In this document: positions 1 through 62,554 of the stretch, piece by piece | How positions within the stretch are numbered: the first letter of the stretch is position 1 | Layout of the letters: every line of letters starts with the position of its first letter | Source: Moraxellaceae bacterium | GTDB lineage: Bacteria; Pseudomonadota; Gammaproteobacteria; Burkholderiales; Rhodocyclaceae | Length of the DNA stretch: 62,554 nt | Direction: 5' to 3' | Assembly (NCBI GenBank): GCA_031119205.1 | Contig: JAVHYF010000027.1 | Span: 1-62,554, forward strand | Notes under the pieces: generated by a model | The model's database searches: none | The model's input: the letters and a program-made list of their open reading frames with translations, nothing else | What the model was told of the DNA's origin: nothing | Translations under genes and position numbers: made by a program

Positions 1-1
1 C

Positions 2-529
2 ATGATGAAGATCGCCAACGACGTGCGCTGGCTGGCCAGCGGCCCACGCAGCGGCATCGGCGAGATCAGCATCCCGGAGAACGAGCCGGGCTCATCCATC
101 ATGCCCGGCAAGGTGAACCCGACGCAGAGCGAGGCGGTCACCATGCTGGCCGCGCAGGTCTTCGGCAACGACGTGGCGATCAACTTCGGCGGTGCCTCGG
201 GCAACTTCGAGCTCAACGTGTTCCGCCCGATGGTGGCGCACAACTTCCTGCAGAGCGTGCGCCTGCTGGCCGACGGCATGGTGAGCTTCAACGACCACTG
301 CGCGGTGGGCATCGAACCGAACCGTGCGCGTATCGAGGAACTGGTGGCCCGCTCGCTGATGCTGGTGACCGCGCTCAACACCCACATCGGCTACGACAAG
401 GCCGCCTACATCGCCAAGAAGGCGCACAAGGAAGGCACCAGCCTGCGCGAAGCCGCCGTCGCCTCCGGCCACGTCAGCGGCGAGGACTTCGACCGCTGGG
501 TGGTGCCGGGGAACATGGTCGGACGCTGA
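2..529 (+). CDS. fumC: Class II fumarate hydratase, C-terminal part (cut by window start)
   Basis: Class II fumarase interconverts fumarate and L-malate in the cytosolic TCA cycle. Only about the last 175 residues are present; the ATG codons at the window edge are internal. The family signature [12 protein letters not shown], the flexible active-site loop, lies about 30 residues in, followed by the conserved NVFRPM, GIEPN and [10 protein letters not shown] blocks. The protein ends with the expected small C-terminal domain ([18 protein letters not shown]). Its length against a family size of about 460-470 residues implies that about 290 residues lie upstream. The next gene is 460 bp away, so fumC looks like the end of its transcript. 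Argininosuccinate lyase and aspartase share the fold, but the loop and tail match FumC. Confidence 0.96.
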
Positions 530-596
530 GTGGCGGGACGCTGAGCGCCCCAAACGGTCGGCGTCCTTGACGCCTGCCCCGCATTGAAACGACAGC

Positions 597-634
597 TTCA
601 GGTCCGTCGTGCCCTCGCGCACGACGGACCTGAA
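597..634. terminator. Perfect 16-bp hairpin downstream of fumC
   Basis: Arms 597-612 and 619-634 are exact reverse complements (TTCAGGTCCGTCGTGC and its complement) around a 6-nt loop. It lies 68 bp past the fumC stop. There is no T tract on either side, so it may be a 3'-end stabiliser or factor-assisted terminator rather than a classical intrinsic terminator. Confidence 0.55.
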
Positions 635-784
635 CGCATGGAACGCCGCCACACGCGGCCCCGGCCTGCGCAATGCAGGCACGGCCTCTCCCTTCCTGAG
701 ACAGCTCGCTGGCCGCTCTCCGGGCCACATCCGGCACGTCGTCCACTACGGAAGTTATACGTTTTCTTTTTTGGCAAACCAGAT

Positions 785-798
785 CAGGTAGTTACCTG
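785..798. promoter_or_regulatory. 14-bp palindrome, candidate operator
   Basis: CAGGTA-GT-TACCTG is an inverted repeat with a 2-bp centre, followed at 800-806 by another AGTTACC. It lies about 195 bp upstream of the beta-helix enzyme in the AT-rich part of the gap, where a regulator site would be expected. The regulator is unknown. Confidence 0.35.
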
Positions 799-992
799 GA
801 GTTACCGGCCTGCGCGATAAACGTGCTGCCGATATTTTTTATGGATAACCCCAGATTGACAGCCCTGTGGCATCGGCCGACGATGAAAAGGTAATCGTTT
901 TCCTTCCAGCAGGGAAAATGGTTGCGGAGGAAGACAAGACGGCGCGGGCACGGACCTGCGCCGCTACAAGACACGAACCAAAGGAGTCTCCA

Positions 993-3434
993 GTGAAATC
1001 CACACCGATCCGGTGCCGCCTGTCATGGGCCGGCACGCTGCTGGCCTGCGCGGCCATTGCAACGAGTGGCGCCCACGCCGGCGTCCACAGCTCCCTCCCC
1101 GACTGGTCGAAGGCTGGCTACAAGGGCGGCCAGGCGCTACCCACCGGCGGCACGGTCATCAGCATGACCAGCCGCGGCGTCACCGCCGGTGATGGCGTGG
1201 ACGACAGCAACGCCATCCAGGCCACCATCGACGCCATCCGCAACGGCACGCTGACCGTGAACGGCGCGCCGGTGAGCGACAGCAACCGCGCCATCCTGCT
1301 GTTCCCGGCCGGCCAGATTGACATCAACAAGCAGATCCGCGTCGACGCCAGCTTCGTCACCCTGCGCGGTGCCGGCAACTCCGCCACAAGCGGCACCCGC
1401 TTCGTGTTCAAGCCGGCCGCGACCTACACCAACGACGACGGCCTGCCGGTGATCGACGGCAAACTGTGGCCCGGCTACGCCGCCTTCCGCGTCGAGGACC
1501 GGACCAAGCACAGCGGCGACACGACTTACGACGGCAGCATCAATTTCCACTGGCTGGCCGGTGAGCGCGTGGCCTCCGGCGGCGGTGGCGTAAAGGGTGG
1601 CAGCACGGTCACGGTGGCGTCCGGCAAGGGCGCGGGCTTCGCGGTGGGCGACACCGTGTACGTCGGCGCAGCCAATACGGTGGCCTTCTACGACCAGATG
1701 CAGGCCCCGCAGCAGTACCGCTACAACGCCCACATGCGCACCCAGATGTTCCGCGTGACGGCCAAGAGCGGCGACGTGCTGACCCTGGACCGCCCGCTGG
1801 AATTCGACGTGCCCTTCAACAGCACCGGCCTGCCGACCGATCCGGGTGGCAGCTCCAACAGCACCTACTACAGCAAGGTCATGAAGGTGACGGCCGTGCG
1901 CGGCGTGGGCTTCGAAGACTTCTACTTCACGCAGGACCTGTCGTACACGCCGTACGCGAGCAGCGTGAACGCCAACGACTACGACGCCAGCACCAACCCC
2001 GGTGGCGTCGGCCTGAAGTACAAGAACATGGCGCCGGAATACGCGCTGCACGGCATCCTGTTCAAGTGGGCGCAGGACGGCTGGGTGAAGGGTATCCGCA
2101 CCTACATGACCGGCTCGCACCCGATCGTCACCGAGTTCGCGCGCAACATGGAGATCCGCAACAACGTGATCTTCGGTGCCTGGAACAAGGGCAAGGGTGG
2201 CCACGGTTACGTGCGCGGCTCCAAGCTTTACGACAGCAAGATCATCGGCAACACCATCGACCGCGTGCGCCACCTGACGCTGCAATGGTCCGCCACCGGC
2301 AACGTCGTGCAGGGCAACACCATCTCGGCGGACATCAACCTGCACGGCGGCTGGGAGCGCCGCAACCTCATCGAGGGCAACACCGTCGCCATCCCCTTCG
2401 AGCACAGCAGCTGGGGTGAAGGCGAAGGCGGCCAGGATGTGCTGGAAGGCACCTGGTACCCGCTGTGGTGGGGCGCCGGCCCGCACGCCTCCAAGTGGTC
2501 CGGCGGCACCGGCGAGCAGAACGTGGTGTTCAACAACACGCTGAGCAAGCAGAAAACCAAGGGCGGCGCCTATGTGCCCTACGTGCAGTACAACGCCACC
2601 GGCACCATCTACCAGATGGGCTGGGACGGCACCGCCTGGGCCCACCTGCAGAAGCCGACCGGGACATTCATCCAGTCCTGGGGCAGCAATGAAGAGGTGT
2701 ACTTCAACCTGTCGCCGAACAAGGGTGTCTATACCTGCCTGAGCTATGCCGGTGCTTCGCTGCTGGACAACGGCACGGCGACCAACACCTGCGGCGGCTC
2801 GTCGAGCAGTTCGTCCTCCTCGTCATCATCCTCGTCGAGTTCGGGCGGTTCGTCGTCGAGCAGTTCTTCCAGCAGCTCGTCCTCTTCTTCGTCCTCCTCG
2901 TCCAGTTCTTCGTCGAGTTCATCGTCCAGCTCGTCCTCCAGCTCCTCCAGCAGCAGCTCCTCGGGCGGCGGTACGGTCACCCTCAACCCCAGCGAGGACA
3001 GCTACGTGCATGAAAGCAACGCCAGTAGCAACTACGGCAGCGCGACCAGCATGTTCCTGAAGAACGACAGCGGCGCCACCCGCGTGGCCTACCTGAAGTT
3101 CAATCTGGCCAGCGTCGGCACGGTGACCAGCGCCAGGCTGCGCATCTACGGCAGCGCCAGCGCCAACAGCACCCTGGTCGCGTCGCAGACGACCGATGGC
3201 TGGACCGAAACCGGGCTGACCTGGAGCAACCGCCCCGCTGCCGGCAGTACGGCAGGCAGTGTGGCGATCACCGCGACGGCGGCCTACTACGAGATCGACG
3301 TCACCGCCTACGTGCAGGCCCAGGCGGCGGGCGATGACCTCGCCTCCTTCGTGCTGACGGAGACCGCCGGCAAGTACACGACGCTCAACAGCCGCGAGAA
3401 CGGCAGCAACAAGCCGCAACTCGTCATCAACTGA
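993..3434 (+). CDS. Secreted parallel beta-helix polysaccharide-active enzyme with poly-Ser linker and CBM96/DNRLRE-like domain
   Basis: An 813-residue exported protein. The GTG at 993 is chosen because AAGGAG sits 7 nt before it and a clear signal peptide follows, with cleavage after AHA at about residue 29; in-frame codons upstream to 867 lack such signals. Residues 30-600 begin with the DGVDDSNAIQATIDA block typical of pectate-lyase-type right-handed beta-helices and contain repeated N-rich rungs (GNTI, GNTV, NNTL). Residues 603-657 are an almost pure Ser linker broken by Gly pairs. Residues 660-813 (SEDSYVHESN, TRVAYLKFNL, ARLRIYG, WSNRPA) resemble CBM96/DNRLRE domains of polysaccharide lyases. 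The substrate is not determined; pectin is inferred from the neighbourhood. It lacks the four-Cys module carried by the other poly-Ser enzymes here. Confidence 0.8.
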   Translation: MKSTPIRCRLSWAGTLLACAAIATSGAHAGVHSSLPDWSKAGYKGGQALPTGGTVISMTSRGVTAGDGVDDSNAIQATIDAIRNGTLTVNGAPVSDSNRAILLFPAGQIDINKQIRVDASFVTLRGAGNSATSGTRFVFKPAATYTNDDGLPVIDGKLWPGYAAFRVEDRTKHSGDTTYDGSINFHWLAGERVASGGGGVKGGSTVTVASGKGAGFAVGDTVYVGAANTVAFYDQMQAPQQYRYNAHMRTQMFRVTAKSGDVLTLDRPLEFDVPFNSTGLPTDPGGSSNSTYYSKVMKVTAVRGVGFEDFYFTQDLSYTPYASSVNANDYDASTNPGGVGLKYKNMAPEYALHGILFKWAQDGWVKGIRTYMTGSHPIVTEFARNMEIRNNVIFGAWNKGKGGHGYVRGSKLYDSKIIGNTIDRVRHLTLQWSATGNVVQGNTISADINLHGGWERRNLIEGNTVAIPFEHSSWGEGEGGQDVLEGTWYPLWWGAGPHASKWSGGTGEQNVVFNNTLSKQKTKGGAYVPYVQYNATGTIYQMGWDGTAWAHLQKPTGTFIQSWGSNEEVYFNLSPNKGVYTCLSYAGASLLDNGTATNTCGGSSSSSSSSSSSSSSSGGSSSSSSSSSSSSSSSSSSSSSSSSSSSSSSSSSSSSSSGGGTVTLNPSEDSYVHESNASSNYGSATSMFLKNDSGATRVAYLKFNLASVGTVTSARLRIYGSASANSTLVASQTTDGWTETGLTWSNRPAAGSTAGSVAITATAAYYEIDVTAYVQAQAAGDDLASFVLTETAGKYTTLNSRENGSNKPQLVIN

Positions 3435-3454
3435 GCTTCGTGCCACCCCCGGAA

Positions 3455-3485
3455 GCCCCGCCGGAGCGATCCGGCGGGGCTTTTT
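3455..3485 (+). terminator. Intrinsic terminator after the beta-helix enzyme
   Basis: An 11-bp stem, GCCCCGCCGGA with its exact complement, a GCGA tetraloop, and then TTTTT. It lies 20 bp past the stop codon. Confidence 0.93.
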
Positions 3486-3556
3486 CGTGCCAGCCGGCAG
3501 GATTGCGCCTGCTACAATCCGCCCCGCTTTTGCTGTCCTGCATTCCAGCGCGGACA

Positions 3557-3631
3557 CTCGCCGTAGTTCAATGGATAGAACGGCCGCCTCCTAAGCGGCA
3601 GATACAGGTTCGATTCCTGTCGGCGGGACCA
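3557..3631 (+). tRNA. tRNA-Arg (anticodon CCU)
   Basis: A complete cloverleaf. The acceptor arm pairs 3557-3563 with 3621-3627 (one G-U). The D stem is GTTC/GAAC, the anticodon stem GCCGC/GCGGC encloses loop CTCCTAA (anticodon CCU, reading AGG), and the T stem ACAGG/CCTGT encloses TTCGATT. The discriminator is A and CCA is encoded. A -10-like TACAAT at 3513-3518 lies 39 bp upstream, without an obvious -35. Confidence 0.95.
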
Positions 3632-3689
3632 ACCCGGCCATCGCGGCTGTCCGCCCCTGCCTGTCCGACCCTCAAAGCCCGCTTCCGGG

Positions 3690-3718
3690 CTGACGACCAG
3701 TCCCCGCCAAGCTATAAT
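3690..3718 (+). promoter_or_regulatory. Sigma-70-type promoter for ribF
   Basis: CTGACG (3690-3695, 4 of 6 match to TTGACA), a 17-bp spacer and a perfect TATAAT (3713-3718). The predicted start near 3725 gives a leader of about 17 nt before the ribF ATG. Confidence 0.65.
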
Positions 3719-3741
3719 TCCGCCTTTTTCCTCAGGCAGTT

Positions 3742-4695
3742 ATGCGGGTCTTTCGCGGCGTTCCCCAGCTTGGCGCACAGCCTTGCGTGCTGACCATCGG
3801 CAACTTCGACGGTGTGCACCTCGGCCACAAGGCATTGCTCCAGCGCCTGCGCGAACGCGCACGCTCACTGGGCCTGCCTGCTGCCGTGCTCACCTTCGAG
3901 CCGCTGCCGCGCGAATTCTTCGCGCCCGCCTCCGCCCCACCGCGCCTCGCCGGCATCCGCCGCAAGCTGGCCCTGCTGCAGGAGGCCGGTATCGACGATG
4001 TGTATGTGCAGCGCTTCGACGCGCGCTTCGCCGCACTCGACGCGCAGCAGTTCATCGACCAGATCCTGGTGCGCGGCCTGCACACCCGGTACCTGATGAT
4101 CGGCGACGACTTCTGCTTCGGCCGTGGCCGCAGCGGCAATTTCGCCACCCTGCAGGAAGCCGGCGCGCTGCGCGGCTTCCAGGTGGAAGCGATGCACACG
4201 CTGGAAGTACAGGGCGAACGCGCCTCCAGCTCCGCCGTGCGCGAGGCCCTGCAGAAGGGCGAGATCGAACACGCCACCCGCCTGCTCGGCGAACCCTTCG
4301 CGCTGGAGGGCCGCGTCATGCACGGCGACAAGATCGGCCGCACCCTGGGCTTCCCGACCGCCAACATCCAGCTGCGCCAGCCTTCGCTGCCGCTGTCGGG
4401 CATCTTCGCGGTGACGGTGGATGGCGGCCCGTTGAAGAACGCGATCGGCGCGGCGAGCGTGGGCGTGCGCCCCACCATCGGCGACAAGCTGGCCCTGCGC
4501 CTGGAAGTCTTCGTCATGGATTTCGAAGGCGACCTGTACCACCAGCGCCTGAAGCTGAACTTCCACCACAAGATCCGCGACGAGGCCAAGTACGACGGCC
4601 TCGACGAACTGAAGGCCGCGATCCGCCGCGACTGCGACGAAGTGCGCGCGTTTTTTGCCAACCCCGTTGCCGCGCAGTCATCCCTCACGCGCTGA
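3742..4695 (+). CDS. ribF: Bifunctional riboflavin kinase / FAD synthetase
   Basis: Phosphorylates riboflavin to FMN and adenylylates FMN to FAD. The 317-residue length is normal for bacterial RibF. The N-terminal nucleotidyltransferase-type FAD synthetase domain carries [14 protein letters not shown] at about residues 17-30. The C-terminal riboflavin kinase domain carries [11 protein letters not shown] near residue 203 and a conserved GVRPTIG. It follows the tRNA and precedes ileS by 49 bp, the usual ribF-ileS-lspA order in proteobacteria, so the promoter just upstream probably serves the whole run to ispH. Confidence 0.96.
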
Positions 4696-4744
4696 ACCTC
4701 AGCGCGCCACACGCAATTACAGATTCCGAGTACAGACCGAGAAA

Positions 4745-7573
4745 ATGGCCGAATACCGACAGACCCTGAACATGCCCGACACCGCGTTCCCGATGCGCGG
4801 TGACCTGCCCAAGCGCGAGCCGGGCTGGGTGCAGCAATGGCAGCAGAAGAAACTGTACGAGAAGATCCGCGCCGCGGCCAAAGGCCGTCCCAAGTTCATC
4901 CTGCACGACGGCCCGCCGTATGCCAACGGCAACATCCACATCGGCCACGCGCTGAACAAGATCCTCAAGGACATCATCGTCCGCTCCAAGACGCTGGCCG
5001 GCTACGACGCCCCCTACGTGCCGGGCTGGGACTGCCACGGCCTGCCGATCGAGCACAAGATCGAAGTCACCCACGGCAAGAACCTGCCCGCCGACAAGGC
5101 GCGCGAGCTGTGCCGCACTTACGCCACCGAGCAGATCGATGGCCAGCGCAAGGATTTCATCCGCCTGGGCGTGCTGGGCGAATGGGACAACCCGTACCGC
5201 ACCATGGACTACGCCAACGAGGCCGGCACGATCCGCGCGCTGGCCGAGATGGTGAAGCGCGGCTACGTGTTCAAGGGCCTGAAGCCGGTGAACTGGTGCT
5301 TCGACTGCGGCTCCGCACTGGCCGAGGCCGAGGTCGAATACGAGGACAAGAAGTCCGACGCCATCGACGTGGGCTTCCTGTGCGCTCAGCCGGCGCAACT
5401 CGCCACCGCCTTCCGCCTGGACAGCCTGCCGAAGCCGGCCTACGTGGTCATCTGGACCACGACGCCCTGGACCATTCCCGCCAACCAGGCGCTGAACATC
5501 CACCCGGAGTTCGACTACGCACTGGTCGACGTCGGCGACAAGCTGCTGCTGCTCGCCGCCGAACTGGTGGAAAGCTGCCTGAAGCGCTACGGCCTCGAAG
5601 GCAGCGTGGTGGGCACCGCCAAGGGCGCGCGCATCGCCAGCATCGAGTTCAAGCACCCGTTCTACGACCGCGTCGCGCCGGTGTATCTCGCCGAGTACGT
5701 CGGCGTGGATGCCGGCACCGGCATCGTGCACTGTGCGCCGGCCTACGGCGTGGACGACTTCAACGTATGGCGCGCCAACGGCCGCGGCTTCGACGAGATC
5801 CTCAACCCGGTGCGCGGCAACGGCGTGTATGTCGACGACCTGCCGTTCTTCGGCGGCCAGTTCATCTGGAAGGCCAATCCGAACATCGTCGAAAAGCTGC
5901 GCGAAACCGGCGCCCTGCTGAAGCACGAGACCATCACGCACAGCTACATGCACTGCTGGCGCCACAAGACGCCGGTGATCTACCGCGCTACCGCGCAGTG
6001 GTTCGTCGGCATGGACCTTACGCCCCTCAGTGGCAACACTCGACAGACCAGCCTGCGCGAGCTGGCGCTGAGCGCCGTGCAGGACACCGCCTTCTTCCCC
6101 GCCTGGGGCCAGGCACGCCTGCACGCGATGATCGCCAACCGCCCCGACTGGTGTATCTCGCGCCAGCGCAACTGGGGCGTGCCGATCCCCTTCTTCCTGC
6201 ACAAGCAGACCGGTGAATGGCATCCGCGCACCGTCGAGCTGATGGAAGAAGTCGCCAGGCGCGTCGAGGCCGGCGGCATCAACGCGTGGTTCGACCTGCA
6301 AGCCACCGAACTGCTCGGCAAGGAAGCGGCGGACTACGACAAAATCAGCGACACGCTGGACGTGTGGTTCGATTCCGGCACCACGCATTTCCATGTCATG
6401 CGCGGTTCGCACACAGGCTCGCACGCCTACCCGGCAGACCTCTACCTGGAAGGCTCCGACCAGCACCGCGGCTGGTTCCACAGCTCGCTGCTGACCGGCT
6501 GCGTCATCGACGGTCGCGCGCCTTACAAGGGCCTGCTGACCCATGGCTTCGTCGTCGACGGCCAGGGCCGCAAGATGAGCAAGTCGCTGGGCAACACCGT
6601 CGTGCCGCAGGAAGTGTCGGACAAGCTCGGCGCCGAGATCCTGCGCCTGTGGGCGGCCAGCACCGACTACTCCGGCGAGGTGTCGATCAGCAAGGAGATC
6701 CTCGACCGCGTGGTGGAGGGCTATCGCCGCATCCGCAACACGCTGCGCTTCCTGCTCGCCAATACGGCCGACTTCGACTTTGCGAAGGACCGCATCGCGC
6801 CGGAAGAGTGCTTCGACGTGGACCGCTACGCGCTGTGGCTCACCGCGAAGCTCAACGAGAGCTGCCAGCAGGACTACCAGACCTACGAATTCCACAAGGT
6901 CGTGCAACGCCTGCAGGTGTTCTGCTCGGAAGACCTCGGCGCCTTCTACCTGGACATCCTGAAGGACCGCCTGTACACCACCGCGCCGAAGTCGGTGGCA
7001 CGTCGTTCCGCACAGACTGCGCTCTACTACATCACGCACACCCTGGTGCGCCTCATGGCACCGGTGCTGTCCTTCACCTCGGAGGAAGCCTGGCAGGTCA
7101 TGCACCCCGGTCGCGAAGACGACAGCATCATGCTGCAGTCGTGGTTCGAACCCGCTGCAGCACTGGCGGCCGTCACCGCCGGTCATGCGACGGGCGACTA
7201 CGCGGCGGATGCCGAGCGCTGGGAGATCATCCGCGGCGTGCGCGCCGAAGTGGTCAAGCAGATCGAGGCCGTACGTACCGAAGGCAAGGTCGGCTCTTCA
7301 CTGCAGGCGGAAGTCAGCCTCAAGGCCGGCACCGCGAAATACCGCGCGCTCAGCTCGCTGGGCGACGACCTGCGCTTCGTGTTCATCACCTCGCAGGCGA
7401 AGGTGGAAGAAGCGGCAGATGACACCATCACCGTCACGCCGAGCACCCACACCAAGTGCGCACGTTGCTGGCACTACCGTTCCGATGTCGGCCGCAACCC
7501 GGCCCACCCGGAACTGTGTGGCCGTTGCGACGACAACCTGCACGGTGCGGGTGAAACGCGGAGCCACGCATGA
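4745..7573 (+). CDS. ileS: Isoleucyl-tRNA synthetase
   Basis: A class I aminoacyl-tRNA synthetase of 942 residues that charges tRNA-Ile and edits valine. The start at 4745 gives [19 protein letters not shown], aligning with the usual IleS N-terminus; the frame stays open upstream to 4655 without family similarity. The HIGH motif is at [12 protein letters not shown], and KMSKS at [10 protein letters not shown] (about residue 615). The inserted editing domain shows [13 protein letters not shown]. Near the C-terminus CARCWHY and CGRCDDN form the zinc-binding site found in bacterial IleS. The stop overlaps the lspA start by 4 bp, indicating translational coupling. Confidence 0.97.
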
Positions 7574-8061
7574 CGAAGCGATTCGCCTGCTGGCTGCTGC
7601 TCGCCGCCGTGGTGGCGGGGCTGGACCAGCTCACCAAGCAGATCGTGCTGGCCAACTTCACGCTCGGCGAAGTGCGCCCGGTCACCAGCTTCTTCGACCT
7701 GGTGCTGGTGTACAACCCGGGTGCGGCCTTCAGCTTCCTGGCGGATCACTCCGGCTGGCAACGCTGGTTCTTCCTCGGGCTGGCGGTGATCATCTGCTCC
7801 TGGCTGCTGGTGCTGGTGAAGCGCCACCAGGCCGAGGTGCTGCAGCCGCTGGCCTTCAGCCTGATCATCGGCGGCGCCATCGGCAACGTGATCGACCGCC
7901 TGCTGCATGGCGCGGTGGTCGACTTCCTGTTCTTCCATGCCGGCCGCTACGGCTGGCCGGCCTTCAACCTGGCGGACTCGGCAATCGTCCTCGGTGTCGG
8001 CCTGATGATCCTCGCGCAATGGCGCGAGTCCCGCAGCGAAAAGAAAGAAGCGCACGCATGA
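7570..8061 (+). CDS. lspA: Lipoprotein signal peptidase (signal peptidase II)
   Basis: An inner-membrane aspartyl protease of 163 residues that removes signal peptides from prolipoproteins after lipidation. Four membrane segments are visible. The conserved GLDQLTKQ is at about residue 17. The catalytic aspartates lie in the NVIDR block (about residue 105) and in [14 protein letters not shown] (about residue 135), with the upstream [11 protein letters not shown] motif intact. It starts within the ileS stop (ATGA) and ends within the next start (ATGA), so all three genes are tightly coupled. Confidence 0.96.
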
Positions 8062-8492
8062 TCGGCACCATCCAGACCGGCAGCCTGGTCACCCTGCATT
8101 TCCGTGTGATGCACCCGGTGACCGGCGTCAGCCTGCTGTCCACCTTCGAGTCCACACCCGCCACCATGCAGGTCGGCGCCGGCGAGCTGATGCCGGCACT
8201 CGAAGCCCGCCTGCTGGGCCTGGGCCCGGGCGCGCGCGAGGTTTTCGACTTCGCGGAAGGTGAAGCTTTCGGCCCCTACAATCCGCAGCTGGTCGAGCGC
8301 GTGAAGCGCAGCGACATCCCGGACACGCTCTATCTTGAGAAGGACACGGTGCTGAGCTTTCCCGCACCGGACGGCACCAGCTACCCCGGCCTGGTGCGCG
8401 AACTGAACGACCACGACGCGCTGATCGACTTCAACCATCCCCTCGCCGGCAAGCCGGTGAAGATGGAAGTGTCGATCATCGGCGTGATCTGA
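8058..8492 (+). CDS. fkpB: FKBP-type peptidyl-prolyl cis-trans isomerase, SlpA/FkpB type
   Basis: A 144-residue cytosolic prolyl isomerase and chaperone-like protein of the SlpA subgroup, with FKBP half-domains flanking an inserted IF region. Conserved features include VTLHFRV, the [18 protein letters not shown] block, GPYNPQLVE, and [12 protein letters not shown]-like residues near the end ([17 protein letters not shown]). The ATG overlaps the lspA stop by 4 bp. Linkage between lspA and ispH is the standard arrangement. In-frame codons upstream run inside ileS and are not used. Confidence 0.93.
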
Positions 8493-8509
8493 ACGCCTGG
8501 ACGACGACC

Positions 8510-9469
8510 ATGAGCGACAACACCCAAGTCATGCAGGACGCCGAAGTCCTGCTCGCCAACCCCCGCGGCTTCTGCGCCGGCGTCGAACGTGCCATCGGCA
8601 TTGTGGAACGCGCGCTGGAAATCCATGGCGCCCCCATCTACGTGCGTCACGAGGTGGTGCATAACAAGTTCGTCGTCGAAGACCTGCGCAACAAGGGCGC
8701 CATCTTCATCGAGGAACTGGATGACGTACCCTCCGGCAGCACGCTGATCTTCTCCGCCCACGGCGTGCCCCAGAGCGTGCGTCGCGACGCCGAGGCGCGC
8801 GGCCTGCAGGTGTTCGATGCCACCTGCCCGCTGGTTACCAAGGTACACGTCGAGGTCGCCAAGATGCGCGGCCAGGGCCGCGAGATCATCATGATCGGCC
8901 ACAAGGGCCACCCGGAAGCCGAAGGCACCATGGGCCAGTCGGAAGGCGGCATGTACCTGGTGGAAACGCTGGACGACGTCGCAGCCCTGCAGGTCACCGA
9001 CCCCGAGCTGCTCGCCTACGTCACCCAGACCACGCTGTCGGTCGACGATGCACAGGTGGTGGTGGACGCACTGCGCAAGCGCTTCCCGAACATCGTCGGT
9101 CCGAAGAAGGACGACATCTGCTACGCCACCCAGAACCGCCAGGACGCTGTGAAGTTCATGGCGCCCCAGGTGGATGCGGTTATCGTCGTCGGCTCGAAGA
9201 ACAGCTCCAACTCCAACCGCCTGCGCGAAGTCGCCGCCGCGCGCAACGTGCCGGCCTGGCTGGTGGACAATGCGGACGGCATCGACCCCGCCTGGCTGGA
9301 AGGCAAGCGCCGCATCGGCGTGACCGCCGGCGCATCGGCACCGGAAGTGCTGGTCGCCGAGGTGGTGGCGCGCGTGAAGTCCCTGACCAGCGCCAGCGTG
9401 CGCACGCTGGAGGGCGTCACCGAGAACGTCACCTTCCCCCTGCCGAAAGCCCTGCAACCAACGGCCTGA
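8510..9469 (+). CDS. ispH: 4-hydroxy-3-methylbut-2-enyl diphosphate reductase
   Basis: The last MEP-pathway enzyme, a [4Fe-4S] protein that reduces HMBPP to IPP and DMAPP. The 319-residue length is typical. The first cluster Cys is in [14 protein letters not shown] (about residue 23), the second in [11 protein letters not shown] (about 106), the third in [11 protein letters not shown] (about 204). The conserved [14 protein letters not shown] and [12 protein letters not shown] motifs are present. It is the last gene of the ribF-to-ispH run and is followed by an intrinsic terminator. Confidence 0.96.
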
Positions 9470-9476
9470 AAATCCA

Positions 9477-9517
9477 GCCGGCGCAGCTATGCTTTTTCAG
9501 GCTGCGCCGGCTTTTTT
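9477..9517 (+). terminator. Intrinsic terminator after ispH
   Basis: Stem GCCGGCGCAGC (9477-9487) pairs exactly with 9501-9511 and is followed by six T's. Confidence 0.92.
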
Positions 9518-9555
9518 GTATCCCAACCATTACATTTTTTTGACAAGTCACAATC

Positions 9556-10182
9556 ATGTTCGGACGCTTCATGCCCCGCGAGGGCCGCTTCTTCGAGTTG
9601 TTTGATGCCCATGCGGAACAGGTGGTGCTCGCCGCCCGCGAGCTGGTCGCCCTGATGACCGAGAACGAGGACACGGCCGCCCGCATCGCAGCGATCGACG
9701 AGATCGAAACCCGTGCGGACAAGATCAACCACGACTGCGTGGCCCTGCTCCACCGCACCTTCATCACGCCCTTCGATCGCGACGCGATCCATGCGCTCAT
9801 TTCCACGCTGGACGACATCGTCGACACCATCCAGGACGTGGCCGAATCGATCACGCTGTACAACGTGAACCGCATGACGCCGGACTTCAAGCAGATGGCC
9901 GAGCTGTCGCTGTCGGCCTGCGAGCGGGTCAAGGCCGCAGTGAAGCTGCTGGGCAACATGGAGAACGCCCGCGACATGCTCAACACCTGTCGCGAGATCG
10001 ACCGCCTGGAAAGCGACTGCGACCGCGTCATGCGCAGCGCGATCTCGCGCCTGTTCCGCTTCGAACGCGACGCCCTGCAGGTCATCAAGCTGACGGCGAT
10101 CTACCAGGGCCTGGAGAAAATCACCGACCACTGCGAGGACGTGGGCAAGGTCATCGAAGGCATCGTGCTCGAGAACGCGTGA
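9556..10182 (+). CDS. PhoU-like DUF47 (TIGR00153) phosphate transport accessory protein
   Basis: A 208-residue, mostly helical, cytosolic protein of the PhoU-related DUF47 family, which is almost always encoded next to a Pit permease and thought to modulate it. Conserved features are the N-terminal FMPREGRFFELFDAHAEQV, the metal-binding-type ETRADKINHD segment (about residue 55) and EKITDHCEDVGKVIEGIVLE at the end. It lies 8 bp upstream of pit, so the two are an operon. No good Shine-Dalgarno is visible before the ATG. It is separate from the true phoU at 28569. Confidence 0.92.
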   Translation: MFGRFMPREGRFFELFDAHAEQVVLAARELVALMTENEDTAARIAAIDEIETRADKINHDCVALLHRTFITPFDRDAIHALISTLDDIVDTIQDVAESITLYNVNRMTPDFKQMAELSLSACERVKAAVKLLGNMENARDMLNTCREIDRLESDCDRVMRSAISRLFRFERDALQVIKLTAIYQGLEKITDHCEDVGKVIEGIVLENA

Positions 10183-10190
10183 GCTGACAC

Positions 10191-11198
10191 ATGGATCCGG
10201 TTCAGATCAGCTTCACCGTCATTGCGGCGCTGGTGGTACTCGCGCTCATTTTCGACTTCCTCAATGGCTTTCACGACGCCGCCAACGCCATCGCCACGGT
10301 GGTATCCACCGGCGTGCTCAAACCCACTCAGGCCGTGGCCTGGGCGGCTTTCTTCAACTTCATCGCGATCTTCGTCTTCCACCTCAGCGTGGCGGCAACG
10401 GTCGGCAAAGGCATCGTCGATCCGGCAGCGGTGGATCACATCGTGGTCTTCGGCGCACTCAGCGGTGCCATCGCCTGGAACGTCATCACCTGGTACTTCG
10501 GCATTCCGTCCAGCTCGTCGCACGCGCTGATCGGCGGCATCGTCGGCGCCACCCTGGCCAAGGCCGGCACCGAGCCGCTGATCTGGAGCGGCATCGGCAA
10601 GACGGTGGCGTTCATCATCATCTCGCCGGTGCTGGGCATGCTGCTGGGCGCACTGTTGATGCTGGCGGTGTCGTGGATCTTCTTCCACAAGCAGCCGAGC
10701 AAGATCGACCGCTGGTTCCGCCGCCTGCAACTGGTGTCGGCCGCCGCGTACAGCCTCGGCCACGGCGGCAATGATGCGCAGAAGACCATCGGCATCATCT
10801 GGCTGCTGCTGCTCTCCGGTGGTTACCTCGTGCATGGCGAGGACCTGCCGTACTGGGTGGTGGTGAGCTGCTACGTCGCCATCGGCCTGGGCACGCTGTT
10901 CGGTGGCTGGCGCATCGTCAAGACCATGGGCCAGGGCATCACCAAGCTGAAACCCGTGGGTGGTTTCTGCGCGGAAACCGGTGGTGCGATGACGCTGTTC
11001 CTCGCTTCCATCCTGGGCATTCCGGTCTCCACCACCCACACCATCACCGGCGCCATCGTCGGTGTCGGCTCCTCACACCGGGTGTCGGCGGTGAACTGGG
11101 GCCTGGCTGGCAAGATCGTATGGGCATGGGTGCTGACCATCCCGTGCAGTGCACTGATGGCTGCCATCGCATGGTGGATCGGGCATTACATCCTGTAG
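10191..11198 (+). CDS. pit: Low-affinity inorganic phosphate transporter, Pit family
   Basis: A 335-residue inner-membrane carrier that probably takes up metal-phosphate with protons. About nine to ten hydrophobic segments are visible. The Pit signature is duplicated: DFLNGFHDAANAIATVV near the N-terminus with GIPSSSSHALIGGIVG, and again GHGGNDAQKTIG with GIPVSTTHTITGAIVG in the second half. The DUF47 partner precedes it by 8 bp and a strong hairpin terminator follows. Confidence 0.95.
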   Translation: MDPVQISFTVIAALVVLALIFDFLNGFHDAANAIATVVSTGVLKPTQAVAWAAFFNFIAIFVFHLSVAATVGKGIVDPAAVDHIVVFGALSGAIAWNVITWYFGIPSSSSHALIGGIVGATLAKAGTEPLIWSGIGKTVAFIIISPVLGMLLGALLMLAVSWIFFHKQPSKIDRWFRRLQLVSAAAYSLGHGGNDAQKTIGIIWLLLLSGGYLVHGEDLPYWVVVSCYVAIGLGTLFGGWRIVKTMGQGITKLKPVGGFCAETGGAMTLFLASILGIPVSTTHTITGAIVGVGSSHRVSAVNWGLAGKIVWAWVLTIPCSALMAAIAWWIGHYIL

Positions 11199-11217
11199 CC
11201 CTGCCCGGAAGGTTTGC

Positions 11218-11254
11218 AAGGACAACGGCCCGCTTTTGCGGGCCGTTGTCCTTT
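11218..11254 (+). terminator. Terminator after pit
   Basis: A 16-bp stem (11218-11233 with 11238-11253, core GGACAACGGCCCGC) around a TTTT loop, ending in TTT. It lies 20 bp past the pit stop. Confidence 0.85.
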
Positions 11255-11297
11255 CTGGCAGCGCACGTGTGCTCACTGCACCACCGGACGCGACATG

Positions 11298-11325
11298 AAA
11301 AAGGCCCGCCAGATGGCGGGCCTTT
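11298..11325 (-). terminator. Terminator of the pectinase island
   Basis: Stem GGCGGGCCTTT/AAAGGCCCGCC with an AGAT loop. The A-run 11298-11302 gives TTTTT on the minus strand, so it ends transcription coming from the PL3 genes. Back to back with the pit terminator. Confidence 0.88.
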
Positions 11326-11349
11326 CGTTTGCTACAGACCAACACCCGA

Positions 11350-12867
11350 TCAGAAGCCGATGATGTCCGCCTGCGTCACGTCACAGGTCGCCGTGCCCCA
11401 GCCGAGGCCCAGCTCGCTGCTCTTGCCGCTGCCCTTCTCGACGCCCTTGTACTCCATGCAGATCTCGGAGCCACCAGACGTCCAGCCCTTGATGCGCAGG
11501 TTGCGGATGGTCACCTTGTCACCGTAGTTACGGTTGGCGCCAGCGATCATGCCGGCGGAACCGTTGATGGTGGTGTTGGTGATGACCGCGTTACGGGGAC
11601 CGCCGTTGTTGGTGCAGTCACCACACGAACGCCACAGCTTGCCGATGCGGCCGTAGGTCTGGAAGCCGTCGATGTAGTAGGTGCTGTTCTTCGAGTTGTG
11701 CTGGAACACCTTGTCGTCGGCCGCGTTGGCCGATCCACCGACGATGGTCAGCGATACGCCGCTGTCCTTCAGCGTGGCAGCGTCTTCGCAGACGTCTTCC
11801 CACACGGCGTTCTCGATGCGGCAGTTACCCGCCACGCAGTGGATGCCGTCAGCTGCAGCCGCGTTGATGCGCACGTTCTTGATCGTCGCGTTGTTCAGCG
11901 TGATCACCGGCTGCTGGCTTTCGCTGCCACCGGAACAGGTCGTACCGATCGTCGCGCCACCGCAATCCACCGTCGCGTTCACCAGAACATTGCCCGCCTT
12001 GCACATCTCGGCGCCACCGGCCGTGCCATACACCTGGAACTCGGTGACGTTCGGCTTGCCGGCCTGCACTGCGGGGAAGTACACGCGGACCGCCGTCGTG
12101 CTGACCAGGGAGAAGTCGTGCGACTTGTTGGCACGGATGATGGTGCCGGACGACACGGTCTGCCAGGCGCCATTCACCAGCACCTGGATTTCGTGCGTGC
12201 TCGACGGCTCGCCGCTTTCGCTCAGCACCACGCGACCCAGTGAGCGGGCCGTTGCAAAGCTGACCTGCAGCCAGGTGCCCGCCACGTTGGTGGACGACGC
12301 CCAGCGCGTGGAGAAGTTGTTGTCGATGGCAAGTGCAGCCGGCTTGGTGGAGTCATCACCGCTGGAACTGGCCGTGCCTTGTGCCGCGATGTTGGTCAGT
12401 ACCGCACCGCCACTGCTGGTGCTGGAGCCGGTGCCACTGGACGAGGAGCTGCTGCTCGACGAACCCACGCCGGAAGAGCTGGAAGAGCTCGACGAGGAAG
12501 ACGAGGACGAACTGCTGCTCGACGAGCTGGAGGAGGAACTGGAAGAAGAACTGGACGAACTGCTGGACGAGGACGAGCCGCCCGAGCTGCTGGACGAGGA
12601 GCTGACCGGGCCGCTGGGCACCGAGCACTCATTGACGCCGCCGCCGATGCGACCACCGAAGGTCGCTTCGCTGCAGACGAAGCTGCCGGCGATCTGCTTG
12701 TAGAAGAACTGGTCAGCGCGGCCGAAGGCCACGTTGGTGGTGCTGGCGACCGAGCAGGTCTTGCCTTCCGAGCACAGGGTGACATAGCCCGCAGGGCGGT
12801 TGGCCGCCCAGACGCTGCTGGCGAGAGCCGCCGCCAGCACGCCTGCGACGAGGTGTTTCGATTGCAT
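11350..12867 (-). CDS. Secreted pectate lyase PL3 with four-Cys module, poly-Ser linker and F5/8-type (CBM32-like) domain
   Basis: A 505-residue pectate lyase that should cleave polygalacturonate by beta-elimination outside the cell, normally with Ca2+. The ATG at 12867 follows GGAGAC and starts a signal peptide ending VWA (residue 21). Residues 22-82 are a four-Cys module (GYVTLCSEGKTCSV, NVAFGRADQF). Residues 85-146 are a Ser linker. Residues 150-275 are a discoidin-like domain (DNNFSTRWASS, FQVYGT). Residues 285-505 are PL3: DGIHCVAGNCRIENAVWEDV, DKVFQHNSKNS, GKLWRSCGDC. It is the only one of the three tandem PL3s with the extra binding domain and the last gene of the island. Confidence 0.92.
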   Translation of the reverse strand: MQSKHLVAGVLAAALASSVWAANRPAGYVTLCSEGKTCSVASTTNVAFGRADQFFYKQIAGSFVCSEATFGGRIGGGVNECSVPSGPVSSSSSSSGGSSSSSSSSSSSSSSSSSSSSSSSSSSSSSSSSSSSGVGSSSSSSSSSGTGSSTSSGGAVLTNIAAQGTASSSGDDSTKPAALAIDNNFSTRWASSTNVAGTWLQVSFATARSLGRVVLSESGEPSSTHEIQVLVNGAWQTVSSGTIIRANKSHDFSLVSTTAVRVYFPAVQAGKPNVTEFQVYGTAGGAEMCKAGNVLVNATVDCGGATIGTTCSGGSESQQPVITLNNATIKNVRINAAAADGIHCVAGNCRIENAVWEDVCEDAATLKDSGVSLTIVGGSANAADDKVFQHNSKNSTYYIDGFQTYGRIGKLWRSCGDCTNNGGPRNAVITNTTINGSAGMIAGANRNYGDKVTIRNLRIKGWTSGGSEICMEYKGVEKGSGKSSELGLGWGTATCDVTQADIIGF

Positions 12868-12889
12868 GTTTTGTCTCCGTCTTGTTTTG

Positions 12890-12920
12890 AAAAGGGCCGA
12901 CATGCTGTGCATGCCGGCCC
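12890..12920 (-). terminator. Hairpin with T run between the first two PL3 genes
   Basis: Arms 12894-12905 and 12909-12920 pair with one mismatch around a 3-nt loop. On the minus strand the stem is followed by TTTTC. It could partly terminate or attenuate transcription between the 12948 and 11350 genes. Confidence 0.6.
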
Positions 12921-12947
12921 CTGTACTGCATCAGGTCACGGACGTGG

Positions 12948-14033
12948 TCAGAAGCGGATCACGTCGGACGGCGAGACATCGCAGTTCGCTGTGTTCCACT
13001 CCAGACCCACTTCGCTGCTGCCACCGCTGCCCTTCTCCACGCCGATGTGGGTCAGGCAGATCTCGCCATTGCCATCCGGGAAGTTGAAGTTCTTCATGCG
13101 CAGGTTGCGGATGGTGGCCTTGTCGCCGTAGTTCTTGTTGATGCCGGCAACGACGCCGTTCGAGCCATTCATCTGCACGTTGTTCACGTTCACGTAGCGC
13201 GGACCGCCGTTGGCCGTGCAGTCACCACACGAGCGGTACAGCTTGCCGATGCGGCCGAAGGTCTGGAAGTCCTGGATGTTGATCGTGCTGTTCTTGGAGT
13301 TGTGCTGGAACACCTTGTCATTGGCTTCGTTGGCCGAGCCGCCGACGATGGTCAGCGTGACGCCGGCATCCTTCAGCGTCGCAGCGTCTTCGCACACGTC
13401 TTCCCACACCACGTTCTCGATGCGGCAGTTGCCGGCCACGCAATGGATACCGTCAGCCGCGTTCTTGTTGATGCGAACGTTGCGGATGGTGCCATTGTTC
13501 AGCGTGAAGACCGGCAGCTGGCTTTCCGAACCGCCGTTGCAGGTGGTGCCCACCGTGATGCCGCCACAATCCACCGTCGTGTTGGTGATGACGCTACCCG
13601 CCACGCAGGAGTTGGGCGGTGCATTGCCACCCGACGAGCTGCTCGACGAGGAGGAGCTGGAAGAAGAGCTGGACGAGGAACTGGATGACGAGCTGGAGCT
13701 GCTGGAGGAGCTGCTGCTCGACGAACCCGTGCCCGACGACGAGCTGCTCGACGAGGAGCTGGAACTGCTCGACGACGTGCCGGAAGGCGCCGAGCACTCA
13801 TTCACACCGCCGCTCACGCGCGGGCCGAAGGTCGCTTCGTTGCAGGTGAAGCTGCCGGTGATGACCTTGTAGGTGAACTTGTCGGCGCGGCCGAAGGCGA
13901 CATTGGTAGCCGTCGCGACGGAACAGGTCTGGTTCTCCTTGCAGATGGTCACGTAGCCCGCCGGGCGGTTGGCGGCAGAAGCCAGGCCGGTTGCGGCCAG
14001 CAGTGCGCTGGCGATCAGCAGTTTTGCTTTCAT
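12948..14033 (-). CDS. Secreted pectate lyase PL3 with four-Cys module and poly-Ser linker
   Basis: A 361-residue exported lyase. The signal peptide ends LASA (residue 20). Residues 21-80 are the four-Cys module (GYVTICKENQTCSV, NVAFGRADKF, GSFTCNEATFG, GVNECS). Residues 83-133 are a Ser linker with one GTG break. Residues 138-361 are the PL3 catalytic domain: DGIHCVAGNC, VVWEDVCEDAATLKD, DKVFQHNSKNS, GKLYRSCGDC, and the RNLRMKNF strand. The ATG lies 10 nt after GGAG. It is closely related to its two neighbours, pointing to local duplication followed by divergence. Confidence 0.93.
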   Translation of the reverse strand: MKAKLLIASALLAATGLASAANRPAGYVTICKENQTCSVATATNVAFGRADKFTYKVITGSFTCNEATFGPRVSGGVNECSAPSGTSSSSSSSSSSSSSSGTGSSSSSSSSSSSSSSSSSSSSSSSSSSSSSSSGGNAPPNSCVAGSVITNTTVDCGGITVGTTCNGGSESQLPVFTLNNGTIRNVRINKNAADGIHCVAGNCRIENVVWEDVCEDAATLKDAGVTLTIVGGSANEANDKVFQHNSKNSTINIQDFQTFGRIGKLYRSCGDCTANGGPRYVNVNNVQMNGSNGVVAGINKNYGDKATIRNLRMKNFNFPDGNGEICLTHIGVEKGSGGSSEVGLEWNTANCDVSPSDVIRF

Positions 14034-14117
14034 TTGGTTTTGTCTCCGTTGGTTCTGGTTATGCCCGCACCGCCCGGAGGCGACGCGGGGTGTTTCATAC
14101 CTGGATCACAGTGACGA

Positions 14118-15227
14118 TCAGAAGGCCGTCACGTCACTCGGGCTGACATCGCAATACGCGGTGTTGAAGAACTCGCCGTACTTCTCGGTGGAGCCCTCAC
14201 CCTTCGAGACGCCACGCCACTCTTCGCAGATGCGCGGCTTGGTCGTCGTCGCGGTCGGACGGGTCAGGCCCTTGATCTTCAGGTTCCGGATCGTGGCCTT
14301 GTCGCCATAGTTGCGGTTCACGCCCACCACGGTGCTGCTGATGCTGCCGTTCACAGTCACGTTGTTGATGTTCACGTAACGCGGGCCGCCGTTGTTGGAG
14401 CAGTCGCCGCAGGAGCGGTACAGCTTGCCGACCTTGCCGTAGAGCTGGAAGTTCTCGATCACGAAGGTGCTGTTCTTGGCGTTGTGCTGGAACACCTTGT
14501 CCTGCGCTTCGGTCGCCGAACCGCCGGAAATCGTGAAGGTGACACCTGCATCCTTCAGCGTCGCCGCGTCTTCGCAGACGGCTTCCCACACCACGTTCTC
14601 GGCACGGCAGTTGCCGCTCACGCAGTGGATGCCGTCAGCCGCAGAGGCGTTGATGCGCAGGTTCTTCACCGTGCCGCCCGCCAGCGTCAGCACCGGCAGC
14701 TGACCTTCGCTGCCACCGCCGCAAGTGGTGCCCAGGGTCTTGCCGCCGCAGTCGACCACGCCAGTGATGGTGGCGCCGGCTTCGCAGACATTCACCAGGC
14801 CACCGCCCGAGGAGCTGCTCGACGAGGAGGACGAAGAAGACGAGCTGCTGGAAGAGGAAGAAGAGCTGGAACTGGAGGAGCTGCTGCTCGACGAGGAGCT
14901 GGACGAAGAGCTGGAACTGCTCGACGAGGAAGACGAAGAAGACGAGCTCGACGAACTGCTGGAAGAACTACCCGTGGGCACGGAACACTCGTTCACGCCG
15001 CCGGAAGTCTTGCCACCGAAGGTCGCTTCGTTGCAGACAAAGCTGCCGACGAGCACCTTGTAGAAGAACTTGTCGGCACGACCGAAAGCGACATTGGTCG
15101 AACTTGCCACGGAGCAGGTCTGACCTTCCTTGCAGATGGTCACGTAACCGCTGGGGCGGTTGGCCGCGAACACGGTGCTGGCCAGGGATGCGGCGACGAC
15201 GCTCGCCACCAGATACTTCATCTTCAT
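14118..15227 (-). CDS. Secreted pectate lyase PL3 with four-Cys module and long poly-Ser linker
   Basis: A 369-residue exported lyase. The ATG at 15227 follows AGGAGACACAGC and starts a signal peptide ending VFA (residue 21); the frame is open upstream to 15353 but without a signal sequence. The four-Cys module is at 22-82 (GYVTICKEGQTCSV, NVAFGRADKFFYK). A Ser linker of more than 50 residues is at 86-140. PL3 domain at 142-369: DGIHCVSGNCRAENVVWEAV, DKVFQHNAKNS, GKLYRSCGDC. At the usual WEDV position this copy has WEAV, replacing an Asp that is conserved in the other two; its activity or Ca2+ dependence may differ. Confidence 0.92.
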   Translation of the reverse strand: MKMKYLVASVVAASLASTVFAANRPSGYVTICKEGQTCSVASSTNVAFGRADKFFYKVLVGSFVCNEATFGGKTSGGVNECSVPTGSSSSSSSSSSSSSSSSSSSSSSSSSSSSSSSSSSSSSSSSSSSSSSSSSSSSSSGGGLVNVCEAGATITGVVDCGGKTLGTTCGGGSEGQLPVLTLAGGTVKNLRINASAADGIHCVSGNCRAENVVWEAVCEDAATLKDAGVTFTISGGSATEAQDKVFQHNAKNSTFVIENFQLYGKVGKLYRSCGDCSNNGGPRYVNINNVTVNGSISSTVVGVNRNYGDKATIRNLKIKGLTRPTATTTKPRICEEWRGVSKGEGSTEKYGEFFNTAYCDVSPSDVTAF

Positions 15228-15291
15228 GCTGTGTCTCCTGTTTATTGGTTTGTGCCACCGCCTGCTGCACGGAGGATGGCGCTCCGTCGAA

Positions 15292-15324
15292 GGGAGACGT
15301 GCAGGCCCAGACTGCACGTCTCCC
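15292..15324 (-). other. 13-bp perfect hairpin between CE8 and PL3 genes
   Basis: GGGAGACGTGCAG (15292-15304) and its exact complement (15312-15324) around a 7-nt loop, with no T tract. Probably a processing or stabilising element in the island transcript. Confidence 0.5.
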
Positions 15325-15407
15325 GTTGCTGCGACTTCAGGCAGCCACGTCACCGCCCATACGCACGGTGCCGTCGCCGCCTCGTTGCTTGCTGGCTGTG
15401 TGCCTGC

Positions 15408-16928
15408 TTATTGCGCGGCACCCGGCCCGGTGTTGCGGTACTCCGCCAGGTACGGGTTCTCGGCCGTACCCACCTGCACGGGGTTGCTGCTGCTCCAGTC
15501 AGACCAGGGCGGATCCTTGATCTCGCCACCGATGTAGGACTCGCGCACGATCATCTTGCCCAGCGTGCCGCCGTTGCTGGACGACTCCGGCCACTGGCGT
15601 GCGAAGGACACCGAGCGCTGACCTGCATCGACCGTGATCGTGCTGCGCGTGACGAGGAAGCCGTACGGATGCTGCGCGTTGGTGCTCGGCGCGCCGATCG
15701 TGCTGGTCTGCTTACGCACACGGGTGAAGTGGATGCGGCTGTTGTCGAACACCGCGACACCACGACCGAAGATGAAATCGGTATCACCCTCGACATAGGC
15801 ATCGTTGAAGTAGCTGCGCGAGATGACATCCAGCGACGGCGACTTCACATACAGCGTGTCCTGGTTGGCCAGCACGCGCACTTTGGTGAAGAGGGCGCGG
15901 TCACCTTCCAGCATCAGCGCAACGGCCTGCGTTTCGCCATTGGCGGACTCGTCCCAGCTGTTGATGAAGCTGAGGTTGGTCGCCTCGAAGTTGTTGGCCT
16001 TGATGACGGTGGTGGACGAACAGGTGGTGCCGATGCTGCCGGACTTGCTGGCGCAGGCGTCGTACACCGACTTGATGGCGGCCGGCGTGCTGCTGTTGTA
16101 CACCGCGCCACCCGGGTTCACCAATGCCGCGAACCGCGGGCCGGTCGTCTTGGCGCCCGTGCGATGGCCGATGACCACTTGCGTCGGATCGCTGCCACCA
16201 CCGTACAGCGTGATGGTGGTGCCCAGCGGCACGATGACCAGCTCTTCATAGTTACCCGGCTGCACCTTGATGTACTGGCGGGTCGTCACGCCACTGGCCG
16301 CCGCTGCGGTCACTGCAGCCTGCACGCTGGTATGCGTGCCACCACCGGTCTTGCTGACGGTGTAGTTCGGATTGGCGGGCATCTGCACGACGGTGCTACG
16401 CGGATCCCAGTTGTCCGTCACCAGCGAGCCCAGCGTGCCGCCCTTGGCGAGGAATTGCGGCACGTCGTAGCGTGCCGCCACGGTGTCGCTCAACTGGATG
16501 CGCTGTGCGCCACCGCCGTTGGACGAGGAGGATGACGAACTCGACGAAGAGCTGGAGCTGGACGAGCTCGAGGAACTCGAACTCGACGAACTGGACGACG
16601 AGCTTGAGGAAGAAGAGCTGGAGGAGGAGCTCGACGACGAACCCGTGCCCGAGCTGCTGGACGACGAGCCACTGCTACCCGGCGCCGAACACTCGTTGAC
16701 GCCGCCGGCGGTACGACCGCCGAAGGTTGCTTCGTTACACACGAAGCTGCCGGTCAGCTGCTTGTAGAAAAACTTGTCAGCGCGGCCGAAGGCCACGTTG
16801 GTCAGGGTTGAAACCGAGCACGTCTTGTTCTCGGAACAGATGGTCACGTAACCGGCTGGCCGGTTGGCTGCACTTGCGCTGCCGATCAGCGCGAGGGCAG
16901 CAAGGCCCCACACATACTTCGCCTGCAT
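15408..16928 (-). CDS. Secreted pectin methylesterase CE8 with four-Cys module and poly-Ser linker
   Basis: A 506-residue exported esterase that removes methyl groups from homogalacturonan, preparing it for the PL3 lyases next door. The signal peptide ends SASA (residue 20). The four-Cys module is at 21-80 (GYVTICSENKTCSV, NVAFGRADKFFYK). The Ser linker is at 83-135. The CE8 domain (about 140-506) shows KVQPGNYEE, GETQAVALMLEGD (conserved Gln), NQDTLYV and EGDTDFIFGRG with the catalytic Asp. The late LGRPW block is degenerate (SFARQWPES), as in some PemB-like esterases. It is the first long gene of the island; SD GGAGAC lies 9 nt upstream. Confidence 0.94.
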   Translation of the reverse strand: MQAKYVWGLAALALIGSASAANRPAGYVTICSENKTCSVSTLTNVAFGRADKFFYKQLTGSFVCNEATFGGRTAGGVNECSAPGSSGSSSSSSGTGSSSSSSSSSSSSSSSSSSSSSSSSSSSSSSSSSSSSSSSSNGGGAQRIQLSDTVAARYDVPQFLAKGGTLGSLVTDNWDPRSTVVQMPANPNYTVSKTGGGTHTSVQAAVTAAAASGVTTRQYIKVQPGNYEELVIVPLGTTITLYGGGSDPTQVVIGHRTGAKTTGPRFAALVNPGGAVYNSSTPAAIKSVYDACASKSGSIGTTCSSTTVIKANNFEATNLSFINSWDESANGETQAVALMLEGDRALFTKVRVLANQDTLYVKSPSLDVISRSYFNDAYVEGDTDFIFGRGVAVFDNSRIHFTRVRKQTSTIGAPSTNAQHPYGFLVTRSTITVDAGQRSVSFARQWPESSSNGGTLGKMIVRESYIGGEIKDPPWSDWSSSNPVQVGTAENPYLAEYRNTGPGAAQ

Positions 16929-17170
16929 GTCTCTTGTCTCCTTGATTCGGGTTGTGCGACGCGGATGCCGGAGGTCTTTGCCACCATGCTTTGGTCATCT
17001 CCGCGTCCGGGACTGCTGGCTCCGGTACGGTACTGCTCCATCCACGATGCGGATGGTCTGCTGCGCTCTGGAAGCCACCCGTTGCTCAAGCGGATGGCGG
17101 AAATCGGGGCACGATCACCTCACACGGCAATGCCCTCGCATGCCGGATGGATGCGTGCGCTGGACGTGCG

Positions 17171-17257
17171 TCAGCGACGCGCGCGCAGCTGCAATGGAAG
17201 CGGGAAGAGAAACGCCGCCGCCCAGGAGGGGCGCGGCTGATGGATGCTGCGTGTCAT
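17171..17257 (-). CDS. Possible 28-codon leader ORF upstream of the CE8 gene
   Basis: A short frame with ATG at 17257 preceded by AGGAGACAAAC, the same ribosome-binding sequence used by the secreted enzymes of this island. It encodes a Pro/Arg-rich peptide with a hydrophobic middle (SWAAAFLFPLPLQL) and stops at 17171. No family is recognised. It could be a leader peptide, the remnant of a lost signal-peptide gene, or chance; only the ribosome-binding site supports translation. Confidence 0.3.
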   Translation of the reverse strand: MTRSIHQPRPSWAAAFLFPLPLQLRARR

Positions 17258-17384
17258 GTTTGTCTCCTGCTCTTATAGGTATGACTGCTTGCTACATGCA
17301 CTGCCACGGCTGCCGTTGCGGCCGACATCATCGCAAATGCCCTCTGTGCGGGGCCTTCGGCGTGTGTAAGTTAGCACTTCCGCC

Positions 17385-17395
17385 CATACAAGCAA
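17385..17395 (-). promoter_or_regulatory. Candidate operator shared with the ABC-importer promoter
   Basis: CATACAAGCAA occurs identically at 23535-23545, in the same orientation relative to the gene it precedes. On the minus strand it reads TTGCTTGTATG. It is 128 bp upstream of the possible leader ORF and 457 bp upstream of the CE8 gene. Confidence 0.4.
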
Positions 17396-17436
17396 GCTGC
17401 ATTGCAGTAAGACAAAGAGCGGATCGGGTTGTAAAA

Positions 17437-17467
17437 AAGCGCCAACCTGTCTTACAGGTTGGCGCTT
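17437..17467 (-). terminator. Second terminator of the ABC-importer operon
   Basis: A 14-bp perfect stem (17437-17450 with 17454-17467, AAGCGCCAACCTGT and its complement). The A-run at 17433-17438 gives a T tract on the minus strand. Confidence 0.85.
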
Positions 17468-17488
17468 GCAGGAAAGCTCGGCACAAAC

Positions 17489-17515
17489 AAAAAGCGCGGC
17501 CGGAGCCGCGCTTTT
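17489..17515 (-). terminator. First terminator of the ABC-importer operon
   Basis: Stem AAAAGCGCGGC/GCCGCGCTTTT around CGGA, 17 bp past the stop of the ATPase gene, with TTTTT on the minus strand. It is in tandem with the hairpin at 17437-17467. Confidence 0.88.
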
Positions 17516-17531
17516 CTGGTGCTGCCAGGGC

Positions 17532-19295
17532 TCAGGCGACAGCCTTGCCCGGCGCAGCATCCGCCACGTAACGGTGACGATTGACGATGCGCTTGTCGCG
17601 CGGGTGGGTACCCGGCACGGCAGAGATCAGCGCCTTGGTGTAAGGGTGCTCAGGCGTCGAGCAGATGAGGCCAGCCTCACCGGTTTCGACGATCTGACCC
17701 TTGTACATCACGGCCACGCGGTCACAGAAGTAACGGATCACGCCGATGTCGTGGCTGATGAGGATATAGGACAGGCCCAGCTTCTCCTGCAGATCCAGCA
17801 TCAGGTCGAGCACTTGCGAACGCAGCGTCACGTCCAGCGCCGAGGTCGCTTCGTCAGCGATGATCAGGCGCGGATTCAGTGCCAGCGAACGGGCGATGCC
17901 GATACGCTGACGCTGACCACCCGAGAAGGCGTGCGGATAACGTTCCATCGCAGCGGACGGAATGCCCACGGTTTCCAGCAGCTTGCCGACGCGCTCGCGC
18001 AGCTCCTTGCCGGACGCCAGACCGCTGACCAGCAGCGGCTCGCCAACGATCTGACCGATCGTCATGCGCGGGTTCAGCGAGGCGAACGGATCCTGGAACA
18101 CCATGCGGATCTCGCGGTGCACCTGGCGCAGCTCGCTCTTGCCGGCCTTGGCCAGATCGGAGATGTTGCCGTTGCTCTTCTTGAACAGGATCTCGCCCGA
18201 GGTCGGTTCCAGCACGCGGATCAGGCAGTTGCCCATCGTCGTCTTGCCGGAGCCCGACTCACCCACGATACCCAGGTTCTCGCCCTCGTACAGATCGAGC
18301 GAGACGTTGTCCAGCGCCTTGAACGGATCGCTGGCCTTACCCAGGAAGCTCTTGCGCGACGGGTAGATCTTGGAGACGTTGCGGACTTCCAGCAGCTTCT
18401 TGTCGGTGATGGTGGACTTGCGCGCCTTGCGGGCGGAAGTCTCCAGCTTGCGCACCGAGTCGATCAGCTCCTTGGTGTAGTCGTGCTGCGCCGTGTAGAA
18501 GATCTGCTCGGCCGGTCCGAACTCCAGCATCTTGCCGTTCTTCATCACGCCGATCTCGTCGGCGATCTCGGCCACCACGCCCATGTCGTGGGTGATGAAC
18601 AGCACGGACATGCCGTAGGCCTGCTGCAGTTCCTTGATCAGCGCCAGGATTTCGGCCTGGGTGGTCACGTCCAGCGCAGTGGTCGGCTCGTCGGCGATCA
18701 GGATCTTCGGGTTGCAAGCCAGCGCCATGGCGATCATGGCGCGCTGACGCATACCGCCCGAGTACTCGAACGTGTACTTGTCGATGGCCACCGCCGGGTT
18801 CGGGATTTCCACGCGACGCAGCAGCTCGATGGAGCGTGCGCGCGCTTCTTCCTTGTCGACGTTCTGGTGCAGCAGGATGGCTTCGGAGATCTGGCTACCG
18901 ATCGTGTGGATCGGTGACAGCGAGGTCATCGGCTCCTGGAAGATCATCGCGATCTCGTGGCCACGGATGCTGCGGATCTGCTTGCTGCGCGGATGCAGTT
19001 GCGCCAGGTCGAGCGGCTGACCGCTCTTCACCTGTTGGTCGCCCCAGTACAGGATCTCGCCACCGTAGATCTTGCCCGGGTAGTCGACGATCTGCAGGAT
19101 CGAGCGAGCGGTCACGGACTTGCCGGAACCGGACTCACCCACGATACAGAGCGTCTTGCCACGCTGCAGCTTGAAGCTGATGTCGTCGACTGCGCGGACC
19201 GCCTTGTCGTCATCGCCGAAGTGCGTCTTCAGGTTGCGGACATCAAGAATGACGTCGCCAGCACCGCGGGAGTTGGTATTCACGTTATCTGCCAT
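17532..19295 (-). CDS. ABC transporter ATPase with two nucleotide-binding domains (OppDF/YejF type)
   Basis: A 587-residue cytosolic protein powering the importer encoded upstream, with two fused ABC ATPases. Domain 1 has Walker [12 protein letters not shown] (about residue 55), signature YSGGMRQR and Walker [13 protein letters not shown]. Domain 2 has Walker [13 protein letters not shown] (about 348), signature FSGGQRQR and Walker [13 protein letters not shown]. Each domain ends with the oligopeptide-type extension ([13 protein letters not shown] in the second). It follows the permease gene by 12 bp. The fused layout matches YejF and GsiA, so the operon needs no separate OppD and OppF. Confidence 0.95.
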
Positions 19296-19307
19296 GTCAG
19301 TACCACA

Positions 19308-20438
19308 TCAATGCGAGTAGGGGTCAGCGGCGTCGCGCAGGCCGTCACCCATGAAGTTCAGGGACAGCACCGCAAGCACCACGCAAGCGCCAGGAATGAA
19401 GAGCCACGGGGCCGAAGCAATCGAACGGATGTTCTGCGCTTCCTTCAGCAGCACGCCCCAGCTGATGGACGGCGGCTGCAGACCCAGGCCGAGGAAGGAC
19501 AGCGAGGTCTCGGACAGGATCATGAAGGGCACCGCGAGCGTCACGGCAGCGATGATGTGACTGGCCAGCGAAGGCAGCATGTGGCGGAAGATCACGCGAC
19601 TCTCGCTGCAGCCATCCAGCTTGGCGGCGATCACGAACACTTCACCACGCATGGCCAGGAAGCGGCCACGCACGACACGCGCCAGCTCGGTCCAGCCAAT
19701 CAGCGAAATCACCACCGTGATGCCCAAGTACTGCAGATGCGGCGGCCAGTTCTTCGGCAGCGCGGCAGCCAGGGCCAGCCAGATGGGGATGGTCGGCAGC
19801 GAGATGATGTATTCCACGACACGCATCACGACCCAGTCGATCTTGCCGCCGTAGTAGCCGGACATACCACCGAGGCTGATGCCCAGCAGCACGCTGATGC
19901 ACACACCGACCAGACCCAGCGACATCGTGAAGCGCCCACCGTAGATGGTGCGTGACAGCACGTCACGACCCATGCGGTCAGCGCCAAAGATGAAGAAGCG
20001 CTCGTTGGGATCCTTCGGGCCGATCAGGTGCACATCGGTTTCGATCAGGCCCAGCAGCTTGTACTTGTGACCACGCGCGAAGAGGGTCAGGTCCGTCTTG
20101 CGGCCGTCATCCTCGACGAAGACCGGCTTCAGCGTGTTCGGATCACGTTCCAGGCGATAGCCGGTGACGTGGAAGCGGAAGCCATCCTTGTCGAAGAGGT
20201 GGATGGATTGCGGCGGATGGTAGGTCAGGCGCGAATTGGCTTCTTCCGGATCGAACGGCGCGAAGAATTCGGCAAACAGCGCGATCAGGTAGAACAGCGC
20301 CACTACCACCATGCCCGCGACTGCCAGCTTGTGCTTGCGGAAGCGGTGCCACATCAGGGTCCATTGCGAGGCGTATTCGATACCGCCGCGCAGATTGGCC
20401 ATATTGACCGGAGCGGTCGTTGCAGGAGTTTGACTCAT
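19308..20438 (-). CDS. ABC transporter permease, OppC/DppC family with enlarged periplasmic loop
   Basis: A 376-residue inner-membrane permease. After the first membrane segment (VAGMVVVALFYLIALFAEFF, about residues 40-60) there is an insertion of roughly 90 residues before GADRMGRDVLSRTIYGGR, as in the longer OppC relatives that include oligosaccharide-type importers. The EAA cytoplasmic loop is at AAKLDGCSESRVIFRHMLPS, and the last segments include the conserved ISWGVLL. Its ATG lies 2 nt after the OppB-type stop, so the pair is coupled. Confidence 0.93.
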   Translation of the reverse strand: MSQTPATTAPVNMANLRGGIEYASQWTLMWHRFRKHKLAVAGMVVVALFYLIALFAEFFAPFDPEEANSRLTYHPPQSIHLFDKDGFRFHVTGYRLERDPNTLKPVFVEDDGRKTDLTLFARGHKYKLLGLIETDVHLIGPKDPNERFFIFGADRMGRDVLSRTIYGGRFTMSLGLVGVCISVLLGISLGGMSGYYGGKIDWVVMRVVEYIISLPTIPIWLALAAALPKNWPPHLQYLGITVVISLIGWTELARVVRGRFLAMRGEVFVIAAKLDGCSESRVIFRHMLPSLASHIIAAVTLAVPFMILSETSLSFLGLGLQPPSISWGVLLKEAQNIRSIASAPWLFIPGACVVLAVLSLNFMGDGLRDAADPYSH

Positions 20439-20440
20439 TG

Positions 20441-21424
20441 TTATTGCACCCGGATACGCGGATCAAGAACCACAAGGAGGATGTCGGAGAGCAGCGTACC
20501 GATGACGGTCATCAGACACAGCAACAACAGGAAGGCACCCGAGAGGTAGATGTCCTGCGACAACAGGGATTGCATCAGCATCGGACCGGCGATCGGCATG
20601 TTCAGCACGATCGACACGATCACGGCACCCGACACCAGACGCGGCACGGTCCAGCCGAGCGTGCTGACGAAGGGGTTCAGCGCGATGCGCACCGGGTACT
20701 TCAGCAGCAGCTTGGTTTCGGTCAGGCCCTTGGCACGTGCGGTCACGACGTACGGCATGTGCAGCTGGTCGATCAGGTTGGCGCGCATGATGCGGATCAG
20801 CGAAGCCGATGCCTCGGTACCGAGGATGATCACCGGAATCCACATGTGAGCCAGCAGATCCTTGACGCGGCCCCAGGACCACGGCGCGTTCGCGTATTCA
20901 GGCGAGAACAGGCCGGTCACGTCCGCGTTGAACATCTTGACGCTCATGTACATCAGGATCAGCGCGATCAGGAAGCCAGGCACGGCCAGGCTGACGAACG
21001 CGATGAACGTAAAGGAGTAGTCCAGCAGGGAGTAGCGGCGCACGGCGGAGTAGATACCGACCGGCAGCGCGATACACCAGGACAGGATAAGGGTCGAAAC
21101 AGTGACGACGAGGGTCAGGCCCATACGCTCGCCAAGCAGGGTGACAACCGGCGCATTCCACTCGAAGGAGTAGCCGAAGTCACCACGAACCACACCACCG
21201 ATCCACGCGAAGTACTGGACGATCAGGGGTTGGTCGAGGCCGAAGCGACGGCGCATCTCTTCCATCATCGCAGGGGTCACTTCTTCACCGGCCGCAGCAG
21301 CTTGAGCCGCCCAGCTGGTCACGAAGTCGCCCGGCGGCAACTGGATGAGCACGAACACAGTGAGCGACACCAGGAACATGAACGGTATCGCCGAAAGTAA
21401 GCGCTTGAAGATGTAATTAAGCAC
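20441..21424 (-). CDS. ABC transporter permease, OppB/DppB family
   Basis: A 327-residue inner-membrane permease. The GTG at 21424 is chosen because it yields the typical start MLNYIFKRLLSAIPFMFLVSLTVF; an ATG at 21487 in the same frame adds 21 residues that overlap the intergenic hairpin and have no family match. Six membrane segments are visible. The EAA loop is at RAKGLTETKLLLKYPVRIALNP and the end is DPRIRVQ. The Shine-Dalgarno is weak. It partners the OppC-type permease immediately downstream. Confidence 0.92.
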   Translation of the reverse strand: MLNYIFKRLLSAIPFMFLVSLTVFVLIQLPPGDFVTSWAAQAAAAGEEVTPAMMEEMRRRFGLDQPLIVQYFAWIGGVVRGDFGYSFEWNAPVVTLLGERMGLTLVVTVSTLILSWCIALPVGIYSAVRRYSLLDYSFTFIAFVSLAVPGFLIALILMYMSVKMFNADVTGLFSPEYANAPWSWGRVKDLLAHMWIPVIILGTEASASLIRIMRANLIDQLHMPYVVTARAKGLTETKLLLKYPVRIALNPFVSTLGWTVPRLVSGAVIVSIVLNMPIAGPMLMQSLLSQDIYLSGAFLLLLCLMTVIGTLLSDILLVVLDPRIRVQ

Positions 21425-21472
21425 GGGAGCAGCTCTCGTCGTAAGGAAAACCTGGGGAGCGAGGTTCCCCCT

Positions 21473-21490
21473 GGGGTGCCGTAGCACCCC
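21473..21490 (-). other. Intergenic hairpin between binding protein and permease genes
   Basis: GGGGTGC/GCACCCC around CGTA, without a T tract, 32 nt past the binding-protein stop. Hairpins here commonly stabilise binding-protein mRNA and lower permease expression. Confidence 0.5.
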
Positions 21491-21521
21491 GGAGGGACTC
21501 TTCTTCTATTCTTGAATCAGC

Positions 21522-23444
21522 TTAGCGATACGACCATTGCTGCAGCAGGGCCGGACCCGGGGTCGGGTACGTCCAGCCAGACGGCATCTTGTCGTAGACG
21601 TTGATCAGCTTGTTGTTCACCACACCGGTTTCGTACGCGGGGCGCACGGTACCGATCACTTCGAAGGCTTCGGCGGCTTCAGCCAGAATTTCCTTGAAGG
21701 TAGCGTCGGCTTGCGCCTGGCTGCTGGCCTTCTGCCACTTTTCGAACAGGTCGAAGCGCTTCTTCATGCTGGCGCTCGGCTCTTCGCCTTGCTTGCCATC
21801 GGTGGCCCACCAACGCTGCCACAGCAGGCTCTGACGCGACTCTTGCGGGTGTTGCGACAGGTAAGCACGCGGGTTGAACGGAGCGTCCATGCCGCCAGGC
21901 GCATTGTCGACCGAGATGTCGTACTCGTTACGAGCAGCGCGATCGTAGAACAGGGTGCGCTCGGAGCTCTGGATCACCATGTCGATACCGGCCTTGGCCC
22001 ACTGACGACGGATCAGTTCCAGACCTTCGATGTGGTGCGAGTTGGCGATCGAAGCGATGACGTTGATCGAGACACGGCCACCAGTCGGATACAGACGGAA
22101 GCCGTCGTTATCCTTCTTGTTCAGGCCCAGGGTGTCCAGCATCTCGTTGGCCTTCTTCAGGTCATACTGGATGAACTGGGTACCGAGCTTCTCGTTGTAC
22201 CACTTGGATTGCTTCAGCGGACCGACTTGCCACGGAGCGCCCTGGCCCAGGAAGACGATGTCGTTGATTTCCTTGCGGTCGGTCGCCAGCGACAGAGCAA
22301 TACGGAAGTCTTTCTTGCGGATCTGCTCACGCAGCTTCGCGTTCGGCGAGGTCTGGTTCACATACATGGCCAGCGAGCTGGCGTTGATGTTCGGCAGACT
22401 CACCAGGCGATAGCCACCCTTTGCGGCGTTCTCGGCCAGCACCGGACGGTTCTGGATGTTCGAGATGTGACGCAGCTGCCAGTCGAGCGAACCGTTGATC
22501 GAGTTCAGCACGATGGTTTCCACTTCCGAGATCACCGACAGCTGGACGGTGTCGATGTAAGGCAGTTGCTTGCCTTCCTTGTCGACTTGCCAGAAGTACG
22601 GGTTGCGCTTCAGCACCACGCGGGTGGACGAACCGCTGTACGGCTCGGACACGATCCACGGATCCAGCGTCGGACGGTTCGGCATGCTGAAACGAGTAGC
22701 GCCAGCCGGCGGCTCGATATCGGCACATTCGCGACGGAACAGATCGGACCAGCCCTTCAGCTTGGCGTCAGCAACGGCCTTGCTCACGTCCGAGTTGTAC
22801 TTCGGGTGGAACTTCTGGCAGTAGTTCTTCGACCACAGGGTCGGGTGCTGCAGCACCGGGGTTGCCAGTTGCTCGATGAAGCCGACATAGGGGCCATCGA
22901 ACTTGAACTTGACGGTCTCGTTGTCGACCTTGGTGACCGCAACATACTTGTTGTTGATCACATAGGCCGGCGGCGGGCTCGACAGGAATTCCTTGTTGCC
23001 GACCACGTCGTTCATGCTGAACACAACGTCATCTGCGGTGAAGGGGGAACCATCCGACCACTTCATGCCCTTGCGCAGCTTGAAGGTGTACTCGCTGCCG
23101 TCCGGGGACAGGGTCCAGCTTTCAGCGACGTTCGGCTCGACCTTGTTGAAGTCCATCGACCAGCGCACCAGGCCTTGGTTGCCGACAACGCGCAGGATTG
23201 CATTCTGGTCACCGTTACCACGCAGCGCATTGCGCAGCGTGCCGCCATACTTGCCGCTACGCTCCAGCGGGGTGATGACTTGCGGTTTCTCGGGCAGGCG
23301 CTGCGCAACGGGCGGCAGCTTTTTCTCTTTTACCAGAGCAGCCAGCTCGGGCGCTTCGGAGAAGGTCTGGGCCATGGCGGGCATTGCCACCACGCCGGCA
23401 GAAGCCAACGCCAGAGCGAACTTCAGAGAGGTCTTGTTCCTCAT
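21522..23444 (-). CDS. Periplasmic solute-binding protein, SBP_bac_5 (Opp/Dpp) family
   Basis: A 640-residue exported binding protein. The signal peptide ends AMA (residue 25). It has family 5 landmarks: YGGTLRNALRGN near residue 65, then NVAESWTLSPDGSEYTFKLR and GMKWSDGSPFTADDVVF, and later ALSLATDRKEIND. It is longer than OppA or DppA and resembles the larger family members, some of which bind oligosaccharides. It is the first gene of the importer operon, with AGGAGG before the ATG and a promoter-like region with direct repeats 70-100 bp upstream. The substrate is not readable from sequence; oligopeptides are the default, pectic oligosaccharides a context-based guess. Confidence 0.93.
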   Translation of the reverse strand: MRNKTSLKFALALASAGVVAMPAMAQTFSEAPELAALVKEKKLPPVAQRLPEKPQVITPLERSGKYGGTLRNALRGNGDQNAILRVVGNQGLVRWSMDFNKVEPNVAESWTLSPDGSEYTFKLRKGMKWSDGSPFTADDVVFSMNDVVGNKEFLSSPPPAYVINNKYVAVTKVDNETVKFKFDGPYVGFIEQLATPVLQHPTLWSKNYCQKFHPKYNSDVSKAVADAKLKGWSDLFRRECADIEPPAGATRFSMPNRPTLDPWIVSEPYSGSSTRVVLKRNPYFWQVDKEGKQLPYIDTVQLSVISEVETIVLNSINGSLDWQLRHISNIQNRPVLAENAAKGGYRLVSLPNINASSLAMYVNQTSPNAKLREQIRKKDFRIALSLATDRKEINDIVFLGQGAPWQVGPLKQSKWYNEKLGTQFIQYDLKKANEMLDTLGLNKKDNDGFRLYPTGGRVSINVIASIANSHHIEGLELIRRQWAKAGIDMVIQSSERTLFYDRAARNEYDISVDNAPGGMDAPFNPRAYLSQHPQESRQSLLWQRWWATDGKQGEEPSASMKKRFDLFEKWQKASSQAQADATFKEILAEAAEAFEVIGTVRPAYETGVVNNKLINVYDKMPSGWTYPTPGPALLQQWSYR

Positions 23445-23508
23445 TGTGTCCTCCTAGTTTCAAGAAATGTGCGGGAATCCGCCGGACAAACCGCCGCAAC
23501 CCGACTTC

Positions 23509-23550
23509 GTCATCATACAAGTCGCTTATGTCGTCATACAAGCAACTTGT
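23509..23550 (-). promoter_or_regulatory. Importer promoter with two direct repeats (candidate repressor site)
   Basis: On the minus strand TTGTATGACGAC and TTGTATGATGAC occur 21 bp apart, two helical turns. They provide a promoter-like pair: TTGTAT, 18 bp, then TATGAT (23512-23517), 68 bp before the start codon. ACAAG-CAA-CTTGT (23538-23550) adds an inverted repeat. Sites overlapping the promoter suggest repression. Confidence 0.5.
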
Positions 23551-23942
23551 TACGTGGCGGGCCGCAAGCTTGCCACAACTGCCCCCCACTTACATCACGT
23601 CACCAGCATTCGTTTCAGATTAAGCGCAGGCCGCGGATTGTTACCTGTCAATAATCAAAAACCCTAGCCTTTGTTGCCTGCGGTTTGTGAAATTCCCCCG
23701 CTTGTCGTGCCCCTTCCTCCACTGCGACCTCCAGCAGCACACGGAATCTTGTGCATCGCACAAAATCAAGCACTTAGCCGGATTTCTAGGGGTTCACCCT
23801 GAGCGTAGCGGTTCTGTCAGGAAAGATAAATTTGCACTGCAATGTAAACAGCACAGACCTGCTCAAGGCGCGTTGGCACTAGCCGATATGCCTGACAGAA
23901 TCCGGGTGTACGCTGTGGCAGCGGCCCGCGTCAGGGGACTTC
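23551..23942. other. Divergent intergenic region before the HD-GYP gene
   Basis: About 390 bp, noticeably more AT-rich than its surroundings, between the importer promoter and the HD-GYP regulator. No gene or clear terminator is seen. It presumably contains the promoter of the two-component genes downstream. Confidence 0.5.
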
Positions 23943-24986
23943 ATGCAAATCGCCATCGTCGAGGACACGCCGGTCAATCTGGTGGTCATGCAAAGCCTGG
24001 TGGGCCGGCTTGCGACCGCCGAGCAGCCCATCGACTGCCAGGTGTTCTCCGAACCGGAAGTCGGCCTGGCGTGGTGCCAGGCCAACCGGCCCGACCTGAT
24101 CATCGTCGACTACATGATGCCGGGCATGGACGGCATCGATTTCATCCGCCACTGCCGCCAGACCGAGCACCTGCGCGAGCTGCCCATCCTGATGGTGACG
24201 GCGGCGGCGGAACGGGAGGTGCGCTATGGAGCGCTGGACGCCGGTGCCACCGACTTCCTCACCAAACCGATCGACCGCAACGAATTCCTGCCCCGCGTGC
24301 GCAACATGATGCGTCTGCGCGCGCACATGACGGCGATCGGCGCGCGAGCTGATGTCCTGGCCCGCGAAGTGCGCAAGGCCACCGAAGAAATCCAGCGGCG
24401 TGAACGTGAAACCGTCGTGCGGCTGGCACGGGCGGCGGAGTTCCGCGACCCGGAGACCGGCGCCCACATCAACCGCATGGCGCAGTACTCCTTGCTGATC
24501 GCCCGCCGTCTGGGCCTTGGCGAAGATGACCTCGACTCCCTGCTGACCGCGGCACCGATGCACGACGTGGGCAAACTCGGCACGCCCGACCACATCCTGC
24601 TCAAGCCCGGTCGCCTCACCGAGGACGAGCTCAAGATCATGCGGCTGCACCCGCTGATCGGTTACGAGATCCTCAAGGACTCCGCCTCACCGATGCTGCA
24701 GATGGCCGCCCAGATCGCCCTGACGCATCACGAGAAGTTCGACGGTTCCGGCTATCCGCACGGCCTGAGTGGCGCTGACATCCCCCTGGTGGGACGCATC
24801 GTCGCGGTGGCAGACGTGTTCGATGCGCTGACCTCCGCGCGTCCGTACAAGCCGGCCTGGGATATCGAGCGGGCGCGCAACTACCTTCTCGACAACTCCG
24901 GTTCGCATTTCGATCCGGCCTGTATCGAAGCCCTGCTCTCCCAGTGGAGCGAAGTGCTCGGCGTCCGCCAGCACTACCAGGACTAG
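23943..24986 (+). CDS. Response regulator with HD-GYP c-di-GMP phosphodiesterase domain
   Basis: A 347-residue RpfG-type protein predicted to hydrolyse cyclic di-GMP under phosphorelay control. The receiver domain occupies residues 1-125 with the acidic pair in IVEDTPVN, phospho-acceptor Asp56 (LIIVDYMMPGMDG) and the late Lys in FLTKPID. After a helical connector, the HD-GYP domain has HDVGKLG with HD at 207-208, then HHEKFDGSGYP with GYP at 270-272, all catalytic residues intact. The hybrid kinase begins 12 bp downstream and is the obvious partner. The adjacent divergent gene is the importer binding protein. Confidence 0.95.
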   Translation: MQIAIVEDTPVNLVVMQSLVGRLATAEQPIDCQVFSEPEVGLAWCQANRPDLIIVDYMMPGMDGIDFIRHCRQTEHLRELPILMVTAAAEREVRYGALDAGATDFLTKPIDRNEFLPRVRNMMRLRAHMTAIGARADVLAREVRKATEEIQRRERETVVRLARAAEFRDPETGAHINRMAQYSLLIARRLGLGEDDLDSLLTAAPMHDVGKLGTPDHILLKPGRLTEDELKIMRLHPLIGYEILKDSASPMLQMAAQIALTHHEKFDGSGYPHGLSGADIPLVGRIVAVADVFDALTSARPYKPAWDIERARNYLLDNSGSHFDPACIEALLSQWSEVLGVRQHYQD

Positions 24987-24998
24987 GCGGCAGTCCCC

Positions 24999-27900
24999 AT
25001 GCAAGCGATCGGAGACCAGCTCAGACGCTGGCTGCCTCGTGGTCTCCTGTGGCAACTGGCGGTGCTGTTCGCGCTGCTGTTCTCGGTATCGATCGGGCTC
25101 TACGCCTTCTACACCGCCCACACCCAGGGCGAACATCTCAACAAGCAACTGGAGGCACAGGCGGTAGCCCTGTCATCCGGACTTGCTGCGGCTGCGGCCA
25201 ACGACGTCAAGCGACAGAACGCCCCCCAGATCGAACAGATCCTGCTGCAGGCGCGCGACTTTTCGGACGTGCTGCGCATCGAGGCCATCAGCACCTCCGG
25301 CCAACCCTTCGCGTCCCTGTCCCGCCACGAAGACGGCGTACTGCGACCGGATCAGGCGCCACGCCCCGTAACACCACCGGGCAAGCTGCAGACCGAAGTC
25401 CGCTTCAGTGACAGCCCGGACATCAGCCGCAGCGAAACCCTGCTGGAAGTGTGGCAACCCATCGTGCCCGGCTACCACGTCGGCTGGATCCACCTCTACT
25501 ACAGCACCCGCCAGGCGACCACGTTGCGCAAGGGCATGATGATCGACAGCGTGGTGGTCGGAATTTCCGCCGCGCTGTGCGCGTCCATCCTCGTCCTGCT
25601 GTTCCTGCGCCGCCCCCTGCTCCGCCTGCGCGCCGCCACCGGCTTTGCGGAAAGGCTGGACCGGGAATATGGCCGCACGCTGGATGCAGACGCCGGTGTG
25701 GAGGACATCGACGCCCTCGTGCGGGCACTCAACTGGACCTCGACGCGCCTGCATGAACAGCAGTCGGCCCTCGCGCAAAGTGAGTCGCGCAAGCGTGCCA
25801 TCGTCGAGTCCTCACTGGACGCCATCATCTCGATGGACGGCGAAGGTCGCATCCAGGAGTTCAACGAAGCGGCGGAACGCATCTTCGGCTTTGGACGAGA
25901 CGAAGTGCTGCTCCGCCCCGCAGACGCCTTCATCGTCCCGCCCGGCCTCCGGCGTAGTGGCCTGAAAGGCCTTCAGCACTACCTGCACGGCCAGACAGCG
26001 GACATGTTCGGGCAGCGCTTCGAAGTCAGCATGCAACGCAAGGACGGCACGGTGTTCCCGGCCGAGCTCGCGGTGGTGCGCATTCCTTCGGAGCGCGAAC
26101 CGCTCTACTCCGCCTTCCTGCGCGACATTTCCGAACGCAAGTACGCCGAGCAAGCGCTGGTGGCCAGCGAGACGCGTTTCCGCAACACCGTGGAGTCGCT
26201 GTCCGAACTGGTGTTCGAGACCGATGCCCTGTCGCGCTGGACCTACCTGAACCCCGCCTGGAAGAGCATCACGCAATACGAAGTGGACGAAGGGCTGGGC
26301 CGCGCAGTCATCGACTTCGCGCCCGCCGATGAGCGTCCGCGCATCACGGCCGCATTCAAGCCGCTGTTCCGTGGCGAAATCGACGTGTTGCACGAAGAGT
26401 TCCGTTACCTCACGAAATCCGGCGGCATCCGCTGGCTGGAGGTCTTCTGCCGTGCCCGCCGCGACGAGGAAGGACGCTTCCTCGCCTACACCGGCACGGT
26501 CACCGACATCACTGCACGAAAGCTGTCGGAGCGGGCATTGCAGGACCAGCTGCAGTTCATGCAGAGCCTGATCGACAGCATTCCCAACAGCATCTACATG
26601 AAGGATCGCAGCGGGCGCTACTTGGCCTTCAACCGCGCCTGCGAGGCCTTCTTCGGCATCGATCGCACCGAGTGGATCAACCGCACGGTTTTCGACCTGT
26701 ATGACGATCGGGAAATGGCCGCCTGGCACCACGAGCGCGACATCGTCCTGCTGCGCGAAGGCGGCACACAGAGTTTCGAGACGGTGATCCGCAACCGTCG
26801 CGGCGACATGATCGATACGCTGTACCAGAAGACGCTCTACTACCATGCGGACGGCAGCGTCGCCGGCATCGTCGGCACCATGACCGACATCTCGGAGCGC
26901 AAGACGGCCGAGCGCGCCATCCTCCGCGCCAAGGAGGCGGCGGAAGCAGCCAGCCGTGCCAAGGGCGACTTCCTGGCCAACATGAGCCACGAAATCCGTA
27001 CCCCGATGAACGCCATCATCGGCATGACGGAGCTGACCCTCGACACGACACTCGACGACCAGCAGCGCGAGTACCTGCAACTGGTACGGGACTCCGCCGA
27101 CTCGCTGCTGACCATCATCAACGACATCCTCGACTTCTCGAAAATCGAGGCCGGTCGCATGGAGCTGGAGCAGGTACCCTTCTCGTTGCGGGACTGCGTG
27201 AACGGCACCCTGCGCATGCTGACCCGCAGCGCACAGGACAAGAACCTGGAGCTGGAGTCGCGCATCGATACCGATCTGCCAGCTCGACTCATCGGCGACC
27301 CCCACCGTTTGCGCCAGGTGCTGTTGAACCTGCTGTCCAACGCGCTGAAGTTCACCGAGGCTGGTGGCGTCAGCGTGTCGGTAGACCGCGTGCACAGCCA
27401 TGCCGACGACGCCGGCACGATTTCCCTGCGCGTCGCCGTGGAGGACACCGGCATCGGCATCCCGGCGGACAAGCAGGCCCTCATCTTCGAAGCCTTCTCC
27501 CAGGCCGACACTTCCACGACACGGCGTTTCGGCGGAACCGGACTGGGGCTCGCCATCTGCAGTCGCCTGGTCGACGCCATGGGTGGGCGCCTCATCGTGG
27601 TGAGCACGCCAGGAGTCGGCAGCACCTTCAGCTTCCTGATCGCACTGCAGATCGCCGATGGCGACACCCCTGCCGCCAGCCTGGCGCCGGACGCCAGCAA
27701 CGCCGTGCCGACGCGACCACTACGCCTGCTGCTGGCCGAAGACAACCCGGTCAACCAGACACTGGCCCTGCGCATGCTGGAGAAACTGGGACACAGCACG
27801 CTGGTCGTCGACAACGGCCAGCTGGCATTCGACACCCTGCGCGGCAACGAGCATTTCGATGCGGTGCTGATGGACGTCCAGATGCCGATCATGGGCGGCT

Positions 27901-28508
27901 TCGAGGCCACCCAGGCCATCCGCCAGCTGGAGCAGAGCATGCAGCGGGTGCGCATGCCGATCATCGCCATGACTGCTCATGCAATGAGCGGCGACCGCGA
28001 GCGCTGCATGGCAGCGGGCATGGACGGCTATGTCACGAAGCCCATTTCGCTGGCAGCGCTGGCCCGGGAACTGACCCGCCTAACCGATGGCCGCACTCCG
28101 CAGGCAGAAGTCGCCCCCCTGCCAACCACCGCCAGCTTCGACCGCGAACAGGTGCTGGAGCAGATCGGCGGCGACCTCAAACTACTGCACGAGATCTCGC
28201 GCATCTTCCTGCAGGATGGAGAAAACCTGATCACCCGCCTGCGTCGCGCCCTGGCGGCTGGCGACCGCGAGGAACTGGCCCACGCCGCACACACTGCACG
28301 CGGCGCAGTCGGCAATTTCGGCGCCCGCAGCGCCATGGCCGCGGCCACTACGCTCGAAAATGCCTGCAAGCGCACCGGCTCTGCGCCGCTGACACCGGCC
28401 TGCGAGAAACTGGTCGCGGAGATCGAAAACCTGCTGCATCACCTGCGCGAAGAACTGGCCAGCGCGGAGGGCGCCACCAGCCCCGTCGCCAGCAGTCACG
28501 ACGCCTGA
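24999..28508 (+). CDS. Hybrid sensor histidine kinase: sensor-PAS-PAS-PAS-HisKA-HATPase-REC-HPt
   Basis: A 1169-residue inner-membrane kinase. The first membrane helix is at about 15-38, a periplasmic sensor of about 145 residues follows, and a second helix lies near 185-205. Three PAS-like domains follow (first at about 265-385, from AIVESSLDAIISMDGEG), with PAC-type ends (FLRDISERK, TVTDITARK, TMTDISERK). HisKA has SHEIRTPMNAI with His664; the ATPase domain follows with DTGIGIP and GGTGLGLAI. The receiver has Asp959 (MDVQMPIMGG). The C-terminal HPt domain has AHTARG with a probable phospho-His1098. The full relay suggests transfer to a separate regulator, most likely the HD-GYP protein just upstream. 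Confidence 0.95.
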   Translation: MQAIGDQLRRWLPRGLLWQLAVLFALLFSVSIGLYAFYTAHTQGEHLNKQLEAQAVALSSGLAAAAANDVKRQNAPQIEQILLQARDFSDVLRIEAISTSGQPFASLSRHEDGVLRPDQAPRPVTPPGKLQTEVRFSDSPDISRSETLLEVWQPIVPGYHVGWIHLYYSTRQATTLRKGMMIDSVVVGISAALCASILVLLFLRRPLLRLRAATGFAERLDREYGRTLDADAGVEDIDALVRALNWTSTRLHEQQSALAQSESRKRAIVESSLDAIISMDGEGRIQEFNEAAERIFGFGRDEVLLRPADAFIVPPGLRRSGLKGLQHYLHGQTADMFGQRFEVSMQRKDGTVFPAELAVVRIPSEREPLYSAFLRDISERKYAEQALVASETRFRNTVESLSELVFETDALSRWTYLNPAWKSITQYEVDEGLGRAVIDFAPADERPRITAAFKPLFRGEIDVLHEEFRYLTKSGGIRWLEVFCRARRDEEGRFLAYTGTVTDITARKLSERALQDQLQFMQSLIDSIPNSIYMKDRSGRYLAFNRACEAFFGIDRTEWINRTVFDLYDDREMAAWHHERDIVLLREGGTQSFETVIRNRRGDMIDTLYQKTLYYHADGSVAGIVGTMTDISERKTAERAILRAKEAAEAASRAKGDFLANMSHEIRTPMNAIIGMTELTLDTTLDDQQREYLQLVRDSADSLLTIINDILDFSKIEAGRMELEQVPFSLRDCVNGTLRMLTRSAQDKNLELESRIDTDLPARLIGDPHRLRQVLLNLLSNALKFTEAGGVSVSVDRVHSHADDAGTISLRVAVEDTGIGIPADKQALIFEAFSQADTSTTRRFGGTGLGLAICSRLVDAMGGRLIVVSTPGVGSTFSFLIALQIADGDTPAASLAPDASNAVPTRPLRLLLAEDNPVNQTLALRMLEKLGHSTLVVDNGQLAFDTLRGNEHFDAVLMDVQMPIMGGFEATQAIRQLEQSMQRVRMPIIAMTAHAMSGDRERCMAAGMDGYVTKPISLAALARELTRLTDGRTPQAEVAPLPTTASFDREQVLEQIGGDLKLLHEISRIFLQDGENLITRLRRALAAGDREELAHAAHTARGAVGNFGARSAMAAATTLENACKRTGSAPLTPACEKLVAEIENLLHHLREELASAEGATSPVASSHDA

Positions 28509-28563
28509 CCGCAGAAGCCGGCAGGCGTCGCGTCGTGATTCACATGGCCGGAAGGATCCGGCC
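28500..28563. terminator. Two hairpins between convergent genes
   Basis: GACGCCTG/CAGGCGTC (28500-28507 with 28522-28529) and GGCCGG/CCGGCC (28546-28563) fill the 60-bp gap between the hybrid kinase and phoU. Neither has a T tract. Confidence 0.45.
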
Positions 28564-28568
28564 GGCGC

Positions 28569-29258
28569 TCAGGACTGACGCTGGGCGTCCTTCACGTGAC
28601 GCACGTCGCGGCCTTCCACCAGGAACACCACGTACTCGGCCAGATTCTTGGAGTGATCACCTATGCGCTCGAAGGCCTTGGCGGCGAACAGCACGTCGAT
28701 GCCGCGCGAGATCGTGCGCGGATCCTCCATCATGAAGGTGATGAGCTGGCGCATCACCGACTTGAATTCGGCATCCAGCTGCTTGTCTTCGCCGTGGGCC
28801 TCCAGGGCTGCATCCACGTCCAGACGGGCCATCGCATCGAGCGACTTGCGCAGCAGCTCGATGGCCAGATTGCCGAGGTGGCGCAATTGCACGCGCGGTG
28901 TGCCGGCACCGGCGTCACCGCTGTGCAGCACCTTGGCCATCTTGGCGATCTTCTTCGCCTCGTCGCCAATGCGCTCCAGATCGGTCACGGCCTTCGACAC
29001 GCTCATGATGGTGCGCAGGTCGTTGGCAGCCGGCTGGCGCTTGGCGATGATCTGCGCGCAGGCCTCGTCGAGCTCACGCTCCAGTTCGTTGACGCGATGG
29101 TCGTTCTCGATCACACGGTCGATGACGTCCATCTCGCCCTTCAGCAAGCCTTCCAGGGCCTGTACCACCTGCAACTCGACATAGCCGCCCATCTGCAACA
29201 CGCGGGTGCGGATGCCATCGAGTTCAAGGTCGTACTGGTGATGGGTATGGTCGTTCAT
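28569..29258 (-). CDS. phoU: Phosphate signalling protein PhoU
   Basis: A 229-residue, all-helical cytosolic regulator that links the phosphate importer Pst to the PhoR kinase. The start at 29258 gives MNDHTHHQYD, close to the usual PhoU start; GGAG lies about 10 nt upstream. The two PhoU repeats carry the metal-binding motifs, ERIGDEAKKIAKM (about residue 85) in the first half and FERIGDHSKNLAEYVVFLVEG near the C-terminus. The pst genes and phoBR are not in this window; instead rpiA lies upstream on the same strand. Confidence 0.96.
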   Translation of the reverse strand: MNDHTHHQYDLELDGIRTRVLQMGGYVELQVVQALEGLLKGEMDVIDRVIENDHRVNELERELDEACAQIIAKRQPAANDLRTIMSVSKAVTDLERIGDEAKKIAKMAKVLHSGDAGAGTPRVQLRHLGNLAIELLRKSLDAMARLDVDAALEAHGEDKQLDAEFKSVMRQLITFMMEDPRTISRGIDVLFAAKAFERIGDHSKNLAEYVVFLVEGRDVRHVKDAQRQS

Positions 29259-29316
29259 GGACTCAACTCCGGGGGACGGGAGAACGGGATTGGAAGGCAA
29301 GTATGCCCGCTGCGCA

Positions 29317-29336
29317 TGACTGAAATATTTCAGTCA
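29317..29336. promoter_or_regulatory. Perfect 20-bp palindrome overlapping the rpiA stop, upstream of phoU
   Basis: TGACTGAAATATTTCAGTCA is its own reverse complement and includes the rpiA stop codon. Read toward phoU, CTGAAATATTTCAGTCATG matches the enterobacterial Pho box CTGTCATAAATCTGTCACA at 12 of 19 positions, so it could be a PhoB site or a dyad operator. It lies 59 bp before the phoU ATG. Confidence 0.4.
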
Positions 29337-29992
29337 CGTTCAAGGGTCTGCACACCCTCAGACGTGCCGAGCAACAACACGTCGGCCGGGCGTGCCGCAA
29401 ACAGGCCATTGGTGACGACACCGACGATCTGGTTGATCTGCGACTCCAGACCGACTGGGTCGGTAATCGACAGGCCATGTACGTCGAGGATCAGGTTGCC
29501 GTTGTCGGTCACCACACCCTCACGCCATACCGGGCGACCGCCCAGTGCAACCAGGGCGCGCGCCACCTGCGCCCGCGCCATCGGAATGACTTCGACCGGC
29601 AACGGGAAGCGGCCCATCACGGGCACTTTCTTGCTGGCGTCGCAGATGCACACGAAGCGCTGCGCCACGGCGGCAACGATCTTCTCGCGTGTCAGCGCGG
29701 CACCACCGCCCTTGATCATGCACAGCTGCGCATCAACCTCGTCGGCGCCGTCGACATACACCGACAGCGACTCGATCTCGTTCAGATCGAACAGCGGAAT
29801 GCCGTGAGCGGCCAGGCGCTTCGCGCTGCCCTCCGAGCTGGCCACTGCCCCTTTGATACGGTCGCGCATGCGGCCCAGACCGTCTATGAAGAAATTGGCA
29901 GTGGAGCCCGTGCCCACGCCGATGATCTCGCCTTCGGGCACATAGGCCAACGCCGCTTCGGCCACGGCCCGTTTCAATTCATCCTGGGTCAT
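29330..29992 (-). CDS. rpiA: Ribose-5-phosphate isomerase A
   Basis: Interconverts ribose-5-phosphate and ribulose-5-phosphate in the pentose phosphate pathway. The 220-residue length fits. The ATG at 29992 gives [15 protein letters not shown]; a longer frame to 30052 has no similarity. Landmarks: [14 protein letters not shown] (phosphate-binding loop, about residue 25), [27 protein letters not shown] (catalytic Asp/Glu/Lys region, about residue 82) and the C-terminal [16 protein letters not shown]. The stop lies inside the 20-bp palindrome. Confidence 0.96.
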
Positions 29993-30108
29993 CACGCACA
30001 TCCGTATCTGTTGCAAGGAATCCTGCCCGGGATTGTACTGCCGCTCAGCCACTGGACATCGGCGGCAACGCTGCCCCGGCCTTCCTCAACCACAAGGAGC
30101 TGAACACC

Positions 30109-30531
30109 ATGGGATTGCTCGATCAACTCGCCGGCCAGGTGCTCGGCTCCCTGAACGGCAACACGGCGTCCGCCGGGGGTGACTCGCCCCTGCTCCAGAT
30201 CGCTGCCAGCCTCTTGCAACAGCAAGGCGGCCTGGGCGGACTCCTGCAGCAGTTCCAGTCCGCCGGGCTGGGGGAACAGGCAGCCTCCTGGGTCAGCACC
30301 GGGCGCAACTTGCCCCTCGACGCCAGCCAGCTGACTGCAGTGCTGGGCAACGGCCAGCTCGGCGAGCTCGCGGCGAGGTTCGGCATCGGCCAGGAACAGC
30401 TCAGTGCTGGCCTGGCGCAACTGCTGCCTCAGTTCATCGACGGGCTCACGCCGCATGGCAATCCGGACGAAGCGGCTGATCTGCTTTCGCAGGGGCTGTC
30501 AGCATTCAGCGGCATGTTCGGCAAAGCCTGA
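30109..30531 (+). CDS. YidB/DUF937 family protein
   Basis: A 140-residue protein of unknown function, rich in Gly, Gln and Leu, with the family opening MGLLDQLAGQVLGSL and low-complexity QQQGGLGGLLQQF. Later comes GQLGELAARFGIGQEQLSAGLAQLLPQFIDGLTP, the conserved DUF937/YidB core. There is no signal peptide or membrane segment. AAGGAG precedes the ATG by 11 nt. It is divergent from rpiA and 10 bp upstream of a stress-type membrane protein gene; both look co-transcribed. Confidence 0.88.
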   Translation: MGLLDQLAGQVLGSLNGNTASAGGDSPLLQIAASLLQQQGGLGGLLQQFQSAGLGEQAASWVSTGRNLPLDASQLTAVLGNGQLGELAARFGIGQEQLSAGLAQLLPQFIDGLTPHGNPDEAADLLSQGLSAFSGMFGKA

Positions 30532-30541
30532 GGCGCGCACC

Positions 30542-30784
30542 GTGGACGTCCTCTGGTTCATCGTCGTCGGACTGATCGCCGGCTGGCTGGCCGGGATGAT
30601 CATGAAAGGCGGCGGCTTCGGCGTGGTCGGCGACATTGTGGTCGGCATCGTCGGCGCGCTGATCGGCGGCTTTGTATTCGGCGCCCTCGGCATCGGTGCC
30701 GGCGGGTTGCTTGGCAGCATCATCGTGGCCACCGTCGGGGCGATCCTGCTGATCTTCGTACTGCGTCTGATCAAACGCGCCTGA
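30542..30784 (+). CDS. GlsB/YeaQ/YmgE-family small membrane protein
   Basis: An 80-residue inner-membrane protein of the transglycosylase-associated family, often induced by stress; no biochemical role is established. The GTG at 30542 (VDVLWFIVVGLIAGWLAG) is chosen because GAGG lies upstream and the family starts this way. Three glycine-rich membrane segments are visible, including GDIVVGIVGALIGGFVFG and GSIIVATVGAILLIFVL, ending RLIKRA. It is followed by a bidirectional terminator. Confidence 0.9.
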   Translation: MDVLWFIVVGLIAGWLAGMIMKGGGFGVVGDIVVGIVGALIGGFVFGALGIGAGGLLGSIIVATVGAILLIFVLRLIKRA

Positions 30785-30802
30785 GCCCATCGGGCAAAAG
30801 AA

Positions 30803-30828
30803 AAAAGCCGACCCGCGGGTCGGCTTTT
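30803..30828. terminator. Bidirectional terminator
   Basis: AAAAGCCGACCCG and its complement meet head to head, flanked by A and T runs. It serves the plus-strand GlsB-like gene and the minus-strand thiolase gene, which converge here. Confidence 0.88.
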
Positions 30829-30845
30829 GCGTGTGCATCCGACGT

Positions 30846-32021
30846 TCAGCGTTCGACGGCCAGCGCCACGCCCATGCCGCCACCGATACACAGCGAGGCG
30901 AAGCCCTTCTTGACGTCGCGCTTCTGCATCTCATGCAACAGGCTGACCAGCACGCGGCAACCCGATGCGCCGATCGGGTGACCGATGGCGATCGCACCAC
31001 CGTTCACGTTGATCTTCGACGTATCCCACTCCATCTCCTTGTTCACGGCGATGGCCTGAGCGGCGAAGGCTTCGTTGATCTCCATGAGTTCCGGCGTGTC
31101 GATGGTCCAGCCCGCCTTCTGCAATGCGCGGCGCGAAGCCGGTGCCGGGCCGATGCCCATGATGGCCGGGTCGACACCAGCGGTCGAATAGGACGCAATC
31201 GTCGCGAGGATCGGCAGGCCCAGGGCCTTGGCCTTGGACTCGGTCATCACCATCACTGCCGCAGCACCATCGTTGATGCCGGAAGCATTGCCGGCGGTCA
31301 CCGTACCAGCCTTGTCGAAGGCCGGCTTCAGGCCAGCCAGCGATTCGGCGGTGGAGCCATGCTTCGGATACTCGTCGGTGTCGAAAACGATGTCGCCCTT
31401 CTTGTTGGGGATCACCACCGGCACGATCTCGTCCTTGAACTTGCCGGCCTTCTGCGCGGCCTCTGCCTTCTGCTGCGAGGCGGCCGAGAAGGCATCCTGT
31501 TCTTCGCGGCTGATGCCGTACTTCTTGGCCAGGTTTTCGGCGGTAACACCCATGTGGTACTGGTTGTACACGTCCCACAGGCCGTCGGTGATCATGGTGT
31601 CGATCAGCTTCGCATCGCCCATGCGGAAGCCGTCGCGCGAACCGTTCAGCACATGCGGGCTGGCCGACATGTTTTCCTGCCCGCCAGCGATGACGATCTC
31701 CGCGTCACCGCTCCTGATCGCCTGGGCTGCCAGCATCACGGCGCGCAGGCCGGAGCCGCACACCATGTTGATGGTCATGCCCGGCACGCCTTCCGGCAGA
31801 CCAGCGCGGATGACAGCCTGGCGCGCCGGGTTCTGGCCGACACCCGCGGTCAGCACCTGACCGAGGATCACGTCACTGACCTGATCACCACTCACCCCTG
31901 TCTTCGCCAGCAGGCCACGGATGACGGTCGCGCCGAGTTCTGCTGCGGGCACCTTGGCCAGCGTGCCGCCGAATTTGCCGACCGGGGTACGGACGGCAGC
32001 CACAATCACAATGTTTTCCAT
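30846..32021 (-). CDS. Acetyl-CoA C-acetyltransferase (thiolase II, PhaA/AtoB type)
   Basis: Condenses two acetyl-CoA to acetoacetyl-CoA, or the reverse; in betaproteobacteria usually tied to polyhydroxybutyrate or short-chain acyl metabolism. The 391-residue length is typical. The acylated Cys lies in [11 protein letters not shown] (about residue 88). The [10 protein letters not shown] block, [17 protein letters not shown] (catalytic His) and [14 protein letters not shown] (second Cys) close the active site. CAGGAG lies 9 nt before the ATG. No phaB or phaC is in the window, so PhaA and AtoB cannot be told apart. Confidence 0.95.
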
Positions 32022-32069
32022 CGCAAAACTCCTGAGGGGTAGAGGTCTAGCACGGGGTCAAGCACGTCG

Positions 32070-32113
32070 AAAAACAAATCGGGGCCAGCAGGCTTACACC
32101 CGCGGGCCCCGAT
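32070..32113 (-). terminator. Terminator of the pyruvate dehydrogenase operon
   Basis: ATCGGGGCC (32078-32086) pairs with GGCCCCGAT (32105-32113). On the minus strand it is followed by TTGTTTTT. It lies 87 bp beyond lpdA, before the thiolase gene. Confidence 0.75.
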
Positions 32114-32199
32114 GATCACCACATGGGCAGAGCCCTGATGCGGTGCAGCATATCACTTTCCCGGCACTGCAAATCCGGTGCGCCGGGACAGCCGTCTGC

Positions 32200-33999
32200 T
32201 TACTTCTTGCGGACCGGCGGCAGGTCGGTACAGGTGCCTTCGTAGACCTCGGCAGCCTTGCCCAGCGACTCACCCAGCGTCGGGTGCGGGTGGATGGTCT
32301 TGCCGATATCCACGGCGTCGCAGCCCATCTCGATGGCCAGTGCCACTTCGCCAATCATGTCGCCCGCGTTCGGGCCGACGATGGCACCACCGATGATGCG
32401 GTGGGTCTCCTCGTCGAAGATCAGCTTGGTGAAACCGTAGTCGCAGCCGTTGGCGATCGCGCGACCGGACGCGGCCCACGGGAACTTGCCGACGCCGAAC
32501 TTGATGCCCTTGGCCTTGGCTTCCGCCTCGGTCAGGCCGGCCCAGGCCACTTCCGGCTCGGTGTAGGCCACCGACGGAATCAGCTTGGCATCGAAGTAGG
32601 CCTTCTCGCCATGTGCGGCTTCTGCTGCGACGTGGCCTTCGTGCTCACCCTTGTGGGCCAGCATCGGTTGGCCGACGATGTCGCCGATGGCGAAGATGTG
32701 CGGCACGTTGGTGCGCTGCTGGCTGTCGACCGGGATGAAGCCGCGGTCGCTGACGATGACACCGGCCTTCTCGGCAGCAACCTTCTTGCCGTTCGGGCTA
32801 CGGCCCACGGCCACCAGCACGAGGTCGTACTTCTGTTCGTCGGCCGGTGCGCCCTCGCCTTCGAACTTCACCAGGATGCCGTCCTCGCGCACGGTGGCGC
32901 CAACGGTCTTGGTCTTCAGCATGATCTTGTCGAAGCGGTGGGTGTTCTGCTTCTCCCACACCTTCACCAGGTCCTTGTCGGCACCGGCCATCAGGCCGTC
33001 CATCATTTCCACGACGTCGATGCGTGCGCCCAGCGACGAATACACCGTGGCCATTTCCAGGCCGATGATGCCGCCGCCGACAACCAGCATGCGCTTCGGG
33101 ATCTGGCGCAGTTCCAGCGCGCCGGTCGAGTCGACGATGCGCGGATCTTCCGGGAAGAACGGCAGCTTCACTGCCTGCGAACCGGCAGCGATGATGCACT
33201 TCTGGAACTTCACGACCTTCTTCTCGCCGGTACGATCCTGGCCGGTACCGGAGGTCACTTCCACTTCGATGTGGTTGGCATCCAGGAAGCTGCCGTAGCC
33301 GCGCACCACGTCCACCTTGCGCGACTTGGCCATGCCGTTGAGGCCGGCGTTCAGCTTGCCGATGACCTTTTCCTTGTGCTTGCGCAGTTGCTCGAGGTCG
33401 ACCTTCGGTGCCGAGAATGCGACACCCACGTCGGAGAAATGCGAAGCCTCGTCCATGATCGCCGCCACGTGCAGCAGCGCCTTGGACGGGATGCAACCCA
33501 CGTTCAGACAAACGCCACCGAGCACCGAGTAGCGCTCGATCAGCACCGTCTTCATGCCGAGATCCGCCGCGCGGAACGCAGCGGAATAACCGCCGGGACC
33601 AGCGCCCAGCACCACCATGTCGGTCTCGACATCCACCTTGCCGGTGTAGCTGCCGGCGACCGGCGCTGCGGCAGGCGCTGCTGCGGGAGCAGGAGCCGGT
33701 GCAGCAGGCGCTGCGGCCGGTGCCGGTGCGCCTGCCGCCGCAGGGGCTGCCGCAGCGCCCGAGGCTTCCAGCACGACCACCACGGCGCCTTCGCCGATGC
33801 GCTCACCGACCTTGACGCGCACTTCCTTCACCACGCCAGCGGCCGAGGACGGCACGTCCATCGTGGCCTTGTCGGACTCCAGCGTCACCAGCGAGTCGTC
33901 GACCTTGACGCTGTCGCCCGGCTTGACCATCACTTCGATGACCGGCACGTCCTTGAAGTCGCCGATGTCGGGAACCTTCACTTCAACCAGTTGGCTCAT
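32200..33999 (-). CDS. lpdA: Dihydrolipoyl dehydrogenase (E3) with N-terminal lipoyl domain
   Basis: The FAD-dependent E3 of pyruvate dehydrogenase, reoxidising dihydrolipoyl groups with NAD+. Its 599 residues are about 125 longer than plain E3 because residues 1-78 form a lipoyl domain (lipoylated Lys in ESDKATMDV, about residue 45), joined by an Ala/Pro linker at about 80-115. E3 features: GAGPGGYSAAFRAADLG, redox disulfide GGVCLNVGCIPSK, the NAD-binding GGGIIGLEMA, and HPHPTLGES with the catalytic His near the end. Its ATG overlaps the stop of the proteasome-like gene. This lipoyl-E3 form is common in betaproteobacteria. Confidence 0.96.
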   Translation of the reverse strand: MSQLVEVKVPDIGDFKDVPVIEVMVKPGDSVKVDDSLVTLESDKATMDVPSSAAGVVKEVRVKVGERIGEGAVVVVLEASGAAAAPAAAGAPAPAAAPAAPAPAPAAAPAAAPVAGSYTGKVDVETDMVVLGAGPGGYSAAFRAADLGMKTVLIERYSVLGGVCLNVGCIPSKALLHVAAIMDEASHFSDVGVAFSAPKVDLEQLRKHKEKVIGKLNAGLNGMAKSRKVDVVRGYGSFLDANHIEVEVTSGTGQDRTGEKKVVKFQKCIIAAGSQAVKLPFFPEDPRIVDSTGALELRQIPKRMLVVGGGIIGLEMATVYSSLGARIDVVEMMDGLMAGADKDLVKVWEKQNTHRFDKIMLKTKTVGATVREDGILVKFEGEGAPADEQKYDLVLVAVGRSPNGKKVAAEKAGVIVSDRGFIPVDSQQRTNVPHIFAIGDIVGQPMLAHKGEHEGHVAAEAAHGEKAYFDAKLIPSVAYTEPEVAWAGLTEAEAKAKGIKFGVGKFPWAASGRAIANGCDYGFTKLIFDEETHRIIGGAIVGPNAGDMIGEVALAIEMGCDAVDIGKTIHPHPTLGESLGKAAEVYEGTCTDLPPVRKK

Positions 34000-34592
34000 T
34001 GTTCTTCCTCTCGTGAGCGAGTCACGTCACTGAGTTGCATCAAATACGAAACGATCTTGCCGCCACTGGCGGTATCGAATTCCACGCCTGCGCGCACGCC
34101 CAGCCGCGCGATCTCTTCTGCCGACAACTGCGAGTTGTAGGCCGCGTACATGGCGCCCAGCGCGAAGCTGCGTCCCGATCCCGCCGCCCAGAAACGATCG
34201 AAATCGAACACCTCACGGTACGAGTACACCGCGTAGATGCCGCTGGCATTGGCGATCACGCAGGTGACCTGCGATGACTCGTAGGGGTCGTCATCCTCTT
34301 CCTTGGGGTTGAGGAAGGCATGTTCCTTGAGCACCGGATGCAGGCGGCGGAAGGTGTCGTAGATCTCTTCGCGGCTGTCGAAGCTCACTTCTTCCAGTTG
34401 CGCGAAAGCACTCTCCAGCACCAGGTGATGCGCCGAACTGCCGCACACACCGATCCATGAATCCGCCACGTACAGCAGCTTGTCCGGATCGCGCTTGTAC
34501 TCCGCCGACAATCGCGTATCGCCGAAAGTGGTCAGGCCATCGGCAGCGATGGCGACCTGGCCGTTCTTGCGGACGATGGCGAGCGTGGTCAT
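33996..34592 (-). CDS. Proteasome-family Ntn-hydrolase, probable betaproteobacterial proteasome homologue (BPH)
   Basis: A 198-residue HslV/proteasome-beta-like protein. Removing Met exposes TTLAIVRKNGQVAIAADG, matching the HslV start, with Thr1, Asp17 and a Lys at 32 near the usual Lys33, so a threonine-protease active site is plausible. Later come YVADSWIGVCGSSA and an acidic KEEDDDPYESS insertion not seen in HslV, then GSGRSFALGAMYAAY, equivalent to the conserved GSGGxYA region. No ATPase partner (hslU) is nearby. It lies between aceF and lpdA and overlaps lpdA by 4 bp (ATGA), so it is translated with the PDH operon. True HslV and Anbu are the alternatives; the length and insertion argue against HslV. 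Confidence 0.8.
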   Translation of the reverse strand: MTTLAIVRKNGQVAIAADGLTTFGDTRLSAEYKRDPDKLLYVADSWIGVCGSSAHHLVLESAFAQLEEVSFDSREEIYDTFRRLHPVLKEHAFLNPKEEDDDPYESSQVTCVIANASGIYAVYSYREVFDFDRFWAAGSGRSFALGAMYAAYNSQLSAEEIARLGVRAGVEFDTASGGKIVSYLMQLSDVTRSREEEQ

Positions 34593-34599
34593 GGCGCTC

Positions 34600-34679
34600 G
34601 GGGAAGGGAGAAGAGTGAAGGGGGAAGGGCAACATCACGCCCGACTCACCCTTCCCCCTTCTCCCTTCACCCTTCTCCT
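34600..34679. repeat. Heptamer-based purine/pyrimidine inverted repeat, copy 1
   Basis: Fills the gap between aceF and the BPH gene. The left arm (34600-34629) is made of units like GGGAGAA, GAGTGAA and GGGGGAA; the right arm (34649-34678) is the complementary pyrimidine type. The left arm is identical over 30 bp to copy 2 at 36377. No Shine-Dalgarno for BPH is evident within it. Confidence 0.85.
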
Positions 34680-36361
34680 CAGAGCAGTACGCGACGGAAG
34701 TCCTGCAGCACGCCGGCGAAGTAGGTGTTGAAGCGCGCGGCTTCCGCACCATCGATCACGCGGTGGTCCCAGGACAGCGACAGCGGCAGGATCAGGCGCG
34801 GCTGGAAGGCCTTGCCGTCCCACACCGGCTTGGTGGCGGACTTGCAGACACCCATGATCGCCACTTCCGGCGCATTGATGATCGGCGTGAAGTAGGTGCC
34901 GCCGATACCGCCCAGCGAGCTGATCGAGAAACAACCGCCCTGCATCTGGTCCGGCTTCAGCTTGCCTTCGCGTGCCAGCTTGGCCAGGTCGCCCATTTCC
35001 TTGGCGATCTCGATCACGCCCTTCTGGTCGGCGTTCTTGATCACCGGGACCACCAGGCCATTCGGCGTGTCGGCGGCGAAGCCGATGTTGTAGTACTTCT
35101 TCAGCACCAGGTTGTCGCCGTCCAGCGAGGCATTGAAGCTGGGGAATTTCTTCAGCGACGCGACCGCGGCCTTGATCATGAACGCGAGCATGGTGAGCTT
35201 GGCGCCGCTCTTCTCCAGCTCCTTGTTCATCTGCACGCGGAAAGCTTCCAGGTCGGTGATGTCCGCGTCGTCATGGTTGGTGACGTGCGGGATGACCACC
35301 CAGTTGCGATGCAGGTTGGCGCCACTGATCTTCTTGATGCGCGACAGCGGTTGCGTTTCCACCGCGCCGAACTTGCTGAAGTCCACCTTCGGCCAGGGCA
35401 GCACGGTGAGACCACCGACACTGCCACCCGCCGTGGTGCCAGCGGGCGTGGACTGCAGGCCACCGGAAGCGACCTGGGCCATCACGCCCTTGATGAAGTT
35501 CTGCACGTCCTCCTGCAGGATGCGGCCCTTCGGACCGCTACCCGGCACCAGCGACACATCCACACCCAGTTCGCGCGCGAACTTGCGCACCGACGGGCTG
35601 GCGTGGGCCTTGCCGGCAGCAGCGGTGGCGACCGGCGCAGCAACCGCGGGGGCTGCAGCCGGAGCCGCAACGGGTGCAGGTGCAGCGGCGGGAACCGGCG
35701 CTGCTGCGGCGGCGGCCGGTGCGGGCGCCGCGGCCGGGGCAGCAGCGACAGGCGCACCACCGGTGCTCTCGACGACGATCAGCACGGCACCCTCGCCCAC
35801 CTTGTCGCCGACCTTGACCTTGACGTCCTTCACCACACCGGCGGCCGACGACGGCACGTCCATGGTGGCCTTGTCGGACTCCAGCGTGGCGATGGCGTCA
35901 TCCACCTTGATGGTGTCGCCGACCTTCACATGCAGTTCGATGATGGGCACGGTATCGAAGTCGCCGATGTCCGGCACCTTCACTTCGACCGGGCCTGCGG
36001 AGGCGGCAGGCGCTGCAGCGGCCGGAGCCGGTGCGGGAGCGACCGCCGGGGCGGGCGCAGTCGCTGCTGCGGCAGGCGCGGGAGCCGGTGCTGCGGCGGG
36101 GGCTGCAGCAGCTGCTGCACCCGCGGCTTCCACGATGACGACCACGGCACCTTCGCCGATGCGGTCGCCGACCTTGACGCGTACTTCCTTCACCACGCCG
36201 GCAGTCGAAGACGGCACATCCATCGTGGCCTTGTCCGACTCCAGCGTCACCAGCGAGTCGTCGACCTTGACGCTATCGCCCGGTTTGACCATCACCTCGA
36301 TCACCGGCACGTCCGTGAAGTCGCCGATGTCGGGAACCTTTACTTCAACCAGTTGGCTCAT
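34679..36361 (-). CDS. aceF: Dihydrolipoamide acetyltransferase (E2) of pyruvate dehydrogenase
   Basis: The core enzyme of the PDH complex, transferring acetyl groups to CoA. 560 residues. The ATG at 36361 gives MSQLVEVKVPDIGDF after GAGGAAG. Two lipoyl domains lie at about 1-78 and 120-195, each with ESDKATMDVPSS, separated by long Ala/Pro/Val linkers. A peripheral subunit-binding domain is at about 265-300 (ASPSVRKFARELGVD), and the catalytic domain fills the rest, with LSWDHRVIDGAEAARF holding the catalytic His and Asp near the C-terminus. The first lipoyl domain is nearly identical to that of LpdA in this operon. Confidence 0.96.
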   Translation of the reverse strand: MSQLVEVKVPDIGDFTDVPVIEVMVKPGDSVKVDDSLVTLESDKATMDVPSSTAGVVKEVRVKVGDRIGEGAVVVIVEAAGAAAAAAPAAAPAPAPAAAATAPAPAVAPAPAPAAAAPAASAGPVEVKVPDIGDFDTVPIIELHVKVGDTIKVDDAIATLESDKATMDVPSSAAGVVKDVKVKVGDKVGEGAVLIVVESTGGAPVAAAPAAAPAPAAAAAAPVPAAAPAPVAAPAAAPAVAAPVATAAAGKAHASPSVRKFARELGVDVSLVPGSGPKGRILQEDVQNFIKGVMAQVASGGLQSTPAGTTAGGSVGGLTVLPWPKVDFSKFGAVETQPLSRIKKISGANLHRNWVVIPHVTNHDDADITDLEAFRVQMNKELEKSGAKLTMLAFMIKAAVASLKKFPSFNASLDGDNLVLKKYYNIGFAADTPNGLVVPVIKNADQKGVIEIAKEMGDLAKLAREGKLKPDQMQGGCFSISSLGGIGGTYFTPIINAPEVAIMGVCKSATKPVWDGKAFQPRLILPLSLSWDHRVIDGAEAARFNTYFAGVLQDFRRVLL

Positions 36362-36376
36362 TTTTCTTCCTCGCGT

Positions 36377-36462
36377 GGGGAAGGGAGAAGAGTGAAGGGG
36401 GAAGGGACACATGACGCCATCCGGCGGCCGCGCCCTTCTCCCTTCCCCCTTCTCCCTTCACC
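36377..36462. repeat. Heptamer-based purine/pyrimidine inverted repeat, copy 2
   Basis: Fills the gap between aceE and aceF. The left arm 36377-36406 equals copy 1; the right arm 36433-36462 is the same pyrimidine units in a shifted register. The 26-bp centre differs from copy 1, so the arms rather than the loop are conserved. Confidence 0.85.
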
Positions 36463-36467
36463 GGTTC

Positions 36468-39140
36468 TCAGGCATGCAGCGGGTTCGGTTTGTTCGGATC
36501 GATGCCGTACTTGACCATCGCTGCCGCCACCTTCTCGCGATCCACCTTGCCTTCGGCCACCAGGGCCGACAGCGCAGCCACCACCACCCAGTGACGATTC
36601 ACCTCGAAGTGGTTGCGCAGGGCCTCGCGGGTGTCGGAGCGGCCGAAGCCGTCGCAACCCAGCACTACGTAGCGTTGCGGCACGTAGGGACGGATCTGCT
36701 CTGCATACAGGCGGATGTAGTCGGTTGCGACCACCACCGGACCTTGCGCGTCCTTCAGCTTGGCCTCGACGTGCGACACGCGCGGGGTTTCCAGCGGGTG
36801 CAGCATGTTCCAGCGCGCAGCGGCCTGGCCGTCGCGGGCCAGTTCGTTGAAGCTCGGTGCGCCCCAGATGTCGGCCTCGACACCCCAGTCGCTCTTGAGC
36901 AGCTCGGCCGCGGCGATGACTTCGCGGAAGATCGTGCCGGAGCCCATCAGTTGCACGCGCGGACCCTTCGACTTGCCGCCATCCTTGAGCTTGTAGAGAC
37001 CCTTGATGATGTCGGCTTCTGCGCCGGCCGGCATCTCGGGGTGCTCGTAGTTCTCGTTCATGACGGTCAGGTAGTAGTACACATCTTCCTGATCCTGGTA
37101 CATGCGACGCAGGCCGTCCTGGAAGATCACCGCCAGTTCGAACGAGAAAGCCGGGTCGTAGCTGATGCAGTTCGGGATGGTGTGCGCCAGCACATGCGAG
37201 TGACCGTCTTCGTGCTGCAGGCCTTCGCCGTTCAGCGTGGTGCGGCCGGCGGTACCGCCGACCAGGAAGCCACGGGCACGCGAGTCACCGGCCGCCCAGC
37301 ACAAGTCCATCGTGCGCTGCATGCCGAACATCGAGTAGAAGATGTAGAACGGGATCATCGGCACGCCGTGCACCGAGTACGCGGTGGCGGCGGCGATCCA
37401 GTCAGCCATGGCACCGGCTTCGTTGATGCCGTCCTGCATGATCTGGCCGTCTTTGACCTCCTTGTAGAACATCAGCTGGTCATGGTCCTGCGGGACGTAC
37501 TTCTGACCATCCTGGTTCCAGATGCCGTACTGACGGAACATGCCTTCCATGCCGAAAGTGCGCGATTCGTCGACGACGATGGGCACCACGTACTTGCCGA
37601 CGTTCTTGTCCTTCAACAGGATGTTGAACATGCGCACGATGGCCATCGTGGTGGAGATCTCGCGGCCTTCGCCGGACGCCTTCAGCAGTGCGTCGAACGC
37701 GGACAGCGGCGGCACCTGCAGGCTGTCGCCCTTGCTCACGCGTGCGGGCAGGTAGCCACCGAGGTCGGTGCGCTGCTTGCGCATGTATTCCAGTTCCTTC
37801 GAGCCCTCTTCGAACTTGATGTAGGGCATCTTCTCGATCTGGTCATCGGCAACCGGGATCTGGAAGCGGTCGCGGAACGCGCGCAGCGAATCCGTCGACA
37901 TCTTCTTCTGCTGGTGGCTGATGTTCTGCGCTTCGCCGGAGTCACCCATGCCGAAGCCCTTGATGGTCTTCGCCAGGATCAGCGTCGGCTGACCCTTGTG
38001 CTCCACGGCCGACTTGTAGGCCGCGAAGATCTTGAACATGTCATGGCCGCCGCGGTTCAGGCGCCAGATGTCGTCGTCGGTCCAGTCGGCCACCATGGCC
38101 TTCAGTTCCGGCGTGTTGAAGAAGTTCTCACGGACGTAGGCGCCGTCCTTGGACTTGTAGGTCTGGTACTCGCCGTCGACCACTTCCATCATCCGCTTCT
38201 TCAGCAGACCCTGGGCGTCGCGTGCGAACAGTGCATCCCAGTGGGTGCCCCAGATCAGCTTGATGACGTTCCAGCCGGCGCCGCGGAATTCGGCTTCCAG
38301 TTCCTGGATGATCTTGCCGTTGCCGCGCACCGGGCCATCCAGGCGCTGCAGGTTGCAGTTGATCACGAAGACCAGGTTATCCAGACGCTCGCGACCGGCC
38401 ACGCCGATGGCGCCCAGCGACTCGACTTCGTCCATTTCGCCGTCGCCCATGAACGCCCATACCTTGCGGTTGGTCGTCTGCGCGATGTTGCGGTCCTGCA
38501 GGTACTTCATGAAGCGGGCCTGGTAGATGGCCTGCAGCGGGCCCAGGCCCATCGACACGGTGGGGAACTGCCAGAACTCCGGCATCAGCCACGGGTGCGG
38601 GTAGGACGGCAGGCCCTTGCCACCGGTTTCCTGGCGGAAATGGTCGAGCTGTTCCTCGCTCAGACGGCCCAGCAGGAAAGCGCGCGCATAGATGCCGGGA
38701 ATCGAGTGGCCCTGGAAGAAGATCAGGTCGCCGCCGTGGCCTTCGTGGGCAGCGTTCCAGAACCAGTTGAAGCCCACGTCATACAACGTGGCGGAAGACG
38801 CGTAGGAGGCAATGTGGCCACCAACGTTGGTGTGCTTGTTGGCACGCACCACCATGGCCATCGCGTTCCAGCGCAGGTAAGCCTGGATGCGTTCTTCGAT
38901 GGCGGTATTGCCCGGGTACTTGGGCTGCAGTTCGGTGGGGATGGTGTTGATGTAGGCGGTGTTGGCGCTGTAGGGGATATCAACACCGGCCTCGCGTGCG
39001 GCTTCGATCAGCCGTTCGATCAGGTAGTGAGCGCGCTCGGGGCCCTCTTGGGACATTACCGCGCTGAGCGCTTCCAGCCACTCCTGCGTTTCCCGCGCGT
39101 CCGGGTCGGACTGCAGGAGAACGTGGGGCACTGCTGCCAT
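36468..39140 (-). CDS. aceE: Pyruvate dehydrogenase E1 component, homodimeric type
   Basis: The thiamine-diphosphate enzyme that decarboxylates pyruvate and acetylates E2. 890 residues, normal for the gammaproteobacterial/betaproteobacterial AceE form. The ATG at 39140 gives MAAVPHVLLQSDPDARET after GAGGAGAAG; the frame to 39281 is not supported. Landmarks: the SANTAYINTI N-terminal block, HIASYASSATLYDVGFNWFW, and ThDP motif GDGEMDE through INCNLQRLDGPVRGN (about residues 230-262). Also RTTLNGEGLQHEDGHS, with active-site His residues, and CDGFGRSDTREALR near the end. It is the first gene of aceE-aceF-BPH-lpdA. Confidence 0.97.
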   Translation of the reverse strand: MAAVPHVLLQSDPDARETQEWLEALSAVMSQEGPERAHYLIERLIEAAREAGVDIPYSANTAYINTIPTELQPKYPGNTAIEERIQAYLRWNAMAMVVRANKHTNVGGHIASYASSATLYDVGFNWFWNAAHEGHGGDLIFFQGHSIPGIYARAFLLGRLSEEQLDHFRQETGGKGLPSYPHPWLMPEFWQFPTVSMGLGPLQAIYQARFMKYLQDRNIAQTTNRKVWAFMGDGEMDEVESLGAIGVAGRERLDNLVFVINCNLQRLDGPVRGNGKIIQELEAEFRGAGWNVIKLIWGTHWDALFARDAQGLLKKRMMEVVDGEYQTYKSKDGAYVRENFFNTPELKAMVADWTDDDIWRLNRGGHDMFKIFAAYKSAVEHKGQPTLILAKTIKGFGMGDSGEAQNISHQQKKMSTDSLRAFRDRFQIPVADDQIEKMPYIKFEEGSKELEYMRKQRTDLGGYLPARVSKGDSLQVPPLSAFDALLKASGEGREISTTMAIVRMFNILLKDKNVGKYVVPIVVDESRTFGMEGMFRQYGIWNQDGQKYVPQDHDQLMFYKEVKDGQIMQDGINEAGAMADWIAAATAYSVHGVPMIPFYIFYSMFGMQRTMDLCWAAGDSRARGFLVGGTAGRTTLNGEGLQHEDGHSHVLAHTIPNCISYDPAFSFELAVIFQDGLRRMYQDQEDVYYYLTVMNENYEHPEMPAGAEADIIKGLYKLKDGGKSKGPRVQLMGSGTIFREVIAAAELLKSDWGVEADIWGAPSFNELARDGQAAARWNMLHPLETPRVSHVEAKLKDAQGPVVVATDYIRLYAEQIRPYVPQRYVVLGCDGFGRSDTREALRNHFEVNRHWVVVAALSALVAEGKVDREKVAAAMVKYGIDPNKPNPLHA

Positions 39141-39604
39141 CTTGCTTCTCCTCGGTTGGGGGTTATGGCATCCGCAATCGCCGTCGCTGGCGCATCGGAA
39201 CACCACATGGTCAGTACTTGCGTGTTGCCTGCGGATACCGGAGAGGCCCGGTATCGCCCAGTGCGAACTGCCCTTCGACACAGCGGCAGCGTAAAGACCC
39301 GCACGTTACCGCAGATCGGGACTGCCGCCCCGACCCGGATTTTCACAATATAAAACACGAATTCATCAGATGCAATTCATTTCTCCGCCAGCGCCTTGCG
39401 CAGCGCAACAGAAAAAGAGTGTCAAATCATGATGTTGCACCGCACAACACAAATGCCATGTGCATCATCTGCCGAACAGGGACAAATGACCTGCACGGCA
39501 GGGCTTCGCGTGGCGCAAGACTGCGCCCATGCTTACGGGAAAGTCCGAATCTGCACCCCGCGCGCGAGCCACCAGAATGCCCTGACTGCTGCATGCCTCC
39601 CGCC
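39141..39604. promoter_or_regulatory. Divergent promoter region between aceE and the PAS sensor kinase
   Basis: About 460 bp. The AT-rich part at 39340-39385 contains, on the minus strand, TTGCAT, 17 bp, then TATATT (39347-39352), a plausible promoter giving aceE a leader of about 200 nt. Nothing comparable was fixed for the plus-strand kinase. No convincing gene was found here. Confidence 0.4.
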
Positions 39605-41698
39605 ATGAATCGCTCGCGCCAGACCCGCCTTTCCGACCGCCTCAGCCGCCTCCTGTGGTGGCTGGCACTCGTCGCGGCACTGGTGCTGCTCGCCTGGACC
39701 CTGCCGGGCGTGCTGGAGGGCGAACACGGCCTCAGCACCCTTCTAGGCGCCGTCGCGTTAGCGGTCGGCGTGCTCGCGGTCGGCTCGGCCAACGCACTCA
39801 AGCGTGAGCAGTTGCGCACCCAGCTCGCACGGAAGGAACGCGACCAGCTGTTCAGCCTGTCGCTGGACCTGATGGCGGTGCTGGACCGCGAGGGCCGCTT
39901 CCAGCGCACCAACCCGGCCTTCCACCGCGTGCTGGGCTATCCCTTCGACGCCCTCGTCGGCACAAGGTTGCCCGACGTGGTGCACCCCGACGACACCGCC
40001 ATCGCTGTCGGCGCCCTGCGCGACCTGCGCAGCCAGCGCAGTGCCAGCTTCGAGCTACGCTGCCGCTGCGCCAACGGCAGCTATCGCTGGCTGAGCTGGA
40101 ACGCCAATCCGGTGCCGGACGACTCGCTGATTTACGCCGTCGGCCACGACGTCTCCGACCGCAAGGCCAGCGAGGACGCCCTGCGCGCCGAGATGGCCTT
40201 CCGCAAGTCCATGGAAGAGTCTGTGCTGACCGGCCTGCGCGCCTTCGACCTGCGCGGCCGCATCCTCTATGTGAACCCGGCCTTCTGCGAGATGGTCGGG
40301 TGGACGGCCGACGAACTGATCGGCATGGAGCCGCCCTACGCCTATTGGCCGCAGGACAACCTGGAGCTGCACTGGCGCAACCTCGCCCTGGTGCTCTCGG
40401 GCAATGCGCCGGCATCCGGTTTCGACGCGCCTATCCTGCATCGCGACGGCCACCAGATGCTGATGCGCTTCCATATATCGCCGCTGATCGACGCCACCGG
40501 CGCGCAGGTGGGCTGGATGGGCGCCATGCACGACGTGACCGAGGCCCGTGAGGCCCGCGCCCATCTCGAACTCGCCCACGAGCGCTTCGTCGCCGTGCTG
40601 GACGGACTGGACGCAGCCGTTTTCGTGGCCGATGCCGCCAGCGACGAAGTGCTGTACGCCAACCGGGCCTGCCTGGACGAGCAACACGCGGCCTCGCCGG
40701 CGCTCGCCGCGCCGCGCCTCGCCTCGCAGCTGGCCGTACCCCAACCTGAACGTGGCGACTACATGGTGGATCCGCGCCGTCTGGTCGACGCCGATCTGCC
40801 ACGCGAACTCTTCGACGGTGAACTCCAGCACACACAGAGCGGCCGCTGGTTCCACCTGCGCGAGCGCGCCACCCGCTGGGTGGATGGCCGCGTGGTCAGG
40901 CTGGCGGTGGCCACCGACATCACCGACCGCAAGGAAGTCGAAGAGGTCAACCGCGAGCAGGAAGAGCGTCTGCAGCGCACCTCCCGCCTCATCACCATGG
41001 GCGAGATGGCTTCCACCCTCGCCCACGAGCTCAATCAGCCGCTGTCGGCCATCGCCAACTACAACATGGGCTGCGTCAATCGCCTGCGTGCCGGCGGCTT
41101 CCGCCAGGAAGACCTGCTGTCAGCGATGGAGAAGGCCAGCGCCCAGGCCGAGCGGGCCGGCAAGATCGTGCGTCGCGTACGCGACTTCGTGCGCAAGAGC
41201 GAACCGCGGCGCGAGCGCGCGGATCTCGCGGACATCGTCGAGGACGCCCTGGGCTTTGCCGAGATCGATGCCCGCCGGCTCGGCGTGCGGCTGGTCAACG
41301 ACATCGGAACCGACCTGCCGGCCGTCCATGCTGACCGCATCATGATCGAACAGGTCCTGCTCAATCTGGTGAAGAACGCCGCCGAGGCCGTCGCCAGCTT
41401 CCCGCCGGAACGGCGCGACGTGTGGGTCGGCGCGGTGGTCCGCGATGGACAGGTGGAGGTGTCGGTGACCGACTATGGTCCGGGCATCGCGCCCGAAGAC
41501 CTGGAGCGCCTGTTTGCCGCCTTCTTCACCACCAAGGCCGAAGGCATGGGCATGGGGTTGAACATCTGCCGCTCCATCATCGAGTTCCATGATGGTCGCT
41601 TGTGGGTTGACCCCAACCCCGCCGGAGGGAGTATCTTCCGCTTTACCCTGCCGCAGGAGCTCACCCTTGAATCTCGCGCCCCCCATGTCCCCCTCTGA
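39605..41698 (+). CDS. PAS-domain sensor histidine kinase (FixL/DctB-like)
   Basis: A 697-residue membrane sensor kinase. The start is uncertain between ATG 39593 and ATG 39605; neither has a strong Shine-Dalgarno. Two membrane helices lie at about 16-35 and 45-65 with only a short loop, so sensing is probably cytoplasmic. PAS domains follow from about 75 (LDLMAVLDREGRFQRTN) and 200 (GLRAFDLRGRILYVNPAF), plus a third degenerate one at about 320-440. HisKA has STLAHELNQPLSA with His474, and the ATPase domain has NLVKNAAEAV, DYGPGI and GMGMGLNICRSIIE. No PAS heme-binding residue was identified. It overlaps the FixJ-type regulator gene, its evident partner. Confidence 0.93.
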   Translation: MNRSRQTRLSDRLSRLLWWLALVAALVLLAWTLPGVLEGEHGLSTLLGAVALAVGVLAVGSANALKREQLRTQLARKERDQLFSLSLDLMAVLDREGRFQRTNPAFHRVLGYPFDALVGTRLPDVVHPDDTAIAVGALRDLRSQRSASFELRCRCANGSYRWLSWNANPVPDDSLIYAVGHDVSDRKASEDALRAEMAFRKSMEESVLTGLRAFDLRGRILYVNPAFCEMVGWTADELIGMEPPYAYWPQDNLELHWRNLALVLSGNAPASGFDAPILHRDGHQMLMRFHISPLIDATGAQVGWMGAMHDVTEAREARAHLELAHERFVAVLDGLDAAVFVADAASDEVLYANRACLDEQHAASPALAAPRLASQLAVPQPERGDYMVDPRRLVDADLPRELFDGELQHTQSGRWFHLRERATRWVDGRVVRLAVATDITDRKEVEEVNREQEERLQRTSRLITMGEMASTLAHELNQPLSAIANYNMGCVNRLRAGGFRQEDLLSAMEKASAQAERAGKIVRRVRDFVRKSEPRRERADLADIVEDALGFAEIDARRLGVRLVNDIGTDLPAVHADRIMIEQVLLNLVKNAAEAVASFPPERRDVWVGAVVRDGQVEVSVTDYGPGIAPEDLERLFAAFFTTKAEGMGMGLNICRSIIEFHDGRLWVDPNPAGGSIFRFTLPQELTLESRAPHVPL

Positions 41699-42320
41699 CA
41701 CCGCCGCAAAACAGCTCGTGCACATCGTCGATGACGATGAGGCGCTGCGCGATTCGCTGGTCTGGTTGCTGGAGTCCACCGGACTCGCCGTATCGGCCTA
41801 CGCCTCGGCAGAAGAATTCCTCGCAGCATGGCGGCCGGACATCACGGGCTGCCTGGTCCTGGATGTGCGCATGCCGGGTATGAGCGGCCTGGAACTGTAC
41901 GAGAAGCTCAACACCATGCATTCCACCCTGCCGGTGATCTTCATCACCGGTCACGGGGACGTACCGATGGCTGTTTCCGCGCTGAAGAAAGGCGCGGTCG
42001 ACTTCATCGAGAAACCGTTCAATGACCGCGACATGCTTAAGCTCATCGAGCAATGCCTCGCCCAGGAGCGCAGTCAGCGTGAGGCCCGTCGCCAGGGCGC
42101 GGAAGCCCAGCGCCGCATCGAGCAACTGACGCCGCGCGAGCGCGAGGTGCTGGATCTCATCGTCGCCGGCCGCCTCAACAAGCAGATCGCCGACGACCTG
42201 GGCATCAGTATCAAGACGGTGGAGGTCCACCGTGCCCGCGTCATGGAAAAGATGGGCGCCAACTCGCTGGCAGAACTGGTGCAGCACGTACTGATCACGT
42301 CGCCCGCCAAAGCGAGCTGA
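41667..42320 (+). CDS. FixJ/TtrR-family response regulator
   Basis: A DNA-binding response regulator with receiver and LuxR-type HTH domains. Start choice: AGGAG lies 7 nt before TTG 41667, giving 217 residues and a 32-bp overlap with the kinase gene; ATG 41685 is the alternative, with no ribosome-binding site nearby. The receiver has HIVDDDEALRDSL and phospho-acceptor Asp66 (counted from TTG) in LVLDVRMPGMSG, then FITGHGDVPMAV and DFIEKPF, the usual FixJ-class residues. The HTH is LTPREREVLDLIVAGRLNKQIADDLGISIKTVEVHRARVMEK, interrupted by no changes. Its targets are unknown; the divergent aceE operon is a candidate. Confidence 0.94.
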   Translation: MNLAPPMSPSDTAAKQLVHIVDDDEALRDSLVWLLESTGLAVSAYASAEEFLAAWRPDITGCLVLDVRMPGMSGLELYEKLNTMHSTLPVIFITGHGDVPMAVSALKKGAVDFIEKPFNDRDMLKLIEQCLAQERSQREARRQGAEAQRRIEQLTPREREVLDLIVAGRLNKQIADDLGISIKTVEVHRARVMEKMGANSLAELVQHVLITSPAKAS

Positions 42321-42343
42321 GGGACAAGCCCGGGAGATGCCCC

Positions 42344-42383
42344 GGAAAGGAAAGGGCCGGCGGATGCCGGCCCTTTCCTTTCC
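42344..42383. terminator. Strong bidirectional hairpin between convergent genes
   Basis: An 18-bp perfect stem (42344-42361 with 42366-42383) with a GGAT loop. The lower stem is purine on one side and T/C-rich on the other. It sits between the FixJ-type regulator and tamB, which converge. Confidence 0.8.
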
Positions 42384-42416
42384 GCCCTTGTTCTTTCCCG
42401 ATGACAGCACTCCCGG

Positions 42417-45400
42417 TCAGCGGAAGGTGACCGAGTAATTGAGGTCGATCGCATTGTCCGTACCGGCCCGCACGATCAGCGAGAACAGCCGCGAGAGGTT
42501 GTAGGTCAGCTTGACGATGCTCTCGGTGCCGATGAAGTTCTGCTCGAGCGACAGGTACACGTCACGGCTCAACCGCTTGCCCACACTGACCGCCTGATCC
42601 TGGTCCCCACCGCCTCCGCGGCCAGCGCTGGTGCCCGTAGCATCGGTCGCCACGCTGGAACTGAGCGCGCGGCCCGCCATGCTGCTCTCCGACTGACCGA
42701 TGATGATGTCGTCGAAGCCAAAGCTGCGCGCCACCTTGTCCTTGATGCCCTCGCCATCGTCGTTGAACAGCACACCCGCCGCCGACAACAGTAGGGCCGC
42801 GTCCTGCGAACCGACATCGCTGCCACGTCCCAGCAGGATCCAGGAGAGCTTCTCCGAGTCCGGCACGTTCGGTTCCGACACCAGCCGCACGCGCGGGCGC
42901 TGCGCCGTGCCGGTGACCTCGACCCCGGCCTCCACCGCCAGCCCCGTGCGCTTGGCGACGATGTTGAGGCCCGGGTTATCCAGCGGCCCCTGGAAGTTCA
43001 CCAGCCCCCGCTCGATCGCCAGGCGCTGGCCGTAGGCGTCATACACTCCTTCGCGCGTGCGCACCGAACCATTGGCGCGCAAGCTGCCATTGTCCGCCCG
43101 CACGATCTGCAAGCCACCGGACAGCATCGCATCTACCCCGTAGGCCCGCACCAGGAAGCGTTCGCCGAAATCGAACCTCACGTCCGCCTCGAAGTGCAGC
43201 TTGCGCCCTGACGCCGGCTTGCTGCCGCGGATCACGACGTCATCCGACAACGATGGCGCACCCGTGCGCGCAAATCCCACGAAGCCAGCGTCGCTGGCCA
43301 GACGCGCGTCCAGCTTCGCTCCTTCCCAGGTCGTGTCGATGCGTCCGTCGCCGGAGACAAGCACCCATATGTCATTGCGCTGCATTACACCGATGCGATC
43401 GGCACGCAGGTCGAAGCGTCCCTCGCCAGTGGTCAGCGCCATCGTTCCACCGGCACTCAGGCGGCCAGGTTTCGCGCACAGCACGTTGGCGGCGACGCGC
43501 AGGTCCCCCGGACGATTCAGGCATTCGGAAGCGAACTCGAGCGTCTGCAGTTTCAGGGTCTGCGCATCGAAGGCCAGCAGCAGCTCGCCATCCTTCAGGC
43601 GCAAGCCCTGATCGGCAAGGCCGACGGCCAGGCCCTTGCCTTCTATCTGCCCGGTACTCACCGGTCGCGCCGGCGTGCCGGACAGCGAGAAATCGCCCAC
43701 CACGCTGCCACCGGTATGCAGGTTCTGGTTGACCAGCGGCCCCACCCAGTCGACGTTGGGCACCTCGATATGCGCCGCCCCCAGCAGCGGCTGGTCCGGA
43801 TCCAGGCGTACGGCGCTGCCCACCCGCCGTGCTGTTGCCGTCGCGCTCGCGGAGATGACGCCGATACGCCGGCCGGCTGCCGAAGCTGCCAGCGCGAGGC
43901 GATTGTCGGTGGCCGCCAGGATGACCTCCAGCTCGCTCAGGCCCAGCGCGATCGGTGCGTCACCCTGCAGCACGATGTCACCGCCTTCGCGGTACACCCG
44001 TACCTGGCCATTGGCCAGCTCGCCCAGCATGACGTCCCACTCGCCGCCCAGGCGCAGGCTGCGACCGCGCATGACGGTGCGCTGCTCGTCATCCAGCGAC
44101 ACGCCCACCTCCACCCCGGTGAAGCTGCCGCGCGCTTCGACCCGGGTTGGCGTCCAGGCTGTGCGGGCAAGATGGATGCGCACCTGCTCGCCGCGAATCT
44201 CCGCCTCACCCAACTCGACCCCCGCGCTACCCGCCGTCAGGCTGGCCGGGGATCTCAGCGCCAGGGTATATGGACCCTTGCCTTCCAGTTGCTCGATCTG
44301 CCCGCGCCATCCGGCTTCGACCAGTCCGCCCGAAACGCGCAGCAGGAGCTGCTGCGGCGTGCGTGCCCCAGGCTCGCCCAGCAGGGCGTCCAGGCTGGCG
44401 CGATGGCTGGCGCGCGTGCCGTCGATCGTCAGCTGCGCGCGCGGCACGCCCCAGCGGGTGTCCTCCCCCATCAGCAGGGACTGCATGTCCGCCGCCAGCG
44501 AGAAGGCGCCGCCGGCTCCCTCGCGCAACTGCAGGCGGGCATTGGCCTCCGCCAGGCGCACATCACCGGGCAACCGCAACTGGCGCAGGCGGGCCTGCAG
44601 TTCGCCTGCCGGCTCGGCGAGCGAGCCACGCAGTTCGCCTTCGGCCTGCAGGCTGCCGCCGTAGCCCTCCGCCAGCCGGGCAAGTGCAGGCGCATCCAGC
44701 TTGAAGCTCAGGCGGTCCCCTGGCCTGCCAAAATCACCACGCAGGTTCACCGTGTTGCCCAGCAGGTTGAGGTCGCCCTGCATGCCCTGCATGCGTTCGG
44801 CCGACACGGTACCGCCAAGCTTGCCCTGCAGCGGGAATTTGCCCAGCCGCCCTTCATCCATGTTGAGCTGGGCGGTCACCTGCCAACGCGGTTGCAGCTG
44901 CCCCTTCGCCGCTACGCCTGCATTGAGATCGCCACGCGGCGCGCTCTGCAGGAAGGCACTGGGGTCCACATTCTTCAGCGTGCCGCTGAACTCGAAGGCC
45001 TGCTGGCCGCGCAAGCCAAGCCGACCGCTCGCGCTGGCTTCGGCCTGTCCGGCATTGAGCCGGGCGCGCGGCAGGGAGAGCACGCCATCGCGCAGTTGCA
45101 CGGCGGCATCCAGGCGCTTGTCGCCACCGGCCAGTTGCAGGGTGAAACGCTGCTCGTTCGTTTCCACCTCGGCGGTCAAGGCACCGTTGACCCGCATGGG
45201 GCGCAATGCTGCCACCATTTTCTGCAGATCCACCTGCGCCACGTTGAGCCGGCCGTCCAGGCGACCAAAGCCACCCGCGGTGTCGGGTCGCCAGCTCAGA
45301 TTGCCACCCACGCGGCCGCCACCGGGCACCTGCGCCTGCAGCGTCTCGGCGCGCAACACGCCGGCCTGCCAGTCGATCTGCGCGGTCAGCGCCTCCACGG

Positions 45401-46430
45401 CAATGCCCTGGCGGTCGAAGGCACGCGGCTGGGTGTTGCGCACGGACACAGGGCCACGCACGCGCCATTGCGCCGCGCCACGGGCCGCTCCCGTGGCAGG
45501 CAGCTCGGGCGTCAGGTCAGCGTCGATGTCCAGCAGTGCCTGCGGCGCCGAGGCATTGAAGGCGGCGGGGTTCAGTCCGCTGACCTTCACGTGGGCACGC
45601 TGCAAGGGCAAGGGCTCGAAAGGCGTCAGGCGCAGTTGCGCATTGCCTTTCAGGCCATCGCCCTCCGCCAGCAGGTTCGCGTCAAGACTGGCCAGCGAAC
45701 CCTGCGCCTGCCCCGTCACGCTGAAGCTGCGCTCTTCTATACGACCCTGCAGGCTGGCGCTGGCATTGAGGGCGAAAGGCGCAGCGGTCTCGATGCGACC
45801 CTGGGCCTGCACGCGACCGAAAGGCGTCATCGCGCTCGCGCGTTCCGCCGACAGCGCCTCGCTGCGCAAGGCCAGCCCGGTGACATCGATCTCGCCGAGA
45901 TCGAGATAGGGAGCCGGCTGCGCAGGCCCATCACCAAGCTCGCCCACCTGCAGGCGCGCCACGAACGCGCTGCTCGCTTCGATCGACAGCGGCAGCAGCA
46001 GGCTCTGCGGCAGGCTCAGGGGTTTGGGGTCGGCGCTCGGCCGGATGCGGACTTCGACGCGCTCGGCACGCAGGCGGGACAACTGGATGTCGCGTGCCAG
46101 CAGCGGCCAGAAACGCCAGTCGGCTTCCGCGCCCTCGACGACGATGCGCATATCGGCGAGGTTCAGCTCGAAGCGCTTCAGCCGCCAGGCGTCGAAGAGA
46201 CGGCCCTGCCAGCCTTCGAGGATCAGTGACGGCCCGCCCCAGCGGCTGGCCCATTCCGAGGCCACGCGACTACCGGTCTCGCTGCGGATCATCCAGGTCA
46301 GCAACACCATGCTCAGCAGCACCGCAAACAGCGGTACCGCGGCGGCCAGCAACAACCATCGCAGCCAGCGCCTCGGGCGGGCGCTGCTGTCGCTACCTTC
46401 GCGGGGACTGTCGGGAGTCGCCGCCGTCAT
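42417..46430 (-). CDS. tamB: Translocation and assembly module protein TamB (DUF490)
   Basis: A 1337-residue envelope-spanning AsmA-superfamily protein linked to outer-membrane protein insertion and lipid transport. A single N-terminal membrane anchor (WLRWLLLAAAVPLFAVLLSMVLLTW, about residues 22-46) precedes a very long periplasmic region of repetitive beta-strand segments. The conserved C-terminal DUF490 domain is recognisable from VRTREGVYDAYGQRLAIERG through VDLNYSVTFR. It follows trpC by 9 bp and looks like the last gene of the rpe-gph-trp run. The usual partner tamA is not next to it in this window. Confidence 0.9.
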   Translation of the reverse strand: MTAATPDSPREGSDSSARPRRWLRWLLLAAAVPLFAVLLSMVLLTWMIRSETGSRVASEWASRWGGPSLILEGWQGRLFDAWRLKRFELNLADMRIVVEGAEADWRFWPLLARDIQLSRLRAERVEVRIRPSADPKPLSLPQSLLLPLSIEASSAFVARLQVGELGDGPAQPAPYLDLGEIDVTGLALRSEALSAERASAMTPFGRVQAQGRIETAAPFALNASASLQGRIEERSFSVTGQAQGSLASLDANLLAEGDGLKGNAQLRLTPFEPLPLQRAHVKVSGLNPAAFNASAPQALLDIDADLTPELPATGAARGAAQWRVRGPVSVRNTQPRAFDRQGIAVEALTAQIDWQAGVLRAETLQAQVPGGGRVGGNLSWRPDTAGGFGRLDGRLNVAQVDLQKMVAALRPMRVNGALTAEVETNEQRFTLQLAGGDKRLDAAVQLRDGVLSLPRARLNAGQAEASASGRLGLRGQQAFEFSGTLKNVDPSAFLQSAPRGDLNAGVAAKGQLQPRWQVTAQLNMDEGRLGKFPLQGKLGGTVSAERMQGMQGDLNLLGNTVNLRGDFGRPGDRLSFKLDAPALARLAEGYGGSLQAEGELRGSLAEPAGELQARLRQLRLPGDVRLAEANARLQLREGAGGAFSLAADMQSLLMGEDTRWGVPRAQLTIDGTRASHRASLDALLGEPGARTPQQLLLRVSGGLVEAGWRGQIEQLEGKGPYTLALRSPASLTAGSAGVELGEAEIRGEQVRIHLARTAWTPTRVEARGSFTGVEVGVSLDDEQRTVMRGRSLRLGGEWDVMLGELANGQVRVYREGGDIVLQGDAPIALGLSELEVILAATDNRLALAASAAGRRIGVISASATATARRVGSAVRLDPDQPLLGAAHIEVPNVDWVGPLVNQNLHTGGSVVGDFSLSGTPARPVSTGQIEGKGLAVGLADQGLRLKDGELLLAFDAQTLKLQTLEFASECLNRPGDLRVAANVLCAKPGRLSAGGTMALTTGEGRFDLRADRIGVMQRNDIWVLVSGDGRIDTTWEGAKLDARLASDAGFVGFARTGAPSLSDDVVIRGSKPASGRKLHFEADVRFDFGERFLVRAYGVDAMLSGGLQIVRADNGSLRANGSVRTREGVYDAYGQRLAIERGLVNFQGPLDNPGLNIVAKRTGLAVEAGVEVTGTAQRPRVRLVSEPNVPDSEKLSWILLGRGSDVGSQDAALLLSAAGVLFNDDGEGIKDKVARSFGFDDIIIGQSESSMAGRALSSSVATDATGTSAGRGGGGDQDQAVSVGKRLSRDVYLSLEQNFIGTESIVKLTYNLSRLFSLIVRAGTDNAIDLNYSVTFR

Positions 46431-46439
46431 GCCTGGGCG

Positions 46440-47270
46440 TCAGGCGAACAACGCCGCCAGTTGCTGGCCCGGATCCGGCGCGCGCATGAAGGCCTCGCCG
46501 ACCAGGAAGGCATGCACGTCGCGGCCACGCATCAGCGACACATCGTCGCGGCCGAGGATGCCGCTCTCGGTGACGACGATGCGGTCTTCCGGAATGCGCG
46601 CCAGTTGCGACAGCGTGACGTCCAGCGTGACCTCGAAGGTACGCAGGTTACGGTTGTTGATGCCCAGCAAGGGCGTCGTCATCTGCAGGGCGATGTCGAG
46701 TTCGTCGGCAGAGTGAACCTCCACCAACACGCCCATGCCGAGATCATGCGCCAGCTGCTCCAGCTCCAGCAGCTGCGACAGCGCGGCGCGGCTGGTGGAG
46801 CTGTTGACCGTGCCATCCGGTGGCAGGAAGGCCGCCACGATCAGCAGGATGCAATCCGCGCCCATCATGCGGGCCTCGAACACTTGGTAGGCGTCGATGA
46901 TGAAGTCCTTGCGCAGTACCGGCAGGCTGCAGGCTTCGCGTGCCTGCTGCAGGTACTCGGTGGCACCCTGGAAGTACTGGCGGTCGGTCAGCACCGACAG
47001 GCAGGCCGCGCCACCGGCTTCGTAGGAGCGGGCGATGTCGGCCGGCACGAAGTGCTCGCGCAATACGCCCTTCGACGGGCTGGCCTTCTTCACCTCGGCG
47101 ATGACCGCGGCCTTGCCGGCAGCGATCTTCGCGCGCACGGCGCCGACGAAGTCGCGCGGCTCGGCCGCTTCGCGCGCCTCTTCCACGATGTCCTCACGCG
47201 ACAGTTCGCGCTCGGCGGCGGCGATCTCTTCGTGCTTGGTCGCCAGGATTTTCTGCAGGATGTCCGACAT
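46440..47270 (-). CDS. trpC: Indole-3-glycerol phosphate synthase
   Basis: Converts CdRP to indole-3-glycerol phosphate in tryptophan synthesis. The ATG at 47270 gives [16 protein letters not shown], 276 residues; the frame to 47615 runs inside trpD. TIM-barrel landmarks include [17 protein letters not shown] (catalytic Lys/Ser), [24 protein letters not shown] (catalytic Lys), [12 protein letters not shown], and [12 protein letters not shown]. It is a stand-alone enzyme, not fused to trpF. It lies 25 bp after trpD. Confidence 0.96.
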
Positions 47271-47295
47271 GCGCTTCTCTATATCCTTGTAGTGC

Positions 47296-48327
47296 TCAGC
47301 TTGCCGCGGTGAATTCGCGGGTGCGTGCCACGAAGGCATCCAGCTTCTTGCGCGCGGCACCGCTGGCAATCGCATCCAGCGCACGCTCGACGCCGTTGCT
47401 GAGCGAGTCGGCCACGCCCGACACATACAGGCTGGCACCGGCGTTGAAGGCGACGATGTCACGCGCGGCCGGCAGTTTGCCGTCCAGCGCACCGAGCACC
47501 ACCGACTTCGACTCCTCCACGTTGGCGACGCGCAGCGTCGAGGACGCATGCAGCGGCAGGCCGACGTCTTCCGGGCTGAGGCGGTACTCGCGCACCTCGC
47601 CGTCACGCAGCTCACCCACCAGCGTCGGCGCGGAGATGGACAGCTCGTCCAGCCCTTCCATGCCGTGCACGATCATGACATTGCGCGCGCCCAGACGTTC
47701 CAGCACCCGCACCTGGATGCCGACCAGATCGGGATGGAAGACGCCCATCACCTGGTTGGCGGCGGTAGCCGGGTTGGTCAGCGGGCCCAGGATGTTGAAG
47801 ATGGTGCGCACACCCAGCTCGCGACGCACCGGCGCGGCGTGCTTCATGGCGGCGTGGTGGTTCGGCGCGAACATGAAGCCCAGGCCGACTTCGTCGATGC
47901 ACTGGCCGACCCGTTCCGGCGTCAGGTTGATGTTGGCGCCCAGCGCTTCCAGTACGTCGGCCGAGCCGGACTGCGAGGACACCGAGCGGCCGCCGTGCTT
48001 GGCGATCTTGGCGCCCGCCGCCGCCGCGACGAACATCGCCGCGGTGGAGATGTTGAAGGTATGCGCGCCGTCACCGCCGGTGCCGCAGGTGTCCACCAGG
48101 TTGCCGGTGTCGGCCACCGGCACCTTGGTGGACAGCTCGCGCATGACGGTGGCCGCGGCGGCAATCTCGCCGATGGTTTCCTTCTTCACGCGCAGGCCGG
48201 TGATGATGGCGCCGATCAGCGTCGGCGACACCTGACCGGACATGATCTGGCGCATCAGGTCGACCATCTCGTCGTGGAAGATCTCGCGATGCTCGATGAC
48301 GCGTTGCAGGGCTTCTTGCGGGCTCAT
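47296..48327 (-). CDS. trpD: Anthranilate phosphoribosyltransferase
   Basis: Adds phosphoribose from PRPP to anthranilate. 343 residues, typical. The PRPP-binding signature [17 protein letters not shown] begins near residue 78, followed by [21 protein letters not shown] and the anthranilate-site HHAAMKH region and [14 protein letters not shown]. The GTG/ATG region overlaps the trpG stop closely (ATG 1 nt downstream of it), so TrpG and TrpD are translated together. They are separate proteins, unlike the fused form in enterobacteria. Confidence 0.97.
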
Positions 48328-48328
48328 G

Positions 48329-48892
48329 TCAGCGTTCCAGGAAGTTCTTCAGCAGTTGGTGACCGCCTTCGGTCATGATCGACTCGGGGTGGAACTGCAC
48401 GCCCTCGATGTCCAGCGTCTTGTGGCGCACGCCCATGATCTCGCCGTCCTCGGTCCACGCGGTGATGTCCAGGCAGTCCGGACAGGTCTCGCGCTCAATG
48501 GCCAGCGAATGGTAGCGCGTTGCCGTGAAGGGGTTCGGCAACCCTTTGAACACCCCGACGTTCTCGTGCTGGATCGGCGAGGTCTTGCCGTGCATCAGGC
48601 GCTTGGCGTGGATGATCTTTCCACCGAAGGCCGCACCGATGCTCTGGTGGCCGAGGCACACGCCGAGGATAGGCAGCTTGCCGGCGAAGTGCTTGATGGT
48701 GGGCACCGAGATGCCCGCCTCGTTCGGCGAACACGGCCCGGGCGAAATCACGATCTTGTCGGGGCGCATCGCCTCGATCTGCTCCAGCGTGATCTGGTCG
48801 TTGCGGTGCACGCGCACGTCGGCACCCAGCTCGCCGAAGTACTGCACCAGGTTGTAGGTAAAGCTGTCGTAGTTGTCGATCATCAGCAGCAT
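48329..48892 (-). CDS. trpG: Anthranilate synthase glutamine amidotransferase component
   Basis: Releases ammonia from glutamine for anthranilate synthase TrpE; the same family also serves p-aminobenzoate synthase (PabA). 187 residues from ATG 48892 ([19 protein letters not shown]). The catalytic Cys lies in [16 protein letters not shown], and the His/Glu pair in [13 protein letters not shown]. The oxyanion loop is [11 protein letters not shown]. It lies 23 bp after trpE and before trpD, which supports the TrpG role; dual use as PabA is common. Confidence 0.96.
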
Positions 48893-48915
48893 GGCAGGCT
48901 CCAATTCTTTGAGGC

Positions 48916-50403
48916 TTATTCGATTCGGGTATCGAGACCGGATTCCGCGATCTCGGCGGCGCGCAGCACGGCGCGGGCCTTGTTCAGCGTTTCCTGCCAT
49001 TCCGAATCGGGGTTGGAGTCGGCGACGATGCCGGCGCCGGCCTGCACGTGCAGCACACCGTCCTTGATGACGCCGGTGCGGATCGCGATCGCTACGTCCA
49101 GGTCGCCATCGAAGCCCAGGTAGCCGACCGCGCCGGCATAGATGCCGCGCTTGGTGGGCTCCAGTTCGTCGATGATTTCCATCGCGCGCACCTTGGGCGC
49201 GCCGCTGACCGTGCCGGCCGGGAAGGTGGCGCGCAGCACGGCGAGGGCCGCCGCGCGATGGTCGGTGCCCTTGGGCAGCGTACCTTCCACGTTGGACACG
49301 ATGTGCATGACGTGGGAGTAGCGCTCGATGGTGAAGCGGTCGGTCACCTTCACGCTGCCGGTGGCGGCAACGCGACCGATGTCGTTGCGACCGAGATCGA
49401 GCAGTTGCAGGTGCTCGGCCAGCTCCTTCTGGTCGGCCAGCAGGTCGGCCTCCAGCGCGAGGTCTTCCTCGTGCGTGGCGCCGCGCTTGCGGGTGCCGGC
49501 GATGGGGCGCACGGTGACGGTGTCGTCCTCCACCTTGACGAGGATCTCCGGCGAGGCGCCGACGATGTGGAAGTCCTCGAAGTTGAAGAAGAACATGTAG
49601 GGGCTGGGGTTCAGCGCACGCAGCGCGCGGTACAGCTGCATCGGGCTGGCGGCGATCGGCTTGCTCATGCGCTGGGACAGCACCACCTGCATGATGTCGC
49701 CTTCGACGATGTATTCCTTGGCGCGCAACACGGCGGCCTTGAAGGCCTCCTCGCCGAAGCCGGACACCGCAGGCTTCGATTCGGCGCGCACGTCGGCGGG
49801 AATCGTCACCGGCTCGCGCAGCTTGCCGAGCAGTGTCTTCAGGCGCGCCTGCGCCTTCTTGTAGGCGCCCGGCACTTCCGGCTCGGCATACACCACCAGG
49901 GTCAGCTTGCCGGACAGGTTGTCGACGATGGCGATCTCTTCCGACAGCAGCAGCGCGATGTCGGGCACGTCCAGTTCGTCATTGGGCTGATGCTTGGCCA
50001 GCTTCGACTCGATGTAGCGCACGGTGTCGTAGCCGAAGGCGCCGACCAGGCCACCGCAGTAGCGCGGCAGGCCATCGCGCGGCGGCACCTTGATGCGTTG
50101 CATGAACTCGCCGACGTAGGCCAGCGGATCGCCGTAGTCGCGGCGCTCCACGATGTGATCGTTGGCGATCAGCAGCACGCTGCGGCCACGCACCTCGATG
50201 CGGGTATGGGCGCGCAGGCCGATGATGGAATAGCGGCCGAAACGCTCACCGCCCTGCACGGACTCCAGCAGGTAGGTGTAGGGCTCGTTGGCCAGCTTGA
50301 GGTAGATCGACAGCGGCGTGTCGAGGTCGGCGAAGGTCTGGAGGGTCAGGGGGATGCGGTTGTAGCCCTGCCCGGCCAGCGCCAGGAATTCAGCTTCGGT
50401 CAT
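48916..50403 (-). CDS. trpE: Anthranilate synthase component I
   Basis: Makes anthranilate from chorismate with ammonia from TrpG. 495 residues from ATG 50403, preceded by GGAG; a frame extending to 50436 adds 11 residues without support. The N-terminal regulatory part has [19 protein letters not shown], which includes the LLES tryptophan-feedback-binding motif. The chorismate-binding part has [45 protein letters not shown] and [20 protein letters not shown]. No trp leader peptide with Trp codons was seen upstream. Confidence 0.97.
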
Positions 50404-50560
50404 GATGACTCCAAGTGCGTGTTCTTCTTGCGACAACGGGTGTTGCGGCGCGCAGCCCGCGCCGGCGGCTCAGGAACGAGCGCGCCACGAGTACCCGACG
50501 CGCTGCCAGCTGAGGGCGGCGCGGTTCGGGAAACTCCCCTTTCCGCAGAACAGGCTCTTG
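50404..50560. other. Spacer between gph and trpE
   Basis: 157 bp on the transcribed strand before trpE. I see neither a Trp-rich leader ORF nor an obvious attenuator hairpin. Confidence 0.4.
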
Positions 50561-51259
50561 TCAGTCACAGGATGCTTTCACGCTTGAGCCGGGCTCCGGG
50601 CCGAAAAGGCCGGTCAACTCGGCGAGCGCTGATACTAGCCTGTCGCAAGGAATGCTGTCTACGGGCTGCCCTTCGCTGTAGCCGTAGCTCACCAGCACCA
50701 GCCGGATGCCTGCTGCGTGGGCCGCCTGGGCGTCGTTCGCGGAGTCGCCGACCATCACCGCATCGGCCGCTGCGATGCCCAGTTGCTCACAGGCATGCCA
50801 CAGGGGTTCGGGCTGCGGTTTCTTCTGCGGCAGGGTGTCGCCGCTGACGATGGCGTCGAGGAATTCCGCCAAGCCGAGCTGGCGCAGCAGCGGTTCGGTG
50901 AATTCGGCCGCCTTGTTGGTCACGCAAGCGAGGCTGAAGCCACGTGCGTGCAGGGTCTGCAGGGTTTCGCGGGCGTGTGGATAGGCAAACGCGCGGCGGC
51001 CGTTCACGGCGGCGTAATGCCGTTTGAAGACCGCCAGCGCCGCGTCCAGCCGCGCCTGATCGACCGGCGGCCGGTCCACCGTCAGCGCGCGCTCCACCAG
51101 CACGCCCAGACCCTTGCCGATGAAACGACCGACCTCTTCGTCGCTACGCGGCGGCTCGCCCAGTTCCGCCAGCATCGCGCGGGTGGCATCGGCGAGATCC
51201 GGCACCGCATCGACCAGGGTGCCGTCCAGGTCGAACAGCACCGCACGGCAAGCCAGCAT
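50561..51259 (-). CDS. gph: Phosphoglycolate phosphatase (HAD family)
   Basis: Dephosphorylates 2-phosphoglycolate, a metabolite repair role. 232 residues from ATG 51259, whose first base is the last base of the rpe stop; a TTG one codon earlier is less likely. The HAD motifs are intact: AVLFDLDGTLVDAVPDL (nucleophile Asp), CVTNKAAEFTEPLL (motif II), the conserved Lys in LPQKKPQPEPL, and VMVGDSANDAQAAHAAGI. Placement between rpe and trpE is the classical proteobacterial order. Confidence 0.94.
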   Translation of the reverse strand: MLACRAVLFDLDGTLVDAVPDLADATRAMLAELGEPPRSDEEVGRFIGKGLGVLVERALTVDRPPVDQARLDAALAVFKRHYAAVNGRRAFAYPHARETLQTLHARGFSLACVTNKAAEFTEPLLRQLGLAEFLDAIVSGDTLPQKKPQPEPLWHACEQLGIAAADAVMVGDSANDAQAAHAAGIRLVLVSYGYSEGQPVDSIPCDRLVSALAELTGLFGPEPGSSVKASCD

Positions 51260-51960
51260 CAAACCTTGCCCAGCTCGCTACGCAGGGCGGCGATGACGGA
51301 GTCGTAGTGGTGCGGATCGCTGTCCTTCGCCGCGCCGAACACGGCAGAGCCAGCCACGAAGGTGTCGGCGCCAGCGCGGGCGATCTCGGCGATGTTGTCG
51401 GTCTTCACGCCGCCGTCCACCTCCAGCAGGATGCGCTTGCCGGTCTGCGCCTCGTAGGCATCGAAGCGTTCGCGCACCGCACGCAGCTTGTCCAGTGTGG
51501 AGGGGATGAAGCTCTGGCCGCCGAAGCCGGGGTTCACCGACATCAGCATCACGATGTCCAGCTTGTCCATCACGTGGTCCAGCCAGTTCAGCGGCGTGGC
51601 CGGATTGAACACCAGGCCGGCCATGCAGCCCTGGTCACGGATCAGCTGGAGCGTGCGATCGACGTGGCGCGAGGCTTCCGGGTGGAAGGTGATGACATCG
51701 GCGCCGGCCTTGGCGAACATGGGCACCAGCGCGTCCACCGGCTCCACCATCAGGTGCACGTCGATCTTCGCCTGCGTGTGCGGGCGGATCGCCTGGCACA
51801 CCAGCGGACCAACCGTGAGATTCGGGACATAATGGTTGTCCATCACGTCGAAGTGCAGCCAGTCCGCACCCGCCGCAATGACGTTGCGGACTTCCTCGCC
51901 CAGGCGGGCGAAGTCGGCGGAGAGCAGGCTGGGGGCTATGCGGTAGGTCGGTCTGGACAT
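51259..51960 (-). CDS. rpe: Ribulose-phosphate 3-epimerase
   Basis: Interconverts ribulose-5-phosphate and xylulose-5-phosphate. 233 residues from ATG 51960 ([17 protein letters not shown]); the upstream in-frame extension to 52050 is not conserved and runs through the leader repeats. TIM-barrel landmarks: [17 protein letters not shown] (metal-binding His/Asp), [30 protein letters not shown], and [12 protein letters not shown] with [12 protein letters not shown]. It is the first gene of the rpe-gph-trpEGDC-tamB run and is divergent from apaG. Confidence 0.96.
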
Positions 51961-51970
51961 GATGCGAAGT

Positions 51971-51994
51971 CTTGATTGCTTGAGTTCTTGAATT
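51971..51994 (-). repeat. Triple 8-bp repeat in the rpe leader
   Basis: CTTGATTG-CTTGAGTT-CTTGAATT, three CTTGANNN units in exact 8-bp steps, ending 10 bp before the rpe ATG on its transcribed strand (TCAAG repeated). It takes the place where a Shine-Dalgarno would be expected; none is visible. Confidence 0.5.
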
Positions 51995-52072
51995 GCGTGA
52001 AATGAAGCTGGAGCGGCAGGCGCGGATGTTCGCCGTCGCCACCCCGCCATTTTCCACTACCGGAGCGTGCTT

Positions 52073-52450
52073 GTGAGCAGCCACTACAAGATCGAGGTCG
52101 AAGCCAAGGCCCAGTTCATCGAGGAGCAATCCGATGCGGACGCGGGGCGCTACGTGTTCTCGTACCACATCCGCATCCGCAACGCGGGCGACGTGGCCGC
52201 CCAGCTCATCAGCCGGCACTGGATCATCACCGACGCAGACGGCGAGGTGCAGGAAGTCCAGGGCATGGGCGTGATCGGCGAACAGCCTACCCTGCAGCCG
52301 GGTGAATCCTTCGAATACAGCAGCGGGTGCTCGCTGGGCACGCCCTTCGGCACCATGCACGGCACTTACCAGATGCAGGCGGCGGACGGGCATCGCTTCG
52401 ACGCCGAGATTCCCCAGTTCTCGCTGCTCGGCCCGCGCGTCCTGCACTGA
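52073..52450 (+). CDS. apaG: ApaG family protein
   Basis: A 125-residue small beta-sandwich protein (fibronectin-III-like) associated with Co2+/Mg2+ resistance in enterobacteria; its molecular role is not settled. GTG 52073 is preferred because GGAG ends 8 nt before it; a GTG two codons earlier touches that GGAG directly. Conserved ApaG blocks: RYVFSYHIRIRNAG, SRHWIITDADGEVQEVQGMGVIGEQP, LQPGESFEYSSGC and GTPFGTMHGTYQM. Divergent from rpe, and followed by an intrinsic terminator. Confidence 0.95.
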   Translation: MSSHYKIEVEAKAQFIEEQSDADAGRYVFSYHIRIRNAGDVAAQLISRHWIITDADGEVQEVQGMGVIGEQPTLQPGESFEYSSGCSLGTPFGTMHGTYQMQAADGHRFDAEIPQFSLLGPRVLH

Positions 52451-52493
52451 GCCGCACAGCCAGAGCATTTGCCCTGGCGCAGCAGCAAAGAAA

Positions 52494-52521
52494 AAGGCCC
52501 CGTGCCAATGCACGGGGCCTT
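52494..52521 (+). terminator. Intrinsic terminator after apaG
   Basis: AAGGCCCCGTGC (52494-52505), CAAT loop, exact complement 52510-52521, then TCTCTTT. Confidence 0.88.
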
Positions 52522-52689
52522 CTCTTTCCAACTCTCTCCTCCGACCGCGCTTGATGTCCTCCAAGCTCTCTACGGAGCCGTCCGCCTGTTCTTCGTCCCG
52601 GGTTGCCGCCCGGGTTTAGTTGGCGGTTCGATCAAACTTTGAGCAATAGTGTCGGATGGGTCAATCTGCGTCGCACAAATTCCGGCGTT
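52522..52689. other. Gap between apaG and the PEP-CTERM gene
   Basis: 168 bp between convergent genes beyond the apaG terminator. No further gene and no clear minus-strand terminator were seen. Confidence 0.4.
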
Positions 52690-53319
52690 TCACTGCGCGC
52701 GGTTACGACGGCGCGCAGCGTAACCGAGCAGGCCTGCAGCCAGCAGGGCCAGCGAAGCGGGTTCCGGCACGTTGTTGGTCGGCGCAGTCGGCACCACGGT
52801 GTCGATCGTGATCGAACCGACGTAGAAGTCCGAGTCATTGCTGTTGGTACCGCCCACAGCCTTGATGCGGAACCACGAACCGATGGCATCCGGGTTCACG
52901 TCGAAGTTGAACGGGTTGGAGACGCTACCCAGCGGGCTGACGGTCAGACTGTTGGTCAACGAACCCAGGCCCCAGCTCAGCTCGAAGCCATCCACGGCGT
53001 CGATCGAGGTCAGGACGAAGCTGGTCAGCGCAACCGGCGCGGTGAACTTGAACAGCAGCCATTCGCCATCTGCATCGGGTGGCGAGTTGTTGACGTGGCC
53101 CTGACCCTGGCCCTGGACACCCAGACCGCCGGAATTCTCGACGATGGAGCCCGGTGCGGAATCAACATCCAGCAGGACACCGCCCACCGTCATCTTGCCG
53201 TCGTTGTCCAGCGGGTTGCTGGTGCGGAAGTTGAAAGTGACCGGAACGGCCTGGGCAGCGGCGCTGGCGACCAGGATGGTGGCCAGCAAGGTGGAACGAA
53301 CCACGGTAGCGACAGACAT
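52690..53319 (-). CDS. PEP-CTERM sorting domain protein
   Basis: A 209-residue exported protein of unknown function. The signal peptide ends AAAQA (about residue 24). The body is beta-rich, Gly/Asn/Ser-rich, with no known catalytic motif. The C-terminus is a textbook PEP-CTERM tripartite signal: VPEP, a hydrophobic stretch (ASLALLAAGLLGYA) and an ARRRNR basic tail. Such proteins are processed by exosortase EpsH/XrtA-type enzymes in exopolysaccharide-producing bacteria; none is in this window. GGGAGAG precedes the ATG. A sigma-54-type promoter lies just upstream, as known for this class of gene in related organisms. Confidence 0.9.
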   Translation of the reverse strand: MSVATVVRSTLLATILVASAAAQAVPVTFNFRTSNPLDNDGKMTVGGVLLDVDSAPGSIVENSGGLGVQGQGQGHVNNSPPDADGEWLLFKFTAPVALTSFVLTSIDAVDGFELSWGLGSLTNSLTVSPLGSVSNPFNFDVNPDAIGSWFRIKAVGGTNSNDSDFYVGSITIDTVVPTAPTNNVPEPASLALLAAGLLGYAARRRNRAQ

Positions 53320-53359
53320 CTAGCTCTCCCTGTGTTTTTTTGAACAGACGGGAGGGCTT

Positions 53360-53377
53360 TAGCAAGGCGCGGACCAA
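53360..53377 (-). promoter_or_regulatory. Sigma-54-type (-24/-12) promoter of the PEP-CTERM gene
   Basis: On the minus strand TTGGTCCGCGCCTTGCTA, with GG and GC separated by exactly 10 nt as in the TTGGCAC-N5-TTGC consensus. The predicted start near 53350 leaves a leader of about 31 nt. Control of PEP-CTERM genes by RpoN with PrsK/PrsR is established in related floc-forming bacteria. The AT-rich 100 bp upstream (53385-53470) could hold the activator site. Confidence 0.7.
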
Positions 53378-53502
53378 TTCAGGAAAGTTTTTCCATCTCA
53401 AAGACTTAAGCGATCTTATTGACAGAAATATTTCCTCAAAATCACCAAAATCGTCAAACCTGCCGACAGTGATTTATTTCACGCTGGCCCGCGCCAACCG
53501 GA

Positions 53503-54741
53503 TCAGCTGCGGTAGTCCGCGTTGATCTTCACGTAGTCGTAGGAGAAGTCGCAGGTATAGACCTCGGCTGCATCGTTGCCGCGCGCCAGGTCGACACGAA
53601 CGGTGATCTCGGCGTTCTTCATGATGCGGGCGCCGGCGTCTTCCACGTAGCTCACCGCACGGCCGCCCTTCTCCGCCACCAGCACCTCCTCACCACCGCC
53701 GCCCAGCCAGACGCGCAGGGTGTTCACGTCCAGGTCGTTCACGCCGGCATAGCCGATGGCGGCCAGGATGCGGCCGAGGTTGGGGTCGGAGGCGAAGAAC
53801 GCGGTCTTGACCAGCGGGGAGTGGGCGACTGCATAAGCGACCTGGCGGCATTCGTCGCGGCTCTTGCCGCCGCCGACGGCGATGGTCATGAACTTGGTGG
53901 CACCTTCGCCGTCGCGCACGATGGCCTGGGCCAGCCACACGGAAAGCTCGACCACCGCGTCGCGCAGGGCCTTGTATTCCGCGCTGGCGGCGTCGCTGAT
54001 CGGGGCACCACCGGCTGCGCCAGTGGCGATCAGGATGAAGCTGTCGTTGGTGGAGGTGTCACCGTCGATGGTGATGCTGTTGAAGGACAAGTCGGCCGCT
54101 TCGCGCACCAGTGCTTCGGTCAGCGCCTGCGACAGCGGCGCATCCGTGGCGACGTAGCCCAGCATGGTGGCCATGTTGGGGCGGATCATGCCGGCGCCCT
54201 TGCTCATGCCGGTCAGTGTGTAAGTCTGGCCGCCGATCTTCACCTGGCGCGAGGCGCACTTGGGCTGGGTGTCGGTGGTCATGATGCCGTGGCAGGCGTC
54301 ATACCAGCCGTCGGCCTTCAGCGCGGCCTTCGCAGCCGGCAGGCCCGCGACGAGACGATCCATCGGCAGATGTTCGAGGATGACGCCGGTGGAAAACGGC
54401 AGCACCTGCTCCGCCTTCACACCGAGTTGCTCTGCCACTGCGGCACAGGTGGCGCGCGCATTGGACAGGCCCAGCTCGCCGGTACCGGCGTTGGCGATGC
54501 CGGTGTTCACCACCAGCGCGCGGATGTCACCGCTGGCGAGGTGGGTCTTGCAGACCTGTACGGGCGCTGCGCAGAAACGGTTGAGCGTGAACACGCCGGC
54601 CACGGCGCTGCCAGCAGCCAGTTCGATCAAGGTCAGGTCGCGGCGGTTGGCCTTGCGGATGCCCGCCTCCGTCACACCCAGGCGCACACCGGCGACGGGC
54701 AGGAGTTGATCGGCAACGGGCAGGGGCAGATTCACGGGCAT
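53503..54741 (-). CDS. argJ: Bifunctional ornithine acetyltransferase / N-acetylglutamate synthase
   Basis: Recycles the acetyl group in arginine synthesis. 412 residues from ATG 54741 ([22 protein letters not shown]) after GAGGAAG. The autocleavage site is recognisable in [21 protein letters not shown], where the Thr of the ATML tetrapeptide becomes the nucleophile of the beta chain. [14 protein letters not shown] and the [15 protein letters not shown] block are conserved, as is the C-terminal [15 protein letters not shown]. The upstream in-frame extension to 54825 is unsupported. Confidence 0.96.
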
Positions 54742-54817
54742 GGTGCTTCCTCGCAGATGATCGACACCCGGACCGTCATCGGCCCGGACGTGGGAAGCGC
54801 GCATTGTAGCGGCTGCA

Positions 54818-54851
54818 CATGACAAGGGCCGCGCGTGCGGCCCTTGTCATG
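54818..54851 (-). terminator. 15-bp perfect hairpin after the GH53 gene
   Basis: CATGACAAGGGCCGC and its complement (54837-54851) around GCGT, 22 bp past the GH53 stop and upstream of argJ. There is no T tract, so termination strength is uncertain. Confidence 0.6.
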
Positions 54852-54873
54852 TCCTCGACTGTTCACCGTCAGC

Positions 54874-56277
54874 TCATTGCTGATAGGCGCACTTGTTGGG
54901 ATTGCCGCCAGGATCGCTACCGAATGCCGAGACGGTACAGGCGATGCTGCTGCCCACGCCGACGTACTTCGCCACCCACTTGCCCTTGCGACCGAAGGCC
55001 ACCCAGCCCGTTCCCTTGCTGACGTTGCAGGTGCCGCCGAGTTCGGCGCACTTGCTGAAGCCGCTGGGGTAATCACCCGTGCCGCCCAGCACCGGCGCGC
55101 CGCCCGAGGAGCTGCTCGACGAGGAGGACGAAGAAGAGGAGGACGACGTGGAGCTCGACGAGCTGGAACTGGAAGAGCTGCTGGAAGAACTCGACGACGA
55201 ACTGCTCGACGATGAGCTGGAGGACGAACTCGAAGAAGAGCTTGATGACGACGAGGAGGACGAAGAAGAGGATGAGCCTTCCAGGAAGGCATCCATCGCC
55301 ACCGACGGCCGTCCGTTGTCCTGCCAGGCCGCCTTGCCGTAGCCCTTCCACATGCCGTAGGCCTGCGGCTCCCAGTAGAAGACGCCCAGCGCGCCAGCCG
55401 AACGCGCCTTGCTCAGGATGTCCTGGATGAAGGCACGGCTGGTCGTCGCGGCAGCGGCTTCCATGCCAATCTCCACGATCATCACGTCCTTGCCGTAGCG
55501 CGACTTCATGTCACGCATGTTGGACAACGCCTGGCTGTTCAACGTCGGCCAGTCGCTGGTCGTCGGGTACAGCGACATGCCGATGACGTCCCAGCGCGCG
55601 CCGTTGTTCTTCAGGCCGTCGAACATCCAGCGGAACAGCGAATTGTCGTAAGCGTTCGACAGGTGCACGATGACCTTGGCGTTCGGGAACACTTCCTTGG
55701 TGGCGTCGTAACCGCTATTCACCAGCCACGCGAAGTTGCGCATGTTGGCCGACGCCCTGCCCTGCTCCCACAGCATGCCGTTGTTGGTTTCGTTGCCGAC
55801 CTGCACCCACTCCGGCGTGATGCCGTTGGACTTCAGCGTGTTCAGCACGTCACGCGTGTGGCTCCACACATCGTTCATGAGCTGCTCGAAGGAGTGGCTG
55901 CTCCACGCCGCAGGCTTGTTCTGCTGGCCCGGATCCGCCCAGGAATCGCTGTAGTGGAAGTCGATCATGATGCGCAGCCCTGCGGCCTTCGCGCGCTTGG
56001 CCTTCGCCACCACATCGTTCACGCCGTTCCAGCCGCCTTGTGGATTGACCCACACGCGCAGGCGCACGGCGTTGACGCCGTGGTCCTTCAGTATCTGCAG
56101 TACGTCCTGCTGCGAGCCGCCGTCGCTGTAGAAGCGCGTACCGGCTGCTTCCTGCTCGGTGATCCAGCTCACGTCCGCGCCCTTGGCGAACTGTGCGGCC
56201 GCTTCACCGCTCAGCAAGCCGAAGCTCAGCCCCAGGCAGGCGGTGGCACGCAAAGCCTGCGAAAGAAATCGATTCAT
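54874..56277 (-). CDS. Secreted GH53 arabinogalactan endo-beta-1,4-galactanase with poly-Ser linker and C-terminal four-Cys module
   Basis: A 467-residue exported galactanase predicted to cut beta-1,4-galactan side chains of rhamnogalacturonan I. The signal peptide ends EAAA (residue 28). GH53 domain at about 30-330: GADVSWITEQEAAG, VRLRVWVNPQGG and FHYSDSWADPGQQ. The acid/base Glu is in WVQVGNETNNGML and the nucleophile Glu in VMIVEIGME. A Ser linker at about 334-392 joins the C-terminal four-Cys module (DYPSGFSKCAELGGTCNV, WVAFGRKGKW, NKCAYQQ). The module order is inverted compared with the pectin-backbone enzymes. ATG follows AGGAGACAGGAC. Confidence 0.94.
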   Translation of the reverse strand: MNRFLSQALRATACLGLSFGLLSGEAAAQFAKGADVSWITEQEAAGTRFYSDGGSQQDVLQILKDHGVNAVRLRVWVNPQGGWNGVNDVVAKAKRAKAAGLRIMIDFHYSDSWADPGQQNKPAAWSSHSFEQLMNDVWSHTRDVLNTLKSNGITPEWVQVGNETNNGMLWEQGRASANMRNFAWLVNSGYDATKEVFPNAKVIVHLSNAYDNSLFRWMFDGLKNNGARWDVIGMSLYPTTSDWPTLNSQALSNMRDMKSRYGKDVMIVEIGMEAAAATTSRAFIQDILSKARSAGALGVFYWEPQAYGMWKGYGKAAWQDNGRPSVAMDAFLEGSSSSSSSSSSSSSSSSSSSSSSSSSSSSSSSSSSSSSSSSSSTSSSSSSSSSSSSSSGGAPVLGGTGDYPSGFSKCAELGGTCNVSKGTGWVAFGRKGKWVAKYVGVGSSIACTVSAFGSDPGGNPNKCAYQQ

Positions 56278-56356
56278 GTCCTGTCTCCTTGTCCGTGCTT
56301 GTACTGGCGTGCTTCATCGCAGTTCTCCGCTGGAAACACTGCACGTCACGCTCAAC

Positions 56357-56386
56357 GCACTCGGGCCGCATGTGCGGCCCGAGTGC
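56357..56386 (-). other. GC-rich hairpin between GH53 and GH43 genes
   Basis: GCACTCGGGCCGC (56357-56369) and its exact complement with a 4-nt loop, without a T tract. Of the same kind as the other hairpins in these islands. Confidence 0.5.
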
Positions 56387-56414
56387 TTCTATCAAAGGTC
56401 GTTCAGACGCCGGC

Positions 56415-57746
56415 TCAGTACGTCGGCCAGCCTGACGAGTCCCACTTCAGGTCGTTGATCAGCATCTTCGGCGCACCGTTGGCGGTCGCGTCGTAGGCGT
56501 GGCGGATGATGACGTTGCTGCCGTCCACGTCCTGGCCGCCCGGGCCGACCCACTGCGCGTTGCCGGAATCGAACACCGTACCGCCACCGTCGAGCATGCT
56601 CTTGCCGCTCTTGTCCTTGTAGGGACCGGTGATGCTGGTGGAGCGGCCGACGACGATCTTGTAGGTGCTGTCCACGCCGGCACAACAACGGTCGATCGAT
56701 GCGAACAGGTAGTAATAGCCGTTCCGATAGGTGATGGCCGGCGCTTCGATGCCATTGCTGCGCTTGGCGATCGACGTGGTGGAGCCGGTCGGCTTCATGG
56801 TGCTCTTGTCGATCTTCACGATCTTCAAGCCGCTCCAGAACGAGCCATAGGCCAGGTACGGATTGCCGCTGCTGTCGAAGGTCAGATGCGGATCGATGGC
56901 GTTGTAGTCGTTGGAGCTCGTGCTACGCAGCACCATGCCGTCGTCGCGCCATGCGCCACCGCTGATCGTCGGGGCGGACACGAGGCCGATGGCCGAAGTG
57001 TTCTGGCCGAAAGTGGAGATCGAGTAGTACAGCCACACGCGCCCGTTGTAGATCTGCACGTCCGGCGCCCATACGTCGAGGCCGCTGTGTGCCGGCACAT
57101 AGGTGCCCCACCAGCTCGGGCGCTGCAGGAAGATCTGCGGCGTGGCGCCCCAGTTGCGGCCGTTGTCGTTGGAGTAACGCACCTGGATGCCGGGGCCGGT
57201 CTGGAACACCCACCAGGTGTTGCCTTCCTTGGTGATGGTCGGATCGTGCGAACCGATCTCGCCTTGCGCGCCCCAGAAGCCAGCGCCCTGTCCACCGCCG
57301 GTGCTCGACGAGCTGGAGCTGGACGACGAACTGCTGCTCGACGAAGAACTGGAGCTGGAGCTCGAAGACGAGGAAGACGACGAGCTCGACGAAGAACTCG
57401 ATGAGCTGGACGAAGAGCTGGAAGAGGAGCTCGACGAGCTGGACGACGAACTGCTCGAGGAACTGCCGCCCGACGAGGACGTCGTCGTGTTGGCGTAGGA
57501 ACACCAGGCCGAGGTGGTGAAGCTGTTGCTCGGAAAGTTGCTGCCCGAGCACACCACACTGTTGGTGAAGGTGGCGTACACGAAGCTGCCGGACTTGCCG
57601 AGCGCGACCGAACGCGTGCCGCTGAAAGAGCAGGTTGCGCCGGTGTTCTGCACGCACTTGGTGTAGCCCGACGGATAGTCGGTCGCCGCCTGGGCGCCCA
57701 GGCTGAGCAGGCCGACGCTGAGGCCGGCCAGTAGTTTGCGGATCAT
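56415..57746 (-). CDS. Secreted GH43 endo-1,5-alpha-L-arabinanase with four-Cys module and poly-Ser linker
   Basis: A 443-residue exported enzyme expected to cut the arabinan backbone. ATG 57746 follows GGAGGAGACACC; an in-frame extension to 57854 lacks a signal sequence. The signal peptide ends GAQA (residue 20). The four-Cys module is at 21-85 (DYPSGYTKCVQNTGATCSF, SVALGKSGSFVYATF), the Ser linker at about 89-146. GH43 five-blade features: GEIGSHDPTITKEG (base Asp), SSNDYNAIDPHLTFD (Asp), GIEAPAITYRNGYYYLF (acid Glu) and the APDV block. The overall pattern matches subfamilies 4-6 endo-arabinanases. Confidence 0.92.
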   Translation of the reverse strand: MIRKLLAGLSVGLLSLGAQAATDYPSGYTKCVQNTGATCSFSGTRSVALGKSGSFVYATFTNSVVCSGSNFPSNSFTTSAWCSYANTTTSSSGGSSSSSSSSSSSSSSSSSSSSSSSSSSSSSSSSSSSSSSSSSSSSSSSSSSSSSSTGGGQGAGFWGAQGEIGSHDPTITKEGNTWWVFQTGPGIQVRYSNDNGRNWGATPQIFLQRPSWWGTYVPAHSGLDVWAPDVQIYNGRVWLYYSISTFGQNTSAIGLVSAPTISGGAWRDDGMVLRSTSSNDYNAIDPHLTFDSSGNPYLAYGSFWSGLKIVKIDKSTMKPTGSTTSIAKRSNGIEAPAITYRNGYYYLFASIDRCCAGVDSTYKIVVGRSTSITGPYKDKSGKSMLDGGGTVFDSGNAQWVGPGGQDVDGSNVIIRHAYDATANGAPKMLINDLKWDSSGWPTY

Positions 57747-57836
57747 GGTGTCTCCTCCGGGAATATCGTTGTTGTGCTGCTTTATCGGTACTGCGGTGCC
57801 GCGCTTTCTGCATCTGTGTGCAGCGCTTCCTGCACG

Positions 57837-57866
57837 CGACACGGCGGCTGCCACGCCGTCGTGTCG
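57837..57866 (-). other. Hairpin between the two GH43 genes
   Basis: CGACACGGCGGC (57837-57848) pairs with 57855-57866 through one G-U pair. No T tract. Confidence 0.45.
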
Positions 57867-57886
57867 GTCCTGCTGTTCCTTCAGGC

Positions 57887-59653
57887 TTACTCCACGATGC
57901 GGAAGGTCGCGTCCTGGCGGTCCGTATCGTTCGCCACCGGCTCCAGCTTCAGCGAGAACGCTGCGTGCCGGATGTAGCGATCACTGTAGTTGTACGACTG
58001 GAACGACGATGCACCATTGTTCGCCAGCCCTGGCACCACTCTGAAGGTGGCGTCCTGTCTGAAGTTATCGCTGCCGTCGTGCTTCACAAGCTGGAAATCG
58101 AAGCCGACGTGACGCAGGTAGTAGCCCGGCGCATTCACCGACTCGAAGGACACGTAGCCAGGCCCGGTGTTCGCCAGACCCGGCACGATCTTCCAGCGCG
58201 AATCCAGCGCCGGCGTCACGTTCGGGTCCAGCAGCACGTCGAAGTTGCTGTGCCGCACGTACCGGTCGCTGAAGTTGTTCGACTGCAGACGACGGCTGAT
58301 GCCGTGCACGCCGGTGGACGTCTGCGGTGCCGGCTGGATCGTGCCATCCGAGTTATAGGACAGTTTGTCGACCGCCACCGAACGACGGTAGTCGCCCCCG
58401 GTAGGCAGCGCCGCCGTGTGGTAGATGATGAAGCTCTGCCCGTTCAGCTCCACGATGGCCTGGTGGTTGGTACCCACGTTGAAGTTCGGCGTCTGGATGA
58501 TGCCGCGGTAGGTCCACGGACCGCTCGGGCTCGACGCCGTGGCGTAGGCGATGTTCTCCGGGAAGTTGTACGCGTAGGACAGGTAATAGGTGCTGCCCCG
58601 CTGGTGCACGAAAGGCGCCTCGGTGAACCAGTCCAGGTTGATGCGCTGGATGCTACCGTTCAGCTCGGTCATGTTGCTCTTGAGCTTGACGTACTTCAGC
58701 ACGGTGTTGCCCCACCACATGTGCACCGAGCCATCCGAATCCACCAGCACGGCCGGGTCGATGTCGTCCCACCAGATGTCGGTATGGGTGGTCATGTCGT
58801 TGGTGATGATGGCCGAGCCCTTGGCGTCCACGAAGGGGCCGGTGGGGCTGTCGGAGACCGCCACACCGATGGCCATGCCGGACTTGGTCTTGTGCTCCAC
58901 CGTCACGTACCACCAGTACTTGTTGTCCTTCTTGACGACGTGACTGGCCCAGGCGCGGCCCTTCGCCCAGCTGAAGGTACTGACGTTCATCGGCGAACCA
59001 TGATCGGTCCAGGTCTTCATGTCGGCCGACGAATAGACGCGCCACTGGTTCATCACGTAATCGGTGCCACCCACGGCAGCCTCATCCACGCCGACATAGA
59101 CGTAGACCCGACCGTTGTCGACGATCGCCGACGGGTCGGCGGTAAAGCGGTTCGTGACGACGGGGTTGCCGTACTGGCTGAGGTAGGACGTGCCGCCAGA
59201 CGAGGAACTGGAGGAGGAGCTCGAAGAGCTTGAAGAGCTGCTGCTCGATGAGGAAGAAGACGAGGATGACGACGAAGACGACGAACTCGTACTCGACGAT
59301 GAGCTGGATGAAGAGCCGGAAGAGGAACTGGAGCTCGACGACGAGCTTGACGTCGAACTGCTCGACGAGCTGCCACCCGAGGACGAGGTGGCGGTGTTGG
59401 CGTAGGAACACCAGGCCGACGTGGTGAAACCGTTGCTCGGGAAGTTGCCGCCCGAGCACACCACGCTGTTGGTGAACGTGGCGTAGACGAAGCTGCCGGA
59501 CTTGCCGAGCGCCACCGAGCGCGTGCCACTGAAGGTGCATGTCGCGCCGGTGTTCTGCACGCACTTGGTGTAACCGGAGGGGTAGTCCGTGGCGGCGAGC
59601 GCAGAACTCACCGCCAGGCTCGCCACGAGGGCAGCCAGGGTCTGACGCATCAT
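57887..59653 (-). CDS. Secreted GH43 arabinan-degrading enzyme with four-Cys module, poly-Ser linker and CBM42 (AbfB) domain
   Basis: A 588-residue exported enzyme, probably an arabinofuranosidase or exo-arabinanase. ATG 59653 (the first of two adjacent ATGs) follows GGAGACAAC. The signal peptide ends SALA (residue 20). The four-Cys module at 21-85 is nearly identical to that of the neighbouring GH43 enzyme. The Ser linker is at about 89-151. GH43 domain at about 155-445: TADPSAIVDNGRVYVYVG (base Asp), DDIDPAVLVDSDG and WFTEAPFVHQRGSTYYL (acid Glu). Residues 447-588 form an AbfB/CBM42 beta-trefoil with three repeats (DRYVRHSNFDVLL, GYYLRHVGFDFQL, DRYIRHAAFSLKL; each ending in a DATFRVV-like strand), an arabinofuranose-binding fold. 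Confidence 0.92.
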   Translation of the reverse strand: MMRQTLAALVASLAVSSALAATDYPSGYTKCVQNTGATCTFSGTRSVALGKSGSFVYATFTNSVVCSGGNFPSNGFTTSAWCSYANTATSSSGGSSSSSSTSSSSSSSSSSSGSSSSSSSSTSSSSSSSSSSSSSSSSSSSSSSSSSSSSSSGGTSYLSQYGNPVVTNRFTADPSAIVDNGRVYVYVGVDEAAVGGTDYVMNQWRVYSSADMKTWTDHGSPMNVSTFSWAKGRAWASHVVKKDNKYWWYVTVEHKTKSGMAIGVAVSDSPTGPFVDAKGSAIITNDMTTHTDIWWDDIDPAVLVDSDGSVHMWWGNTVLKYVKLKSNMTELNGSIQRINLDWFTEAPFVHQRGSTYYLSYAYNFPENIAYATASSPSGPWTYRGIIQTPNFNVGTNHQAIVELNGQSFIIYHTAALPTGGDYRRSVAVDKLSYNSDGTIQPAPQTSTGVHGISRRLQSNNFSDRYVRHSNFDVLLDPNVTPALDSRWKIVPGLANTGPGYVSFESVNAPGYYLRHVGFDFQLVKHDGSDNFRQDATFRVVPGLANNGASSFQSYNYSDRYIRHAAFSLKLEPVANDTDRQDATFRIVE

Positions 59654-60094
59654 GTTGTCTCCAATGTTTCGTTCTGTTTTTATGCTCACCTGCATGCGCA
59701 CGGTGGCTGTGCGCGCGAGCATACGCCTGCGCAAAAAAAGAGCGATGTGCGCTGCACCGAGAATCATCAGAACCGGCATTCCGCCGCGCACGCATCGGCG
59801 TTATTGATACTTGTCGGCACCGGCTGGCAGATTCCACATCGCAGTCCCCCTCCTTGCCGCCCGCCTTTGCATGTATCGGCGCCTGTGTAAGCGGGATCAA
59901 CGCCGCGCCCTGCACCAAGACGCGTCCTACATGGGAGTAGGACAGCTCCTACACCCCATCACCAGGCTGCATGCCAGCATCCGCTGACGCTGCGCGCACC
60001 AACGGGGATGGTGTGTCCGCGCAACGGGGGGATCGTTTTCCGTCTGGAGAGCGCTCGGGGAAGCCATGCCAGTCTCATCGTCACGCCTGCGCGC
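59654..60094. other. Divergent intergenic region
   Basis: About 440 bp between the GH43-CBM42 gene and the small winged-helix gene. It contains an A-run at 59733-59740 and a palindrome at 59924-59943; no gene and no firm promoter were identified. Confidence 0.5.
59924..59943. promoter_or_regulatory. Palindrome between divergent genes, candidate operator
   Basis: GTCCTAC-ATGGGA-GTAGGAC, a 7-bp inverted repeat with 6-bp spacing. Another TCCTAC half-site follows at 59947-59952 in direct orientation. Position allows control of the arabinanase gene or the winged-helix operon. Confidence 0.4.
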
Positions 60095-60478
60095 ATGTCC
60101 GGTTCAGATATCTCGCCACAGACCGCAGCGTTCATACGCCGCCATATCCGGTCGATCGGCCTGCTCGAAGCCCTGCTCCTGCTGCAGGCCGATGCGCCGC
60201 AACCGTGGACGGCGGAGCGGCTGGCACGCGAGCTCTTCGTGCAGGAGAACGGCGCCCTCGGTTTCCTGCGCGAGCTGCAGCACAGTGGCCTCGTGAAGCG
60301 CGCTGACAGCGACGGCTTCGTGTACGCCCCCGGCACCCCACAGGACGATGCGATCGTGCAGGACCTGCGCGACGCCTATAACGAACGACGCGTCACCATC
60401 ACGAGCCTGATCTACGCCCGGCCGAGCGACGCGCAGACATTCGCCGACTCCTTCGTATTCCGGAAGAAATCGCCATGA
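60095..60478 (+). CDS. Small predicted winged-helix protein of unknown function
   Basis: A 127-residue protein that I do not recognise by family name. The segment WTAERLARELFVQENGALGFLRELQHSGLVKR (about residues 38-70) has the spacing of a winged helix-turn-helix, with a following YAPG wing; no receiver or ligand domain is present. Start uncertain: ATG 60095 gives a sensible N-terminus but lacks a ribosome-binding site, while ATG 60008 in the same frame would add 29 poorly structured residues. Its stop overlaps the next start (ATGA), so it is translated with two small membrane proteins. Confidence 0.65.
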   Translation: MSGSDISPQTAAFIRRHIRSIGLLEALLLLQADAPQPWTAERLARELFVQENGALGFLRELQHSGLVKRADSDGFVYAPGTPQDDAIVQDLRDAYNERRVTITSLIYARPSDAQTFADSFVFRKKSP

Positions 60479-60735
60479 TCGAGAGCGTCTATGTGCTGTG
60501 CACGCTGACCTCGCTGTTGTGTTTCGGCCTGCTGGTGCGCGGCTATCGCCGCAGCGGCGTGCGGCTGCTGTTCTGGGGCGCGCTGGCCTTCCTCGGCTTC
60601 ACCCTCAACAACGCGATGGCCATCGTGGACATGATCATCCTGCCCGATGTCGAGCTGTCCATCCCCCGCCTGCTGCCCGCCGTGCTGGGTGCGGTGGCGA
60701 TGATGTACGGGCTGATCACGGAGGCCGACCGATGA
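60475..60735 (+). CDS. DUF5985-like small membrane protein (first)
   Basis: An 86-residue inner-membrane protein with three hydrophobic segments (about 4-22, 30-50, 65-80) and a short basic loop RGYRRSGVRLLFWG. The pattern matches DUF5985 family proteins, whose function is unknown. It overlaps both neighbours by 4 bp (ATGA), and its Arg-rich turn recurs in the next gene, suggesting duplicated or partner subunits. Confidence 0.75.
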   Translation: MIESVYVLCTLTSLLCFGLLVRGYRRSGVRLLFWGALAFLGFTLNNAMAIVDMIILPDVELSIPRLLPAVLGAVAMMYGLITEADR

Positions 60736-61019
60736 GCTTCGGACCGGACATCCAGGGCTGGCTGCTCTTCCTGACCGGCATCCTGTTCATCTGCCTGGTG
60801 ACCTGCTCGCTGCTGTTCCTGCGCCAATGGCGGCGTACCGGCGACCGCATCTTCGGCTTCTTCGCGCTGGCCTTCCTGATCTTCGCGCTGAACCGCTTCG
60901 GCAATCTCTTCGTGTCCGAACCGGACGAGACCTACACCTACCTGTACCTGATGCGGCTGGCGGGTTTCCTGATCATCCTGTACGCGATCATCGAGAAGAA
61001 TTTCCTCGTGAAGCGCTGA
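60732..61019 (+). CDS. DUF5985-like small membrane protein (second)
   Basis: A 95-residue inner-membrane protein, related in layout to the previous one: a first segment LLFLTGILFICLVTCSLLFL, an RQWRRTGDRIFGFFA turn, a second segment, and a third, RLAGFLIILYAIIEKNFL. It starts in the previous stop (ATGA) and lies 43 bp upstream of the poly-HAMP gene. The pairing with a sensor suggests a membrane accessory or sensing role; this is inference. Confidence 0.75.
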   Translation: MSFGPDIQGWLLFLTGILFICLVTCSLLFLRQWRRTGDRIFGFFALAFLIFALNRFGNLFVSEPDETYTYLYLMRLAGFLIILYAIIEKNFLVKR

Positions 61020-61062
61020 AATGACAACCCGATAACCGTCGCCCGACCAGAGGAGCGTCGTC

Positions 61063-62554
<1,492 letters not shown>

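Follow-up and report, generated by a model that had tools for sequence, protein, structure and literature searches.

In Cellvibrio, the cellulose-binding modules CBM2 and CBM10 are borne by poly-Ser-linked enzymes. The module described here shows a comparable arrangement, namely one exchangeable module joined through Ser linkers to many wall enzymes of different substrates, although no sequence relation between the two was found, and the genome under study has only two CBM2 matches, one of them with an internal stop. The second point of comparison is the rhamnose-binding (SUEL-type) lectin domain (RBL; PF02140, as in CSL3 and the latrophilin-1 RBL), which spans ~95 residues and has eight Cys paired 1-3, 2-8, 4-7, and 5-6. 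Its monosaccharide contacts are Glu, Tyr, Asn, Asp, and Lys in CSL3 and Glu, Tyr, and Lys in LPHN1, and rhamnose binding is reduced or abolished when Glu42 or Lys120 of latrophilin is changed. A PF02140-type domain is also present on a plant beta-galactosidase (5iaz), and bacteria too are known to have PF02140 domains of the longer kind, which form a clade of the tree described in a figure legend of PMC6712302.

The window, by which we mean the whole stretch of 62,554 nucleotides that was analyzed, contains seven copies of a module with four Cys, all on the minus strand:

12610..12804, minus strand: ANRP module, N-terminal, in the PL3 pectate lyase + F5/8C protein 11350-12912
13779..13973, minus strand: ANRP module, N-terminal, in the PL3 pectate lyase 12948-14033
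14970..15164, minus strand: ANRP module, N-terminal, in the PL3 pectate lyase 14118-15353
16674..16868, minus strand: ANRP module, N-terminal, in the CE8 pectinesterase 15408-16928
54877..55083, minus strand: C-terminal-variant module, in the GH53 protein 54874-56277
57486..57686, minus strand: DYPSGY module, N-terminal, in the GH43 endo-arabinanase 56415-57854
59393..59593, minus strand: DYPSGY module, N-terminal, in the GH43 + AbfB protein 57887-59791

The original prediction of a ~65-residue, four-Cys module on seven enzymes is borne out by alignment: the segments form one alignment with V-A-x-G and Cys2, Cys3, and Cys4 among its invariant columns, and Cys1, present in 7/7, is offset by 1-2 residues between variants. 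The proposed distribution of the variants in the window also held, with ANRP (ANRP-[AS]-GYVT) directly behind a signal-like peptide on the CE8 and three PL3 enzymes, DYPSGYTKCVQNTGATC (DYPSGY) at the N-terminus of the two GH43 enzymes, and GDYPSGFSKC, the C-terminal variant, on GH53. The enzyme types of the seven carriers agree with their Pfam matches, and the 56415-57854 protein matched the NCBIfam AbnA model above cut-off; the CAZy names (PL3, CE8, GH43, GH53, etc.) are those that we take to correspond to the matched Pfam families.

As anticipated, no named family for the module emerged from Pfam, NCBIfam, or PDB sequences. The seven modules alone gave zero matches to Pfam-A at E ≤ 10, including its CBM families; NCBIfam models run on the seven whole proteins produced weak rows only on the enzymes or Ser-rich stretches and none on the module; and PDB sequences gave no match to the seven-row module profile nor, at E ≤ 10, to profiles A1 and A2 or to one two-module distant sequence. 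When 56 modules were compared with Pfam at E ≤ 10, nine weak families were listed, with neither a CBM nor PF02140 among them, and a literature search, mostly open-access and title-level, returned no paper that we recognized as treating the module. The module is real, genus-wide, and unlisted in the libraries searched. It is a discrete non-catalytic unit joined to carbohydrate-active enzymes, as CBMs are; the prediction of a carbohydrate-binding or anchoring module survives in its non-catalytic and plausibly glycan-binding aspect, whereas the accompanying claim of grouping by substrate does not.

A profile search found 43 clear copies (E ≤ 4.1e-22) in the genome of origin (4.63 Mb, 90 contigs); a 44th row (E 0.27) falls in a reading frame already represented by another copy. 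Of 60 further genomes picked as relatives, seven are congeners, and all seven were positive (5, 17, 9, 3, 3, 4, and 14 matches), as were, weakly, two of the 53 non-congeners. The same profile was matched in 3/368 other genomes of a class sample and 9/397 of a phylum sample, the latter count reaching 13/397 with the distant-relative profile A3 (two rows of which were mistyped); other genomes of the three wide samples had ≤6 matches each, with at most 14-16 candidates scored per genome. The expansion of the module seems characteristic of this genus and is strongest in the species of the window.

Similar stretches had been considered possible elsewhere, and relatives were indeed found in other bacteria. 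Matches from outside the genus have in common the motif W-x2-C-A-x-E-x3-C-x-F-x-G-T-x2-V-x-Y-G ... C-x-N-x2-F-G-D-P-x-P-[GN]-x2-K-x-C. A scan of genome contigs gave 249 confirmed stretches, the best 80 of which (79 loci) are mostly from Burkholderiales (e.g., Massilia, Noviherbaspirillum, and Paraburkholderia) and also from Streptomyces, Paenibacillus, Cohnella, Chloroflexota, Gemmatimonadota, and relatives of Geobacter. From these loci come 96 module-bearing frames (95 distinct), 69 of them with two to four modules; among the 25 of 48 Pfam families listed for 70 such proteins (E ≤ 0.001) are GH18 (7), S8 (6), alpha-L-rhamnosidase (5), GH16 (4), M4 (2), and galactose-oxidase-like domains (2). 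A tblastn search found the module in three plasmid records (Cupriavidus, Glaciecola, and Deinococcus), and 21 module stretches lie on viral contigs; one 60-residue query had no match in phage records. Distant modules are carried by S8 and M4 proteases, hemopexin-repeat, beta-helix, fn3, and DUF1996 proteins, and stand-alone secreted proteins. Those on the proteases, hemopexin repeats, and stand-alone proteins, together with the genus copies on astacin, Svx-like, and SdiA-regulated proteins, are what one would expect if the module anchored enzymes to the surface or exopolysaccharide of the producer rather than to the substrate. We consider such an anchor quite unlikely, as most classed partners in the genus are plant-wall enzymes and as copy numbers from 3 to 43 among congeners would be unexpected for a general anchor.

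In a tree of the modules (141 rows and 66 columns, one fragment omitted), 74 of the 138 inner branches are open. Each of the three variants nevertheless occupies one side of a branch, with support of 93 for ANRP, 89 for DYPSGY, and 95 for the C-terminal variant, whose branch unites 19 rows. A profile confined to 75 relatives from outside the genus matched 97/98 genus modules at E < 1e-3, as against 0/980 Cys-preserving shuffles (lowest E 0.0093), so that the kinship between the genus and distant modules goes beyond chance; hhalign of each genus variant with the distant family gave probabilities of 97-99. The modules form one homologous family, which occurs in all seven congeners searched and is part of a wider unnamed bacterial family. 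By a simple rule, 77/78 ANRP and DYPSGY modules lie directly behind a signal-like peptide, the 78th lacking nothing but a Met in the stretch examined; one copy seemed to lie late, but only as a result of a frame that extends far upstream. This placement would suit a module for folding, stability, or secretion (e.g., type II export) that binds no ligand, an explanation that we regard as improbable in view of the C-terminal position of the third variant, two proteins built solely of modules (L073 and L151), and the conservation in distant relatives of residues matching the lectin site. The C-terminal label itself demanded location in the C-terminal half, which makes the 20/20 C-terminal placement partly one of construction, whereas the single branch is not.

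Four Cys are present in 95/98 genus modules (one of these 95 being a fragment) and in 202/204 distant modules. One further genus module has five, with the extra Cys upstream, and two, L008 and L016, have jointly lost Cys1 and Cys2 while retaining Cys3 and Cys4, which suggests two disulfides, Cys1-Cys2 and Cys3-Cys4.

A structure model of the GH53 C-terminal module (pLDDT 86.3) placed RBLs first by fold, and these also ranked first by sequence, with modest Z scores and a short sequence match; besides the fold, the link was seen only with distant-family profiles. The module resembles RBLs in its predicted strand order, in a short helix that follows RBL strand four, and in tandem repeats and secretion, and its distant relatives also share the N-x4-D-x3-G-x2-K loop and the Glu and Tyr contacts. 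All five contact residues are present in 21/25 distant modules, some of which are near-copies, and in 146/198 of a larger set, whose matched copies necessarily have Asn and Asp, as the scan pattern demands both. On the other hand, the module has ~65 rather than ~95 residues and four rather than eight Cys, lacks loop1 and the long helix, and is not matched by PF02140, which had no match in the genome of origin at E ≤ 10 and matched in 4 of 299 genomes at E ≤ 0.01, one of them above cut-off. Moreover, the distant relatives examined lack the Arg of YGR and the Cys of DPC, and the genus variants lack the contact-residue set. Global hhalign of module and RBL left the YG motifs unpaired, and the equivalence of the N-terminal part thus rests on the range of the fold alignment and our reading of it. 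The modest Z scores, the short match, and the different Cys number and length would suit an alternative that we consider unlikely, namely that the likeness is convergent and that a small beta domain came by its FGDP loop by chance. Against it, RBLs rank first by two approaches, residues of the contact set reappear at equivalent positions, and the missing Arg and Cys are those that tie down RBL loop1, itself absent from the module. An RBL-like fold of the module and an RBL-like monosaccharide site in its distant relatives are supported but not proved, and the lectin link is well worth testing.

Within the genus, the putative sugar site is altered: the five contact residues are complete in 0/96 countable modules, one of them a fragment. 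ANRP modules keep Glu in 40/41 cases, replace Tyr by Phe in 35/41, and all 41 lack DP and have Asn for Lys; DYPSGY modules lack DP in 35/35 and have Ala for Lys in 29/35; and the C-terminal variant keeps DP in 16/20, with Asn for Lys in 16/20, Lys kept in two, and Phe (VAFG) at the aromatic position in 19/20. Given this loss and the effects of the latrophilin Glu42 and Lys120 changes, plain rhamnose or galactose binding is not expected in the genus, and the ligand is probably no longer either sugar. Mean net charge is +1.8 for ANRP, +1.9 for DYPSGY, and +4.7 for the C-terminal variant, compared with +0.2 for 75 distant modules. Such charge makes anionic pectate a candidate ligand, with which it is compatible without being proof. 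A likeness may be drawn to BT0996-C, described in PMC9843283 as a sugar-binding fold that has lost the usual signatures and has a basic pectate-binding surface; that domain, however, has a CBM6/35-type fold with Ca and binds polygalacturonate by charge, and no kinship with the module is claimed.

The partners of 98 modules from eight genomes (43 own and 55 congener) bear directly on the substrate question; own-genome partners were typed by Pfam/NCBIfam, with the name of one (L035) resting on a model match below cut-off, and the congener partners by similarity to these, with Pfam added for nine. ANRP (43 of 98) is found on PL3 (20), PL1 (10), CE8 (3), and other (10) partners; DYPSGY (35 of 98) on PL3 (14), PL1 (6), PL9 (5), PL11 (3), GH43 (2), CE8 (2), GH12 (1), PL10 (1), and one cut partner; and the C-terminal variant (20 of 98) on PL1 (15), GH5 (2), GH53 (1), astacin (1), and a fragment (1). 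The own-genome ANRP partners (n = 25) are PL3 (10), PL1 (8), and one each of CE8, PL9, PelZ-like, GDSL/pectin-acetylesterase-like, Svx-like, SdiA-regulated, and none; those of DYPSGY (n = 14) are PL3 (6), PL1 (3), GH43 (2), CE8 (1), PL11 (1), and GH12 (1), and those of the C-terminal variant (n = 4) are PL1 (3) and GH53 (1).

The original prediction that the variants group by substrate, each being a CBM matched to the homogalacturonan, arabinan, or galactan cut by its own enzyme, fails on these counts: homogalacturonan enzymes carry 10/14 own-genome DYPSGY and 3/4 own-genome C-terminal modules, and one or other of these two variants is further found on GH12, on GH5, and on a protease of the astacin type. 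With only seven modules, the window could not reveal this. What speaks for such matching beyond the window is that side-chain or hemicellulose (non-homogalacturonan) enzymes are partners of 0/36 ANRP, 6/34 DYPSGY, and 3/18 C-terminal modules (ANRP versus DYPSGY, Fisher p 0.010, with paralogues that are not independent, 10/98 modules with unclassable partners omitted, and the acetylesterase-like protein scored as homogalacturonan-directed), which we regard as a weak residual trend of ANRP away from such enzymes. It is also the case that the variants are clustered on a tree of PL3 catalytic parts (34 rows, quick method), where shuffled labels averaged 11 changes and were as low as the observed number in 0-1 of 500 shuffles. 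Nevertheless, that tree has six variant changes, at least five of which are forced by strong branches.

The switches are also seen in individual enzymes. Genome G003 (89% complete and 3% contaminated) has, on two contigs, three PL3 genes whose catalytic parts are 94-96% identical, with ANRP on L213 and DYPSGY on L218 (two copies), the modules of the two being 40-45% identical over 51-58 residues. Similarly, a PL9 enzyme has ANRP in the genome of origin and DYPSGY in five congeners, with catalytic parts 70-80% identical. Variants have thus been switched between closely related enzymes, and these cases, with the mixed partners, defeat the substrate rule; substrate-matched variants are largely refuted, and we give them very little credence. 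Some caution attaches to the G003 case, given the completeness and contamination of that genome, the spread of the genes over two contigs, and a GC content of 0.593 for the L213 stretch as against 0.55-0.577 for seven other G003 stretches.

We consider it probable, if far from certain, that the module is a short (~65 residues, probably with two disulfides) bacterial relative of RBLs that acts in this genus as an exchangeable targeting module on secreted wall enzymes. Ser-rich linkers would tether it to secreted plant-cell-wall enzymes, such that the module could sit on the wall polymer while the catalytic part is left free to work, and glycan binding would hold the enzymes on the pectin-rich wall. 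The variant seems to set the location of the enzyme rather than what gets cut, and the exchange of modules between near-identical enzymes fits such control of location. A more ambitious proposal, on balance doubtful, is that a widespread, unnamed bacterial lectin-like family, a minimal four-Cys RBL, was turned, in one genus, into a pectin-wall-binding family. The rhamnose/galactose pocket of the ancestor would have been lost there along three separate routes, each leading to a new specificity, and the three specificities would have been shuffled among dozens of enzymes regardless of target.

If our reading is right, the natural pairs, in which the same enzyme bears a different module, can be used to ask what the module contributes to the enzyme, and the variants are candidate binding modules for pectin probes. 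If true, the kinship would extend a lectin fold familiar mainly from animals by a short form with four Cys. It would also allow a domain to be named for which our scans found no Pfam or NCBIfam family, although its range runs from Proteobacteria to Streptomyces, Paenibacillus, Chloroflexota, and Gemmatimonadota, and would provide this domain with a sugar-binding mechanism that can be tested.

The ANRP variant of the four-cysteine module, or a module resembling it, is also carried by proteins other than the pectate lyases and pectinesterase of the PL3/CE8 cluster (window 11350-16928, minus strand):

L045:1091-2014 and L045:1975-3393, two adjacent frames
L049:1321-3684, Svx/AvrXca-family protein with an ANRP module, own genome
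L214:383-2941, Svx/AvrXca-family protein with an ANRP module, one congener, assigned by similarity

In the L045 pair, an ANRP-like module is accompanied by an apparent second copy that has diverged and contains an insert; by Pfam, the first frame (L045:1091-2014) has no enzyme domain. An ANRP module is likewise borne by secreted-looking proteins of about 600 residues in three congeners (L178, L199, and L221), for which Pfam gave no match at E<=0.001, the NCBIfam scan among them covering L178 alone. At L073, L151, and L086-L088, small secreted-looking proteins consist of two or three modules, with no other part recognized. The ANRP modules in L008:1264-2790 and L016:1898-3169 have lost both Cys1 and Cys2 and retain Cys3 and Cys4.

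The rhamnose-binding lectin profile, PF02140, was matched over its cut-off in one of 299 genomes, at L226:1351-1830, a frame of 160 residues with a hydrophobic stretch at its N-terminus and the YGR motif replaced by SWG.

Another poly-Ser protein lies near the start of the window:

867-3434, plus strand, poly-Ser secreted protein, CBM96 (DNRLRE) domain at the C-terminus

This domain is the sole PF24517 match in the genome; the four-cysteine module was not found in the protein, and no Pfam family matched the protein's N-terminal part. The window's own genome (4.6 Mb) has 20 matches to the PL1 pectate lyase profile (PF00544).

The PL3/CE8 cluster is adjoined by a transport system:

17532-23444, minus strand, Opp/Gsi-type ABC importer (binding protein, two permeases, fused ATPase)

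The permeases and binding protein score under the curated cut-offs of every model listed; the fused ATPase exceeds those of several (dipeptide, nickel, and staphylopine), where the scores of its two domains sum. As a guess, pectic oligosaccharides could be the cargo of this importer.
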